Positions 1 to 64,000 of a stretch of 64,000 bases of DNA are shown in pieces. The notes beneath the pieces are model-generated. The model saw only the letters and a program-made list of their open reading frames with translations, ran no database searches and had not been told where the DNA came from. The position numbers and the translations under genes are program-made. Position 1 is the stretch's first letter. Each line of letters opens with the position of its first letter. Origin of the DNA: Mesorhabditis belari (taxonomy: Eukaryota; Nematoda; Chromadorea; Rhabditida; Rhabditidae); NCBI GenBank assembly GCA_958450365.1, contig CAUEEP010000925.1, positions 1,612,001 to 1,676,000 of the forward strand. Direction: 5' to 3'.

Positions 1-3000
1 ACACAGATTGCGAGAATCATTTGCGAGTACGGTAGAAGATCCAACCATCCAGAAGCGGCCAAAACGATCGATGGCGCGAGAACAGCCTGCAAATTGAATG
101 GTTTATGGGGTATTCTACCAATATGGTTCCAATATGGTTCCAATATGGCTCCAATATGGTTCCAATATGGTTCCAATATGGTTCGAATATGGTTTGATTA
201 TGGTTCCAATATGGTTCCAATATGGTTTCTACAAATCGTTCCAATGTGGTTCCAATATCGTTCCAATATGATTCCAATATGATTCCAATATGGTTCGGAT
301 ACGGTGTCAATATGGCTCAAATTTGGTTCCAATATGGTTCTACCAGACTGTATTCTACCGTATTTTCAAGCTACTTCAAGAGTTACGGTAATTTTAAGGC
401 TAGCTTTTGAATCGCTATTTTTAAAAGAATATTGTAATGGAGAAACCTGTATAGTGGCTTTTGGGAAAAACGATCCAACAAAGACGAGTTGCTCGGCGAA
501 ACTCAGTCCCGAGCAGAGAGTGAGTAGAATGACGGCTAGAGCGCGAATCCCGACACCGATTCCCAGAATTGCCAGCCCAATGGCAACTGTTTGACCGCTT
601 GTCTAAAATTGTCAAAAATTGTCTAAAATCAACAAAAGTCAAGCTTGAACTGTAAAATCTGTCTCTGTGCTATCCAGATTAGGGAAAAATGAAAAAAAAT
701 TGCCATTATCGTCAATTTCCTCCTACTCACATTCGGTATATCAAATTTCATGCCGAACATCACGAAAAGAATCGGCTGAAAGATGAGATTCCAGAAAGTG
801 GCAAACGTTTTCTCCTCGATGAACGTCTTTTTCTCGCTGTCCACCCGCCACATACGGATCGCCGTCAAACACGTGGTCACCAACGAGATCACCCCAGCGA
901 ATTCGACATTCAGTCTGAAAATGTCGTGGTACTAGCCTTGTTGATGGAGTTTTTGTCTTCAAAACCATCTTTTCTGGGGTAGTTTTATGCGTAGATTCCG
1001 AAAAACACAACGAGAGCTTGGGAAAAGGCGTTTTAAGCCGAGTTTCGAGACTCCAAAGTGCGCACTTCTTTAGTGTACTTCACTATATAAGTTATTGGAG
1101 CCCAAGCTATCGACTATTGGGGCACTTTTCAAGGTCAAAACTAGAGCCAAAACTAGAGCCAACCATTTTTAACCACTAAATATTCCTTTTCTAACATTTG
1201 GTAGATGCAAAACAAATGGAAAAAAAATCTTTTGTTTTTTGACCGATTTTGACTCATTTGGGGCACATATTCAAAATTTGGAAAAAAATATTTTTATTTT
1301 ACTCGAATTTGATCAGAAACATAATCAATAGGTTAAATTCTGCCAGAAGAAGTGTTTTTGGTTTCAAAAAATGTTTTGTGCAACCATTTTTAGACCTCTT
1401 CCCTGTGTCCCTCTTCCCGATTCTCCTCACTGTATGAGCGCACACTTTGGAGCCCCAGAACTCGACTTAAAACGGCTTTTCTCGAGCTCTTGTTGTGTTT
1501 TTCGAAATCTACGCATAAAACTACCCCAGAAAAGGTGGTTTTGAAGACAAAAAAAAACTCGTGCCCACTCACTCACCTAACCGACGAGAACAACAGTGCG
1601 ACACAGAGGGAAACAAGGAGAATCGTTCGCGCCAAATGCGTGTAAGTGTCACCACGACGCGGGAACCACCACAGTAGCCAGCCTGGAAATCAGAATTGAA
1701 AGATTTTAGACTTATTTATGATAGAATTATGATAGAATTCAAAAATTTTAGTCTTGTTCATGATAGATTAAAAAAATGCAAAAGCAAGCTTGACAAATTG
1801 TCTTCTCAAAATCTCTACCAGCTCTACCAGCTACTGTAACCCTGACAGCTAATTGTAGAAAGGTTTAGTTACCGTAACCCAGATATAATTGACTGTATAG
1901 ATGGATCGGATACTCAACTTTCTATTTCCAGTTTACGGTAACTTTCCCCTCAACATTTAGCCAATCTTATCCAATTTTAGCTTACCCAAAAGATTCCCGA
2001 CAAGCACACTCGCCACCACTTCTCCAATCGTTGCCAAAATGATCTCAACTGGAGCTTCTAGGATTGATTTTTTTTCTATAAAACTTATCATTTATTAGCC
2101 AAACCCGGTGAGAAGACGAATTTCTGGATCACTGAGTACAAAATGACCAATAGAAGGTTATCGATAGAGGCACAAGCAACGATCAGTGATGGGATTCCCT
2201 AAAAAATCAATAATTAAGTGCCCCAGGACTGGTGTTTACAAAATTTCAGCACAAAATGTTAAACTTTACCTTATCCGTGCCGAGATTCTTATTCTGTAAA
2301 TTCAACAGCGATGGGATGATGACAGCTTGCGAAGTGGCACCGAGGAGAAGACTGAAAATTGAGAGATTTGATAGCTTGGTTGGTTTCAAGCTTGGTTTGA
2401 TAGCTTGGTTTCAAAAAATGCATTCCATTCTACCCAAAGATAAGACTAATGCCGAGCGGGAACGCAAAAATGAGATGAGCGGCCAGGCAGATGGCGGTCG
2501 ACTCAAGGAGTGGCGCTAAGCCGCCCAACGCCAACAGGACCACCTAAATATTTGATTTTAGGGGAAATGATGTGATTTTTGATAAGAAATCGTTTAACAA
2601 AAAAGCCCTAGACCGCATTTTGACTTCAAATTTCAAATTTTGATTCAATTCAAATCCAAATCCAAATTCTAAAAGCTCAAAACTCCTAGCTAAGACTTTG
2701 AAAGGTAAAATTTTCAATCTAATTTAATAGATCTAAATTTTAAGACTTTTAAGACTCGTATTCTATTTCTTTGCTTTGTTAATTCTATTTAATTTCTTTC
2801 TTCTACGGACTTGCGGCACATCGGCGAGCCTACCAACCGGAGTCGTGATCACCGTTGACAAATCGATGCCCAGACAACAACGCACGAGCAAGACGGCGAA
2901 TGAAAGCTTGCCGAGTAGGAGATCCCACGTTGGATGAATCCAAAGCCATTCGTTGATGATTGGAATGTTGCGGAGAGCGATGCCGAGTAGGAGGCAGCCT

Positions 3001-3441
3001 AAAAGTCAAAAAGATTTGGTGATCTTATAGCCAAAACGATTTTGCTTCATTTTCTTAACAGAAAACATTAGCTACTCAATTTCTTAGCCTGTCAATTATC
3101 TAGAACTATCGAAAACCGGTTATAAGGCTTTTATAATAGACGACAACCAGCTGAAATAGCTCTAACAAGCTTTTTCAGCTTGACATGATAGAGAGGTGTC
3201 TTAAATTCACGATAAATTCACCATTTGCCCCTTTTCCAAAAAACTCACCAATCGATGGCGGCAGACGAACGTAGAAAAATAGTCGCCCGCCCAACAATCC
3301 CAATGAGATGACGAAAAATAGCGACATCGACGACTTCACCACCTCTCCACCCACATCAATTGATAGATCTGCTCGTGTATCATTCGCATTTCCTGAATAT
3401 TTTGTTGTTGTTGATACAAAAACCCAAAATTCTGGTTTCAT
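1..3441 (-). CDS. SLC9B/NHA-type Na+(Li+)/H+ antiporter, 3' end outside window
   Basis: Integral-membrane cation/proton antiporter of the CPA2/NHA type, related to animal SLC9B. Ten exons read on the minus strand: 3441-3249, 2998-2853, 2543-2434, 2351-2270, 2198-2105, 2057-1986, 1682-1577, 914-731, 602-447, 86-1 (open). All phases join without a stop. Family landmarks in order: LPPSIG then LLLGIALRNIP (first exons), VLLVRCCLGIDLST, LLLGATSQAVIIPSLLNLQ, GIPSLIVACASIDNLL, WNLIFQPILFVMFGMKFDI, FFPKATIQ. The core membrane Asp pair of the family reads Asp-Asn here (codons 2162-2157). The start is uncertain: the ATG at 3441 is used, but TATTCAG just before 3392 could instead be an acceptor, in which case an upstream exon is missing. 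The intron between 1577 and 914 has been enlarged by a foldback element. Family is secure; orthology not tested. Confidence 0.9.
110..345. repeat. 11-bp minisatellite, intronic
   Basis: Imperfect tandem copies of TATGGTTCCAA fill the antiporter intron between exons 602-447 and 86-1. Interruptions such as a TTTCTACAAATCG block break the array. The short open frames here are repeat translations. Confidence 0.85.
951..1553. mobile_element. MITE-like foldback element in antiporter intron
   Basis: About 115-bp terminal inverted repeats: the left arm begins TTTTTGTCTTCAAAACC and runs to about 1065; the right arm, from about 1440, is its reverse complement with roughly 10-15% mismatches. The unique middle of about 370 bp has no coding potential. 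Each arm carries ATGCGTAGATTC, also found in the arms of the foldback at 7473-7862, so both may belong to one family. No target-site duplication was identified. Confidence 0.75.
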
Positions 3442-3790
3442 TATATAATTATCGATTTTGAAACAAGCTTGATGGCAAAAAAAATGCTTTGCATCTGCTG
3501 GAACTGGAAGAAGAGCTTTATTAAACTAATCTTCCCATCAAAACTCTTTAATTTGACTAAAAATTTCATAAGATCGACATCGACAAATCGACAAAACAAA
3601 GAAAATCACTTGGAAGCAGCCAAATCCCATTAACTCAAAGTTGCAAAAATATTTATGTACAACAAGAAAAAACAAATCAATGAAAAGTGTCACAACGCAA
3701 GAATCCTCATTTTCTCATTAATTTTTATGTACATGCTGAAAAGTAACAATTGAATAGGACTTTAAAAAAACTGTAAAACCCTGCAATTCA
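3442..3790. other. Intergenic, nothing recognised
   Basis: AT-rich sequence between the antiporter start and the decayed F-box copy. No ORF, repeat or RNA gene was seen. Part of it should be the antiporter promoter and 5' UTR. Confidence 0.5.
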
Positions 3791-3796
3791 CTTTTC

Positions 3797-4875
3797 GTTA
3801 ATTTTACGATACTGGGCGAAGAAGCGATAGAATTTCATGTTGAAATGGTAGCCACATTCCCTCTTGTCATCGATTCTCTTCTTGAAGTAGCGCTTGTTCT
3901 TGGGGGAAATTGTGTAACGCTTACAGATCGGATAATTTTCCAAGGCCTTAAGCTGATCAATTTCGGAGCCGAGAACCTCTTCGACACCATTAGGTTGTAG
4001 AGAACACCATTAGAGAAAATCGACAATTTCGCATGCAAATTGGTCCATTCTCTTTTTGCTGATGATCGTAATGGCTGATTCGGGATGTTTGCTTGGAATT
4101 TCCTCGGTGATCACTTGATAAACAAGTTCTTGGTAAGGTTTAATCCAAGTCTAGACCGATTGCGTCGAAATTTCGATCATTTCAGCTTGACCACGTGAAA
4201 GTACTTGATACACTTTTGGAAACTATGCTGAATGACAAAATAATCTGAAATCTCCATAAATGCAGTAAAATGAGTGTCAAAGAAAGTTGAGGGAAGTTAC
4301 TCCGGGAAACCATTTCCTCGTGGAAGGTATTTGAAGATCAACTGAACTTTGTTGATTGGTGGCAAAGCAAAGCAAAGATCGTTCCATTCTTCGTGAAAAA
4401 GAGAAAAGTCGTCGACCGAACACAAAAGTTCATTAACAGAAACCAACTTCGAAACGAGAGCAATTTGAGCTTGCTTCACATCACATGCTTCACATATGCC
4501 ACATTACTCATCAACAATTGCCACCTTTCGCAAGAGCTAATCCTCTCGATGAAAACTGATTGACAAAGAAGATCGAAACGATTGAACGGAGACTGGGCAA
4601 CTCGTGCAGAACTGCTTGATATAAGCGAGCGAAGATGTTTCCAAATCTATCAAATACACGTTTTCCAAAAAAACTCTCCATGGTTCCTCGAAGTAAATCG
4701 ACCGAAATCCCTTGTTCACTTGCATCAATTCTTTAACATCCCTCAAATCGACTTGTTCCAGCATCTCCCGTTTCGTAACACTCTCCATCGGTCGTACCAC
4801 AACTTCTCCATCGGGAATGATGCCAGATTTCTCATCTCGAAGCCAGTCATTCTACCTGGAAATAAAAACTAGCAG
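3797..4875 (-). pseudogene. Decayed tandem copy of the F-box-like gene
   Basis: Minus-strand relative of the intact gene at 6412-5336, aligned from its acceptor (TTATTTCCAG then GTAGAATGAC, near 4858) to its last codons (near 3797). Matching blocks sit in different frames: an F-box-like start in 4800-4537 (LEQVDLRDVKELMQVN), a middle block in 4479-4297 (SVNELLCSVDDFS, LPPINKVQLIFKY) and a C-terminal block near 3870-3800 ending FAQYRKINEK (compare FAKYRKIVNV in the intact gene). Frame changes and stops separate the blocks, so it is a pseudogene unless it has gained introns. Confidence 0.75.
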
Positions 4876-5194
4876 CCATTCAAAAGATAATCGTTAAGCA
4901 GCAACGTTTTAAACAGTTATTACACTTAAATTTAGCACGTTCAGCTTGTTTTCAATTTCAACAGAGAAACACTAAACGAATAATCTAGGAATTTGTCGGT
5001 AAATCCCTCATATACAAATGTTCACCAAAAAGCGGCAACTTGGCTTGCTCCAATCTCAAATACACTCAAACTTAGCACAAATCTTCAAGGTATTGTCAAG
5101 AAAGTGAACCTTTACCAAGAGATCAACAATGACGAAAATATTTTATTTCAATCCAACCGATAATCATTCTATATAAACGGTGATGAACACGAAT

Positions 5195-5320
5195 AAATAA
5201 ATAACAAAAAAGAAGAAGAAGAAGAAGAAGAAGAAGAAGAAGAAGAAGAAGAACAAGAAGAACAAGAAGAACAAGAACAACAACAAGAAGAACAAGAAGA
5301 ACAACAAGAACAACAAACAA
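5195..5320. repeat. GAA/AAC-rich microsatellite
   Basis: (GAA)n running into mixed GAACAA repeats, directly 3' of the F-box-like stop codon at 5336. The Leu/Val-rich frame on the other strand is a translation of this repeat. Confidence 0.9.
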
Positions 5321-5335
5321 ACAAACACTACAACA

Positions 5336-6412
5336 TCAAACATTCACAATCTTGCGATATTTGGCAAAGAATAACTGCGAATTATTATCAACAACATAGA
5401 CACATTCTCTTTCACGATCGAGTTTACGCTTGAAACAGAAGCTTTGATTCTTGGAGATGTCAACATTCTTCGTGATTGCATATCTGCTCAAAGTTTCGAC
5501 TGCAAATTGATAGATTCCGGTAGCCTCAGCACCGTGAACTTCTTGAATCTCTGGTGTTTGTGTGAGAATAATCGTGAGGCTTTGCTTAAAATTTCGCATC
5601 CAACTTTTCGGCCCAACAATCACAATAGCTGCATCTCGATTTTTGCTGGGAATCCCCGAGGTGATCACTTTGTGAACGGTTATCCAGGGATCAATGGAAT
5701 TGGCGTCAAACTTGTAGACATTTACAATAAGGTTGATCATTTCAGCTTCACCCTTTGAAAGGCCTTGGAAGAAATTGAAGATCTTTGTCGACGGGCATTT
5801 CACGAGAATTTCTCTGCAATTGGCAAGCAGAGTCTTGACAAAATTTGAGAAGATTTCCATCGAATCATCATGTGAAAGAGGATACTCGAAAAACAGTTGT
5901 GCCCTTTCGTTGATTGGCGGTAAAATGTTTATCCACTCTTGCTGAAAACAAGTAAAAGAACGAACTGAAAGCTCGAGTTCGTTTGCGAATGATAGTTTCG
6001 AAATGAAAGTGAATTGGGGTCGATCTTTTAAAGCATCAGTTGTACACCCGAGAACTTCCAGTGACATTTTGATCTTCTCGCATGAATGAATCCGTTTGAG
6101 TAAAGCAGAATGACGTGAAAGCTGGAAATAGCTCTCTCGTTGGATCGATTTATACCAAGGAGTTGAATCGGAATCTGTGCATTCGCTCAATAGATACACG
6201 GGAAAAGAATGGGGATTCTTCTTGATGCAAACGTCGTCTCCAATCTCGATCAAGTGAACGTGTTTCCCCAGAATTCTCCACGGTTCCCTCATTAAAATCG
6301 ATCGAAATCCGGCATTCACTTTCATCAACTCTTGCATATCTTTCGGATCGACTTGTTCCAGCACTTCCAACTTTAGGTCGTAGCACAGCATCTCCATCTC
6401 GAAGCCAGTCAT
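5336..6412 (-). CDS. F-box-like protein, single exon
   Basis: Intronless 358-residue frame. Near the N terminus, MLCYDLKLEVLEQVDPKDMQ followed by LMKVNAGFRSILMREPW resembles nematode F-box domains, which recruit substrates to SCF ubiquitin ligases through Skp1. The remaining 300 or so residues are not recognised and presumably bind substrate. I start at the ATG at 6412 rather than at 6580: TTTCTCTTTTCAG lies 9 nt upstream (cut near 6421), as expected for a cis or trans 3' splice site, and the extra upstream residues come from intron and MITE sequence. A decayed paralogue lies 3' (4875-3797), so this is a local tandem duplication. F-box assignment rests on motif resemblance only. Confidence 0.7.
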   Translation of the reverse strand: MTGFEMEMLCYDLKLEVLEQVDPKDMQELMKVNAGFRSILMREPWRILGKHVHLIEIGDDVCIKKNPHSFPVYLLSECTDSDSTPWYKSIQRESYFQLSRHSALLKRIHSCEKIKMSLEVLGCTTDALKDRPQFTFISKLSFANELELSVRSFTCFQQEWINILPPINERAQLFFEYPLSHDDSMEIFSNFVKTLLANCREILVKCPSTKIFNFFQGLSKGEAEMINLIVNVYKFDANSIDPWITVHKVITSGIPSKNRDAAIVIVGPKSWMRNFKQSLTIILTQTPEIQEVHGAEATGIYQFAVETLSRYAITKNVDISKNQSFCFKRKLDRERECVYVVDNNSQLFFAKYRKIVNV

Positions 6413-6552
6413 TCTACCTGAAAAGAGAAAAACTGGATTGGAAAAAAAATTGGTTGAAAGCTTGAACGAGAATAAACGAGAAGCGTATAAATAATACAGT
6501 GATCTTAAGAATTTTATATTGCGACAATTATCTATCAGACAATTATCTACCA

Positions 6553-6951
6553 GGGTGCTATAGTAGTGGGAGGGACACAAATTATTTTGTTTTCGCTAAA
6601 TGAACTATTTTTTTGCACCTAGGGGTTTTTGACTATACTGAATCGATTGGTGATGGTTTCACACAACATTGCACAACATTTAACAACGTTTATAACAAAT
6701 AGCAATAAAAATAACAAGAACAAAATGTTAAACAAGTTACCAACGAGGGCATGACTCAAGAAAACGGGTACTTTTTGGCCACTTCATCCCAGGAAAAGTA
6801 CATTATGTTTTTTTAGCATATTTGTTATAAACGTTGCTAAAAGTTGTGTAAAACTATCACCAATCGATTCAGCATAGTCAAAAACCCTTAGTTGCAAAAA
6901 AATCAGCTCATTTAACAAAAAAAATTTTGTGCCCCCCAACTACTATAGCCC
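6553..6951. mobile_element. MITE with about 150-bp inverted repeats
   Basis: Both ends read GGGTGCTATAGTAG or GGGGCTATAGTAGTTGG inward; the arms share GACTATACTGAATCGATTGG and AACGTTTATAACAAAT. About 90 bp of central sequence and no ORF. A single end of the same family occurs at 54990. Confidence 0.8.
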
Positions 6952-6959
6952 CAGAGCCA

Positions 6960-7470
6960 GTGCAGTTTGACAGTGCTGTTAAGTTCGACAAAAACAAGTG
7001 AGTAGTAAGATTTTAACCTGAAATGAAGAAAATTATGAACAGAAACGTTTGAAAGCTAAAGAAACAGTGAAAAAATCGCTCGCAGAAAGGGAATCTGGGT
7101 AAATTTTAAATTTTCAGCAAATCAAAATGCTTTTTTACGAGAGAAAAGTGCTTTTTTTAAGAGGGAAAAGTGCAGAGATGATAGAATTGAGCAAGATTTT
7201 AGCCGCATAAACGTTGAAAATACGCAAAAATAAAGCGCAAATTGGACCAGTGCAGTAAAAAATTTGAAAAAATCAGTCGAAAATTTTCCAGACAATTTTT
7301 CAGACAATTTTTCAGACTACTGTACTTCGAGTCGTTTGATAAAATGCATTAATTTCTGAAATTTTTTTGTTTTGTTTCTTTTTTTTTCGGGAATTTTGTT
7401 TTTGTTTGTTTGTTTGTTTGTTTGTCTGTTTATTTGTTTTTCTTTGTTTTTCTTTGTTTTTCTTTGTTTT
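6960..7470. other. No gene recognised between two inverted-repeat elements
   Basis: AT-rich. A good minus-strand acceptor (TTTCATTTCAG, cut near 7018) opens a short frame (LKSYYSLVFVELNS) that runs straight into the MITE at 6951, so it may be the interrupted end of the membrane-protein gene at 8.2 kb. About 7400-7470 is a (TTTG)n/TTTTTC tract. Confidence 0.35.
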
Positions 7471-7472
7471 TC

Positions 7473-7862
7473 TTGGGGGTGCGACAAATGCGACCTTTTT
7501 TTGGACATTTGCGCACCTTTTTTTTGCTGGAAAAGGCCTTAGGAAAGGTCGTAGAGCTTCAAAAATGTTTTCATAGAAGGAAATCGTATGCGTAGATTCC
7601 GAATTTCGACAAATCAGACCTCGCTGACACGTTAAATTTGGGCTAAAAGGCAAAAACTACGCAACTTAACGCTTTTCCGCAGTTTTTGCCTTTTAGCCCA
7701 AATTTGACGTGTCAGCGAGGTCTGATTTGTCGAAATTCGGAATCTGCGCATACGATTCCCTTATATGGACATATTTTCGAAACATTTTCGAAGCTCTACG
7801 GCCTTGCCTAAGGCCTTTTCCAGCAAAAAAAAAAGGTCGCATTTGTCCCACCCCCTTTTTCT
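7473..7862. mobile_element. Foldback element (long hairpin)
   Basis: Two arms of about 190 bp flank a centre of about 15 bp near 7670. Outer ends are GGGGGTGCGACAAATGCGAC and its near-complement before CCACCCCC. The inner parts (TTTTGCCTTTTAGCCCAAAT, GTGTCAGCGAGGTCTGATT) are almost identical. Poly(T)/TTTTTC tracts flank both sides. No coding capacity. Confidence 0.8.
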
Positions 7863-7924
7863 TTGTTTTTCTTTATTTCTTTAGACAAAAATTTTGCTTT
7901 TTTTTTTGCTGTTTCCAGCTTTTT

Positions 7925-8201
7925 CTAATGTGCTGAACTTGATAAAATCCAATCCATAAAATCCATTTTTTTTCCCCCACCAAATGGATGAAAAACGTGT
8001 TGCCCAAGTGCGGTGACGATCGAAAAGTAGATCGATACGAAGATCAACACCGATGTCACCAGAATATTCACCTGGGAAATGAGTTTCGTGGAATCAGCAG
8101 CCAATTATTTGCTCAGCCAATTCAGTATTTTCACTCACTTGTCGATGATTGAAAAAGTTGTGCACATGATTCTGGATCTCGCTACTCCAGTGCTCCATTT
8201 G
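7925..8201 (-). CDS. 3' exons of an unidentified membrane protein
   Basis: Two minus-strand exons in one phase. 8201-8139 follows ATTTACAG and encodes QMEHWSSEIQNHVHNFFNHRQ (ending at a GTGAGTG donor); 8071-7925 follows TTTCCCAG and encodes VNILVTSVLIFVSIYFSIVT then ALGQHVFHPFGGG, with a stop at 7925. The hydrophobic run of about 20 residues predicts one membrane helix near the C terminus. A donor at the TTTGGTGGGG site is also possible, which would make 8071 an internal exon. The upstream part of the gene was not found; no family recognised. Confidence 0.45.
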
Positions 8202-8481
8202 CTGTAAATTTTATCGAAATCAAAAAACTTGGTAGTAATTAGGCAAAAAGCACTCGAATTGTCGCCGAATTTTGTCGAGTTTTCACAATTCTCCCATCAA
8301 TGCCTGTCGAATTTGCATCGTTTTTGCATAATCCATTGAGTTGGCGATGCTTTTTACGCACTTTTCCCCAATCATTCTCGAAAAATGAGTCATTTTTGGT
8401 GATAAAACGATTACATAAGAGCAATAGATTGATTTGCGAGTTTCATCAAAGCTCAGCTTGCTTTTGGGGAGCTAAAGAACG

Positions 8482-8912
8482 GATCTAAAGCTCTAAATCT
8501 AAAGATCCAAATCTAAAGATCTAAATCTAAAGATCTAAAGCTCTAAAGCTCTAAATCTAAAGATCTAAATCTAAAGCTCTAGATCTAAAGCTCTAAATCT
8601 AAAGATCTAAATCTAAAGATCTAAATCTAAAGAACTAGATCTAAAGCTCTAGATCTAAAGCTCTAAATCTAAAGATCTAAATCTAAAGCACTAGATCTAA
8701 AGCTCTAGATCTAAAGCTCTAAATCTAAAGATCTAAATCTAAAGAACTAGATCTAAAGCTCTAGATCTAAAGCTCTAAATCTAAAGATCTAAATCTAAAG
8801 TTCTAAAGCTCTAGATCTAAATCTAAAGCTCTAAATCTAAAGCTCTAGATCTAAAGCTCTAAATCTAAAGATCTAAATCTAAAGATCTAAATCTAAAGCT
8901 CTAAAGCTCTAG
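8482..8912. repeat. AAATCTAAAGATCT minisatellite
   Basis: Roughly 30 or more copies of a 12-14-bp unit alternating CTAAATCTAAAGAT and CTAGATCTAAAGCT, with higher-order blocks of about 64 bp (AGAACTAGATCTAAAGCT recurs). Confidence 0.95.
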
Positions 8913-9012
8913 TTGATGATCATCAAATTTTGCTTAAAAACTACAATTTTCGACTTTTATTATGTCTCTCTAGCAGCTTCTAGCCAAAATATTATCGAAG
9001 TGATATCTAGAG

Positions 9013-9013
9013 G

Positions 9014-9052
<39 letters not shown>
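9013..9052. repeat. (GAAA)n microsatellite
   Basis: About eight tandem GAAA units. The Lys-rich and Ser/Phe-rich frames over it are artefacts. Confidence 0.95.
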
Positions 9053-9349
9053 AGTTGGAAGAAAGAGAAGACTTGCGTGTGTCCGTCCTCTTGCCCGTGT
9101 GCAAATAGTGATCGGCCGATGGAAAGGGGTGACTCCTCGAGACATCGCTTCATTCCCCTCCTTCCTTTGTACACGTATTGTCCATTATCAAATTGTCCCA
9201 TATTTTTGATTGTCCCATGGCCTGGCTTACCCTCTAGTTTTTTACGATCTTTATTAATGTGATTGATTTTTGTTCTATCTTTAAGCCAGCTTGTTTTTTT
9301 GTAAGCTAAGGCTTTCCTATTTCTGAAAATGCTCACTTTTTAGATTGTT

Positions 9350-11550
9350 TAGCTTAGAATTAATTAGAATTAACAGGACTGGATCAATATCAGCAGATCA
9401 AATATCATTGAATAACTTTAAATCGAATTGAGATTCTTTCTGGAGCTCAATGAGATAGTTTTCCTCATTTGCAAGGCAGTTCTATACAAAAAGATAGATC
9501 CGCTAAAAGGTGTGGTTTAGGACTGAGGGATTTTAGCGTTTTCTGAAAGAATTCACCGCTTTCTGAGTCGATATTTGTCTTAATTGGAAGTCAATTTAGT
9601 GAGTTTATAGCGTTTTTTGCAGGATTATTCGTTTTTGTTTTTACAGTTTGACAGGATTGGAATTTCTACGAAAATCATCGTAGAAAATCGTCGTATAAAA
9701 TCTTGATGGAGTACATGTCAACTAATTTCCATGTAACATTTATAACTTTTAACATGTCCATCCTGCGTCACATCTACTCTACTAAACCCAAAACAAACAA
9801 GTTTCTCGAAAGCTTCCTGCTTTAAATTGTAAAGTGATTACGCGTTGAGTGGAAAGGCTTTCCTTCTCAACATTTTTCCCAAACCACACCCGTTTTCAAA
9901 GGATAAACCAAAGAAAAACACAAGCATTGTTTATTTTGTTCAACTTTCAAGCTACAGAGTTTATGGATTAAATAATAAAAGTTAATTTTAAGTGCTTTCA
10001 GCGATTTTAATCTAGACATCTTTTCTTGAGCTTGCGACTTTTAGTCAAGCGTCTGATTGCTAATTGCTGCATCCCAAAACGACTTCTTCTTTAGATCCAA
10101 AGCAAACAACCCTTCAATGCTTTAAGAGCATTCAACGTTCAGAGCATTCACCGAAATTCACGTTCTTTCTTTATTTTATTTCCGATTTTTAAACAGTTTG
10201 ACTTAAAAATTCCAGGACTGGATGAATATTTGATGATAGAAAACTTCCGAATTGATTTAAATCAATTATTTAGCCTTTCTGGAGCTCAATGAGATAAATA
10301 GATAAATTTTAGGGTTCACAATAAATTATGGTGCTAATTATCGAATGTGCGATTTAGGACTGGGCGCTTTTCGCCTTTTCTAAAGTTTTTCAAGTGTTTC
10401 AAAGTTTACATTAATCTTAGCTGGAAGGCAGATTAATTGTTTTCCGTAATGGTTTTCGATTTGCTTAAAACTTGATGTAAACAGCTTATAATCAGAAAGA
10501 GGACTGGAGGATTTTCATGTTATCTGTAACAGCTCACCGATTTCTGAGCCAATATTGATCTTATCTGGAAATCACTGTAATCTGTTTTGTTAAAGTTTTT
10601 CCCATTTTGCCAAATTTCATTTAAATGATGTGCAAATTGACGAATTGACGAAATGATGTGCAAATTGGGAATTATAACGTTTACTGAAACAGTTCTAAGC
10701 TAATTAAGGTAGTCAGCTCAGTCAACTCTTATCTGGTAGTCAGCCTAATATTTTCTACTACAATTATACAACTACAACAATTTCTACAACAATTTTTACT
10801 CTATATGAAATTTCGGCTGAAGCAGCCATTTGACTTTTAGGACTGGCTAGCTCCTCATTTGTACAAGGTTTAAAAATAAATTTTGAGTCAATATTTTTCT
10901 CTTCTGGATATCATTTAAGCGATCAAGCAACTTTCAAGTAATTTTATTAAAATGCAAAAAAAAGTAATTTTAGTCAGATACAGGACTGGCTCTTTTTCTT
11001 CCGTTTAATAAAATTTAGCAAAATTTTGATCACGGATTTTTCTTCGATGGAATACAGGTCAATATTATTAAATACTAGATTCTTGTTTTTCGTCCTATTA
11101 GAAAAAAGTCATTTTAGTTAGATACAGGGCTGGCTCTTTTTATTTCGATCAGTAACATTTCGTACAATTTTAATTACAAATTCTTCTTTAATGGAACACA
11201 TTTCAATATTATTAAACACTAGATTCTTTTTCTGTCGTATTACAAAAAAGTATTTTAGTTAGATACAGGACTGGCTCTTTTTCTTCCGTTTAATAACATT
11301 TCGCAAAATTTTGATCACGGATTTTGCTTTGATGGAACACATTTCAATACTATTAAACACTAGATTCTCGTTTTCTGTCTTATTAGAGAAAAGTAATTTT
11401 ATTAAGATACAGGACTGGCTCTTTTTCTTCCGATCAGTAACATTTCGTAGAATTTTAATTACAAATTCTTCTTTAATGGAACACATGTCAATATTATTAA
11501 ACACTAGATTCTCGTTTACTATCTTTAAAATTTTGACAAACCGCACTTAA
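9350..11550. repeat. Array A: diverged units with AGGACTGG and CTGGANNTCA boxes
   Basis: At least a dozen diverged units. Each has an AGGACTGG box (9370, 9519, 10214, 10356, 10504, 10841, 10982, 11412 and others) and, 60-75 bp later, a box like TTTCTGGAGCTCAATGAG or CTTCTGGATATCATT. Around the boxes the sequence is hardly alignable in the first half. From 10975 to 11545 the units become clear copies of about 145 bp (TACAGGACTGGCTCTTTTTC recurs). No coding. Confidence 0.75.
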
Positions 11551-11559
11551 TATTAACAT

Positions 11560-12185
11560 TAAGATTAACATAACATTCCGGGGTCATGCACGCCAAAAAG
11601 CTGTTGCTTGCTAATAGGCAAAAGACATGCGAAATGTGTATGGTTTGATCGATTGAAGCTCTCTTTTCCCTCGGGACTCAAACCCCAAAGAGACCCGCAG
11701 GGCAAAAGAAATGGAAAGGTCCAGGCGATGCTTTTGTCTCTGCGTTTCCCGTGTCCCATTGGGATATCCTCTTTTTTTGCGCTTTCCGGCCTCTCCTCTT
11801 GAGGAGACCCCCCAGCTGCCCTCCTTCTTCTGTTCTGTTCTCCTCCCCTCTTATCTCACCCATTTTTTTTCGCTCTCATTTTCTGTCGTCCACGAAACAT
11901 GAAATTTGCCGCAAATATAGCCCTTTTGTCCATCATTTTTCGCTTTCTGATTTCTTGAGATTTCCTTCTAAGGGTTTTCATTCAAGATTTCATTCAAGAT
12001 TTCATTCAAGAAAGGATTTGAGAGTTATTTTAGGTGAAAATACATTCTAGGATTTTATTGGATGGACTCTTTCATCTGATCTTTCAAAACATCTGAACTA
12101 TGGATCTTTCAATTAGTTATATAGTTAGTTTGACTTAGAATTTGATCTAGTTGTGATGTTATTTTTAAATTTTTAAAAATCGAGA
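11560..12185. other. No gene recognised
   Basis: Moderately GC-richer, pyrimidine-rich plus strand at 11640-11890, then ATTTCATTCAAG triplication at 11970-12010. Open frames on both strands lack splice context or family resemblance. Confidence 0.4.
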
Positions 12186-12189
12186 CTAC

Positions 12190-12260
12190 CGACACGGGCC
12201 GGAGTCGAACCAGCGTCGTGTGGGCTAGAAAGAAATGCGTTCGCACTGCGCCATGGCCTG
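12190..12260 (-). tRNA. tRNA-like sequence, probable pseudogene or SINE head
   Basis: On the minus strand there is an A-box-like ATGGCGCAGTGCGAACGC and a good T arm (GCTGG TTCGACT CCGGC), but the anticodon stem (around ATTTCTTTCTAG) does not pair convincingly. Confidence 0.5.
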
Positions 12261-12291
12261 CTTGGGACCAGAGACGAGTTAACGTCTCTCA

Positions 12292-12602
12292 AGGATGGCT
12301 GAGCGGCCTCAAGCATGGCCGAGCGGCCTCAAGCATGGCCGAGCGGCCTCAAGCATGGCCGAGCGGGCTCAAGCATGGCTGAGCGGCCTCAAGCATGGCC
12401 GAGCGGGCTCAAGCATGGCCGAGCGGGCTCAAGCATGGCCGAGCGGGCTCAAGCATGGCCGAGCGGGCTCAAGGATAGTCGAGCGGGCTCAAGGATAGTC
12501 GAGCGGGCTCAAGCATGGCCGAGCGGCCTCAAGCATGGCCGAATGGCGAACGCATCTTTCAAACGAACGGAGAGGTCCCGGGTTCGACTCCTCTTGCCGC
12601 CA
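12292..12602 (+). tRNA. tRNA-like sequence with about 12-fold tandem A box
   Basis: A 20-bp unit GGCCGAGCGGCCTCAAGCAT, which is the D-arm/A-box of a Ser/Leu-like tRNA, repeats about 12 times from 12293 to 12540. It is followed once by an anticodon-like region and a B box (GGTTCGACTCC) ending GCCGCCA at 12602. The head of a tRNA gene has become a satellite while its tail stays single-copy. Alanine/serine-rich frames over it are repeat translations. Confidence 0.6.
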
Positions 12603-12609
12603 ATTCTTT

Positions 12610-13745
12610 TGCTGCTAGATGAATTTTGGCAGCTTAGCTAGATATTTAGCTAGATATTTAGCTAGATACTTTTTCTTACTACTCTACATTCTTTTTTTCC
12701 CTTTCCGGCCCCTCATCTCTCCCTCATAAGCCCTCCTTGACACTCAGCTCTGATGAGGGTAATTGAATCGAATATTCGATCGCATTTCCTTCCTACACCC
12801 ATGCTCTTTCAGTAATTATTAATGCAAATTGAGAGATTAAATTTCCAGACCACTGCCGCTTTCATGTTCTTTCACAATTTGTTAATTTCAATTTCCGGGA
12901 ACCATTTTGACTGAGTTTGATTGAAATAGAAAAAAAAATTCGAACAAAAATTCCCATTAACAAATTATCAGTAACAAACTGCCAGTAACAATTACATGCG
13001 TTCCAGAAAAAGCAAAACTTTGCATAAAAATCAAATTGCCTTCACAACAAAAAGATTTTTGCACCAGTCCTATTTCATCTTACAGGACTGGCACATTTTA
13101 CAATACGAGTTTTATGATTTTCAAAAAACAATTAATTTTTATCGTTTTATGGATGTCAGCCTGTAAAACTAGAGGTAAATCTAGCTTTTCTTGACAATTT
13201 TAACTTTCCCGAAGCTGATCCATACGAGTTTTCAAACACATGGCATTTTTTCGATGTTATCGCCGAACAATCGATTAATTCGGTTTTTCTAGCCTCAGCC
13301 TCCTCTCACTCCTACTCAATTTGTTCCTCTTTCTCTGCTTTGATCCTTCTTTTATCTCCTCCACACGCTCCACCAGTTCCCCTCAATTTTACTGCTTTAT
13401 CCTTTCCTCATTGTAGTGAATCGAAAATTTTCGATGATTTCCCGAAGCTTTCACTGATGCTTTCACCGTTCAAACAAAATTTCTTGTCGTTTTCGTTTTT
13501 CGTCGGCATGACTGTGTAATATGACGACTAGGAACGCGTCTTTTTTTTTTCTTTTTTCGCTTTTACAATATCTTTTTCATTTTTTTCTCCTCAAAGAACG
13601 GCAAAAAAAAAGAAAAGGAGTAGTAGTTTAAATCTTGCATGCATGGCATTTTAGTTTTAAATTATTGTTGTTGTTGTTGTTTTGTGGATGACACCAAAGT
13701 CTTTGACGCCTTTTAAACGCTTATTTTATTTGATTTTTTTGCAGA
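12610..13745. other. Gene-free; one isolated box pair
   Basis: AT-rich. One AGGACTGG box at 13083 is followed about 70 bp later by TTATGGATGTCAGCC, and CCAGTCCTATTTC lies at 13063 on the other strand. A GTT trinucleotide run is at 13664-13680. No gene seen. Confidence 0.45.
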
Positions 13746-13751
13746 CTCCAA

Positions 13752-14660
13752 GACCAAAGTACAGGACTGGAAGTAATTTTCGCCATATTTAAAGCGAATT
13801 ACTAAATTTTAACTCAAAAAGTTGTTTCCTGGATGTCAATGGGGCATTTAATGCATTTTTTGGACCCTGCTACTTAATTTTGCTTGTTGACTGTAAGACC
13901 CCAGTACAGGACTGGAAGTAATTTTCACCATCTTTGAAGGAAATCACTAAATTTTAACTCAAAACATTGTTTCCTGGATGTCACTGAAGCATTTGATGCA
14001 TTTTTCAAACAATGTTGTTTAATTTTGTTGTTGACTGTTAGACTAAAATACAGGACTGGGATTAATTTTCGCCATATTTAAAGCGAATTACTAAATTTAA
14101 ACTCAAAACATTGTTTCCTGGATGTCACTGAAGCATTTGATGCATTTTTTTGGACTTTGTTGCTTAATTTTGTTTTTGACTGTTAGACTAAAATACAGGA
14201 CTGGGAATAATTTTTGACCTATTTAAAGCCAATCGCTAAATCTTAACTCAAAAAGTTGTTTCCTGGATATCACTGGAGCATTTAATGCATTTTTTTGGAC
14301 CCCGCTACTTAATTTTGCTTGTTGACTCTAAGACCATAGTACAGGACTGGACGTAATTTTCGCCATATTTAAAGCGAATTACTAAATTTTAACTCAAAAA
14401 GTTGTTTCCTGGATGTCACTGGAGCATTTGATGCATTTTTTAAAACCCTGTTGCTTAATTTTGTTGTTGACTGTAAGATCAAAGTACAGGACTGGGAATA
14501 ATTTTCGCCATATTTAAAGCGGATCACCGAATTTGAATTGGATTCAAGCTTTCTGGACACCATCGAATTGTTTTTGCTTAATTTGGAGGAATTTGGCTAG
14601 AAATCTCTTTTCATCAAGGTTTTGTCGAAATAGGACTGGCGCCAAATTTTCTCTATTATA
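13752..14660. repeat. Array B: 145-bp tandem repeat, six copies
   Basis: ACAGGACTGG begins at 13761, 13906, 14050, 14195, 14341 and 14486 (spacings 145, 144, 145, 146, 145). Each unit has TTTCCTGGATGTCACTG about 65 bp after it. A last diverged box pair (AATAGGACTGGCG, TTATGGACCTC) follows at 14630. Confidence 0.95.
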
Positions 14661-14664
14661 AAAA

Positions 14665-16600
14665 AGTTATTCAAGCAAGCTAAATTTTTCAGGTTTATGG
14701 ACCTCAAAAAGACTTAAAATTCATTCATTCATTCAATTCATTTTATTCTTTAAAATCTATCCCTTCAGAATTTTCATAGAAAAGAATTTTCAATTTTCAT
14801 CGTTTCAATCATCATTCTAGTGCACATCGCCAATTTCGAAAGTCCCAATACTTTTCAGGATTCAAGAGCAAATATTTTTCGGAAATCCGAGAGTAATGGA
14901 AATTGGAGATGAGTCTACTCTCGATTTTTTTCAGCTTTCCTTTTTCTCCTCTCTAATCTCGATTTTCCCGTTTTTGGTCGCTTCAAGGCAATCCTTGAAT
15001 CCTTCAGATCTCAGATTCTTCAGACAATTTTACCTTCTCTGATCCCTCAGAAATCCGAGCTAGAGCTTTGCTGATTGCTCTGAAATAAACAAATGCTATT
15101 GCTAGGCAAATGCTATGCTTTTGTACTCCAGAAAGTATTTCCCAAACTGACGGCTTTTTTGTGAGATTTTTTTATGAAAACGCTGATTTTTGTCATTTAG
15201 ATGGCTCGGGTTTAACACGAATATTTAACTATGTTTTGTACAAGCTCCAGAATTAAAGCAAATGCTATTGTGTACTCCAGGAAGCCTTAAAATTTTGTTT
15301 GATCAAGATATCGCTTCAGAAATGAGCTTATATTGAGCCAGTCCTTTTCCTACCTAAATCCAAGTTTTCGTACACAATTCCAAATTTGACTTCGACTTTC
15401 AAAATCACTTCACTGAAGTCCAAAAACACTAAAATTCTTGATTTTATGTTTTTTCTTTTCATATTGGAGTAGATTTTGAGCCAGTCCTGTATTGGAGTAT
15501 ATTGGTGGTATGCCCGGCTGGCGACCAGCACCGTAGAATGATCCTGTAACAATAGCATGCCTTCCAGTAACACCAAAGCTTCACATAAAATGAGAAGTTC
15601 TATAAAACCAAGCAAGATTTCGTGCCAGTCCTATTTCTCGAGCTGCCAGTTTTGGTTTTTCTCAAGCTGCTAGTTCTTCGTGTTGTTGCAATTTCTTGGC
15701 CATTTCTTGGCCATTTCGGGAGAAACAAATTCCCGTTAGCTGGCTGTCTTGGGGACCACGAGAAACGGACAAACCAGGAATCTCATTTGCCTACTTTCTC
15801 TTTTGGGTCCACCTTTTCAGCTCTATCCCAGCTCTATTCTTTTTTTTCCGCAAATCGCGTTTATCGCCGTTGTGGGCCGATTTTGCTTCAATTCTAATAG
15901 AATTTAGAAATTGTGAGGAGAGAAAGCAGGAGGAGAGAAAGCACTCACAAGGTAGACCTTAAAATCAAGACTTGCTCACAAGGTAGACTTGCTTACTAGC
16001 TCAAAAGTTTTACGATCTAGCTAGCCAAAATCCAGCTAGCCAAAATTCAGCTAGCCAAATCGAAAAGCTGAAAGGCAAATTCGAGAATTGGCAAAAAGAC
16101 AAAAGCAATTGGCAAAGCTGTATTCTTAAATTGTTCTCAATTCCCTTTTTCTCTTCTTCTAGAGCTTTCGGCCTCTCTTCTAGAGCTTTCACCTCTCCAG
16201 AAAAAGCCACAAGTTGTTGGACAGTTGAAAAGTTTCATCTCCAGAATCTCAGCCTCTCTTCTGCCGCCAATATCGCTTATCCATAAATCTTCCTCCACTT
16301 TCTCCACTTTTTCCACTCCCGCTTTCTTCTCTTTTCTTCCCGCTTTCTTCTCTTCTCCCCTTTTTTGTCTCCTCCTCGTTCCCCTTTCCTTTTGATTTCC
16401 TTGACCTTGACAAGTCCTTGATTCGGGCACCATTTCTTTCTTTCTTTCTTTCTTTCCTTTTTTTTGCCTTTCAATTATTACACATCATAATTTTTGACTG
16501 TTTTTAGTTTAGAGATCAATAATTGATCAATAATGAATCCAGGCCTTAATTTAAGGATTCTTCAGTCCAGAACACTTGTCTAGGCCTGTCTAGGCTTGTG
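14665..16600. other. Gene-free stretch with scattered CCAGTCCT boxes
   Basis: CCAGTCCT occurs on the plus strand at 15340, 15481 and 15623 (spacings about 141 and 142). A pyrimidine-rich tract and (TTTC)n run occur at 16300-16460. Frames here lack splice or family support. Confidence 0.45.
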
Positions 16601-16611
16601 TTTTACTTAAA

Positions 16612-16775
16612 TAACTTCAGTTTTACTCCAGTTTGTCTCCAGCTTGTCTCCAGTTCGTCTCCAGTTCGTCTCCAGTTTGTCTCCAGTTTGTCTCCAGTTT
16701 GACTCCAGTTTGTCTCCAGTTTGACTCCAGTTTGTCTCTAGTTTTACTCCAGTTCGTCTCCAGTTTGACTCCAGT
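16612..16775. repeat. 11-bp minisatellite CTCCAGTTTGT
   Basis: About 15 tandem copies of GTCTCCAGTTT with variants GACTCCAGTTT and GTCTCCAGTTC. Confidence 0.95.
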
Positions 16776-16779
16776 CTTG

Positions 16780-18050
16780 CATTAAAGCGATATTTTGTGT
16801 TCCATAGAGAATTCTGTGCCTTATTTCTACTAGTTAGTTGTTTTAAATCAGTTCTTTTTGACAGGGAATCTCGAAGTTTAAAGTTTTCAAAAGTTTAACT
16901 CCAAAGTTGACTCTAAAGTTGGCCCCAAAGTTGGCCCCAAAGTTGACTCTAAAGTAAAGTTTGACTCTTTAGGGTTAAAATCTAAAACCCCTAGTAAAAC
17001 CCTAGCAAAATCTCTCCTTTCTATGATTTCCCATCTCTCCAATCTTTCCTAGATCCAGCACAAAAATCCCAAATTTTATCCTGTCTCGGTCGCCTCGGTA
17101 TTTGTCAATCACCATTCTCTACCGGTTTTCCTATCGGCTTTCCTTTTTTCTTTCTTTTTGCTTTCTCTTGTCGCTGTCTCTTGCGCTGATTTCTGTCATT
17201 TCTGTCCAGGAAAGTGTGATTTTAACTTGAGAAAACAGAGATTCACTTATACCCCCAAATTTCTCTTGATTTTCTTTAATTTTTTTTACGGAAAACTTTT
17301 GAAACAATAATCCTGGAGTGCATTCTTTCCGCCAAAAATTAGCGATTCTTTTGTTTTCGATTTCCAAGGTTGGCTGATTTTCGAAGAGGGCTGGCTGCTT
17401 TTCTCGCTCGATTGAAGACTTTTCCCTCATTTTGTTCTTTTCATTCACCATCCTGGAAGGCAAAATAGTGATTGTTAAAAAGGTTTTCTTGAATCTGAAG
17501 ATTTCAGAAGATTTTTATTTTTAGAATTTCTGCACACAGAATTATCTTTTCATTTCTGCACTTTTATTCGAGTAGTGATTAACGCCATCTTTAGCTTTAG
17601 CTTTAACGCTTGCTTTAGCTTTAAGGCTATTAGCTTTAGCTTTAACGCTTTAGCTTTAGCTTTAAGGCCACCGGCCACTTCCTCTGCTCCAATGCGTTCC
17701 AGGATAACAATTTTCCTTATCTTCTTCCTTGTTTCCTTCCTTTTCCTTCCTTTTTCTTCCTTGTTCTTCCTTTTTCTTCCTTTTTCTTCCTATTCCTTCC
17801 TTCTCCTTCCTTTTTCTTCCTTCTCCATTCCTTCTCCTTCCTTCTCCTTCCTTCTCCATTCCTTCTCCATTCCTTCTCCTTCCTTTCCCTTCCTTTCCAA
17901 CCTCCGATTCATTGAGTATTCATGAAAATTGCGTTGAAAAAAGTGCTCCTAGACATTTGGCCAAAATCCATGACTCTGACTCATTATTCTCGCTTTTCCG
18001 CTTCTCTACGAGCTTTATTTATTTCCATCTGGTTCTGATAGGTGTCATTT
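16780..18050. other. Upstream flank of the SCHIP1 homologue
   Basis: Contains a short AAAGTTGACTCT repeat near 16900-16960, GCTTTAGCTTTAA repeats at 17590-17670 and a CCTTCCTTTTTCTT pyrimidine tract at 17715-17905. Minus-strand frames at 17463-17131 and elsewhere were not convincing. The gene's promoter should lie here but no specific element was recognised. Confidence 0.4.
17715..17905. repeat. CCTTCC/TTTTTCTT pyrimidine minisatellite
   Basis: Tandem variants of TTCCTTTTTC and TTCCTTCTCC. Purely pyrimidine on the plus strand for nearly 190 bp. Confidence 0.9.
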
Positions 18051-18060
18051 CCAGTGAAAA

Positions 18061-21000
18061 ATGGAGACAGCGGTTCATGGGAGGAGTTTAGCGTTGGCCG
18101 AATTGTTGGCTGAAGGAAGGATTCCGGAAAATGGAATTGATTTGAGGTTGGTTCAAAATGTTGAATGTTTAAATGAAAAACTTTCAAGTCACTTCAACAA
18201 CAACAACAACGAGATCGACTCACTGGATGGGGGCTTCCTGTTGGGAGTGAAAGGATTGGGATCCGAGTCCGCTCAAGTCTCACATTCGTCGTCATTGGAA
18301 AGTCTGGATTCATCTCCTGGATCACTCGTCAACCATATGGGCAGTCAGGTATGGGAAAAGTTCAAGGCCTTGTCTTTCTGGATGAGTTGATGGAAGATTT
18401 TGTCTTCTTGGATGACTTGTTGGAAGATTTTGTCTTCCACTCTGTAAGAGTTTGGCAAGATCGATCCCGGGAACAGTTTTGAGTGAGATCAAGTTCAAGA
18501 TCGAGATCAAGATCAAGATCGAGATCAAGATCAAGATCAAGAAAACTTTGCGAATTCAGGAACCCGACGACGATGGAGAGTCAACCTCGTGTTCGGAGGA
18601 TTCTTTCGAGATGTCGTCGACTTGTTCGACTCGGGAAACACCCGGCCATTCGCCCAATCGAGAGGGAACCTCTTCGTCGTTCACTTCGGGAGGCACTGAG
18701 TACAAGTCAGTACAAAAATAGAATCGCTTATCAATTCAACCAGCCGAAAAACCAAAACAGAAGAAAAGCCGGATTTTCTGGCTTTCTGGCGGGTTTCAAG
18801 CAAAAGCCCGGTCAGAGCCGGGAGTCGAACCCGGACCCTTTGGGTTGTAGACGAGCTCGCTGCCGGCTGCGCCACGGCGACCTGAAGACGCCGAAGGAAA
18901 AACCCGCTCTTAACCGGGTTTTTTGGTAATAGATGAGAGCCGATGAATTTGAAACCAGCTTAATAGCGGCTTTTTTTCACTAGGTGATCAGACCGTCGTG
19001 GCGCAGTGGAGAGCGCGTTTTTTACGGCCCACGCGATCCGGGTTCGACTCCTGGCCGTGACCTGACTTTTGCTTTTTAGTCTAAGAAACCTAAAATTATG
19101 TAAATTGGCTCACGGGAAGATGTGATGAACGGAGAGACAGACAAACGGACGAGCAAACAGACAGACACAGCTCTTTTATATAGTGGATTCTAGACTTGAT
19201 GACGACTCCTCTGCCGCTCCGACTCGTGAAGGATCCACCGATCGAGAGTCATCACCATCAAGCTCAATGATTCGAAAAGGACCCTCGACTTCAATGTCGA
19301 TGGACTCTTTCTTGTTGAGGGTTTGTTCTGGTTCAGTTACGCAAATTAAGACCAAGATAGATAGATTTATTTGAAAGGATAGAGCAAGTTTGGTTTTGGT
19401 CCAGTTTTGGCCCAGTTTTAGGCAATTTTTGGACCAGTTTTGGCCCAGTTTTGGCCCAGTTTCCGCTCAGTTCCCAACTCTTGACTCTTCACCCAAAACT
19501 CAACCGAAAGAAATCAAAGCCAAAGTTTCTAGGATCGAATCACGAACCTTCGGGAAAGCGTCGATGAATTGGACACGGGTTTGCCGAAACTCGACTTTGA
19601 TCGTCTCGAGAAACAACTCCAAACAGCCGCCAAAGAGAGAGAAGACAATGAAAGGAAATTGCTCGGTGAAGAGGTGAGAATTTGATTTCAAAAAATTATT
19701 GCATTCTTATTGCATTCAAAATTTGTGCATTCAAAATTATTGAATTCAAAAAATTCGTGCTTTCAAAATTATCTTTTCATCCATTAGCTTTTGATCCAAA
19801 TCTTTTGATCCAAATCTTTTGATCCAAATCTTTTCATCCAAATCTTTTGATCCAAATCTTTTCATCCAAATCTTTTGATCCAAATCTTTTGATCCAAATC
19901 TTTTGATCCAAATCTTTTCATCCAAATCTTTTCATCCAAATCTTTTCATCCAAATCTTTTGATCCAAATCTTTTCATCCAAATCTTTTGATCCAAATCTT
20001 TTGATCCCACTAATCGTTGTTGGGATCCCGAATCTTTCAATCTTTTCATCCAAATCTTTTCATCCAAATCTTTTCATCCAAATCTTTTGATCCAAATCTT
20101 TTGATCCAAATCTTTTGATCCAAATCTTTTCATCCAAATCTTTTCATCCAAATCTTTTGATCCAAATCTTTTGATCCAAATCTTTTGATCCAAATCTTTT
20201 GATCCAAATCTTTTGATCCAAATCTTTTCATCCAAATCTTTTCATCCAAATCTTTTCATCCAAATCTTTTCATCCAAATCTTTTGATCCAAATCTTTTCA
20301 TCCAAATCTTTTGATCCAAATCTTTTCATCCAAATCTTTTCATCCAAATCTTTTGATCCAAATCTTTTCATCCAAATCTTTTGATCCAAATCTTTTCATC
20401 CAAATCTTTTCATCCACTAGCATTCTATCCAGATATATAATCGATTCTAGACTTGATGACGACTCCTCTGCCGCTCCATTAGCGAATGCTAATGGAATTT
20501 AATCCAGAATTTAAAAATGAATCCTTTTAACAACAAAGGAATCTTAATGAAATCAAAAAAATAATCTCGAATATTTTACGAGCTTTTCCTTTTCCGATTT
20601 TAATCAAAAATTTTCGAAATTCTAGATATTTCCCGAGTCATTTTTTCAATTTTTTTTGAAAAATTAAAAAAAAAATTAAAATTAGCAAAAAACCGGGTTT
20701 CTATGGATGATTTTAGGGTAAGAAAGGGGAAACGAAAGAAACGGAGAAAAGCAAAATTAGCGTCTCAGCGGGGATAATGTCCGTGATGGAGAAATGGGGA
20801 AAAAGATGGGCATTTTTTAGCCATTTTTTGCTATTTTTTAGCCATTCCCCTTCCTAGATGAGCTGCACTCATCATATTTTTTCGCTGACTTGAGGATATT
20901 GTCTTAAATTTTAGATGTGCGTTCCAGTTTAGTCAATGGACGGTTTAGTATGTGACATTGGACTTTTATTTGCTGGGTTTTAGATAGAGTGCCTTTCAGT

Positions 21001-24000
21001 TTGGAGGATTGAAAGGTTTAGAATGTGGACTAGAACCTTTATTTGTTTGATTTTAGATAGGGTGCCTTCCAGCTTGAGGATTGAAAGGTTTAGAATGTGA
21101 CCTACAACCTTTATTTGCTGGGTTTTAGATAGGGTGCCTTCCAGCTTGAGCAATGACGAGTTTAGAATGTAACCTACAGCCTTTATTTGTTTGATTTTAG
21201 GTAGGATGAGTTCCAGATCGACCAATGACGAGCTTAGAACGCAACCTACAGCCTTTATTTGCTTGATTTTAGATAGGGTGCCTTCCAGCTTGAGTAATGA
21301 TGAGTTTAGAATGTAACCTACAACCTTTATTTGCTTAATTTTAGATAGCATGAGTTCCAGATCGACCAATGACGAGCCTAAAAATTAGATTGGACTTTTA
21401 ATCGGGCATAAAATGCGGTTTTCTTGAAATCCCATTCCCATACCCCATTTTCACCTGTCTTTACTCAATGAAAAGCTCAAGACGTCGAGATTTCGAAAGG
21501 AATTTTGACCTTACTTTGTATTTCTTGCGAAATCTTGAGCCATTCTCAAGCTCTAGAACTTTTTAGGGTTTCAAATTTGCACTCTGGACCAAATTCTACA
21601 GTAGTAGTCGAAATTTGACTGGAATTTGACTGAAATTTGACTGGAATTAGACTGGAATTTGACTGGAATTTGTATCTCTTGCGAATCCAACGAATCCAAC
21701 TTTTGACATTCCTAGGTTCGTCGCCGTTTGGCCATGCAAGTGGACGCGGTTTACTCGGGTCCAACTCCTTCAATTTCCACGAGACCGAATCGATCGAATT
21801 TAGCGCTTCGCTTGCAAATGGCTATGAATTTACAGGTAATTTCTAGATTTAAAGATTGAATAAATCTTGAATAAGAAGACGAATTAAATAGATTTGAACA
21901 TTTTGAGAAAGATTGAAGCTTTTTGAGGAAGATTGAAGCTTTTTGAGGAAGAGTGAAGCTTTTTGAGGAAGATTGAAGCTTTTTGAGAAAGATTGAAGCT
22001 TTTTGAGGAAGATTGAAGCTTTTTGAGAAAGATTGAAGCTTTTGGGGAAGATGGCTTTTGAGAAGTTGAGCTTTTGAGGAAGATTGAGCTTTTGAGAAAG
22101 AGTGAAGCTTTTGAGGAAGATTGAAGCTTTGAGGAAGATTGAAGCTTTTGAGAAAGGTGAAGCTTTTGAGGAAGGGAGCTTTTGAGGAAGATTGAAGCTC
22201 TGGAAAGAGTGAAGCTTTTGAGGAAGATTGAAGCTTTTTGAGAAAGATTGAAGCTTTTTGAGGAAGATTGAAGCTTTTTGAGAAAGATTGAAGCTTTTTG
22301 AGGAAGATTGAAGCTTTTTGAGAAAGATTGAAGCTTTTTGAGGAAGATTGAAGCTTTTTGAGGAAGATTGAAGCTTTTTGAGGAAAGAGTGAAGCTTTTT
22401 GAGGAAGATTGAAGCTTTTTGAGGAAGATTGAAGCTTTTTGAGAAAGAGTGAAGCTTTTTGAGGAAGAGTGAAGCTTTTTGAGGAAGATTGAAGCTTTCT
22501 GAGAAGAGTGAAGCTTTTTGAGGAAGAGTGAAGCTTTTTGAGAAAGATTGAAGCTTTTTGAGGAAGATTGAAGCTTTTTGAGAAAGATTGAAGCTTTTTG
22601 AGGAAGATTGAAGCTTTTTGAGAAAGATTGAAGCTTTTTGAGGAAGATTGAAGCTTTTTGAGGAAGATTGAAGCTTTTTGAGAAAGAGTGAAGCTTTTTG
22701 AGGAAGATTGAAGCTTTCTGAGAAAGATTGAAGCTTTTTGAGGAAGAGTGAAGCTTTTGATAATTCCAAATCCCTCTATAGTATTCTATTTACGTTTAGG
22801 TTTGCTACATCAATGAGATGAGCGAAACGAGCGATGCTGAGGCGTCATCTTCAGGTAAGCTTCGGGAAATGAGCCTTTTCCATCAGCTTTTTACAGGACT
22901 TGTGAGGAAACTGAACATTTTCTTTAAGAAGTAATCTTTTTTAAACGATCATAGTTTATTCTGGATGTCACAAAAGCTAGAAATGGCGATAAAGAGTAAA
23001 ATTCAAGAAATTAGCCTTTTTTATCAGGTTTTTACAGGACTTGTAACCAAATTGCAAACTTTTCTCAAGAACTGATCTTTTTTAAAAGATCATCGTTCAT
23101 TCTGGATGTCACAAAAGCTAAAAATAATTTCAGAAAGCGATGACAAGTAAAATTAGTCTTTTCTGCCTTTTCTATCAGCTTTTTACAGGACCTGTGAGGA
23201 AATTGAACATTTTCTTTAAGAAGTAATCTTTTTTAAACGATCATCGTTCATTCTGGATGTCACAAAAGCTAGAAATGGCGATAAGGAGTAAAATTCGTGA
23301 AATTCGCCTTTTTTATCAACTTTTTACAGGACTTGTAACCAAATTGCAAATTTTTCTCAAGAATTGATCTTTTTTAAAAGATCATCGTTCATTCTGGATG
23401 TCACAAAAGCTAAAAATAATTTCAGAAAGCGATGACGAGTGTCGAATGCCGAAGAGTCGCTCAGTGCCTTGTTTGCGGTCGAAATTGCGAGAAGATCCAT
23501 TGATAAACGTGTTAAAAGAACGAGTTTCACAAGGAGATCAATTAAAACCAGGTAAGCGCATTAAAAGTGAACGTTGGCTTGACTCTTGGCTTGACTCTTA
23601 GCCTTTTCTAAACCTAGGGCTCCTTGTGTTAGCAGTTTGTCCGAGTTCTCATCAATTTCTTGGCTTAAAACCTAAAGGAATTTAAATTCTTCGATTTTTT
23701 TCATCTATCTGGATGTCATTCTCTTAAATGAGCTAAAAATGAAATAAAATCGATGATTTTTAAATTAATCATAAATTATTTGGAATTTTTCCTGGAAAAG
23801 GCGGTTTTTAATGGTAAAAAGAAGATGAAAAACATTTTTCTAGAACGGAGAACGATGCTAATTTGTCTTCTTTTGGCTTTTCTTTAGACGTTGAAGGGAT
23901 TAAAGAAATTTTTTCCTTTCTAGGATTAGAGAGGTCAATTTTTTGAACTGAAAAAAGTGAAAAAAGACTAAAAAATTGAAAAAAGACCCAAAAAGCCTCA

Positions 24001-26997
24001 AAAAAGACTCAAAAAAGCCTCAAAAAAACCCTTTCTTTTCAGTTAAGTACCTAAGAAACTTGTAGCTTTACTTGAAAAATGCAAAATTTAGCTGAAAACG
24101 AAAGATTTTCTAGGGAAAAATGACGATAAAGCAGAGGATTTCGGTTTTAAACGAGCTCACTCAAATTTCTCGCTTAGTTTTTTCTGGTTTTGTTTTATTT
24201 TGACGGAAAATGAAACTATGGAGGTCACAGGAAAGAAATTTGGAAAAAGATTGAAAAAAAGAACTATTTGAAAAATTTGTAATTGCAGCCGAGCGTCAAC
24301 AACTGCTGAGCGCTGAGACGAAAGCGGTGGTGGTGAAATCGAAAAAAGAGGGTTTAAATGCGTTGGATGAGTACCGGTCAGTGAAATGGAAGGGGTTTTG
24401 GCTTTGAAAACAGTTTTAAACGGGTTTAAACGGTTTTAAACGGTTTTAAACGGTTTTAAACGGTTTTAAACGGTTTTAAACGGTTTTAAACGGGTTTAAA
24501 CGGGTTTAAACGGGTTTAAACGGTTTTAAACGGGTTTAAACGGGTTTTAAACAGTTTTAAACGGTTTTAAACGGTTTTAAACGGGTTTAAACGGTTTTAA
24601 ACGGTTTTAAACGGTTTGAAATCATTTTTAAACTGTTTTAAACAGTGTTTAAACAGTTTTAAAATCGTTTTAAACAGTTTTAAATCGGTTTTAGACAGTG
24701 TTAAACAGTTTTAAAAGGTTTGAAATCAATTTGAAATCAGTTTTAAACGGTCTTAAACAGTTTTAAACAGTTTTAAACAATTTTAAATCAGTTTTAGACA
24801 GTTGTAAACAGTCTGAAATCAATTTTAAACAGTTTTAAACAGTTTTAAACATTTTCAAACAGTTTTAAACAGTTTTAAACGGTTTTAAATCATTTTCAAA
24901 CAGTTTTAAACAGTTTTAGACAGTTTGAAATCAGTTTTAAACAGTCTTAAACAGTTTTAAATGGTTTGAAATCAATTTTAAACGGTTTTAAACAGTTTAA
25001 AACAGTTTCAATCAATTTTAAACGGTTTTAAATGGTTTTAAACGGTTTTAAACGGTTTGAAATCATTTTTAAACATTCTTAAACATTCTTAAACATTCTT
25101 AAACAGTTTTAAACACTTTTATTCAATTTGTGAACTTGCCGAAATTTAGACGAAACAAATCTCGAGCCTCCGAAGTTCCCCGTCAATCTCGGCAACTATT
25201 AAGTCGACTGAGCACCTCGGAAATCGCAGAGATTCTGCGGAAAATTCAGGACGCTATAGCTGGTGAGCTGAGCGGTTTTTTTTAACGTTTCAATCTACTC
25301 TAGTTTTCTGTGTCTCTAGTTTTTCTCAATAAAGCTGCGATTAGATTAGAAAAGTTATCGTTTTACCGTTTTCAATTGCAGGGAAAAACGGCGAGTTAGT
25401 GCGGCTGCTGATCGAAAGAGACACTTTGCATATGGAACACGACTCTTTGCTCGTTGACATCGATGATTTTCAGGTAAAGCTTAGAGTTGACTAGGGAAAA
25501 GTCGTTGAGCTGGAAGTTGATCAGCTGAAATGATAGCTTATCCGAAATGACAGCTTATCGAAAATCAGATAAGCTAATCACAAACAGCTAGAATTGTTTG
25601 AAACAGCTAGAATCAGCTAGAACCAGCTAGAACCAGCTAGAACCAGCTAGAGCCAGCTAGAACCAGCTAGAACCAGCTAGAACCAGCTAGAACCAGCTAG
25701 AACCAGCTAGAACCAGCTAGAACCAGCTAGAACCAGCTAGAACCAGCTAGAATTGTTTGAAATCAACGAGAAATCTCGTCTTTATTGTAAGCAAATAAGT
25801 CTGAAAATCAATCTAAAAATCAATGAATCTTTCATCAATCCAAAACTTAATCAAAAACAAATCGTTTGTCCAGTGTAGGATTCGAACCCACCAGGAAAGG
25901 GATTCGATCGTTTTGTAGACAATCACACTAACCACTAGACCATCAGGGCCGTTTGGAAGGGAAACGGAAACTCATTTTATATCAACTTTGAGGCAAGAAA
26001 TCTTTAGTTTGAGAAAAAACTCTTCAGCTAGGTCTTAAGCTGAGTGTACGTTGCCCTTCCAAAGGCGGTCGTGGTCTATTGGTTAGTGTGCTCGTTTACA
26101 AAACGAATCTCCTTTCCCTCTACGAGGGTTCGAATCCCCGGTTGCCTTTTTAATAAGAATTTTGATTTTCCTACTTGTTCACTTTATTTACAAGCCAAAT
26201 TTTGCAATGAAACGAGATGTGAAATGTCAAGGGTTCAATCCCGTTGGCTAGATTCAATCCCGTTGGTTAGTTTCAATTCGTTCTTTTCCCCAAATAGGTT
26301 TTTCTCTTTTCTACATTTAGAACTGTTTTTCGATTCTTTGTACGACATTCTTCTTTCGAATTTCCCCATTTTTGATTCCAGGAACACGAGGCCGAAGCCC
26401 CAGCCTTGGATTTGAAACGACTTTTCCATCTGCAAGAAAAACCGGAAGAAATTGTCGAGCTCAAGAAAGGAAATTGTTTGAAAGTTGGTTTTTTTGAGGG
26501 AAAGGAAGGAAGCCTTTGTGAAGGAAGGAGGCCTTTCTAATCTTGAATTCAGGATTCACCGAAGGAAGGAGGCCTTTCTAATCCTGAATTAGGGCCTAGC
26601 CCTGGTAAGAAGAAGCGCAAAACATTTTCTCAATTAGAAAGGCTTCCTCCCTTCGGTGAATCCTAAATTTTGACTCAATTCGATCAAAACTAGACTAAAA
26701 TGATTCGATTTTAGTCATTTCTTTCACTTTTTAGAGCTTTTTTTGTAGTTTTTTAGCTTATTTTGTACTTTGCTTAGCTTATTTTGCGAATTTCAGCCAA
26801 TTCCTGCCCGACCGAGTCGCCCGAAAACCCTCGAAACGTCGAATGGAGTGCAAAGGAAGCCAAGCAAGGCGTCGAGCCAAGCGTCAAGCCAAGCGTCAAG
26901 CCAAGCAACGAGTTTCTTGACTGAAAACTTGCCATCACCATTCGCTCAACTTTCTCCCTCAAAAATCTTGTCTAACTTTAGGATATTTCGGCGGTGA
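18061..26997 (+). CDS. SCHIP1: SCHIP1 (schwannomin-interacting protein 1) homologue
   Basis: Cytoplasmic coiled-coil scaffold; in animals the family binds the NF2 tumour suppressor schwannomin/merlin and acts in Hippo signalling and axonal cytoskeleton. Twelve exons: 18061-18348, 18560-18705, 19194-19320, 19533-19673, 21716-21835, 22800-22854, 23426-23551, 24289-24376, 25150-25262, 25382-25473, 26382-26483, 26797-26997; phases agree and give 532 residues. Diagnostic parts: [13 protein letters not shown] (exon 1), acidic Ser-rich exons 2-3, [11 protein letters not shown] (exon 4), [14 protein letters not shown] then [20 protein letters not shown] (5-6), and the C-terminal coiled coil with [20 protein letters not shown] (10). 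The start follows GGTGTCATTTCCAG (cut at 18054), a likely trans-splice site. An optional intron inside exon 1 (18147-18187) would stay in frame. The last two exons extend past the usual family end and are less certain. Introns hold at least six unrelated minisatellites and four tRNA-like sequences. Confidence 0.85.
18811..18883 (-). tRNA. tRNA-like sequence in SCHIP1 intron 2
   Basis: Minus strand: A box GTGGCGCAGCCGGCAGCG, excellent T arm (CCGGG TTCGACT CCCGG), but neither acceptor nor anticodon stem pairs fully. It is roughly head-to-head with the copy at 18991. Confidence 0.5.
18991..19062 (+). tRNA. tRNA-like sequence in SCHIP1 intron 2
   Basis: A box GTGGCGCAGTGGAGAGCGCG and T arm CCGGG TTCGACT CCTGG. 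The anticodon region (TTTTTTACGG) is not a clean 5-bp stem with 7-nt loop. Likely a pseudogene or SINE. Confidence 0.45.
19790..20430. repeat. 13-bp minisatellite CTTTTGATCCAAA
   Basis: About 48 copies alternating CTTTTGATCCAAAT and CTTTTCATCCAAAT in SCHIP1 intron 4, broken once near 20010 by ACTAATCGTTGTTGGGATCC. Confidence 0.95.
20432..20480 (+). pseudogene. Duplicated start of SCHIP1 exon 3
   Basis: GATTCTAGACTTGATGACGA and the next 20 or so bases repeat 19187-19225, including its TTCTAG acceptor, then diverge. It lies in the next-but-one intron, and including it would bring stop codons, so it is a non-functional partial exon copy or a decoy acceptor. Confidence 0.7.
20905..21385. repeat. 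72-bp tandem repeat, each unit with a GTGNNNTCCAG box
   Basis: Box starts at 20990, 21063, 21135, 21208, 21279 and 21351 (spacings 71-73 bp), plus a diverged copy at 20918. Consensus around the box: TTTTAGATAGGGTGCCTTCC then AGCTTGAG. Located in SCHIP1 intron 4, sense strand. The period is half that of the other arrays. Confidence 0.9.
21890..22760. repeat. 19-20-bp minisatellite GAAGCTTTTTGAGGAAGATT
   Basis: More than 40 copies in SCHIP1 intron 5. The long minus-strand frame of some 300 residues ([16 protein letters not shown] repeats) is a by-product of a unit that avoids stops. Confidence 0.95.
22900..23425. repeat. Array C: four units that duplicate the SCHIP1 exon 7 acceptor
   Basis: TTCTGGATGTCAC boxes (minus-strand acceptor type) at 22961, 23102, 23253, 23394 (spacings 141, 151, 141). 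Units alternate in similarity (1 with 3, 2 with 4). The second contains AATTTCAG then AAAGCGATGACAAG (cut at 23133), nearly the real exon 7 border at 23425. Confidence 0.9.
24410..25115. repeat. 10-bp minisatellite AAACGGTTTT
   Basis: Around 65 copies of TTTTAAACGG/TTTTAAACAG fill SCHIP1 intron 8. The unit is partly palindromic (TTTAAA core), so it can pair with itself. Confidence 0.95.
25612..25752. repeat. 10-bp minisatellite AACCAGCTAG
   Basis: About 14 perfect or near-perfect copies in SCHIP1 intron 10. Confidence 0.95.
25870..25951 (-). tRNA. tRN­A-like sequence with long variable arm
   Basis: Minus strand: D arm TGGTCTAGTGGTTAGTGTG; anticodon stem-loop ATTGT CTACAAA ACGAT with all five pairs; a variable region of about 15 nt; T arm GTGGG TTCGAAT CCTAC. 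The formal anticodon is ACA. The acceptor stem pairs poorly. The long variable region on a non-Ser/Leu body recalls nematode V-arm tRNAs, but this is only a structural resemblance. Confidence 0.55.
26063..26147 (+). tRNA. tRNA-like sequence with long variable arm
   Basis: Acceptor AGGCGGT pairs with GTTGCCT (with G-T wobbles). D arm TGGTCTATTGGTTAGTGTG, anticodon arm CTCGT TTACAAA ACGAA (four of five pairs, formal anticodon ACA), long variable region, T loop TTCGAAT. Related to the minus-strand copy 110 bp upstream. Better preserved than most in this window. Confidence 0.55.
26500..26780. repeat. Short duplication GAAGGAAGGAGGCCTTTCTAA
   Basis: In the last SCHIP1 intron: AAGGAGGCCTTTCTAATC and GGATTCACCGAAGGAAGG recur, and AGAAAGGCTTCCTCCCTTCG at 26636 is an inverted copy. 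No coding. Confidence 0.6.
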
Positions 26998-27035
26998 ACT
27001 TGATTCATTTCAAATTTAATTCAAAAAATTTTTTG

Positions 27036-27116
27036 ACCGATCCCGGGATCGAACCCAGACCCCTCCCTAGAGCTTCCGACCGGCAACCAAACGCGCTAAC
27101 CACTAGGCCATCCACC
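27036..27116 (-). tRNA. tRNA-like sequence, type II shape
   Basis: Minus strand: GGATGGCCTAGTGGTTAGCG, variable region of about 20 nt, T arm CTGGG TTCGATC CCGGG. The anticodon stem is unclear. A flanking block of about 70 bp (27115-27190) recurs at 27455-27530 beyond the next tRNA-like copy. Confidence 0.45.
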
Positions 27117-27343
27117 CACAGTCCTCGCCCATCAGAAAAGCCGTTTTCAACCCCCCGTCCCTCAAATTTCACAGTTTTTTTTGATAAATCTTTATTTTTT
27201 TTCTCTTAAAATCACGCGAACTGAGATCAACGAAAAATAAGCCGAAAGAGAGAATAATTAAGGCTAAATAAAAAGCTTTTCATCAGTTCTGGATGTCACT
27301 AAACAGTTAGCAATTCTTAGTTCCTGAAAATCGATAACTTTTT

Positions 27344-27412
27344 CGATGGCGCAGTGGGGAAAGGCTTGATTTTCGAGGCCGACGGTCGCTGGTTCGACTC
27401 CGGCCGCCGCCA
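27344..27412 (+). tRNA. tRNA-like sequence
   Basis: CGATGGCGCAGTGGGGAAAG D region and T arm GCTGG TTCGACT CCGGC, ending CCGCCGCCA. Shares T arm and D arm with the copy at 12190. Anticodon stem irregular. Confidence 0.45.
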
Positions 27413-27419
27413 AAAGTTT

Positions 27420-28180
27420 TAGCTTTCTGTCAATTAAGGGATTTCGGCGTACAGCCAGCCATCAGAAAGGCCGTTTTCAATCCCCCGCCCCTCAAATTTC
27501 ACAGTTTTTTTTGGATAAATCTTTTTTTATTTAGAATTTTTCGAAACTTTTGTAATTTTTACAAATTTGAACTCTTCAATGGGTATTTTTTCGCTTTCAC
27601 AATCGTTTTTTTTTTCTTTATTTCAACAAAAATCCCCAATTTTTTGGTGCTTTTCTTTGATTTTTTAGGCACTTTACATTGAAAAATATGGAAATTTCAG
27701 ATTTTTCTTTATCTTTTTCCAATTTTTATCAATCGATTCGATAGTTGTGTGGATTTAGAAGTGATTTAGAAGTGATTTGAATTGATTTTCTTTTCATTTT
27801 CCTCAGTTTTCTGTCATTTTCCTCATTTTCTGTCAAAAATTTCGTCTTTTCTGATCCGGTTTCCCTGAGTGATCAAAAATCAAAGCAATAAATGACTTCT
27901 AAAAACGGAAACCATCATCGAAAATCACATTTTTGGCTAATCTGGATGCCACAGAGAAAGAATAGAAAGAGAAATTTTGAAAAATCACAATTTAAAAGAA
28001 AAACAAGATCAAGAGAGCTTATCAATCGTTTTTGAGCTCAATTTACATATTGAATTAGTGCTTTAATGAGATTTTGAACTTTTGGAAGTCACACTTCAAC
28101 AAGCTGACAAGTTTAGGCGAAAATTTGGACCCGGTTCAGTTACCCAATTTTTCTTGGTTGGGCAATAAAAGCGATTCGGT
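27420..28180. other. Gene-free, with three CTGGANGTCAC boxes
   Basis: AT-rich. Minus-strand boxes at 27289, 27942 and 28082 (the last pair 140 bp apart). GGTTCAGTTACCCAATTTTT, similar to nematode SL1, lies at 28135. Confidence 0.45.
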
Positions 28181-28384
28181 TAGATTTTGTCAAAGGCCGC
28201 TAAAACTTTCCACAGATCCCTAGTGCATTCCAATTTGAGTTTTGACAAAGCTAAACAAGCTGCTTTCCTGTCCACAGAACCACTTCAGAAGACGGACTTG
28301 GATCAGCAAAACGATTATCAGCAAGAAGGAACACAAAGCGAGGATTGTTTAGAGTTGGTGCTTGAACAACTTTCTTGATTTCAT

Positions 28385-28545
28385 TGAATTCAACTCTCTG
28401 GCAACTCTCTGGACCTTAATCCAGTGGATTTTTTTATATGGAGCGTTCTTAAGGACTTTTTCTATATAGAGCTTGTTCAAAACCCCATAGAAACGTCAAC
28501 TCATTGAAGAAAGAGCTTGACAAAGCCTGGCAAACACTTGATATC
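28385..28545 (+). pseudogene. Tc1/mariner transposase fragment
   Basis: Encodes LDLNPVDFFIWSVLKDFLY, then in another frame SLKKELDKAWQ: the C-terminal catalytic block (SPDLNPxD-FxW type) of a Tc1/mariner transposase. Surrounding stops and a frame change show it is dead. A related inverted copy is at 45830-46010. Confidence 0.7.
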
Positions 28546-28930
28546 CTTTAATGACCACCATAGAAACGCCTACAAGCCTCCAAGCTCTAGAAGCGCCTAC
28601 AAGCTTGCAAGTTGGTGGACTGTTGGACAATTGGACTGTTACTGGTTTCACTGGTAATTTGACTTCTAATTGTTACATGTTGATAAAGGAAAGTTATCAA
28701 AACATCAAGCCTAGGACCTTAAATTTATGATAGCTTTTCCTTTTTTGATCATTGAGACAATAAGAACTTGTTTTGATTCAACTGAACTCAAAGATTTCTC
28801 AAGAAAACGAGCACTCCAATGTTTTGAGACAATTCACTAAGAAAGAAAGAAAAGAAACAAAATTTTTGAGAATCCTGGAACGCACATCAAAGCAAGCAAG
28901 AAGTTTTTCAGCTTTTCAGCAAAACTCGGA

Positions 28931-29003
28931 ACCGCTACTGGGATCGAACCCTCGACCCTCAGAGCGCTAGCCAAGCTCACTAACCACTCGGCCATCTTGC
29001 ATC
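28931..29003 (-). tRNA. tRNA-like sequence 3' of DUF273 gene 1
   Basis: Minus strand: GCAAGATGGCCGAGTGGTTA, stem GAGC...GCTC, B box GGGTTCGATCCC. A truncated copy lies at 45476, inside an inverted duplicate of this locus. Confidence 0.45.
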
Positions 29004-29056
29004 AACATCAAAACGCTTTAAAAATACTGCAAATTTCAAATATTTATTCTAAATCT

Positions 29057-32000
29057 CTAAATCTCTTCAGTTTCCTCGTCAAATACAAGCCCGGTCTTGG
29101 TCCAGTGGCAATCCGGCACTTTTTCCACGTCGAATCTTCTCGAGAAGCGTTTCTCCAAAATTTCTTCATTTTTCGTCTTTATTACCCAAGTATCCAACCA
29201 TCTGGAAGTCACTTGAACTGATTAAAAAACAACTTCAACTTACTTTCTGATTTCTTTCTCATCGATTTCGAAGCCTGGTCTATACCGCCAAAGTTCTGCC
29301 TCTTTTCTTAAAGCGCAATGACTGAAACAAATAATTGATTGGTTAATTGGCTAAGCTGGAAGTCACCAGAGAACGTCATTATGAACAAAAACGGAAAATC
29401 GCAGCTTGTAGCTACGCGACTTTCCGTTTCCATTGCTAATGACATTTCCGCAAAATGCCTATTTCTTAAAGTTTGGCTCTTTTTTAGATGTTGTGACTGC
29501 CAGATGGAAGATTCGTATAAGTTTTGAACCAATTCAGTGTTTAGAACCTGTTAAAAGCTGTAGATACCTGAGATTGTGAAAAGCTTCATTGGTGAATTGA
29601 TAATCCCACCAACCGAACTCACCAGGTCGACTCCTTTGGCTAGAAATGATTGCTTTCATGCTCGAATGTTTAGTAAATCCTCACCTTTCCTTCCAATTAT
29701 GAAAGATGAAATCGTTTCGGCTGAATTTTCCCTCAGTCAACCATCCATCTCGCACATAAGAATAGGATTTTCGCAAAAACTTGATCCCCGGAATGTTCCG
29801 GTTGTCAAGAAGATCCCTGACGCAAACCTCGTAAAGATAAAGCCAGCAGTCTCTTCTGAAATCAGCTTGACAATCCAAAGAGCCGAAAACTCACTTCGCT
29901 AATTCCCACCAATATTCGCATTTTGTCAGATTTGCCTCAAGTTCCGGGAAGTAATTGCGAATAATTCCACTCTAAATCAGCTTTTAAAAGGTGAATAGAG
30001 TCGTGTTTAAGATCCAGGATTGTTTCCAGGCTTGTTCCAGCTCATTTCAAGGGTTTTTAAGGCCTGGAAAACGTTTTTGAGAAGTTGGCCAGGTTTTTGG
30101 CCTCTTAATTGAATCTGATTAGATAGAAAATGAAATTTCGGGCGAACTGGAGGGCACGATATAGGGATTTGAAAAGAAATGAGGAATTTGCGGTAGGTTA
30201 AATAGTGACTCAAACTACCGTACCCCCGGAGTACTGTAACTAGTCGTAGATAAAAGAAAATGAGCTAAAACGCTTGTGTGGCATCCAGGATTGACAAATC
30301 AGGCAAAAAAAACTTAGAGTCACTATATAAAAAATCGCTAATTGGCTACTGTCGGAAACTAGCGTCGTTTTTTTCTTTTTTGCACTGCAATTTTGCAATA
30401 AAACTCTTGTGTGACATCCAGGATTGACAAATAAACTTTGGCCTGGCCTGGTCTGTCTGAGGTTTTGGGTATTTCTTCTCTTAGTCACTAGAAAACCAAA
30501 GGCTCTACTCTGGGCCAGGTTTGTTCAAGTCTACTGGCCTGATTCTGACCTGATCCTTGCCCTAGTACAGCCTGTTAGTCCTCAACTGATCAGCTTCAGC
30601 TGAGTTGTAGTCAGCTCAATCTTTAAGCTCAAGCTCAACTCAAATTAAATTGCACCACATTGGTGACATTCATTCAAAAGCTGGCTTGGGCAACTTATTA
30701 AAGCTCAGGCTTAGGCTGGCTTGGACTTAGTGCGAAGGCTAGCGGCTTGCGACTACGGCTAGCGGCTAGCGGCTAGCGCCTAGCTGAGCTAGTTTGGGCT
30801 GAACCCCCATTTTCTGGATCTCAGCCCGTTCCCGGAGTTAGGCTTAGGCTGAAACTAAGCTCACATGAATCGCCGCATTATCGCGTCCATATCTTCCTCC
30901 ATACTCTGTTTCACTTTTCGCCCACATCATCAAGAAATCCCGGCCACGTGGATCATTTCTAAACTAGAGTGAAATCTCTTTAAACTGCCTACCTAACAAT
31001 ATATGATCCAGCCATAATCTCCGAGTTCATCACCCGATTCGTTAACACCAGAAAGGTTGAAGGGTTTGTTGGGATGAATTCGTCGATTTTTTGGTTTGGG
31101 TTGATGATGCCTAGAGGGGAAATGTTGGCTATGGGATTGCAGAGGATTGCAGAGGATTGCAGAGGTTTAAGCAACATGCAACAATGAGAAATCTCCCCCT
31201 GAACTCACCCATATCCGCATCCAGCATCACAAACCATTCATGTTCCGTCGTATTCATGAAGTTCGCCAGAATACAATGTCGCTGATGCATATACTGAATG
31301 ATTTCCCAGTCCTTTCCTTTCCGCCAAACTCACATCTTCCATTGCACATCCTTTCACATTCTCCTCGTCATTCACGATCAAATAATAAGGGATTTCTCTT
31401 GATTCACAATAGCAAGCTAGTGATTTCTGAGCTGATTCGTACTCGTCAAGATTCGAAAGACTTTCCATTAACACAACGAAAGCATAGAGACCAGTCTGAA
31501 CTTTTCAAAGCCTCAAAAAACAAGGTCCAGCTGAGTCTCTGTGAGCTGAGCCTCCCTGGACCTTGTTTTCTGGATCTGAGCCCAGCTTTCAAACCTTGTT
31601 CTTAGATGAATTCGTCAGCTGCTGGAGAAATAGACCAAGTGGATTGGTTCGGTGTTTTGGTGGGGAGGTAAAGCCTGAAAAATCGATGAGTGAAACGATT
31701 CGAGTTTTGCAGATATAGAGCTAGAGATAGAGCTAGAGATAGAGCCAGAGATTGATTGCAACGCTGGATTGCAATCCTTGATTGATTGTAATGCTTTAGA
31801 AGCTAGATTTAGGATAGAAACGTGGCTTGGGCCGGGCTAGATCTTGATCTTGATCTGGCTTGATCTAGACCAGATCTAGTCAGGTCAGCAGGTCTAACAA
31901 TAAGCCTAAAGTAGGAGTCAAATCCTGGCCAAATCCTAGCCAAATCCTAGCCAAATCCTAGCCAAATCTTTGGTTTAAAGTCTGGCTAAACCCAAGCCAG

Positions 32001-32408
32001 ATCTTTGGCTTAAAGCCTGGCCAAACCTGGCCAAATCTGGGCCAAATCTGGGCCAAATCCTGGCCAAATCTGGGCCAAAAGCAATGCTGATTGTTTTAAA
32101 TCTCTTCAGTTTCCTCGTCAAATACAAGCCCGGTCTTGGTCCAGTGGCAATCCGGCGTCAAGTAGGAGTCAAATCCTGGCCAAATCCTAGCCTGATCTTT
32201 GGCTTAAAATCTGACCAAATCCTAGCCAAATCCTGGCCAAAGCTCTGGCCAACTCCCGTCTGGCATTGGTTGTCAAAAACCTGCCATAAAACTTACCACA
32301 ATATTCGAAGAAAAGAACAAACATAAACAGTAAAAGGAGCGCAATCAGTAATCTCCTTTTCTTCAGAATTCGACATAAAAATAGTAGCTTGATATTTGAA
32401 ATTAGCAT
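29057..32408 (-). CDS. DUF273 glycosyltransferase-like protein, gene 1
   Basis: Nematode DUF273 family, thought to be GT-A-type glycosyltransferases; the substrate is unknown. Eleven exons: 32408-32297, 31674-31595, 31495-31334, 31293-31209, 31110-30993, 30958-30865, 29971-29895, 29855-29685, 29639-29568, 29321-29244, 29201-29057; phases close to 397 residues. Exon 1 is a type II signal anchor (KKRRLLIALLLLFMFVLFF), placing the enzyme in the secretory pathway, probably the Golgi. Landmarks: YCESREIPYYLIVND, QRHCILANFM, EWFVMLDADMG (DxD metal/nucleotide motif), NRVMNSEIMAGSYIVR, RDNAAIH, LYEVCVRDLLD, SYVRDGWLTEGKFS and a C-terminal DCHWTKTGLVF. The last intron is 42 nt and ends AGTGACTTCCAG, the box repeated in the window's arrays. 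Exon-by-exon paralogue of gene 2 at 39620-34046. Confidence 0.9.
31905..32260. repeat. GCCAAATCCTA minisatellite enclosing an exon fragment
   Basis: Tandem variants of CCAAATCCTAG and CCAAATCTGGG in intron 1 of DUF273 gene 1. Inside it, 32099-32153 is a near-identical copy of part of that gene's last exon (29060-29115). Confidence 0.85.
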
Positions 32409-32769
32409 TTAAACTTTCAAAAAAGCAATGCGAATCGTTTCTCTGACGACCAGAAACGACAAAATGAGGAAATTGATTAGGGAAATGAAGCCTAAGCCTA
32501 AGCATTTCACCTGCCAAATTTCTATAGCGGATAACTACCGAATTGTTAATTAATTTCTCACCATTTTCCTTTTAATTTTAATTCGGATAAATGAAAGGGG
32601 GAAAAAAGAAAGGGGAAAAAGAAAGGAGATAAAAGAAAGGGGATAAAAGAAAGGGGATAAAAAGGGATTTTGTTTTCCTCAATTTGTAGTACTTTTCTTG
32701 AATTGTCATTCTTGTCACACTTTTAAAGTTTAATTTTCTAAAATCCTGAATCTATTGAACTTTTTAGAT

Positions 32770-33495
32770 ATCGTGACATCCAGATTGGGGTTATTTCTTC
32801 GAAATTACAGACTTTACTTGGCAAATTTTCAAAAATTCGATGAGAACTTAGAGCTTCCAAAAATTTTTTTCAATCTTGGATTTCACAAAATCTATTAAAC
32901 TTTTTGGATACAGTGACATCCAGATTGAAGTTATTTCTTGGAAATTACAGACTTTATATGGAAAATTTTTCCAAAAATCGAGGAGAACTTGAAAATCCAT
33001 CAGAAATTTTTTTAAATCAACGATTTGAGTTTAAAATTTCAAATCTTTCAACTCTGTGACATCCAGATTGAACATATTTGCTAGAAATTATAGACCAGAT
33101 TTGAAAATTTTTAAAAAAACCAAGGGGATCTTGAAAGTTCTAAAAAAACTTTTTTTAATTCTGGATTTCACAAAATCTATTGAATTTTTTAGATACAGTG
33201 ACATCCAGATTGAAGTTATTCCTTAGAAATTACAGACTTTATTTGGAGGATTTTCAGAAAATCGAGGAGATCTTGAAAGTTCTAAAAAAACTTTTTTTAA
33301 TTCTGGATTTCACAAAATCTATTAAACTTTTTAGATATAGTGACATCCAGATTGAAGTTATTCCTTAGAAATTACAGACTTTATTTGGAAAATTTTCAAG
33401 AAATCGAGCAGTACTTGAAAATTCTTCAAAAACTCAGAAGTTCTTTCGAATTCTAGCTCAATTCTAGCTATTTCAACTCTGTGACATCCAGATTG
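32770..33495. repeat. Array D: six 141-bp units with GTGACATCCAG
   Basis: Box starts at 32773, 32913, 33056, 33198, 33340 and 33481 (spacings 140, 143, 142, 142, 141). Most units also carry TTCTGGATTTCACAAAATC about 35 bp before the box; this is the same box on the other strand with one change, so each unit can form a 12-bp stem. It lies between the two DUF273 genes. Confidence 0.95.
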
Positions 33496-33499
33496 AACA

Positions 33500-34040
33500 T
33501 ATTTGCTATTACATTGAGTTAAAAGGCTAAATATCTATGTTAAAATGCTCAATGCTCTGCTAAGATATCAGTTTTCCATCAGGAATGAGATTTTCAGATC
33601 TCTAAAACTAAAAGAGTTAACGCAAATGATTCCGATTTTGATTTAGTATCGTTAAAGTACGAAAAAACCCATAAAGAGGCTGAAAAAAGGCTAAAAACGA
33701 AAAGATAGAAATATTTTTTTTTGATTTTTGATTATTTTGGTCTATAGAATAGGTAAAATATGAGAATTCGCAATTTCATCGTTTTGTTTTGTTTTGTTAT
33801 TTGCTATTTGCTAGAATTCTATAGATATTTCTTTTAGTTTTCAATTGCTAAAAACAAATTTCCTTTCCTTTTATAAACACAACGAAAAAAAATCACAGAA
33901 AAGACGAAAAACCCGTTTTTTTTTGGTATCCGTACTCTTTTAATAAACAAAATCTTGAAAAAAATAGCTAAAACCAGCTAAAAAACGAAATAGAATTGAA
34001 AATATCCATCATTCATGTAGTTTAAAACAGTTTAAATCAC
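33500..34040. other. Intergenic between the DUF273 genes
   Basis: AT-rich (TTTTGTTTTG run near 33780). Nothing recognised; should hold the terminator of gene 2. Confidence 0.4.
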
Positions 34041-34045
34041 AGTTT

Positions 34046-37000
34046 TTAATGGCAATTCACTGCCGAATCCACGTTGAACGTTTGCGAGAGCTTTGCTTGC
34101 CGATCTCGTTCTTTTTTCGTGTTTTTTATCCAAGTATCCAACGATCTGGAAGTCACAGTACAGTTTTTTCGCTTTTCTAGAGCTCACTTTCGATTTTCGG
34201 CAACGGTCACTCGGAAGCCGGGCTTGTAACGCCAAAGCTGGTAGGCTTCCTCGCCCGATGTGCAGAGACTGAAAAAAAGAACTCAAGAACGAAGCCAAGC
34301 AGCCAGCCAGCTAGCCAGCCAGCCAGCTAGCCAGCCAGCCAGCTAGCCAGCCAGCCAGCTAGCCAGCCAGCCAGCTAGCCAGCCAGCCAGCTAGCCAGCC
34401 AGCCAGCTAGCCAGCCAGCCAGCTAGCCAGCCAGCCAGCTAGCCAGCCAGCCAGCTAGCCAGCCAGCCAGCTAGCCAGGCAAATATAAACCTTAAATTAT
34501 TGAAAGCATCCTCGGTGAATTGGTAATCCCACCAACCAAATGCGGCTCGATTGTTTTTTACTCTGAAATTTCATGATAAAGAGAGCTTTTTAGGAAATGG
34601 GGATACGCAGATTTTCATGCTGATTTCAAATATCTCTTCCGTTTTCTCTAAATGACAATCTGCGAAGAGTTAGAAGTGTTTAAAGTTTTGTTAGGACTGT
34701 GGTCATTTGAGTCTCCTTGCGCCCTCTTAACGGTCTCCTTGCCCCCTCTTAATAGCTTCCTTGGGGACCTGTTTCCCTGCAGCTGTGGCCGAGTGGTAAA
34801 GCCCTCGTTTCCAAAGCCAGACCTGGCAGGTTCGATCCCAACCTCGACTTTTTTAAAAAAAAGATGGTTCATTTGGGTATTAAGGGCCTCCTTGAGAGCT
34901 TAATTGCTTGCAGCCGTGGCCGAGTGGTAAAGCCCTCGTTTCTAGAGCGAGAGCTCACGGGTTCGATTCCCACTTCGGTTTATCTAGCTTTTTTTACAAA
35001 AAGGTGGTTTATTTGGGTGTTAACGGTCTCCTTGGGGGCCTGTTTTCCTGCAGGTGTAGCCGAGTGGTAAAGCTCTCGTTTCTAGAGCGAGACATTGCAG
35101 GTTTGATCCCGACCTCGACTTTTTAAAAAAAAAAGATGGTTCATTTGGGTCTTAATGGCCTCCTTGATTCGTTGCAACTGTGGCCTAGTGGTAAATCCCT
35201 CGTTTCTAGCGCGAGAGCTCATCAGTTCGATTCCCACTTCAGTCTATTCTTTGCTTTTTTTCTCGGTCAGATTAAATTGTTAAAGCCCACTTCTCTTTCC
35301 AATTGTGAAAGATGAAATCATGTTGACTGAATTTCCCTCCAGTCAGCCATCCATCCCGCACATAGGAATAGGTTTTCTCCAGGAACTGAAAGATTCGATA
35401 AACTAGTGTCGAGAAAAAAAAGGCGTTTAAAGTTAGACGACGCGACTGTACGACTGTACATTCTGGCTATTTACGACATTCTGTAGCCATTTTCGAGCTT
35501 ACAGCTTTCAAATGTGGGAAATTTTCGATGAACCTGAACGCCTGGAATGTCAAAGTTGTCGAGGAGATTTCGAACACAGACTTCATAAAGAAAAAGACGA
35601 CAATATTGTCTGTAAAATGGGTTTGGTTGATAGAATTGCTTGTTGAGTTTATAAAGAGCTTATAAAGAGCTTCTAAAGGCCTGCAAAGGCTTCTAAAGGC
35701 TTCTAAAGGCTTCTAGAGGCTTGTAAAGGCTTGTAAAGGCTTGTGAAGGCTTGTAGAGGCTTGTAAAGGCTTCTCAAGGCTTCTAAAGGCTTGTAAAGGC
35801 TTGTAAAGGCTTGTAAGGGCTTCTAGAGGCTTGTAAAGGCTTGTAAAGGCTTGTAAAGGCTTGTGAAGGCTTGTACAAGCTTGTAAAGAACAAAAATCGA
35901 CTTTACTCGGTCAATTTCCACCAATATTCACATTTAGCCAGACTCGATTCCAATTTTGGGAGATAGCGTCGAACGATTGCACTCTAAAATCAAAGCTATT
36001 AATGTAAAACAAGTCAAAAAACTCAAATCTAAGACCTAATCTTGGAATTGAGAGGTTTTAAGAAAAATCTGGAAGCCAGAAGTGGCTAGAGACTTCTCAA
36101 AACTACACCAAAGCAACACGAAAACTCGAACTGACTAAAGCTCAAATATTGTGAATCTAAGTAATCGAGAAGTCTCTGTGCGTGCCAGGATTCGATTTAA
36201 GCCGCCAGTGAAAATGATTCAATATTGTGGGGGCTGAGAAAAAGCGTCAAACTGCTCAAACGAACATGCACAGCAGCATTGTCGCTCCCGAAACGGTCTC
36301 GATAAACCTCGAAACTCTTCGCCCACATCATTAGAAAGTCGCGGCCACGAGGATCATTTCTATGGATAACATTGAAACAAAGTGCAGCCTCACAATCCCC
36401 AACCTCACAATATAGGATCCAGTCATGATCTCCGAGTTCATCACTCGATTCGTTAGCACCAGAAAGATCGACTCATTGTTGGGGATGAATTTGTCGATTG
36501 AAGTGTCCGGGTTGATCACTCCTGAATTGTGGGACATTAGATTGCCCACTTTTGCCATTGGCAAAGTTTGAGCACAAATATCTTGGCTTTGGGTTGTCCA
36601 AACTCAATATTCTTGGCATCATTAGATTCGCCTAGCCTTTCCTCTATCGATTGGTATAAAAAGTATTAAAGTTGGACCACCCAAAGCCGAGATATTCGAG
36701 CTCAAAGTTAAGGTGCCAAAAGGGGCGGAGCTAGAAAGACCTTATATACGCGCTTCGTATAATTAGATTCGCCTAGTCTTTCTCTATCGATAGATATAAA
36801 AACTATCTATATTGGACAGCTCAAAGCCGAGATATTTGAGCTCAAAGTTTGCCAATGGCAAAAGGGACGAGGCATGTATATAAGGTCTTTCTAGCTCCGC
36901 CCCTTTTTCCAATCTAACTTTAAGCTCAAATATCTCGGCTTTGGATTGTCCAATTTAGATACTTTTTATAGCAATCGATAGAGGAAGACTTGAGGCGAAG

Positions 37001-39620
37001 TTCTAATGATACAAAGGCCGTATAGAAGGTCTTTCTAGCTCCGCCCCTTTTGCCACTAACTTTAAGCTCAAATATCTCGGCTTTGGATTGTCCTGTATCA
37101 ATAGTTTTTCTACCAATCGATAGAGAGAGACTTGGCGCATCTAATGATACGAGGCGCGTATATAAGGCCTTTCTAGCTCCGCCACTTTTTCCAATCTAAC
37201 TTTAAGCGCAAATATCTCGGATTTGGGTGGTCCAATTTAGATACTTTTTATACCAATCGATAGAGAAAGGCTTGGCGCATCTAATGATACAAATAAGATC
37301 GGAATTCGATAGCCCAACGCCGAGATATTTGAGCTCAAAGTTGAGCTAGCTGATTATAGTCTAACCTGGTCTATTTCAGCCTAAATAAAACCAAATTACT
37401 TTCTCAAATCGAGGTAGATCTAGCCTTCCTGGAGGTAGATCGTGCTAGATCTAGTCTTCCTTCTGACCTACTCATAGACCAGAGCCAAATCTAGGTCCGA
37501 CTCTGGTCCAAGTCTTTCCTAAACCGAAAGCAAGCCTTGATGGCAAGATGGGAATCAGAAAAATGGCAAATTAGAAACAAATTTCTGCGATCTGGAGTAC
37601 ACGAAAGGATTTGGTTAATTGATTTGAGCGGAATTTGCGAGTTTTGAATTCTGAGCCGGGATGGGCTAGCCTAGTCAGCCGGCTGTCAAATGGAGTGTCA
37701 AATTGGTGATTTGTGCAGCTCAGAGCTGATCAACTGGGCTCTGGGTGTTGGCAAAACCCTAAGCAGAGTCTCTAGCCCGATAACTAACCCATATCCGCAT
37801 CCAGCATCACAAACCATTCGTGCTCTGTCGTGTTCATGAAGTTTGCAAGGATACAATGCCGTTGATACATATACTGAATCGCTTTTTTATTCAAATTGGA
37901 GGTCAGGAAAGGTTTTGGGACTGGAAAGGGACTGGAAAAGGACTTTCCGGACGACCAGATTTGTTAGTTTCGAGTTCAAGTCCAGAAATCTGTTCAAAAC
38001 TGTTTACTAGCCAATTCAAACGATTTTTTGGTTTTTCTGGAGGTCACCTGAAACTCGAAAAGATTAAAATCGTTGATTTTGAATGATTTTTCAATTTCCA
38101 TTTCCTCAAACTCACATCTTCCATTGCACATCCTTTCACATTCTCTTCATCGTTCACAAGCAAATAATAAGGGATTTTCCTCGATTCACAATAGCATTTC
38201 ACTGTTTTTTGAGCAAATTCGTACTCAGCAATGTTATCTCGATTTTTCAACAACGCCACAAAAGCATACGAAACATCCTAAAGCTATGAAAGTTCAATTT
38301 TTTCAATCTTGACCTTCACGAAATCTATTAAACTTTTTAGATACAGTGACATCCAGATTGATGGTATTTCTTAGAAATTACAGAGTTTATTTGGAAAATT
38401 TTTAAAAAATCGATGAGAACTTGAAAATCCATAAAAAATTTTTTAAATCAACGGTTTAAGTCTCAAATTTCAAATCTTTCAACTCTGTGACATCCAGGTT
38501 GAGCATATTTGCTGGAAATTATAAACCAGACTTGGAAAATTTTCAAAAAATCAAGGAGAACTTGAAAGTTCTAAAAAAATTTTTTTAATTCTGGATTTCA
38601 CAAAATCTATTCAACTTTTTAGATCCAGTGACATCCAGATTGATGGTATTTCTTAGAAATTAGAGAGTCTATATGGAAAATTTTCAAGAAATCGAGCAGA
38701 ACTTGAACAGTTAAAAAAAATTTTTTTTAATCCTGGATTTCACAAAATCTATTAAACTTTTTAGATGCAGTGACATCCAGATTGAGCATATTTGTTAGAA
38801 ATTACAGACTTTATTTGGAAAATTTTCAAGAAATCGAGGAGAACTTGAAAGTTCTAAAAAAATTTTTTAATTCTGGATTTCACAAAACCTATTCACCTTT
38901 TTAGATACAGTGACATCCAGATTGATGTTATTTCTTGGAAATTAGAGACTCTATTTGGGAAATTTTCCAAAAATCGAGCAGTACTTTAAAATCAACGATT
39001 TGAGTTTAAAATTTCAAATCTTTCAACTCTGTGACATCCAGATTGAACATATTTGCTGGAAATTATAGACCAGACTTGGGAAGTTTTTAAAGAATCAAGG
39101 AGATCTTAAAAGTTATAAAAAAAATTTTTTAAATCCTGGATTTCACAAAATCTATTAAACTTTTTAGGTATCGTGACATCCAGATTGAAGTTATTTCTTA
39201 GAAATTACAGACTTTGTTTGGGAAATTTTCCAAAAATCGAGCAGTACTTGAAAATTCTTCAAAAACTCAGAAGTCCTTTCGAATTCTAGCTCAATTCTAG
39301 CTATTTTCCTAGAATTCTAGCTCAATTCTAGCTATTTCAACTCTGTGACATCCAGATTAAACAAATTTGCCAGAAATTTGCCCAGAAAATCGTACCCTCT
39401 TCGGCGTAGGTTGGATAAAAGTCGAGCTATTCAAGAAATCGAAGAGTAAATTGTGGGATGAGATCGGCGACGAAAGATCATCTGAAATTCGGACGCTGTG
39501 CATGCCAGCTTAGCCGAAAATCCCCAAAAACAAACCTCTTTTAAAGTATTGTACAAGTAAAAAGAGGCTCGACACGACGGAGAAGAGTAAAACGAAAAAG
39601 AAACGTTTTCTTTTGATCAT
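34046..39620 (-). CDS. DUF273 glycosyltransferase-like protein, gene 2
   Basis: Paralogue of gene 1. Twelve exons: 39620-39536, 39481-39396, 38277-38116, 37873-37789, 36521-36404, 36359-36266, 35983-35907, 35609-35534, 35385-35291, 34562-34491, 34268-34188, 34145-34046; the phases give 376 residues. N-terminal signal anchor RKRFFFVLLFSVVSSLFLLV; then YCESRKIPYYLLVND, EWFVMLDADMG, NRVMNSEIMTGSYIVR, RFGSDNAAVH, FLYEVCVRNLLDN and SYVRDGWLTGGKFS. It has one intron more than gene 1 (35534/35385). The start follows TTCATTTTCAG by 5 nt, with a short ATG-TAA upstream. The last intron is 42 nt and ends TGTGACTTCCAG. Introns have grown by array E, a foldback family, four tRNA-like units and a CCAG repeat. 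The C-terminus is shorter than in gene 1 and has lost the HWTKTGLVF block. Confidence 0.9.
34290..34482. repeat. 16-bp minisatellite AGCCAGCCAGCTAGCC
   Basis: About 12 near-perfect copies in an intron of DUF273 gene 2. Confidence 0.95.
34680..35260 (+). repeat. Four tandem units each containing a tRNA-like sequence
   Basis: tRNA-like parts at 34779-34848, 34910-34980, 35050-35119 and 35173-35244, separated by shared spacers (GGTTCATTTGGGT, TCTCCTTGGGG). D arm GTGGCCGAGTGGTAAAGCC; B boxes GGTTCGATCCC and variants. In units 2-4 the anticodon arm is CTCGT TTCTAGA GCGAG (or a one-base variant), formally anticodon CTA, which would read the UAG stop codon; unit 1 reads CCA. Acceptor and T stems pair poorly, so these look like decaying tRNA copies or SINE heads. 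They lie antisense in an intron of DUF273 gene 2. Confidence 0.6.
35645..35885. repeat. 10-bp minisatellite AAGGCTTGTA
   Basis: About 23 copies of AAGGCTTGTA/AAGGCTTCTA in an intron of DUF273 gene 2. Confidence 0.95.
36575..37335. mobile_element. Cluster of foldback/MITE copies (AAATATCTCGGCTTTGG family)
   Basis: AAATATCTCGGCTTTGGATT and its reverse complement occur repeatedly in both orientations, with TACCAATCGATAGAG, CTAGCTCCGCCCCTTTT and TATATAAGG elements between. At least four half-elements are nested head to head in intron 4 of DUF273 gene 2. A compact hairpin of the same family is at 53328-53500. Confidence 0.7.
38340..39360. repeat. Array E: eight GTGACATCCAG units in DUF273 gene 2
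   Basis: Box starts at 38346, 38487, 38638, 38770, 38910, 39031, 39173 and 39345; most gaps are 132-151 bp, one 121 and one 172. Sequence is homologous to array D. The array makes up nearly all of the intron between exons 2 and 3, with the + strand box antisense to the gene and the TTCTGGATTTCAC half giving GTGAAATCCAG in sense. Confidence 0.95.
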
Positions 39621-39760
39621 TACATCTGAAAATGAAGGGAATTCGTTTTTAAAATGATTCGATTTATTTTTTGAATTAAAAAAGCTCGTTTGTAAGATAA
39701 AAAAAGCTGAAATTCATTGAAAACACGCGAAATTGGTTGTTTTTTAAATCTTAAACGATT

Positions 39761-39872
39761 CCTAAGCCTAAGCCTGAGCCTGAGCTCTGAGCCTGAGCCC
39801 TAGCCTGAGCCCTAGCCTGAGCCTAAGCCTGAGCCTGAGCCTGAGCCTGAGCCTAAGCCTAAGCCTAAGCCC
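39761..39872. repeat. Degenerate telomere-like repeat (GCCTAA/GCCTGA)n
   Basis: About 19 hexamer units of GCCTAA and GCCTGA with GCCCTA variants. GCCTAA is the complement of the nematode telomere unit TTAGGC. It lies about 140 bp upstream of the DUF273 gene 2 start and 6 bp from a MITE. Confidence 0.85.
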
Positions 39873-39878
39873 CTGAAC

Positions 39879-40386
39879 GAGTCGTCCAACTTTGAAAGCC
39901 CATATCTTTGTCCAGAGATTATCTTATGCCAAACCTTTTTATATCATTGAATAGAGGAGATTTTAGGCTTTCGATTGACACTAAATAGAGCTTGTTTGGC
40001 GTTTTGCATTCCTATAAAAACCAGGTTACACTGGAGCTGAGTTGGATCGGCCTCCCTTCCCTCATTTCCTTTGATTTTTCTAGACTGGATTACCCAATCA
40101 AGCTTTATTTAGTGTCAATCAAAAGCCTGAAATCTCCTCTACTCAAACATCTAAAGAGTCAGCTCTAATCTTATCACTAGACAAAGTTATAGACCTTTCA
40201 AGTCTGACACCTCATCGGATCGGCCTCCCTTCCCACATTTCCTTTGATTTTTCTAGACTGGGTTACCCAATCAAGCTTTATTTAGTGTCAATCGAAAGCC
40301 TAAAATCTCCTCTATTCAATGATATAAAAGGTTTGGCATAAGATAATCTCTGGACAAAGATATGGGCTTTCAAAGTTGGACGACTC
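39879..40386. mobile_element. MITE with near-perfect 115-bp inverted repeats
   Basis: Left arm GAGTCGTCCAACTTTGAAAG... and right arm ending CTTTCAAAGTTGGACGACTC pair over more than 110 bp (ATTATCTTATGCCAAACC, TAGAGGAGATTTTAGGCTTT). The middle holds a third partial copy (40085-40215) beside TTCCTTTGATTTTTCTAGAC direct repeats, so one element may have been inserted in or copied within another. Confidence 0.85.
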
Positions 40387-40389
40387 GCT

Positions 40390-41230
40390 CCGGAAAGTCG
40401 ACTAGCCCAACAATTGACTAAATTTGACTTTTCTAAACTTTTAAAAAGCTTTTTGCTATCAGATTTCCTAAAATAAAGAGTATTTAGTTGAAAAATAAGA
40501 ATAAAATCAAAAAATAAAGGCAAAATAAAGAAAAAAGAACAGAATTTGTGATGACTTTTCGAAAATCGATGAAAAAAAACGAATTTTGAATGAAATTGAT
40601 GATTTCTATAAGGAATTTGATAAAATGCTCAACAAATGCCAAAAGATTTTCCCCAAATTCCCTCTCTCCTGTTCCCCTTTTCTATTCAAAAATTGTCGGG
40701 GATGTGCTGAGTAAACAAAAGGAGAGAAAGCGATGGTTTTTGGGGGTTTTCAGCGGTTTTCAGCGATTTTCAGCGCTTTTCAACGGCCCCCTCACTTTTT
40801 GAGGACTCTCATCAGAGAAAATGGCAAAACAAGCCCGAATTTCTTCGATCTGGAGTACACGAGCGCGCTTGCTAAATCGATTTTCGCGAGATTTTCGATT
40901 TTTGGGTTTTGAGACTCGGCTCGGCTTCTAGTTGAATAAAAATCGTTTTTTTCTGGCGTAGAAGGGTCAAATTCGCTTTCAGATTAACCCTTTTAGGCTT
41001 AGAATGACTGAAAATGACTGAATGACTCTTAAATCAATAGAATTTGACATGAAAAATAGAAACTCAAATTTCCCCCAACCACCAACAAACAACCGGCTAA
41101 TCCTCTAAACCAAAATCGATTTGAAAAGTGTTTGTGAGCTGAAACTAGCGTCAAAAAGCGGTAAAAAGCTTTCCGTGATATGGAAAAAAGCCTTCCGGAT
41201 GTTATTCTGTTTGTTTAAGAATTGGAAAAA
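40390..41230. other. Gene-free, nothing recognised
   Basis: AT-rich with a GGTTTTCAGCGATTTTCAGC short repeat near 40740-40790. No supported gene. Confidence 0.4.
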
Positions 41231-41238
41231 GCTAAGCG

Positions 41239-41366
41239 CTCGAGGTGGACTCGAACCAAAGCTGAGAGCTTCGACTTTTAGGAGAGCTGGTTCCGTTTGA
41301 CAGCGACAGCGTTTGACAGCTACAGCGTTTGACAGCAACAGCTAGCCATTGTGCCACAGAGGCTGG
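41239..41366 (-). tRNA. tRNA-Asn-derived copy with internal triplication
   Basis: Minus strand: A box TGTGGCACAATGGCTAGCTG and B box TTTGGTTCGAGTCC. Between them the anticodon region GCTGTCAAACGCTGT is repeated three times, lengthening the body to about 128 bp, so it cannot fold as a tRNA. Confidence 0.5.
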
Positions 41367-41454
41367 ACCGCTAGTTAGAGGTAAAAAACTTTCTTGATCT
41401 GGAAAAAAGTTATTGCGTTTTTTGAGGCTTGGGAACTTTTGGCCATGATAAAGA

Positions 41455-41745
41455 AGCTGTCAATCTCTCAGAAATTCGTCTCCAAAGCTCTAGTGACTTC
41501 CAGAACTACATTTTATCCAATCAACGATCCAGTTTAGTTACCCAAACGGCTCTTTTCGATCCGGTTCAGTTACGCAACTTTTGACTATCATCCAGAAGCT
41601 GTCAATCTCTCAGAAATTTGTCTCCAAAGCTCTAGTGACTTCCAGAACTACATTTTATCCAATCAGTGACCCGATTTAATTACCCAAACGTCTCTTTTGG
41701 ATCCGGTTCAATTACGCGACTTTTGATCGAAGTTCGAACCAGCCG
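41455..41745 (+). repeat. Array F: two units with GTGACTTCCAG and two SL1-like motifs
   Basis: Units of about 143 bp containing CTCTAGTGACTTCCAGAACT, then AGTTTAGTTACCCAAACGG or CGATTTAATTACCCAAACG, then CCGGTTCAGTTACGCAACTT. Inverted relatives form 43400-44160. Confidence 0.9.
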
Positions 41746-41802
41746 GGAGGGGTGGGTTTCGCTGGACAGCCGAACGCGTTAACTATTGCGCCACAGAGGA
41801 TG
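41729..41802 (-). tRNA. tRNA-Asn-derived repeat copy
   Basis: Minus strand: CTCTGTGGCGCAATAGTTAA, CGCGTTCGGCTGT (as in animal tRNA-Asn) but the Asn anticodon GTT is replaced, and B box CTGGTTCGAAC. Probably dead. Confidence 0.5.
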
Positions 41803-41874
41803 TCGTCTGGATAGCTAGCTAGAGGTAGAAAGCTTTCCTGACATGGGAAAAAGTTTTTTGAGAATTAAGAGCTT

Positions 41875-41950
41875 GGGGCGGACTCGAACCAGCCAGTAGG
41901 GGCGGCTTTGCTTGACAGCCGAACGCGCTAACCATTGCGCCACGGAAGTT
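41875..41950 (-). tRNA. tRNA-Asn-derived repeat copy
   Basis: Minus strand: TTCCGTGGCGCAATGGTTAG, GCGTTCGGCTGTCAAGC and B box GGTTCGAGTCC. CGGCT pairs with AGCCG around a 9-nt loop, which is too long for a tRNA. Confidence 0.5.
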
Positions 41951-42015
41951 GGTCGTCTCAGCGGCTAGAAAGAGCTGTTAAACAATCGAAGTTTCTAAAA
42001 AATGAAAAAGTTCGA

Positions 42016-42099
42016 CGCCAGGCGGACTCGAACCACCACCACCCCAACAGCCGATAGTTTGACAGCCAAGCGCGCTAACCATTACACCACGGAGGCTTG
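42016..42099 (-). tRNA. tRNA-Asn-derived repeat copy
   Basis: Minus strand: GCCTCCGTGGTGTAATGGTT, GCGCTTGGCTGTCAAAC, T arm GGTGG TTCGAGT CCGCC fully paired. Acceptor ends do not pair. Third of a spaced series with the two copies upstream. Confidence 0.5.
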
Positions 42100-42284
42100 C
42101 CAGTTCGTCGGCTAGAAAGCGCTCTTAAACAATCGGCTTCTTGATTTAGGCCTTATAAAAGACCAAAAAAGATCCAAATTTCAAGAAAATCACTTGTTTT
42201 TTGTTTAGAAACCCAATTTTTTGCCTCTATTTCTTTTCCAAGCTTTCCAAAATTTCAACTAAAACGCAGCAATGGTTTTTGGGA

Positions 42285-42650
42285 GATTCTTGAGCTTTCT
42301 AGGCATTTTGGAGCTTTCTAGGCTATTCTTGAGCTTTGTAGGCTATTCTGGAGCTTTCTAGGCTATTCTGAAGCTTTGTAGGCTATTCTTGAGCTTTGTA
42401 GGCTATTCTGGAGCTTTGTAGGCTATTCTTGAGCTTTCTAGGCTATTCTGGAGCTTTCTAGGCTATTCTGGAGCTTTCTAGGCTATTCTTGAGCTTTCTA
42501 GGCTATTCTTGAGCTTTCTAGGCTATTCTGGAGCTTTCTAGGCTATTCTTGAGCTTTCTAGGCTATTCTGAAGCTTTCTAGGCTATTCTTGAGCTTTGTA
42601 GGCTATTCTTGAGCTTTCTAGGCTATTCTTGAGCTTTCTAGGCTTTCTAG
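42285..42650. repeat. 20-bp minisatellite GAGCTTTCTAGGCTATTCTT
   Basis: About 18 copies with T/G variants, very regular. Confidence 0.95.
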
Positions 42651-42654
42651 GCCA

Positions 42655-43395
42655 AAATCTAGTCCATTTTCACTCAATTTTCCACGTAATTTGATGCGAT
42701 TTAAGCTTTAAAAACAGGGAAAATTGATGAAAATTGATGAAAAACGTGAAAAACGCTGAAAAACGCTAAAAGAACGAAATTTTCGTTGTTTAGACTTTTA
42801 AAATTGAAAAAATTAAGAAGAAAATAGGAAAACTGACAAGGAAATCGATTTCTTTTCGTTTCTTTTCGTTTCTTTTTGTTTCTGGTTCGTTTCTTTTTGT
42901 TTCATTCCTTTGTTTTTGCATTATTCACAAATTTTGCCATAAAAAAATCAAGAATTTAGAAAATATTAAAGAAAAAAATACGCTTAATTCGAGAATCGAA
43001 AAAAATCGAAAAAAAACGGACAACAAGAGAACGAAAGAAAGATTCTAATGAAAGAATTGCTTTTAGAAGATCGTAGGAAGATCTTCAGATGAAGATTTCC
43101 CCTCCGAGAAGGCTTTGGTTTTGATTTTCATTGCAATTTTCATTAATTGTAATACTAGAATTGAAAAATTCGCGATTTAGAGATTTTTAACAGCTTAATT
43201 GCCTTAAAAAAAGAGAAAAATAGCTATTTTTAACAGCTTAACCCAGAGAAAACTATCAATTTCCCCGAAAAGGAATTAGGATTGAGGGGAAAATGAAGGG
43301 ATTTTAAAGCAAGAATGAATCGGTGCCTAGCAACACTCGATGGACACTCGACTGATGACAAAAAAGCCAAATTCTTCTGGTCAACTATTGCTTTT
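42655..43395. other. Gene-free, nothing recognised
   Basis: AT-rich, with a TTTCTTTTCGTTTC pyrimidine repeat at 42848-42910. No supported gene. Confidence 0.4.
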
Positions 43396-43399
43396 TTAG

Positions 43400-44160
43400 A
43401 GAGAAATGTGAAATCTGGAAGTCACTGGAGTTTTGGACACGAATTTCTGAGAGATTGACAGCTTCTGGATGATAGTCAAAAGTTGCGTAATTGAACCGGA
43501 CCGAAAAGAGCCGTTTGGGTAACTAAACTGGAACGCTGATTGGATAAAATGTAGTTCTGGAAGTCACTGAAGCTTTGAAGACGAATTTCTGAAAGATTGA
43601 CAGCTTCTGGATGATAGGCAAAAGTTGCGTAATTGAACCGGTACCAAAAGAGCGGTTTGGGTCACTAAACCGGATCGTTGATTGGATAAAATGTGAAATC
43701 TGGAAGTCACTGAAGCTTTGAAGACGAATTTCTGAAAGATTGACAGCTTCTGGATGATAGTCAAAAGTTGCGTAATTGAACCGGATCGAAAAGAGCCGTT
43801 TGGGTAGCTAAACCGGATCGTTGATTGGATAAAATGTAGTTCTGGAAGTCACTAGAGCTTTGGAGACAAATTTCTGAGAGATTGACAGCTTCTAGATCAT
43901 AGGCAAAAGTTGCGTAATTGAACCGGACCGAAAAGAGCCGTTTGCGTAACTAAACTGGAACGCTGATTGGATAAAATGTGAAATCTGGAAGTCACTGGAG
44001 CTTTGGAGACGAATTTCTGTAAGATTGACAGCTTCTAGATCATAGTCAAAAGTTGCGTAATTGAACCGGACCCAAAAGAGCGGTTTGGGTAATTAAATCG
44101 GATCGCTGATTGGATAAAATGTGTATTCTGGAAGTCACTGGAGAGGAATCTCTCGAAAAA
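43400..44160 (-). repeat. Array F': six inverted units with CTGGAAGTCAC and SL1-like motifs
   Basis: CTGGAAGTCAC at 43415, 43557, 43700, 43842, 43985 and 44128 (spacings 142, 143, 142, 143, 143). Each unit carries, on the minus strand, CCGGTTCAATTACGCAACTT and CCGGTTTAGTTACCCAAAC. Same family as 41455-41745 in opposite orientation, with the tRNA-Asn-derived cluster between. Confidence 0.95.
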
Positions 44161-44164
44161 GTTG

Positions 44165-45220
44165 CAAATTCTAAACAAAGAGAAAAAGTTGATTTTTTTA
44201 TGGTATTGCGTAATTGAACCGGCTTAAAACATCGGTGATTGAACGAAATTTGACGAAAAAAACTTTATTTATTCAATCGATGGATAGCATTTTGCATTTT
44301 TAGAGAAGCCTCTGCCCCATAAATGTGTTATCAGTCGCCTTCACTCTGTGCTTGTTTGCGCTTTGTCTTTCGTTTTGTCGTTCTGTATCATTTAACATTT
44401 TAAAGCTTTGAAACTGATTGTGTAGCTTTGTCAAAATTTCAGAAAATCGAATCAAAGGCTTGACCTGACCAAACGATTTCTCTGTGCCAAAATAGTGACA
44501 GCACAAAGGAGTTCTCTGTGCGGCCCTGCAATCGCTCTCCATCTGGCACACGGCTCTAGCATTAGGCCTTCCCTTTCGGACCATAGCCGTCTCTCTTTTT
44601 TTAGGTGTCACTATTCGTCTCGTCCTGCCGATACCTCTCGCCTCAAACTCTTTTAGGTTTTTAGGAGAAAGATCAATTTGGATTGTGTGTAGCTGGCCGG
44701 AGGAACGATAAAATTCTCGGGATTTGACAAGAGTGATGATGACATGAAAAGAAATCGATGGCATTTCAAAGCCTCCTACAATAAAACTGCAATGGAGCTA
44801 GTTGAGCTGCATTTTGAATGCTTTGAATAATCAGGAAACCATTCTAAAATCTTTTAAAACTGGAATCGCTTTAAATAAAGATGAGGACCATTTGATTCAC
44901 CGTTTCAACTGTTTATTCGATCTTTATAGGAATTTTGAAAGATTCTTGTATGGAAAAAGAAATCGACAACCTTCTAGAACCCTTCAGAATTTCAAAATTC
45001 CATTTGAAACTATTGCTTTGTTGGAAAGAAAAGAAAAAAAGAATGCTTTAACTTGCTGAAGGCTTAGGCTTGTTGCTTTGAATACACTTTAATTACAGTA
45101 TTTACAGAAAATCGGATCATAGGCTTGACCTAACCAATCGACGCTTGTGCCAAGCCATATACAATCTTGACTAAACCTGGAGATTCCTCATTGTTGCTTG
45201 TTGCTTAAACCTCTGCAATC
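44165..45220. other. No gene confidently recognised
   Basis: A minus-strand frame of 154 codons (44764-44300) and a plus frame of 85 (44802-45059) lack splice context, composition or family support. A block TCAGAAAATCGAATCAAAGG...CTTGACC near 44440 recurs at 45106, so part of this is duplicated. Confidence 0.35.
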
Positions 45221-45224
45221 CTCT

Positions 45225-45425
45225 GCAATCCCATAGCCAACATTTCCCCTCTAGGCATCATCAACCCAAACCAAACAATCGACGAATTCATCCCAACAAA
45301 CCCTTCAACCTTTCTGGTGTTAACGAATCGGGTGATTCGATGATTCGATGTGAAAAAAGTGCCGGATTGCCACTGGACCAAGACTGGGCTTGTATTTGAC
45401 GAGGATACTGGACTGATACGAATTA
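45225..45425 (+). pseudogene. DUF273 remnant: exon 5 fused to part of the last exon
   Basis: After CCCCTCTAG it encodes INPNQTIDEFIPTNPSTF, nearly exon 5 of gene 1, then jumps at ATTCGATG to KKVPDCHWTKTGLVFDED from the last exon. No intervening exons. It heads an inverted, internally deleted copy of the 3' flank of gene 1. Confidence 0.8.
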
Positions 45426-45475
45426 GAGATCTAGAATAAACATTCGTAATTTGCAGTATTTTTAAATGATGTTGA

Positions 45476-45523
45476 TGCAAGATGGCCGAGTGGTTAGTGA
45501 GCTTCGCTAGCGCTCTGAGGGTC
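45476..45523 (+). tRNA. Truncated tRNA-like copy
   Basis: GCAAGATGGCCGAGTGGTTA and the following 30 bases match 29001-28950 inverted; the B box is missing. Confidence 0.6.
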
Positions 45524-45559
45524 AAATTACCAGTCAAACCAGTAACAGTCGAATTACCA

Positions 45560-45810
45560 CCATCTTGCAAGCTTGTAGGCGTTTCAGGAGCTTGTAGGCG
45601 TTTCAGGAGCTTGTAGGCGTTTCAGGAGCTGGTAGGCGTTTCAGGAGCTTGGGCTTCAGGGCTTGAGGCGTTTCAGGAGCTTGTAGGCGTTTCAGGAGCT
45701 TGTAGGCGTTTCAGGAGCTTGTAGGCGTTTCAGGAGCTTGTAGGCGTTTCAGGAGCTTGGTAGGCGTTTCAGGAGCTTGGTAGGCGTTTCAGGAGCTTCT
45801 AGGTTTGTAG
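45560..45810. repeat. 19-bp minisatellite GTAGGCGTTTCAGGAGCTT
   Basis: About 12 copies. The homologous spot next to gene 1 (28565-28615, inverted) has only two related units, so this satellite expanded after the duplication. Confidence 0.95.
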
Positions 45811-45829
45811 GCGTCTCTATGGTGGCAAA

Positions 45830-46110
45830 TAAAATGGCCTTTAAAGGATGTCAAATGTTTGCCAGGTTTGTCAAGCTCTTTCTTCAAGGAGTTGACTCTT
45901 TCTATAGGGTTTTTGAACAAGCTCCATATAGAGCAAGTCCTTAAGAACGCTTCATATAGAATAATCCATTGGATTGAGGTCCAGAGAGTTGAATTCAATA
46001 AAATCAAGAAAGTTGTTCAAGTACCAACTCTCAACAACCATCGCTTTGTGTTCCTTCTTGCTGATAATCGTTTTGCTGATCCAAGTCCGTCTTCTGAAGT
46101 GGTTCTGTGA
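45830..46110 (-). pseudogene. Tc1/mariner transposase fragment, inverted copy
   Basis: Minus strand LDLNPMDYSI and VNSLKKELDKPGKHL in different frames; same sequence family as 28250-28560. The flanking AAGACGGACTTGGATCAGCA block is shared too. Confidence 0.7.
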
Positions 46111-46479
46111 ACAGCTGATTGACTGAAAGGCTCAGGAAAACAGCTGATTCTTGAGAAGAAGCGGGTTATTCTTATTCTAGGTCTAATTCTAGGTCTCTTC
46201 TTATTCTAATCTTAACTATTGACTTTAACGCCTTGTGGTACAAGCCAAAGAGCTGTTTTTCCATCCGCTGTCACTCCAACTGAATTGGAAAGAGAAAATA
46301 AACATGTGAATGAAGATTGAAACAGAAACAGAAAGAAATGTGGATAAAAAGCAGCATTTAATTAATCATTTGGCTTATTAAGAACTTGGTAAACAGTTTT
46401 TTTTATGAGTAAAGCCGATGAGCAATGAGTTTGTCCAAGAAAACGATCCAGAAAGTCTTGGCTTCGGTCTGCTGATAAG

Positions 46480-46655
46480 CTGGGCTGGGCTGAGCTAGGC
46501 TGAGCTGAGCTAGGCTGAGCTGAGCTGAGCTAGGCTGAGCTGAGCTGATCTGAGCTGGGCTTTAAGCTCTCCTATAAGTTCTCCTATAAGCTCTCCTATA
46601 AGCTCTCCTATAAGCTCTCCTTTAAGCTCTCCTTTAAGCTCTCCTTTAAGCTTTT
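46480..46655. repeat. GAGCTGAGCTAGGCT and CTCTCCTATAAG minisatellites
   Basis: Two adjacent arrays: GCTGAGCTGAGCTAG units (46480-46560), then about seven AAGCTCTCCTAT/AAGCTCTCCTTT units (46563-46650). Confidence 0.9.
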
Positions 46656-46976
46656 TTTTCAGCTACTGAACTTGAAAATAAAATTGAACAATAAACGAAG
46701 AGACAAAACAGTTTTCGTCTTCCTATTGACAAGCAAGCTGAAAAGGTGTAGACACGCGACAAGTTGGGGCGTTTGTTTATCTGTTTGAGTGTTGTACCCT
46801 TCTTTTCTTTGTGAAGAGGCTTCAATTTCACTCACAGTTTGAGCAAACGATCGATCGGCAAACGATTGTCTACCGTTGCTCAAAACCTCAATTTCCTTGC
46901 TTTATCCCATTCATTTCTATGTTTTTCTGTTTTCTTTTCTTTGTAAATAAACAATTTCTGAATGATATTTAGCTAA

Positions 46977-49900
46977 ATGTCTAAATCGACATTGTTAATT
47001 CTTCTCTTTGCAACAATTCTATTCGTTTTGATGGGGAAAAGGATCGGGAATTATCAAGAAATCATTGAGAGAATTGAAGCTAGACAAAGTGGATTGGTAA
47101 GGTAGAATATCGACAAACAAAGATAGTCAAATTTGATCTTTTAGCAATCAATCGATCCAGTAATTCTGACGCTTTCAAACGAAACTCAGCCACAGGAAAA
47201 TGATTCAATGAATGAAACAATGCATCGGGTAGACTTTTAGAGTTTAGAATCGTCTTTGAACGTCTTTGAACGTCTTTGAAGGGCTTTAAAGGTCTTTGAA
47301 CGTCTTTGTAGGTCTTTGAATCGTCTTTAAATCGTCTTTGAACCTCTTTGAACCTCTTTGAATCATTTGATTTCAGTTCTATCGCCCTTTCCGCTTCTCA
47401 ATCACTCCCAAAGAGCCATGCCCGTCAGGAATCGATGTGAGTCAAATAGTTGTCAAATAGTTGTCAAATAGTTATCAAATAGTCAATTAGTTGTCATCAT
47501 TAGACTCTGTGCGCTCCAGAATGAGTAAACGTACCCTTTCTGGTGGGCTTTTTCACTGGGGAATTGTCTAAAGGCGTCAGAATTGATCGACGATCGTTGT
47601 CGATCGTTGATCTCGGACTCTAAGGACCCTATGACAAGGAGTCTAAGGACCCTAGGACCCTAGGACGCAAGGACGCAAAGATAAACCGCAAAGATAAGAA
47701 CTGGGTAACCGAAATTGGTTTTGCTGATATCCAGATCAGACAAACAGCTTTGGATTAGCTGCTCAACTTATACTAGTAATGAGAAAATTCGTTGTTAAGC
47801 TAATTTCAGTCTTCTTTGTCGTTTTTCAGACTTTCAAACGATCTTTATCGCTTTTCAGACTCTCTTTATCGTTCACACCTCAATCGCGAATCATAAGCGA
47901 CGAGCAGCGATACGAGAAACGTATGCCAATGATTATTGGGAGAAAAAGGTTAAAAAAATTGCTTTTATTCCTATTCTACTAAGAAAATTGGTTGCTTCTT
48001 TTCTTTCAATCTTCTCTTCCACTTGTATTCCCTCTTTTCTCTCTCGTCCAGGATGGCTCAGTGGTCCAGGATGTCAGTGGTTAGAGCACATGTCCCGGAA
48101 GCTTGACCCTGACCTTCCTGCCCCAAAAGGAAAGAAGGTCAAGGGTTCAATCCATCAGACATTTGACTTTTCCATTCCATTCCTTACTTTTTCATTCCTT
48201 TCTTTACTTTGCCATTCCTTTCTTTCTTACCATTAAATTCACAAAAATCTATGTCTAATTTGAATAGAAATAAGCTTTGATTGATTCGAATATCGAGCTT
48301 TGATTTTAGTACGAATATCGAACGATTTTTGTAGTTGGTCGGAGTAAAGATGAGGAAAAGGAAAGATGGATAAAAGGAGAAGCGAGACAATATCGAGATA
48401 TTCTACAAATCGATTACATTGATGCCTATCGAAATATGACAATAAAGGTTAGTAAAAGGATTCAATTAAGATCAATTGACTGACTGACTCAATTGCGTAA
48501 ATGAGCCAAACGCCAAATGAACGTACATGAACCAAACGCCGAAGAACCAAACGTCAAATGAACGTAAATGAACCAAAGGAACGTAAACGAACCAAAGGAA
48601 CGTAGATGAAGCAAATGAACGTAAATGAACCAAACCAAACTTGGGGCTGAATGGTTGCAGAATTTTCCTTGATGACGTCATCACCAAGGCCTTCGTTTTC
48701 TAGATCTGAATCAATAGAAGAAATACTAGAATAGAAATAATCTCCAGGATTTCCTCTAGACGTCACTTCTCTGACTCCAATGAGCATCCATTTGTCATCG
48801 TATTCTTGAAGCTGCTCTTGAATCTCTTGAATCTCTTGAATCTCTTGAATGAGCCGAAGGGCCGAGTGAGACGTCAGCAGGCTAAACCATTTCCATTGTG
48901 AACAATAGCTGTATAAAGTTTCCTGGAACAATTGCTGTTTGGACAATTGCTGTTTCAACAATTGCTTTTTTAACAATCGCTGAAGTTTGAGCTGTTTCAA
49001 GGCGCGTTTTTTCTTTCGTCATTTATGGAGTCTCCATTGCAAGAAGGCATTTTTGAGTTTGCACGATTGTAACCGACGTCCATCAGACAATCACCAGAAA
49101 AGACTTCTTGACTTTGACTTCTTGTTTACAAGGCTTTTTGTTTCTTGTGGTTTCAAGGTTTCTCCTTGCATTTAGCACTCATCCTGCTTCTCAATTGTAC
49201 GAATTTGGCCCTCACTGACGTGACGTAGACGCCATAAATTTTGCTTAACAATCAATGACAATGCTATCAATTGCAGCGGATCAACAAAAGACTACTTTCC
49301 ACAGAATAACATGGATGTCTTGGACTGACCCGCATGCTCGCGTGATTTGAGCCCGATAGAAAGAAGCATTGGGGCTACAATTGCTGTATTTACTGTAATT
49401 ATTAGAGTTATTAGAGTTGATATTAGAGTCTTATATTAAATACTGAATTGAGTAATTAAACCGGATTTGTGGCTAATTGCAGAAACTGTTTGAATAGCTT
49501 TTTTCCGAAATTTCCTATCGTTTCGAATCCGGTTTAGTTATCAAATTGTGAACAAAAGAAAGCTGATAATGAATAAGATAAAGCAAAGACAGCAAAGACA
49601 GCAAAGACAAGCTGTTAGCAAAGACAAATTGCGTAAATGAACCGAACTATTCAGCCAAATTCAGCCGCTTAATTGGTTCATTCGGTTCATTCGGTTCATT
49701 CAGTTCATTCGGTTCATTCGGTTGATTCGGTTGATTCGGTTCATTCGATTCATTCGCTTCCTCCGGTTCCTCCGGCTACTCCGGTTCCTCCGGTTCATTC
49801 AGTTCATTCGGTTCATTCGATTCATTCGGTTCATTCAGTTCAATCGGTTCATTCAGTTCATTCGGTTCATTTGGTCCATTCGGTTCATTCGGTTCATTCG

Positions 49901-52011
49901 ATTCATTTGATTCATTCAGTTCATTCAGTTCATTCGGTTCCTCCGATTCCTCCGATTCCTCCAGCTTCTCCAGTAACCCAAATCAAATCAATTCCCCCCA
50001 TTTAGTTTCTCAATTGGATGCGTTTCGTTCGTGATGATTGCCCGCGAGTGAAAATGATTGTCAAAATGGATGGTTGGCTAAAGAAATTCCTTGATTTGAA
50101 AGGAATTTGAAAAGAAATTTCGAAATTTTGAAGAAAATTCCATTTTCAGACGACATTCTCCCAAATATTCACTGGATTTTCGACGATTTTCACAATGGGA
50201 CAATGATTTCGGAAGAAAACACGTTCACCTGCTTAGAATATCACAGTCCAGTCGTTAGGGAAAAAGGATCGCCTTGGTGAGTGAGGAAAAGGAAGTGAGG
50301 AAGTGGATTAGTTACCCAAGTGGTCAAGTACCCTTTCTAAAATGCATCAAACGTTTACAAACCTCATTTTTTTAAACGTAATCTATATTGTGACATCCAA
50401 TTTGAAGAAATGTAAGATTTCAAGGGAAACGGCTTTTAAATAATAGTGAAAATTTAGAGCCAAGATTACCGTCAGATAAATTTCTGAAAAGCTTTAATAG
50501 AGCTTCAGAAAGCTTTAGAAAGTGTTTGTGCGTTCCAGATCACTGAAAAATTATGTCAAAAAAGTGATACACGCTTTAGAAAATGAGTTATTCAAGTCTA
50601 GCCGAGTCCAGTTGATTTCCAAAGTTTTGACAAGACTTTTCAAGTCACTGACAAGTTTTTCATAAGTTCTGGAAGGCACTTGAGAAATCTAGAAAAAGAA
50701 AATATTGATTTAGAGATTTTGGAGAAAATCGGATTCCGGTTCGGTTCATTTACGCGATTTCACTTAAGATTTCGCGATTTCCACTAAGCCGGCCTTTTAT
50801 GCTCAATCTGTGCGCTAGAAAGGGTGTGTTTACGCTGGATTACTGCTTTTTTAGGTACGTTTCAAAAGAGGCTCATCCGGGCGATGATTGGGAAGCTTTC
50901 TGTTGTGGACCGGCTTTTATCATGGTTGGCTTTTCCAAACTTTTCCAAATCCATTCAATCTCAAATCCATTCTTTCAGTCAGCCGACCTGATATCCAGAT
51001 TGGTGAAAAATATTGAAAACAAGCGATTTTACACATCGGTTTGTTTCCAAATTTGCCCAAACTCGTTTCGAGCTATCATAGAGAAAAATTTTAAGACGAC
51101 ACCCGGATTTTTCTAGTCATTTCCATGTCGTGCGCTCCAGATTGCCGATTGACTCAAATTCAGGTCGATGACGCCTTTGTAACGGGTCAAATCGCGAAGG
51201 AGATCGCAGCGAACCACGATTTTCGGCTATACGAGCACAAGTTTGTTTAAAAAGCGGGAAATCTCGTTGCATTTCTGGCTAATCTTGGATCAATTCCAAT
51301 CCTGAATCCAATTCCCATCCATTTTTAGCTTTCTGTGGCCCGGCTGGCCTGGGTGGGAGAAAATCGTCGAGAGGAAGATGCTGGCGTGGAAAGTGATTTT
51401 TGGTAAGTGGGGAAAATCAGTTAATTTCTCTAAGCAGGGGACCCTGTGCATTCCAGGATTCACGAATTCAAAAGATTACGCTAGAAAAATCAGCTAACTT
51501 TTGAGATATTCAGCCATTCTTATACCTTAGATGCACTTTGTAGCAAAGTGGAAACGTTCGGGTTTTTTTGAAACCAGGGGACCCTGTGCCTTCCAGGATT
51601 TATGAATTCAAAAGATTACTCTAGAAAAAACAGCTAACTTTTGAGATATTCAGCCATTCTTATACCTTATATGCACTTTGTAGCAAAGTGGAAATGCTCG
51701 CGTTTTTTTGGAACCAGGGTACCCAGTGCCTTCCAGGATTTACGAAATAATTAAAATTTCCATCAAAAGCCACCTAATTCACGAGAAATCGCTGTCATCT
51801 AGATTTAGCTCGTATCTTCTCTGTGCTCACAGTAAACGCACCGTCTCTGGCGCGCTCTATGTCGGTTTAATTGTAGTTTTCAGGTGCTTACACAACGACG
51901 ACAGCGATGAAGCGAATTTTCGATGAGCTGTCCCATTTGAGTGGAGCTGTTACCGATCCACCCGATGATCTCCCCTGGTCGAATAAAGTTGGACCGAAAA
52001 ATTTTGAATAG
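46977..52011 (+). CDS. GT31 family beta-1,3-glycosyltransferase
   Basis: Golgi type II enzyme that adds Gal, GalNAc or GlcNAc in beta-1,3 linkage. Twelve exons: 46977-47096, 47145-47228, 47377-47436, 47859-47948, 48310-48447, 50006-50072, 50150-50276, 50855-50924, 50979-51038, 51164-51240, 51329-51402, 51884-52011; the phases give 364 residues, the usual family length. N-terminal anchor TLLILLFATILFVLM; N-glycosylation sequons (NET, NDS, NET); then the GT31 signatures LFIVHTSIANHKRRAAIRET, EARQYRDILQIDYIDAYRN, KMIVKMDDDI (the metal-binding DDD), FCCGPAFIM and VDDAFVTGQIA. The start lies 4 nt after GATATTTAG, a likely trans-splice site. A short exon between 48447 and 50006 could be missing. 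That 1.5-kb intron holds a tandem TTCATTCGG repeat; others hold GTGNNNTCCAG boxes. Acceptor sugar not predictable. Confidence 0.9.
47240..47370. repeat. 10-bp minisatellite GTCTTTGAAC
   Basis: About 12 diverged copies in GT31 intron 2. Confidence 0.9.
48050..48161 (+). tRNA. tRNA-like sequence with duplicated D arm
   Basis: GGATGGCTCAGTGGTCCAGG then a second AGTGGTTAGAGCACATG: the D arm is duplicated around a CCAGGATGTC. Long variable region and B box AGGGTTCAATCC follow. In GT31 intron 4, sense. Not foldable as a normal tRNA. Confidence 0.45.
48554..49000 (-). CDS. Possible nested antisense ORF in GT31 intron 5
   Basis: Open frame of 148 codons opposite the GT31 gene. N-terminal half is Gln/Leu-rich with LIQEIQEIQEIQEQLQEYDD repeats predicting a coiled coil; the middle (GDYFYSSISSIDSDLEN) looks protein-like; the end runs into a GAACCAAACGTAAATG repeat. 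No family, no splice evidence. Could equally be chance. Confidence 0.2.
   Translation of the reverse strand: MKQLKLQRLLKKQLLKQQLSKQQLFQETLYSYCSQWKWFSLLTSHSALRLIQEIQEIQEIQEQLQEYDDKWMLIGVREVTSRGNPGDYFYSSISSIDSDLENEGLGDDVIKENSATIQPQVWFGSFTFICFIYVPLVRLRSFGSFTFI
49673..49975. repeat. 9-bp minisatellite TTCATTCGG
   Basis: More than 30 copies of GGTTCATTC with TCCTCCGGT variants in GT31 intron 5. Val-His-Ser-rich frames over it are artefacts. Confidence 0.95.
51420..51745 (+). repeat. Array G: three 140-bp units with GTGCMTTCCAG
   Basis: ACCCTGTGCCTTCCAGGATT-type boxes at 51447, 51587 and 51727 (exactly 140 bp apart), sense in GT31 intron 11. Units share GAAAAATCAGCTAACTTTTG and ACCTTAGATGCACTTTG. 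Confidence 0.95.
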
Positions 52012-52240
52012 AATTCTTTGTTTTGTCGTTTAAATGTTTCAGATCTCGGAGATACGGATTTTCAAATAAATAGGCTGTGGTTTGGTTTTGAAATAGGTTA
52101 TAAAGTGGTTATAAAGCCTTTCATTATCTATTTATTGGATTATCGACACACTGTGGAACATGATTTTAGGTTCAATGGAGAAACAATATCAAAAACAATA
52201 ACATCAAAAAAGCAACAAATCAGCAATCAGCTCCTGAGCA
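52012..52240. other. GT31 3' flank
   Basis: No second gene seen. A plus-strand frame at 52018-52254 has no family resemblance. Confidence 0.35.
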
Positions 52241-52244
52241 ATTA

Positions 52245-52440
52245 CTTGAAATAGACTTGGAATAGACTTGGAATAGACTTGGAATAGAGCTTGAAATAGA
52301 GCTTGGAATAGAGCTTGGAATAGAGCTTGGAATAGAGCTTGGAATAGATCTTGAAATAGACTTGGAATAGACTTGAAATAGAGTTGAAATAGAGTTGAAA
52401 TAGACCTTGGAATAGACTTGAAATAGATCTAAAACTCAAA
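52245..52440. repeat. AATAGACTTGG minisatellite
   Basis: About 16 copies of AATAGACTTGGA or AATAGAGCTTGGA. The Ser/Leu/Phe-rich minus frame is a repeat translation. Confidence 0.95.
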
Positions 52441-52604
52441 AACGAGGTTATCAATATCAACGATATCCACAGTGTGCCAAGTATCGACAATCGCTTTTCT
52501 TGACTGAATTCACGTCTTTATATTGCTTGTTGTTTGCTGTTGTTGATTGCTTGTTGTTGGCGTTTTTATATTGCTTGTTTCTATGTAAATTGTTGTTATT
52601 TTGT

Positions 52605-52765
52605 ATTATTTTGCAAACCACGTATCCCCATCTGTTTTCTTGTGGTTAAAGTAACCACTTCAAAGCTGCTTACACTTGAAAATGAAATAAAAACGGCAAT
52701 ATGAAGCTTGAAACATGTTGTAAATGCTCTAAAGTATAAGCATATTTGATTACCATCTGAAATCG
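52605..52765. mobile_element. Fragment of the MITE at 54063-54492
   Basis: GTGGTTAAAGTAACCACT, GCTGCTTACACTTGAAAAT and AGTATAAGCATATTTGATTACC match (inverted) the interior and arm of the element at 54.1-54.5 kb. Confidence 0.65.
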
Positions 52766-52836
52766 AGATTTTCGGGGATAAGGCCAGGTTTTTCTTGGTT
52801 TCTCCTCGATTCTGGAGATCAGTATGGAAAATCAAC

Positions 52837-52956
52837 CTGTGAGTTCAAATCGATGAGATCCTGGTGAGCAATGGGTGGTCCGACGCGGAATGTCTCGCGC
52901 ACCACTGGACGCATTTCTTTCGACGACTCGGACTGAATGTTCGATTTTTGGATGAT
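52837..52956 (-). CDS. Orphan internal exon with a TGTGACATCCAG acceptor
   Basis: Preceded on the minus strand by TTTGTGACATCCAG and followed by a GTTGAT donor. 120 nt, open in phase 0, reading IIQKSNIQSESSKEMRPVV then RETFRVGPPIAHQDLIDLNS. Composition looks protein-coding, but neighbouring exons were not found and no family is recognised; the next intron carries MITE sequence. May be a remnant of a disrupted gene. Confidence 0.45.
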
Positions 52957-52989
52957 CTGGATGTCACAAAGAAAGATGCTGTAGAGTTT

Positions 52990-53325
52990 GATAGGGTTTT
53001 CTTATAATCTATCCGACCCGACTTTCGTGGCTCTAGACCCAGAGCTCTAGTGTGACCTTGCCCTGCTCTGGAGCCTAGACCTTGCCTGTTCTGGCTCTGC
53101 CTTGGTAGCCTGGCCTGGCCTGGCAGACTGATTGGCCAATTGATCCTAGCCCTGATTTTGGTCTGTTCAACCCAAAGGTTTGCCAGAGATGCCAAAGATT
53201 CAAGATTTGCCTCTAGATCTCTAAAATGACTTGATCTGACTGATTCCATTTCTTGATTCAACTCTGACCCACCAGATCAGCCAATCAGCTTGTCCCAAAG
53301 CTCAGATCCAGCCCAGTTTTGCCTA
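52990..53325. other. No gene recognised
   Basis: GC-richer with CCTGGCCTGG and TAGACC repeats. A minus-strand frame (ALGLEPRKSGRIDYKK) reads on into the orphan exon in another phase, without a good donor. Confidence 0.35.
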
Positions 53326-53327
53326 AC

Positions 53328-53500
53328 TATTGAAATTGGACATCCCAACCAAGATAATTGAGCTCAAAGTCGGATTGTCAATGGCAAAAGGAGCGAGCTT
53401 TCCTTTTATACGCGCCCCGCTCCTTTTTTGGCAATTCAACTTTGAGCTCAAATATCTCGGCTTTGAGCTGTCCAATTTAGGTTTTAAAAACGTGGCTTTC
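53328..53500. mobile_element. Hairpin element of the AAATATCTCGGCTTTG family
   Basis: Arms ATTGAGCTCAAAGTC and CTTTGAGCTCAAATATCTCG, with AAAAGGAGCG/CGCTCCTTTT inside, pair around a TTTCCTTTTATACGC centre. Related to 36575-37335. Confidence 0.7.
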
Positions 53501-53504
53501 TGGG

Positions 53505-54060
53505 TTTGTTGAAAAAGTTGGCTAGATTTTTGCATATTCACACTGCTTTAGCGTTGCCAATCGATGTGCTAACTAAAAATAAGTTAGATTCCAATTGACG
53601 TGCGGTTTGGCGCGAAAGTGGCACGGGCGCGCTTTCTAATGCGTGGATGCGCTACCGTACCCCGCACAAAATTCCCCGTTTTGCCATTCTTTTCATTTTC
53701 CTTCATTCCATGATGGAATCGAAAAGTTTTTCCGGCTTTTATGCCGAGGTTTTTAAGTTTTAAGTTTTGAAGCTTTAAGTTTTAAGTTTCTAAGTTTTAA
53801 GTTTTCTTCTCCCCGCATAAAATCTATTATGTTTTTGTAGCGCGTTTTTAAATTACTCCCTCCCTCCCCTCGTTCGTTTCCTCCTTTTTATATTGTTTGC
53901 CCATAGTTTATTGTTTAAAATACTAATACGGTGTTATTTCGTTTTTTTTCGGCTCCTTTCACTCCATTGTTTTGAATTCGTTCATACATGCCGTTCATAC
54001 ATGCCGTATAAACTCAACTTAACCAATTCCTTTTAACTAAAACGCAAATCGAAATAATCT
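53505..54060. other. Intergenic, nothing recognised
   Basis: TTTAAGTTTTGAAG short repeats at 53750-53805 and a duplicated CGTTCATACATGCCG at 53980. No gene. Confidence 0.4.
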
Positions 54061-54062
54061 GC

Positions 54063-54492
54063 GGTACTTTGGTGATTGGGAGAGGCGATTTTTATCCTGG
54101 CTTAGTTGGATCTAAGGCTTTGAATGGTTGTATTGATGCCTTTTATCTATTCTAAGGTAATCAAGTATGCTTATACTTTTAGAGCATGTTTCAAGTAATT
54201 AAATAAGCTTATACAACATGTTGCAAGTTTCATATTACCGTTTTTCTTTTTTGATTTTCAAGTGTAAGCAGCTTTAAGGTAGCGTTTAGTGGTTAAAGTA
54301 CATGAGATTTGGCTAGAATTGCTGCCAAAAACTGCCAAAAACTTGCTAAAATAGTCACCAATCTATTAAGCATATTTGATTACCTTAGAATAGATAAAAG
54401 GTATCAATACAACCACTTTGGTTGTAGATAGAACCAGCCTTAGATTCAACTAAGCCAGGATAAAAGTGGCCTCTTCCAACCACCAAAGTACC
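54063..54492. mobile_element. MITE with about 125-bp inverted repeats
   Basis: Ends GGTACTTTGGTG and CACCAAAGTACC; arms share TAAGGTAATCAAGTATGCTT-type sequence and AGATAAAAGG. The interior carries GTGTAAGCAGCTTTAAGG and TTTAGTGGTTAAAG. No ORF. Confidence 0.8.
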
Positions 54493-54611
54493 AAATTATG
54501 TATTAGGTACCTAACTTTAATATTTTTTCAAATCAAGGCGACAGTTAGATTTCACGGTGTTTCAACGACAAAAATTTCTTTAAAAATATGAGCTGCTTGC
54601 TCTGAATCCAT

Positions 54612-54693
54612 TGACAATAATGCTCTAATAGCGATAACTACTTTGTTAACCTATGTTAACAAAGTAGTTATCGCTATTAGAGCATCATTGTCA
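54612..54693. repeat. 82-bp near-perfect palindrome
   Basis: 39-bp arms with one mismatch around a 4-bp spacer (CTAT). Outer ends TGACAATAATGC / GCATCATTGTCA; inner ends TTTGTTAAC / GTTAACAAA. Confidence 0.95.
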
Positions 54694-54827
54694 TTTATTT
54701 CATTTTCTTTTTTGTGCATCATCATTAATTTATATTAATTTAGCTGGCGAGAAAGGCTGGAGAGAAAGGCAGAGTCGAATAAAACGAGGTTCTATTTATA
54801 ATTTTACAAAAACTTTTACAAATTTAG

Positions 54828-56364
54828 ATGGACTTCTGGAGCTTCGCTGAAGAGAGGCTCGATTGGCTCGAGATTGGAGCGTCATGCCTTGGAGGCTTCA
54901 AAAAGAGTTCTGAACGAGAAAAGCTCGAAAGCAAGGTGTGTTATTCGTTATTAAACAACTATGATAATTATTATTAGTAGAATTATTACGGGTGCTATAG
55001 TAATTGGGTGGACCAGTGTGCATTCATCTCTATTGAGCCAGAACGCACTAATTTTTGCTTCAAAGGAGCTCTTCTTAAGTGCCATTGTTTTTGATGGCGC
55101 AGATTCTTAATTTGGTATTTATTTAAGCTTTAGCAAATGTTTTCTAGCAGTTACCTAGGTTTTAAGCCTCTTAATTCGATCCCGCACCCAGTGGAAATAA
55201 AGCCACTCTTGAAGGCGCGAAATTGTTACTCAAACTGGCATAAAAGTTGTTCAGAATTGTTTATAAATGCTTAAATACCTGCAATGGATTCAGTGCAATT
55301 AATTACCCTAGAAAGAGCTTTTAAAACTAGTGGCAAGTTCGAAAAAATCGGTTTTTACAAATTGTTTTTTAGATTACAGGCTGTTTTGAACGTCTTGTGG
55401 ACGGCATTGAAGCAGTAAATGATTCTGTGAGTTTTCTGCTGCAATTAAGTGCTAACTATATATTTTTGCAAAGCTAAGATTCCAGAAAAAAAATTATTAA
55501 ATTCCCTTTGGTCATAACTTGTTTTCCGTAATTAATTTTTATTGTGATTCAATCTTTTTAGTCGAAGCGTTCTACAAAGGATGACATCAAGTTCTGTGTA
55601 AAAGCTGCTGTCGCGGTGGTACCTGTGTCTGACTTATTAAGTTCCTGTATTAAGTTCGTAAGTTTCATGATGGATTTGAGCTGTTTCTACTTAACAAATT
55701 TCAAAGCATTCATTTTAGTCACCAGAAACAGTCGAGGTTTTGGAAGAGGTTGGAAAAGTTGCTGATTCCGCTGGCCCTTGGATTGCAGGTGCAAAGAAGT
55801 TTTGTGCCAATATGAAGGAGTTTAAAGATGTGAGTTTTCTTTAGCTTGTAGCTTTAAATTTATGCATGTTCAGGATGATGCCGTATGTCGTGTCGTAAAG
55901 GCGGGCATTAAAACTGCTTGCCAAACTGGAGGAGCATGGGCAGGTACTTTTTCAAATCAATGCTTGGCGTAGTTGAAAAGTGAAACTTATAAATTTGAAA
56001 GTGTTTAGGTAAACGGATTGGAACCCAGTATGGACCACAGATTGGAACAAAGATTGGAACATGGATTGGAACAGCTGTCCTGCCTGGTGTCGGAAGCGTT
56101 GCGGGCGCAATGATCGGCGCAACCATCGGCGCAACCATGGGCCCAATCATCGGCGAATTCATCGGCGAAAAAATTGGTGGTTTTGTGGGTGACTTGATCA
56201 CGAAGCCAGAGGAAACGATCAAGAAAGTCCATGATGCGGTGAATAACTTTGTCAGGAAGGCAGAGGAAACGATCAAGAAAGTCGATGATGCGGTGAATAA
56301 CTTTGTCAGGAAGGCAGAGGAAACGATCAAGAAAGTCTCGGGATGGTTCAAGTCTTGGTGGTAA
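54828..56364 (+). CDS. Glycine-zipper membrane protein, unrecognised family
   Basis: Six exons: 54828-54935, 55373-55426, 55562-55657, 55719-55829, 55874-55943, 56009-56364; phases close to 264 residues. The first 160 or so residues are Cys-containing and helical (CFERLVDGIEAVN, KFCVKAAVAVVPVSDLLSSC). Exon 6 holds a glycine zipper: six GTxxGxxIG-like steps, then GVGSVAGAMIGATIGATMG and IIGEFIGEKIGGFVGD, followed by three 18-residue amphipathic repeats (EETIKKVHDAVNNFVRKA type) and SGWFKSWW. Such zippers form membrane-spanning or pore-forming helices, so a membrane-active (possibly antimicrobial) role is an inference only. ATG sits directly after ACAAATTTAG, a probable trans-splice acceptor. 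No recognisable signal peptide. AATAAA at 56770 may be the poly(A) signal. Confidence 0.8.
54990..55030 (+). mobile_element. Solo end of the 6.55-kb MITE family
   Basis: GGGTGCTATAGTAATTGGGT matches the tip of the element at 6553 (GGGTGCTATAGTAGTGGG), in intron 1 of the glycine-zipper gene. The opposite end was not found. Confidence 0.55.
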
Positions 56365-56870
56365 ACGATATGGCATCTCTAAAGTTCACGTATGGCATCT
56401 CTAGAGTCCACGTTTCTAAAGTTCAATCTCTAAAGTTTTATTCTCAAATTTGTTACGTCTTTTTACCTCAAAATTGATCTTACACGTGCACATATTACCT
56501 ATTTCTAATTTTATATCGTCGATCTCTTGGAAACAGCTTTCACACGTACCCACATTGCACTTCTCTTTTCCCTATTGCTGCTTTGTACGTTTTTTTTTTT
56601 GAGCTTGCTATTTTGCATTCGACATGCATTATTTTGTTAAGTTGTCTATGTTGACATGTAATTAATTTCTTCTTATAAACCCCCTCTTGTTATACCCCAA
56701 TTTGTTACTGTTCTCATATTTTTACAATTTTAATATTCAATTTTGTTACAATTTTAATATTTGTTTTAGAATAAATCATCAAAATTCTTTGAAAAATGAA
56801 GTTACTTCAATCCACAAGCAACATCTAGAATCGATACATTTTGTCGGGCTTTCTATCTATCTATTTAATA

Positions 56871-58120
56871 GCTTGTCCCATAAAAAATTGCCGCTTTTCA
56901 AAAATTTTTATTTTCAACACAATAAAAAGTAACAACCAAGATCATAGAATATATTTTTATAGACATTTAACCAACGTTTTGGTAACTTTTCAAGTCCCCG
57001 CTTGTAAAAATCGGGTTGTCGTGAAAGAAAGTAGTCCTTCAATTCGTCCTTGAGGTCACCTTGGTTGTTGAATTGCTTGCCTCGAAGGAAATCCTTTAGC
57101 GACAAAAATAAGTAATAATCAGAAGGAGCAATATCCGGGCTATAAGCGGGATGTGAAAGTACATTCCAGTGCAAATTGTTTTCCACAAAATTCTTCGATT
57201 TGTGAGAAGGAGCGTTGTCTTCAAGCACAAAAACGGAAGCATTCCATTCATTCTGATAGAGCAATCGGAGAATTTTCTGCTCAACTTGTTCCATACGGCG
57301 TATATAAACATCACTGTTAAAAGTTTGACCCTTCTGGAGGAGCTCCCAAAAAAGTATGCCAGAGCAACACCAATAGACACACAGAAGTCGCTTATTCCCA
57401 TGAATATTTCGTTTTGGCACCACTTTTCCCAATCGACCTTTCCTCAACCATTGCCGTTTCAACACTCGACCATCATAGAAGATCCACGATTGATCATGAG
57501 TCACTATATTGGAAAGAGGAAGCTGACCGCATCGATATTCGTTCAGTAGTTGACGGCATGACCGCGCTCTTTGGTCCTTAATCGAATTGTTCAGTTGATA
57601 GGGAATTTGCCGCTGTTTCAACCACTTTCTTCCGGTTTTTTTTGAGCCAACGCCATACTGTCATTCTTCCGCAATAATCTTTTGCCAAAATCCGAGTCGA
57701 TCCTTCGGGATTTTGCCGGAGTCGGCGCCTCAACGTCTGTCGATTCACTTTTCTGGGATGACCACTTCCTCGCTTTCGTGTGAGCCGGATGTCACCTTTT
57801 CGGAATTTCTGAAACCACCATCGTGCAGTCCTTTCCTTGACGATTGTTAATCCATAAAAAAAAAATTGATTTCTCTCGTTGCTTTGGCCGCTGAAATCCT
57901 CTTCAAATATCGTTGATACAGGTGTTGATTGATTTCTTCACGAGACGGCGCCATTTGATCGATCACAACTTTTTCTGTTTTTGGTTTCTAAAAAAGAAAA
58001 TTTAGCACATAAAACTAGAATTGTAAAGCAGTATAATAAAAAAAAACAGAAAGAGAAAGTGTTAATTTGTCGCTGAATACGAATCAAATGAAAAAAACGG
58101 CAATTTTTTATGGGACAACC
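56871..58120 (-). mobile_element. End-to-end mariner transposon
   Basis: 1,250 bp bounded by inverted repeats: GCTTGTCCCATAAAAAATTG on the left and its match (CAATTTTTTATGGGACAACC) on the right, each flanked by TA (56869-70 and 58121-22), the mariner target duplication. It encodes one minus-strand transposase. Structure is intact, so insertion is probably fairly recent. Confidence 0.9.
56914..57952 (-). pseudogene. mariner transposase with two homopolymer frameshifts
   Basis: Starts MAPSREEINQHLYQRYLKRI (57952). Helix-turn-helix part RWWFQKFRKGD, RKRGSGHPRKVN; catalytic block I VTHDQSWIFYDGR, block II VLEDNAPSHKSKN, block III SPDIAPSDYYLFLSLKDFL, giving the mariner D,D34D arrangement. The open frame from 57621 covers the catalytic half. 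Two one-base shifts interrupt the N-terminal half, both in homopolymers: a run of nine T's (minus strand) near 57860 and eight A's near 57640. They could be real decay or sequencing errors. Confidence 0.85.
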
Positions 58121-58139
58121 TAATAACTGTATAAGGGAA

Positions 58140-58700
58140 AGAGCTCTTTTTACCCGCTTAGCCTTATCGAAGATACATGTTGGTGAAAATGGGATTTTTT
58201 TAGAGTTCAACAAAGCGCCTGCTGACATCCAAATCGATGAAAAGTTGAATCAGAATCGAAAAATCCCCCGTTTGCTGTCAAGATTTTCACTCGTACCCGA
58301 AATTGGGTAAATCGATTTTTGTGGAAATCGTTTCCGTCAAAAGTTTCTTTGCAAAAAGCTTGTGTGCCATCCAGGAATTGGGTTTCCGCTTTTAAAAAGC
58401 TGCATTTCCAGAACAGTGACCCCGAAAACCCTGCCGTACACCGCGTACACCCAGACGGCCTTTCACAAGTTCGTGAAAATGGGATTTTTTTTTGAGTTCA
58501 AAGCGCCTGCTGACATCCAGATCGATGAAAAGTTAAATCAGAATTGGAAAATCTTGCTTGACTGCCGAGATTTTCAATCGTACTCGAAATTGGGTAAATC
58601 GATTTTTGTGGAAATCGTTTCCGTCAAAAGTTTCATTGCAAAAAGATTGTGTGCCATCCAGAATTGGGATTCAATTTGTAAAAAGCTGTAAGAACAAACA
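58140..58700 (+). repeat. Array H: paired boxes 141-142 bp apart, plus an exon-like block
   Basis: CTGACATCC(A/C)AG boxes at 58223 and 58511, TGTGCCATCCAG boxes at 58365 and 58652. Between them, after CATTTCCAG (58411), the block CCCCGAAAACCCT and CGTACACCGCGTACACCC recurs at 63956-64000. GTGAAAATGGGATTTTTTT precedes each unit. Confidence 0.85.
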
Positions 58701-58704
58701 GAAT

Positions 58705-59035
58705 AAGAAGGTTTTTAAAAAGTTGTTCTTTGATCGAATTTTGTCGCAATAATAAGAAATAAAAGATCGTATTTAACTGTATCATTTACAAGGGAAGGCC
58801 AACTGGATGGCCAAAACCGATTCGATGCAGAATTTCGATGCTTTCAATGCAGAGTGATGCTGCTTTTCTTTTTTTGGTATGGAAAACTCTGTTGAAAGTT
58901 ATATGCTTTGTAAAGCTGTTCTTTAAAGTTTTGTAAGGAGTTTCAAAAAAGCAAACTAGCAAACTTGTACTCTTGAATATTTACTTTATTTTTACGCTTT
59001 TTTTCACAGCTTTTTTCAAGTCACAACTTTCAATT
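58705..59035. other. Nothing recognised
   Basis: AT-rich spacer before the mariner fragments. Confidence 0.35.
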
Positions 59036-59039
59036 TTTA

Positions 59040-59680
59040 ATGGATATTTGCTTTAGATCATGGTGGATCAAAAGTCTGTTGTGCGCGCGTGTCTTCTCGA
59101 CGATTTCTTCTTCCGTCCTCTCTACGAGGGACAAAAACGCTGCCGAATCACATCGTGATCTCTATTCCACTTTTGGAGAACAAGTTATGACTGAAAGATC
59201 CTGCCAGCTCTGGTTTGCCCGATTCCGGGAAGGTATTGAATCTCTTGAAGACGAATCACATGGACATCGCTCGGCAACGATCGATAAGAATGAATTGGAA
59301 CAACTTGGTGAAGCCGATCCAATGCAAAAAACACGAGAGCTTGCCAAACATCTCCAATGTGATCAATCAACAATTGTCTGTCATTTGGAAATAAGCGGAA
59401 AGGCCAATCGTAATGGACGATCGGTTCCACATCAATTGAACACCGAGAATCTAGGAGCACACGTTTCGATCAGCCATATCTTGCTTCTCAAGTCGAAAAG
59501 AACGATTTCAAGATGGGCAAAAACGCTGCCGAATCACATCGTGATCTCTGTTCCACTTTTGGAGAACAAGTTATGACCAAAAGATCATGCCAGCGCTGGG
59601 TTGCCCGATTCCGAGAAGGTATTGAATCTCTTGAAGGCGAACCACATGGACATCGCTCGGCAACAAACGCTTATTTCTCG
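59040..59680 (+). pseudogene. Two N-terminal fragments of another mariner transposase
   Basis: The DNA-binding region (NAAESHRDLYSTFGEQVM, CQLWFARFREGIESLEDE) is present twice, at about 59130-59280 and 59515-59665, the second just after IDKNELEQLGE...KHLQCDQSTIVCHLE and HQLNTENLG parts of the first. No catalytic domain. The first copy begins near MVDQKSVVRACLLDD (59059). Different from the 56.9-kb element. Confidence 0.75.
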
Positions 59681-59699
59681 ACACTTTGTACGTTTGTTT

Positions 59700-61020
59700 C
59701 TCCGCGCTTAGGTATCAAATTAAAGTAGAGAGAATGGGTGAGGTTTTGAGATATAACACATATTTTTAGCATTAACCAGCGCTTAGAACAAAATGATTGA
59801 AAATCGACTCTTTTTTGCCACTTTTTGCCACAGACACTAGACATGGGCCGCGAGTCGAGTCGAGTCAGAGGTCCTCGACTCCTGACTCGTGACTCAACTT
59901 GACTCGGCACGCGTTAGCCGAGTGGAGAACCCTCACACATGTCACAAATTCTGAAGGATTTGCAAATTGATTCGCTTCTGTTGCCTGGAGGGTGCACCAA
60001 GCATGTGGTTTGGCCTTAAAAAACACGAATTCGAGCTGAATATGAATGAATAATGAATGAGCGAATGAGTGAGCGAATGACTGAGTGAGCGAACGACGTT
60101 GACTCGCAGTGGAAATCCAGTCACCACCAATGAAAACCGATCTATTGGTTTGTGAAACGAACACCCGAAGAACCTCAATCATGCTCTCAGTCAAGATTGT
60201 GGTCAAGAATTGTGCGATTCCCATGGCTACTGATAGATCAAAAGACAATCTCATTCATTGCTTCAAGAAAGAAGGACCGATTCCTAGAGGCGATTGCCGA
60301 TTGATGACGATTGATGACTGCAAGACTCGCCAATGCTCGACTTGAGCAATCCATAGCAATCCATCAATAGCAATTCATCAATGATCAACTTGGATATTGA
60401 ATTTGGAGATAATGATTTGGATAACGATTCTTGAGTGATTCCTGTTAATTTCTTGATTATTGATTTATAAGCTGTTCTCCGTTGAGGTTGAGTTGATGGT
60501 TTTATTATTAAAGTCAACTTTTAAAGCTTTTTAAAGCTAGCTTTTTTTAGTTACCCTATAAATTTAGCTGTATTTCATCGTAATTTTTTCAATAAATTCT
60601 CCAATTTTCTGATCAAAATCGGGAAAAGTCGTGCAGTGAATGAGGGAAAAGAGACAATGAAAAGCTGCACGAGCCAATATTTAGCAAAAAGAAACGAGAA
60701 AGGGGTAAAATGAGGACAAATATTGTCACCAAGGTCTCTCTTTCTTTAGGCTTTCTGTAAAAAAGCACGTAAATTTACTTCCGTAACCCCAATGTTGATG
60801 TTGGTGATGATCAGTTGGTGATGGTCAGTTGAGCTGATTTGGACACAGTTAAAATTGAATTTTTCGAGCACAGACAAGATTTTCCGGTGTTCTGGAAGTC
60901 ACAGGATTGATTGCACTATGTAGCACTAGGTTTTATCGCTCGTACCTCAGCTCTAGTCCCTAGTATGACAAGGTCTACTAGGTGGTGAGCTTTAAAACGC
61001 AGAAAATCGGTTAACCGATG
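59700..61020. other. No gene confidently recognised
   Basis: Contains CGAGTCGAGTCAGAG and GAATGAGTGAGCGAATGA short repeats (59850-60100), and a minus-strand TTCTGGAAGTCACAGG box at 60892. Frames lack support. Confidence 0.4.
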
Positions 61021-61024
61021 CTTG

Positions 61025-61480
61025 ATTTTCAACTGTGCGCTCCAGTTTGGCAGAAACAGTCACTGTTTCTCGGAAATTGAGCAAACTGGCCACAAATTGG
61101 CTTCGATTCGATTCGAGATTCGGATTCGACGCAACCCTGCAGGCTTTTTGTTATGTTTCGATATTTTTACGTAAAATTTATTCAAATTGGATATCACGTA
61201 AAGGTTTGGCGATTGAAGATTGGCGATTGCTTTGGCTAAAGCTAAAGCTTAGTATACGGTAGTCGTACAGTGGCTGACCCTCAACTGGTCTTAACCAGCT
61301 TTGTTAAGCTCAAAGCTGACCCCACCAAAAACGTGAGTTCAAATGCGATGAGCTCCAGGAAAGACGAAAATCGAGAAGAGGACTCGAGAGACGCGAGAGG
61401 GGCCAAGAAATGGGCGCAGAGTCGTGGTGGTGTTGTCGTCTCGGGGAGGGATGGGGGTAGGGATCCCCTCGGCTGCTAGT
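61025..61480 (+). CDS. Possible upstream exons of the Pro-rich gene
   Basis: After TGTGCGCTCCAG (cut near 61044) a frame reads AETVTVSRKLSKLATNWL; after GTACAG (cut near 61271) another reads ADPQLVLTSFVKLKADPTKN, ending at a GTGAGT donor. Both look coding and have splice-like borders, but I could not link them by phase to each other or to 62792. Low confidence. Confidence 0.3.
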
Positions 61481-61974
61481 TGTGTCCTGTGCGTCCCAGG
61501 AGCTCCTTTTCTTCACCCCCTTTCAACGATTTCCTTTCCTCGGTCGTCCTTTTGTGGTGGAGTCTGTTTGTGTCCCGCACGAGCACTCACCTTTCCCTCA
61601 GATCGGTTCTCAAAAGGATTTCATCGAGAATTTTACTTGCTTTACTGCTTTAGAGCGAATTTGATTTATTATTTCAAATTTTTTAACATTTTTAAGGCTC
61701 TAAAGCTCAGCTCAAAATCAAAAAAATTTCAAAATTTGAATAATTTTTTCTTTTTCTCTATTTGTTTAATTGAATTTCTTTGAAATTGAGTTTTTTTTAA
61801 TTTTAAGCTTTTTTAAACTAAGCGAAGTACGGGAATTACGATCCTGATATCCTGACGGCTATTTTATGTGGACAGGAAAAGGGACAATGGGGTCAAAAGC
61901 AAAGAGACGCCCTTCATTGTCCCTCTCCGATCATTCCTATAGATTCTTTGCTTCCCTGTTTTCTTCTTTTTTCC

Positions 61975-62640
61975 ATTGGAAACCCCATTTTTCTCGATAA
62001 ATGCCTTCCAGAATGGAATTTTTGTTTTGTCGGATCAACGGTTTCTTCTCTGGTTTTTGAGAAAATTGAGGCAGAACTTTCAGCGCTGAACTCGAAATTT
62101 CAATTTTCACTTTTATTAGCTAAAAAATGGCTCAAATTGTTGTGTGACCTCCAGAATAGACTAATCTTTTTGAATTTTTGGATTTCTAAAGTTCAGCTTT
62201 GAGAAATTGTGGCATAACGTTCAGCGCTGAACTTAAAATTTCTATTTTCACTTTTGTTAGTGAATAAATGGCTCAAATTGTTTTGTGACCTCCAGAATGA
62301 ACAAATCCAAAAAAATTTTTGAATTTCTAAAGTTGAGCCTTGAGTAATTGTGTCATAATGTTCAGTGCTAAACTCGAAATTTCAATTTTGACTCTTTTTG
62401 GCGAATAAGTGGCTCAAATTGTTGTGTGACCTCCAGAATCGACCAATCTTTTAGAATTTTTGAATTTCTAAAGCTCAGCTTTGAGAACATTGGAATTGAA
62501 CGTTCCGACGCTAAATTCGAAATTTTAGTTTTCACTTTTATTAGCTAAAAAATGGCTCAAATTGTTGTGTGACCTCCAGAATCGATTAAGCTTTTTGAAT
62601 TTTTGAATTTCCAAAGTTGAGCTTTGAGAAAATCGCGTCC
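61975..62640 (+). repeat. Array I: 142-bp units with GTGTGACCTCCAGAAT
   Basis: Boxes at 62144, 62285, 62426 and 62569 (spacings 141, 141, 143), with GGCTCAAATTGTTGTGTGAC before each. A diverged unit with ATGCCTTCCAGAATGG is at 62000. Sense to the gene at 62792. Confidence 0.95.
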
Positions 62641-62791
62641 GAACGTTCAAAGCTAAAGCTTCAGAAAACGCTCGAGAAAAAAGCGGGTTTTCCAGGTTCC
62701 ATCAAAATCCTGGAGTTAACTCTCGCCATCCGTGGACTCCAATTTTCAAAAATCCATCTCAAAAACCCGATTTTTTCATCACAAATTCCAG

Positions 62792-63061
62792 GCAATGACT
62801 GTTTTTACGAAAGGTGACGGCGGCGAGGAGAAGGGCGAAAAAAAGTTGCCACAGGTGGGGAAAATTCGAATTTTTCTGCTTAATTTCAGCCATCTGGAAG
62901 TCACGTGAGCAATTGAAACTAATTTTTGGCAACATTTTCCCCAAAGAAATTTTGCTCATTTTCAGGTGGTCATCTCGCCGTCTCCACTCGCGCCCACCCC
63001 GTCGCCGACTCCGCCAGAGGACGATGCGTTCGTTTTAAAGCCAGAAAAACCTATTCAATAG
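62792..63061 (+). CDS. Last two exons of an unidentified Pro/Ser-rich protein
   Basis: Exon 62792-62854 (after AAATTCCAG) reads AMTVFTKGDGGEEKGEKKLP; exon 62966-63061 (after ATTTTCAG) reads VVISPSPLAPTPSPTPPEDD and ends KPIQ-stop. Both are phase 0. Likely a disordered C-terminal tail with SP/TP phosphorylation-type sites. The intron between carries an antisense CTGGAAGTCAC box at 62885. A related Pro-rich exon follows at 63475. Confidence 0.55.
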
Positions 63062-63064
63062 CTA

Positions 63065-63400
63065 GATAAATGCAAATTCGATCTTTAATGCAAATTTAGA
63101 AAACTCAAAGTTGCGAAATAAAAAATAAAAAATTGTAAAATTAAAAAAGCAAAAATTTTGTAAAAAATTCGCCTAAAAATTTTGTCTAAAAAATTAGCAT
63201 AAAAAATTGCGTAAAAAAATTAGCATAAAAAAATTGCCTAAAAAAATTAGCATAAAAAATTGCCTAAAAAAATTTGCATAAAAAATTCGTAAAAAATTGT
63301 CTAAAAAATTGTCTAAAAAAATTGTCTAAAAAAAATTTGCATAAAAAATTTTGTCTAAAAAATTTGCATAAAAAAATTGTCTAAAAAAATTTTTTTTTTT
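63065..63400. repeat. AAAAAATTAGCATAAAA degenerate repeat
   Basis: Variants of AAAAAATTGCCTAAAAAAAT and AAATTTGCATAAAAAATT, AT-rich and degenerate. Confidence 0.85.
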
Positions 63401-63474
63401 CTGACGGTTTCCCTCAAATTTTATTTTCAATTTGTTTACTGTGACATCCAGGACTAACAAATTTCATGTTTTAG

Positions 63475-64000
63475 AGTCGGGAAAAAGAAGCGATCCTCAT
63501 CATTTGGCCCCCTTTCGATTATTCGACTTTCCCCCTCGCCATTCGCTCGCACCCCGTCCCCATCACCGCCCGAATACGAAGATCATTGGCATAGGTAGAA
63601 GAAAAACCGATTCCAACCCATTTAAAGCTATGCTTTTACTTAGATTGTACCGTATCCGAGCGTGGCTTGTCTTTTTTGCTTTGACGATCTTCACATTCTC
63701 CTTTGTCGCCGGATACTTTTTTCACAAGTTCGTGAAAATGGGATTTTTTTGAGTTCAAAGCGCTTGGTGACATCCAGATTGATAAAAAGTTAAATCAGAA
63801 TTGAAAAATCTTGCTTGACTGCCGAGATTTTCCATCGTACTCGAAATTGGGTAAACCGATTTTTGTGGAAAGCGTTTCTGTCAAAAGTTTCATTTCCAAA
63901 AGCTTGTGTGACTTCCAGAATTGGGATTCCGCTTTTAAAAAAGCCACATTTCCAGAACAGTGACCCCGAAAACCCTACCGTACACCGCGTACACCCAGAC
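63475..64000 (+). CDS. Second Pro/Ser-rich exon and following exon, runs off window
   Basis: Exon 63475-63594 (after TGTTTTAG, donor GTAGAAG) reads VGKKKRSSSFGPLSIIRLSP then SPFARTPSPSPPEYEDHWH, a paralogue of the tail at 62966 (SPSPLAPTPSPTPPED). A further exon may begin at 63956 after CATTTCCAG and continue past the window; its phase is unclear, so the reading frame (NSDPENPTVHRVHPD or TVTPKTLPYTAYTQT) is open. Either a tandem duplicate gene or an alternative 3' end of the preceding gene. Confidence 0.4.
63720..64000 (+). repeat. Second copy of the array H unit
   Basis: More than 90% similar by eye to 58180-58460 and 58475-58690. Boxes GTGACATCCAG at 63767 and GTGACTTCCAG at 63908, 141 bp apart. 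Confidence 0.9.

Follow-up and report, generated by a model that had tools for sequence, protein, structure and literature searches.

The 19-bp holocentromere box of Meloidogyne is the nearest published precedent for the locus analysed here, and the CenH3 repeats that carry it were reportedly described by Despot-Slade et al. in 2021. In the available portions of the reports, divergent tandem repeats of this genus share the box and associate with CenH3 (PMC9673304, PMC11538461), and satellites of 32–64% identity share a conserved 17-bp CENP-B box-like motif (PMC3694981). An earlier note on this DNA, which knew of no described nematode system like it, was to that extent too strong. The window, a 64-kb stretch of Mesorhabditis belari DNA, resembles the 19-bp-box repeats in having one short conserved box within divergent tandem repeats, a likeness of general design, but differs in that its elements also occur singly, tile introns and have flanks with a box-locked A/T phase. 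The 17-bp CENP-B box has a CGGG core, and by eye this core is absent from the consensus given below. With the CENP-B box-like satellites the window shares low-identity repeats with a common conserved box; in the available text, however, the CENP-B-like or junction boxes lie at monomer junctions and are proposed drivers of rearrangement, whereas here the box goes with a fixed spacing and phase (PMC3694981).

A second comparison is with PATC DNA, which makes up 6–10% of the C. elegans genome and which, in introns, shields transgenes from germline silencing (PMC7725773, as available); the structural consequences of its rhythm are called unknown in what is accessible of PMC3819648. Like PATC DNA, the window combines an A/T rhythm of about 10 bp that runs past one nucleosome, a rotational constraint and a location in introns, but PATCs are defined by rhythm alone, and the accessible parts of these papers name no fixed anchor or 142-bp step (PMC3819648, PMC7725773). 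In plants, centromeric satellites have been proposed to set nucleosome phase by their sequence, as may happen here, although plant satellites are homogeneous whereas the bodies in the window cannot be aligned. Rice CentO is the plant example of satellite rotational phasing, and introners too have been linked to nucleosomes. The present elements are like introners in being repeated elements that reside in introns (PMC9860276, as available), but introners occur one to an intron and are bounded by splice sites, whereas the one gene examined here has several elements per intron, in both orientations and not delimited by splice sites, with others outside the gene.

A recurring box and its step

The strict form of the box, TGTGACNTCCAG, occurs 12 times on the plus and seven times on the minus strand of the window, and in none of 60 second-order Markov copies of it; for the broad form, GTGNNNTCCAG, there are 40 and 35 occurrences, 75 in all, against a Markov mean of 1.32 and a maximum of 5. 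Throughout the 207.6-Mb assembly 4,034 strict boxes were counted; the reversed pattern gave 11. As a motif the box is degenerate and spans some 22 bp, approximately [TC]nnt-[GAC]TG[AC][CG]nTCCAG[AG]WT[GT]nn[CG]AAA. A search of the window against Rfam gave nothing at gathering scores, and among the literature matches listed for the letters of the box no title was that of a nematode paper. Boxes are present on many contigs and clustered on one of them, C701, where seven of eight sampled stretches, up to 1.6 Mb, hold 0–3 elements per 10 kb.

Measured from start to start, same-strand GTGNNNTCCAG pairs in the genome number 105 at 96–126 bp, 5,259 at 127–157 bp and 169 at 158–188 bp, the reversed pattern giving 36, 31 and 25. 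The interval 138–146 bp holds 4,588 of the 5,259 pairs, which bears out the genome-wide peak at 140–146 bp that the earlier note had named as support. The step is also maintained between adjacent units whose bodies cannot be aligned: after removal of duplicates, 98 pairs of non-homologous neighbours lie less than 360 bp apart, 59 of them at 125–180 bp and four at 181–289 bp. Homologous neighbours make up 145 of 401 adjacent pairs, in a set that includes duplicated segments. A search blind to the box found 46 arrays with a period of 139–146 bp, of which 39 carry it; its absence from the other seven counts against the box as an anchor. Of the four L022 arrays among these 46, three or more repeat arrays of the window or of L017. 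In the middle of gaps of about 320 bp, four of 30 gaps exceeded the null 95% level for hidden elements, and such gaps are therefore mostly without elements; several contain exons, as judged by eye and, for one gene, by coordinates.

Arrays and elements of the window (positions are those of the window)
Positions	Strand	Feature
10958–11517	−	Array of about 3.9 copies with period 144 and a variant box
13744–14558	−	Array B, box step about 145 bp
20965–21377	+	Array, 144-bp unit containing a 72-bp half-unit
22866–23440	−	Array C, boxes at 22961, 23102, 23253 and 23394
32749–33491	+	Array D, each unit with boxes on both strands
38296–39355	+	Second array of the D family
41434–41726	+	F'-family array, orientation opposite to 43404–44143
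43404–44143	−	Array F', six boxes, 142–143-bp step
50389–50679	.	Three elements with unrelated bodies, + + − at 50395, 50533 and 50674 (138, 141 bp)
51435–51746	+	Array G, three boxes, 140-bp steps
58227–58661	+	H elements at 58227, 58369, 58515 and 58656; consecutive bodies non-homologous
60892–61045	.	Divergent box pair (−, then +), box starts 142 bp apart
62006–62631	+	Array I, 62143, 62284, 62425 and 62568
63440–63918	+	Isolated element at 63446; non-homologous pair at 63772 and 63913 (141 bp)

The spacings previously read for arrays B, C, D, F', G and I check out. Those of H (142, 146, 141) hold with variant boxes at 58227–58656, which are needed because the exact broad form gives only 58364 and 58651, 287 bp apart. 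The span first assigned to the boxes, 20905–63925, contains 68 of the 75 broad boxes and misses array B at 13829–14558. Nor are all the arrays unrelated, as had been said: by eye, a single family accounts for those at 32.7 and 38.3 kb, whose boxes on the two strands lie 37 bp apart, and a second family, in opposite orientation, for the pair at 41.4 and 43.4 kb. A non-homologous element at 62006 sits 143 bp before array I. The array at 10958–11517 has no GTGNNNTCCAG within one mismatch and is called by the profile at 10909–11481. Doubtful calls are the 60-bp steps at 42353–42533 and low-complexity matches in L013.

An A/T rhythm locked to the box

The flanks of the box share a pattern and not a sequence, which is the new finding here. 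Their A/T content oscillates with a period of about 10.2 bp (10.25 bp downstream, bootstrap 10.20–10.30) and a phase that is fixed relative to the box. Among 132 non-redundant boxes picked by string alone the rhythm is locked to the box, and none of 1000 shifts reaches it on either side; the lock is also present around 39 isolated boxes, and five control motifs gave nothing comparable. With the box masked, the flank pattern alone predicts boxes with a cross-validated AUC of 0.975. Against a background of 3–4%, 37 of 45 boxes score above zero in two loci kept out of training, as do 24 of 27 in further untrained loci, which overlap so that some boxes are counted twice. The box had been taken as the only sequence common to the arrays, and this must be given up, as the AT/GC pattern of the bodies is common to them too. 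The suggestions that box and spacing are under selection, and that their role is on the scale of the nucleosome, gain support from the letters of the DNA, in that the distance peak holds across non-homologous neighbours and the flanks have a box-locked rhythm of about 10 bp.

Of the features by which PATC DNA is recognised, A/T clusters of about 10 bp are present, periodicity extends beyond one nucleosome (downstream to +240, upstream only to about −130), and a location in introns and gene flanks is seen in one gene, L019, with predicted exons. The upstream rhythm is also less regular. Beyond −130 it is weak, being reached by 61 of 500 nulls in one test and 9 of 500 in another and falling below the null 99% level in a third, and this weakness counts against the box as an anchor. 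So do the AA/TT periodicity found in box-poor DNA as well (1.056) and its low value in the box-rich locus L026 (1.028). The inward minor-groove positions of the nucleosome served as reference for a dyad scan, in which comb contrast was best at +5 (0.192), with +15.5 near it (0.176); mirror symmetry of the profile prefers +10.5, and the dyad placement is not unique. Our hypothesis is a dyad at the box centre, which among the scanned positions fits the inward minor-groove positions best, one about a turn away being nearly equal.

The initial stretches were chosen by position, before boxes had been mapped. L023 and L025 belong to a domain already known to be box-rich, and the box-rich L022, L024, L026 and L027 were picked from lists of box matches, which also counts against an anchoring role. 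C77 (L022) repeats parts of C701, C159 repeats C569, and L017 contains 1000 N. Redundant copies were taken out, by rules of similarity or of shared words, from the 132-box rhythm, the 98-pair spacing, the phase tests to +240 and the first set of untrained boxes (37/45), and duplicates remain in the 401 adjacent pairs, the 46 arrays, one of the tests of A/T periodicity and the substitution rates of related units given below. Conservation of the box among related units is biased because elements were called with a profile that contains it.

Proposed phased chromatin and its alternatives

We give a probability of roughly 55% to the reading that the box anchors rotationally phased chromatin of nucleosome length in the introns and intergenic DNA of box-rich domains. 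The double-stranded box would be bound by a putative protein or complex, which would fix how the DNA is rotated on a histone surface and, locally, its translational setting too, and successive boxes would build a regular fibre of about 142 bp, a length equal to 14 turns of 10.15 bp. The binding protein, the histone type and the function of the box are all putative. New copies probably arise by tandem duplication of a single unit, after which selection may keep box, phase and spacing while the remaining sequence drifts. More weakly, such chromatin might let genes in repressive surroundings remain expressible in the germline, as has been suggested for the PATC DNA of C. elegans. A stronger form, which we think less likely than not, would have the box serve as the address of a dedicated DNA-binding factor. 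This factor would build a genetically encoded chromatin fibre, covering the introns and intergenic DNA of whole domains with non-canonical nucleosomes that each take up 14 helical turns, and evolution would have preserved the word, the A/T phase and the step while leaving the rest free. The box would then be a fixed anchor of a kind that PATC-type DNA of C. elegans is not known to have. A rhythm locked to a fixed word can serve as bait for a putative protein that reads it, and it supplies thousands of aligned places at which chromatin could be mapped. To judge from the pattern, selection seems to act on the DNA's physical phase, A/T versus G/C, and not on its bases. The question also arises whether some wider principle among nematodes includes the holocentromere box of Meloidogyne as one case.

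The box, the AT/GC pattern and the step could instead be functionless remnants of the ancestral monomer of a tandem repeat family that spread long ago and decayed. In favour of this, the units can be brought under a single profile, tandem duplication explains many arrays outright (the 145 homologous pairs of 401), and there are the seven boxless arrays of the same period. The idea of one diverged satellite family, foreseen as a refutation, is borne out only in part, since what the profile holds is mostly AT/GC phase and not base identity, which leaves common descent of the units as a candidate. At A/T columns the other A/T base is found at 0.32 and the transition partner at 0.09, the reverse of what decay from one base should leave, and among related units a change from A/T to G/C is rarer at such columns (0.139 versus 0.211). 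With A-to-T and T-to-A swaps frequent and changes to G/C rare, neutral decay of one ancestral satellite is therefore unlikely. Flank identity, moreover, is barely above that of a random set that preserves AT/GC (0.296 versus 0.283), two analyses follow the phase lock downstream of isolated boxes to +240 bp, beyond one unit, where identity from +130 to +240 is 0.260 against 0.258 expected, and non-homologous neighbours keep the spacing. The same composition-level identity, with no element boundary seen, speaks against the recognition site of a non-autonomous element that had been suggested.

That the box belongs to some other chromosome system as a protein-binding motif, for example in meiotic pairing centres, with a rhythm that is incidental, is very unlikely. 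The 12-bp ZIM/HIM-8 motifs of C. elegans are likewise short, form clusters within domains of the chromosomes and sit amid unrelated repeats, but to our knowledge a phase lock and a 142-bp step are not features of that system. Holocentromere units, with CENP-A (HCP-3) nucleosomes that the box helps to recruit or place, as proposed for Meloidogyne, we consider quite unlikely. C. elegans HCP-3 avoids germline-expressed genes, whereas the present elements tile introns of a conserved gene, and boxes are clustered, as the sparse C701 stretches make plain. In favour of this role are the occurrence of boxes on many contigs, a step that may suit a particle shorter than the full H3 nucleosome, and a design like that described in the available part of the Meloidogyne report, a conserved box in divergent tandem repeats (PMC9673304). 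A signal acting in RNA or for a mobile element (splice acceptor, piRNA promoter, introner or transposon terminus) is scarcely credible. TCCAG is similar to a 3′ splice site, introns contain boxes and some neighbours face each other; against this, a single intron uses both strands, convergent and divergent pairs are similarly frequent (see below), and the box consensus has no GTTTC, the core of the nematode (Ruby) piRNA promoter motif as given in the accessible part of PMC6436959.

Introns and opposite-strand pairs

A splice signal was tried and rejected, and the description of the box as splice-acceptor-like with it. When the distances from the called elements, a set that includes duplicates, to TTTCAG and to GTRAGT were drawn as histograms, the only high bins came from the box's own letters: 13 anti-strand TTTCAG at +20 to +24 are the [CG]AAA end of the box, and seven same-strand GTRAGT at its start are GTGAGT. 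The gene in L019 passes Pfam cut-offs for PF00102 and also for PF22785, an overlapping phosphatase-fold model; the other five of the six items compared with Pfam gave matches below cut-off (Na/H exchanger, teneurin-EGF, FtsX) or, for two exons, no match. Three L019 introns hold eight, five and two elements on both strands, and no element is centred in any of the four predicted exons. The notion of an intron-growth unit was thus half right, in that the introns of this one gene are tiled while elements also lie outside it.

Opposite-strand pairs are similarly frequent in the genome at 127–157 bp, 425 convergent and 430 divergent. A further 215 divergent pairs at 158–188 bp show that these are not limited to about 142 bp, which argues against anchoring. 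Discrete opposite-strand steps were striking in raw pairs and not significant after removal of duplicates (20 pairs). Among 50 convergent pairs listed of the 425, 26 lie at 134–145 bp, 24 at 150–155 bp and none at 146–149 bp; the 27 convergent pairs at 158–188 bp become 20 without seven C569 copies, 12 of them at 163–166 bp. For 50 listed of the 430 divergent pairs the pattern is weaker and, thinned to 35, its value is reached by 9 of 3000 nulls. The pairs listed come from the start of the contig order, chiefly from C159, with sequence duplicates left in. Nothing was rested on these steps, because their sizes of about 12.4 and 11 bp do not amount to clean turns of the helix. In keeping with a nematode genome, another word, (TTAGGC)5, was found in 3,545 copies on many contigs.

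Abundance and spacing of the box

The 12-base box of the earlier note, which belongs to a degenerate motif of about 22 bp containing TCCAG and was said to recur every 140–145 bp in arrays whose bodies cannot be aligned, is present in the sequence with that spacing, far above chance. In the window, the strict 12-base form occurs 19 times and the broad form 75 times; 60 Markov copies of the window contain no strict form and on average 1.32 of the broad one. The assembly from which the window comes (at C701:1612001-1676000) spans 207.6 Mb in 714 contigs; it contains the strict box 4,034 times and the same pattern read backwards 11 times. The genome-wide distance from box to next box, the check proposed in that note, has a sharp peak: 5,259 same-strand GTGNNNTCCAG pairs lie 127–157 bp apart (reversed control 31), 4,588 of them at 138–146 bp (13), with 105 at 96–126 bp (36) and 169 at 158–188 bp (25), the last two counts being made up in part of short simple repeats. 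Convergent pairs number 425 at 127–157 bp and 27 at 158–188 bp and divergent pairs 430 and 215, all with reversed controls of 0; spacing is thus looser between divergent neighbours. Among the convergent pairs listed for the assembly, distances cluster near 141 bp and near 153 bp, and there is a minor third mode near 164 bp.

Adjacent elements (the box with its flanks, called by profile) were compared through local alignments that left the box masked, and 145 of 401 pairs proved homologous, 228 non-homologous and 28 between thresholds. Non-homologous pairs less than 360 bp apart numbered 179, reduced to 98 once duplicated segments were dropped: 59 at 125–180 bp, 32 at 290–345 bp, 4 at 181–289 bp and 3 below 125 bp. 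After the same deduplication, 33 of 55 same-strand non-homologous pairs lay at 138–147 bp. A box-blind tandem-repeat search of the window and the sampled stretches L009–L027, in which some L022 arrays duplicate others, found 46 arrays of period 139–146 bp, 39 with the box to within one mismatch and 7 without it.

An A/T rhythm phased to the box

Among 132 non-redundant boxes (out of 253) picked by an 11-bp string alone, A/T maxima lie near +20, +31, +41, +52 and +62 downstream of the box start and near −9, −21, −31 and −40 upstream, a pattern matched on either side by none of 1000 random shifts of up to 15 bp. The same profile is found in 39 isolated boxes. In ten-fold cross-validation, a flank-only profile, with the box excluded, separated held-out boxes from background with an AUC of 0.975, and AT/GC alone gave 0.958. 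Pairwise flank identity is 0.296, compared with 0.283 in sequences sharing only the AT/GC pattern and 0.265 in random genomic pieces. Positive flank scores, seen at 3–4% of background positions, were obtained in untrained loci for 24 of 27 boxes in L001–L008 (overlapping, so that some boxes count twice), 19 of 26 in L026 and 18 of 19 in L027. L026 and L027 together contribute 16 non-redundant boxes, whose A/T profile is correlated at 0.64 with the training profile (null maximum 0.37).

For 114 boxes without another profile-called element within 260 bp, the phase is held downstream to +240, with an amplitude at +130 to +240 of 0.062 against a null 99% of 0.030; flank identity in this range is 0.260 and the composition expectation 0.258. 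With string-picked boxes (125 of 145, non-redundant), 0 of 500 shuffles match the downstream reach. Upstream the rhythm weakens past −130 in both sets, and 9 of 500 shuffles match it for the string-picked boxes. At the same loci, none of five control words, including the AT/GC pattern of the box itself, was phase-locked beyond the null 99% over any of the ranges; a sixth, the box read backwards, has no site there. AA/TT periodicity of non-element DNA is 1.111 (1.090–1.131) in element-rich stretches and 1.056 (1.036–1.073) in poor ones, with exceptions such as L026 (1.028). By a coarser measure the value was 1.14 between elements and 1.07 both inside them and at poor loci.

Outside the box, 16 A/T columns carry their commoner base at a frequency of 0.51, the alternative A/T base at 0.32 and the transition partner at 0.09. 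By the general rule that transitions are mostly more frequent than transversions, an ancestral A or T in decay would be expected to turn relatively more often into its transition partner. When related units were compared in 1,213 pairs, changes from A/T to G/C were rarer in A/T columns (0.139) than elsewhere (0.211). In these pairs the box looks to be under still tighter constraint, with a mismatch of 0.01–0.05 at most fixed positions and 0.14 at the first as against 0.28 in the flanks, although the elements had been found by a box-containing profile.

Genomic setting and a possible chromatin role

The window holds 118 elements in 64 kb. Eight sampled stretches of the same contig, C701, up to 1.6 Mb have 0 to 3 per 10 kb, except L013 at 1.40 Mb (14 per 10 kb, partly low-complexity), and L020 at 1.85 Mb has 1. 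Densities of 33–53 per 10 kb are reached in L017, L018, L019, L023 and L025, and L021, at the end of the contig, has 17 in 6.7 kb. A gene in L019 encodes a tyrosine-phosphatase domain (PF00102, E 8e-7), presumably of PRL type from its signature; 15 elements, on both strands, are centred in its three introns and none in its four predicted exons. The box was also considered as a splice site, a reading rejected on its variable distance to splice sites. As both strands are used and that distance is not fixed, the signal probably acts at the DNA level.

Taken together, the rhythm, a step of nucleosome scale and the AT/GC constraint suggest DNA wrapped on a histone surface, its setting fixed by the box. 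A dyad at the box centre would be the best candidate, ranking top in a comb scan of the sequence, though not uniquely. In C. elegans oocytes the nucleosome repeat is reported to be about 178 nt (PMC3819648); as the 142-bp step is shorter, particles would occupy alternate boxes or be smaller than a full H3 nucleosome, perhaps CENP-A-like or of another kind.

The periodic An/Tn clusters (PATC) of C. elegans share with M. belari the rhythm, its extent past one nucleosome and an intron location (PMC3819648, PMC7725773, PMC9071541), and Meloidogyne repeats, among them those with a 19-bp box, share the general design of a box in divergent units (PMC9673304, PMC3694981). In literature coverage mostly outside subscription journals, none of the papers listed for the M. 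belari box letters was about nematodes by title, and no listed title concerned a box anchoring PATC phase. The pattern is real, genome-wide and unusual. It fits best with phased chromatin DNA, of a PATC-like or satellite type, in a variant anchored by a box and with a putative function.

Neighbouring sequence features

Features of the window
Feature	Position	Strand	Remarks
Period-140 array without box	34778-35240		Unit consensus tRNA-like by eye
Period-140 array without box	36876-37293		
Array with TACAGGACT in unit consensus	10958-11517		
Array with TACAGGACT in unit consensus	13744-14534		
Array with TACAGGACT in unit consensus	22866-23440		
10-20-bp-unit array	8483-8905		
10-20-bp-unit array	12288-12542		
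10-20-bp-unit array	19771-20416		
10-20-bp-unit array	21901-22758		
10-20-bp-unit array	24408-25121		
10-20-bp-unit array	42286-42648		
Mariner-type transposase pieces	56917-57660, 58977-59573	-, +	PF01359 E 2.1e-18; Mos1 HTH PF17906 E 1.8e-11
LCYDL ORF	5339-6592	-	No Pfam match

By eye, TACAGGACT is a second word common to three otherwise different arrays, near the GC-rich junction between units. Short-unit arrays are numerous beside the 142-bp arrays. The intronless-looking ORF (LCYDL...EV..LDPKD...) has relatives in L010, L012, L013, L014 and L020, and the family sits in box-poor stretches and the box-poor start of the window. Internal (TTAGGC)n tracts are numerous (3,545 matches of a 5-mer tract; contigs C13, C20, C30, C32, C58, C77 and others), some on contigs that also bear box clusters. 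Two contig pairs appear to be either alternative haplotypes or duplicates of recent origin: C77 and C701, with element pairs common to L022 and L017, and C159 and C569, with a constant coordinate offset.
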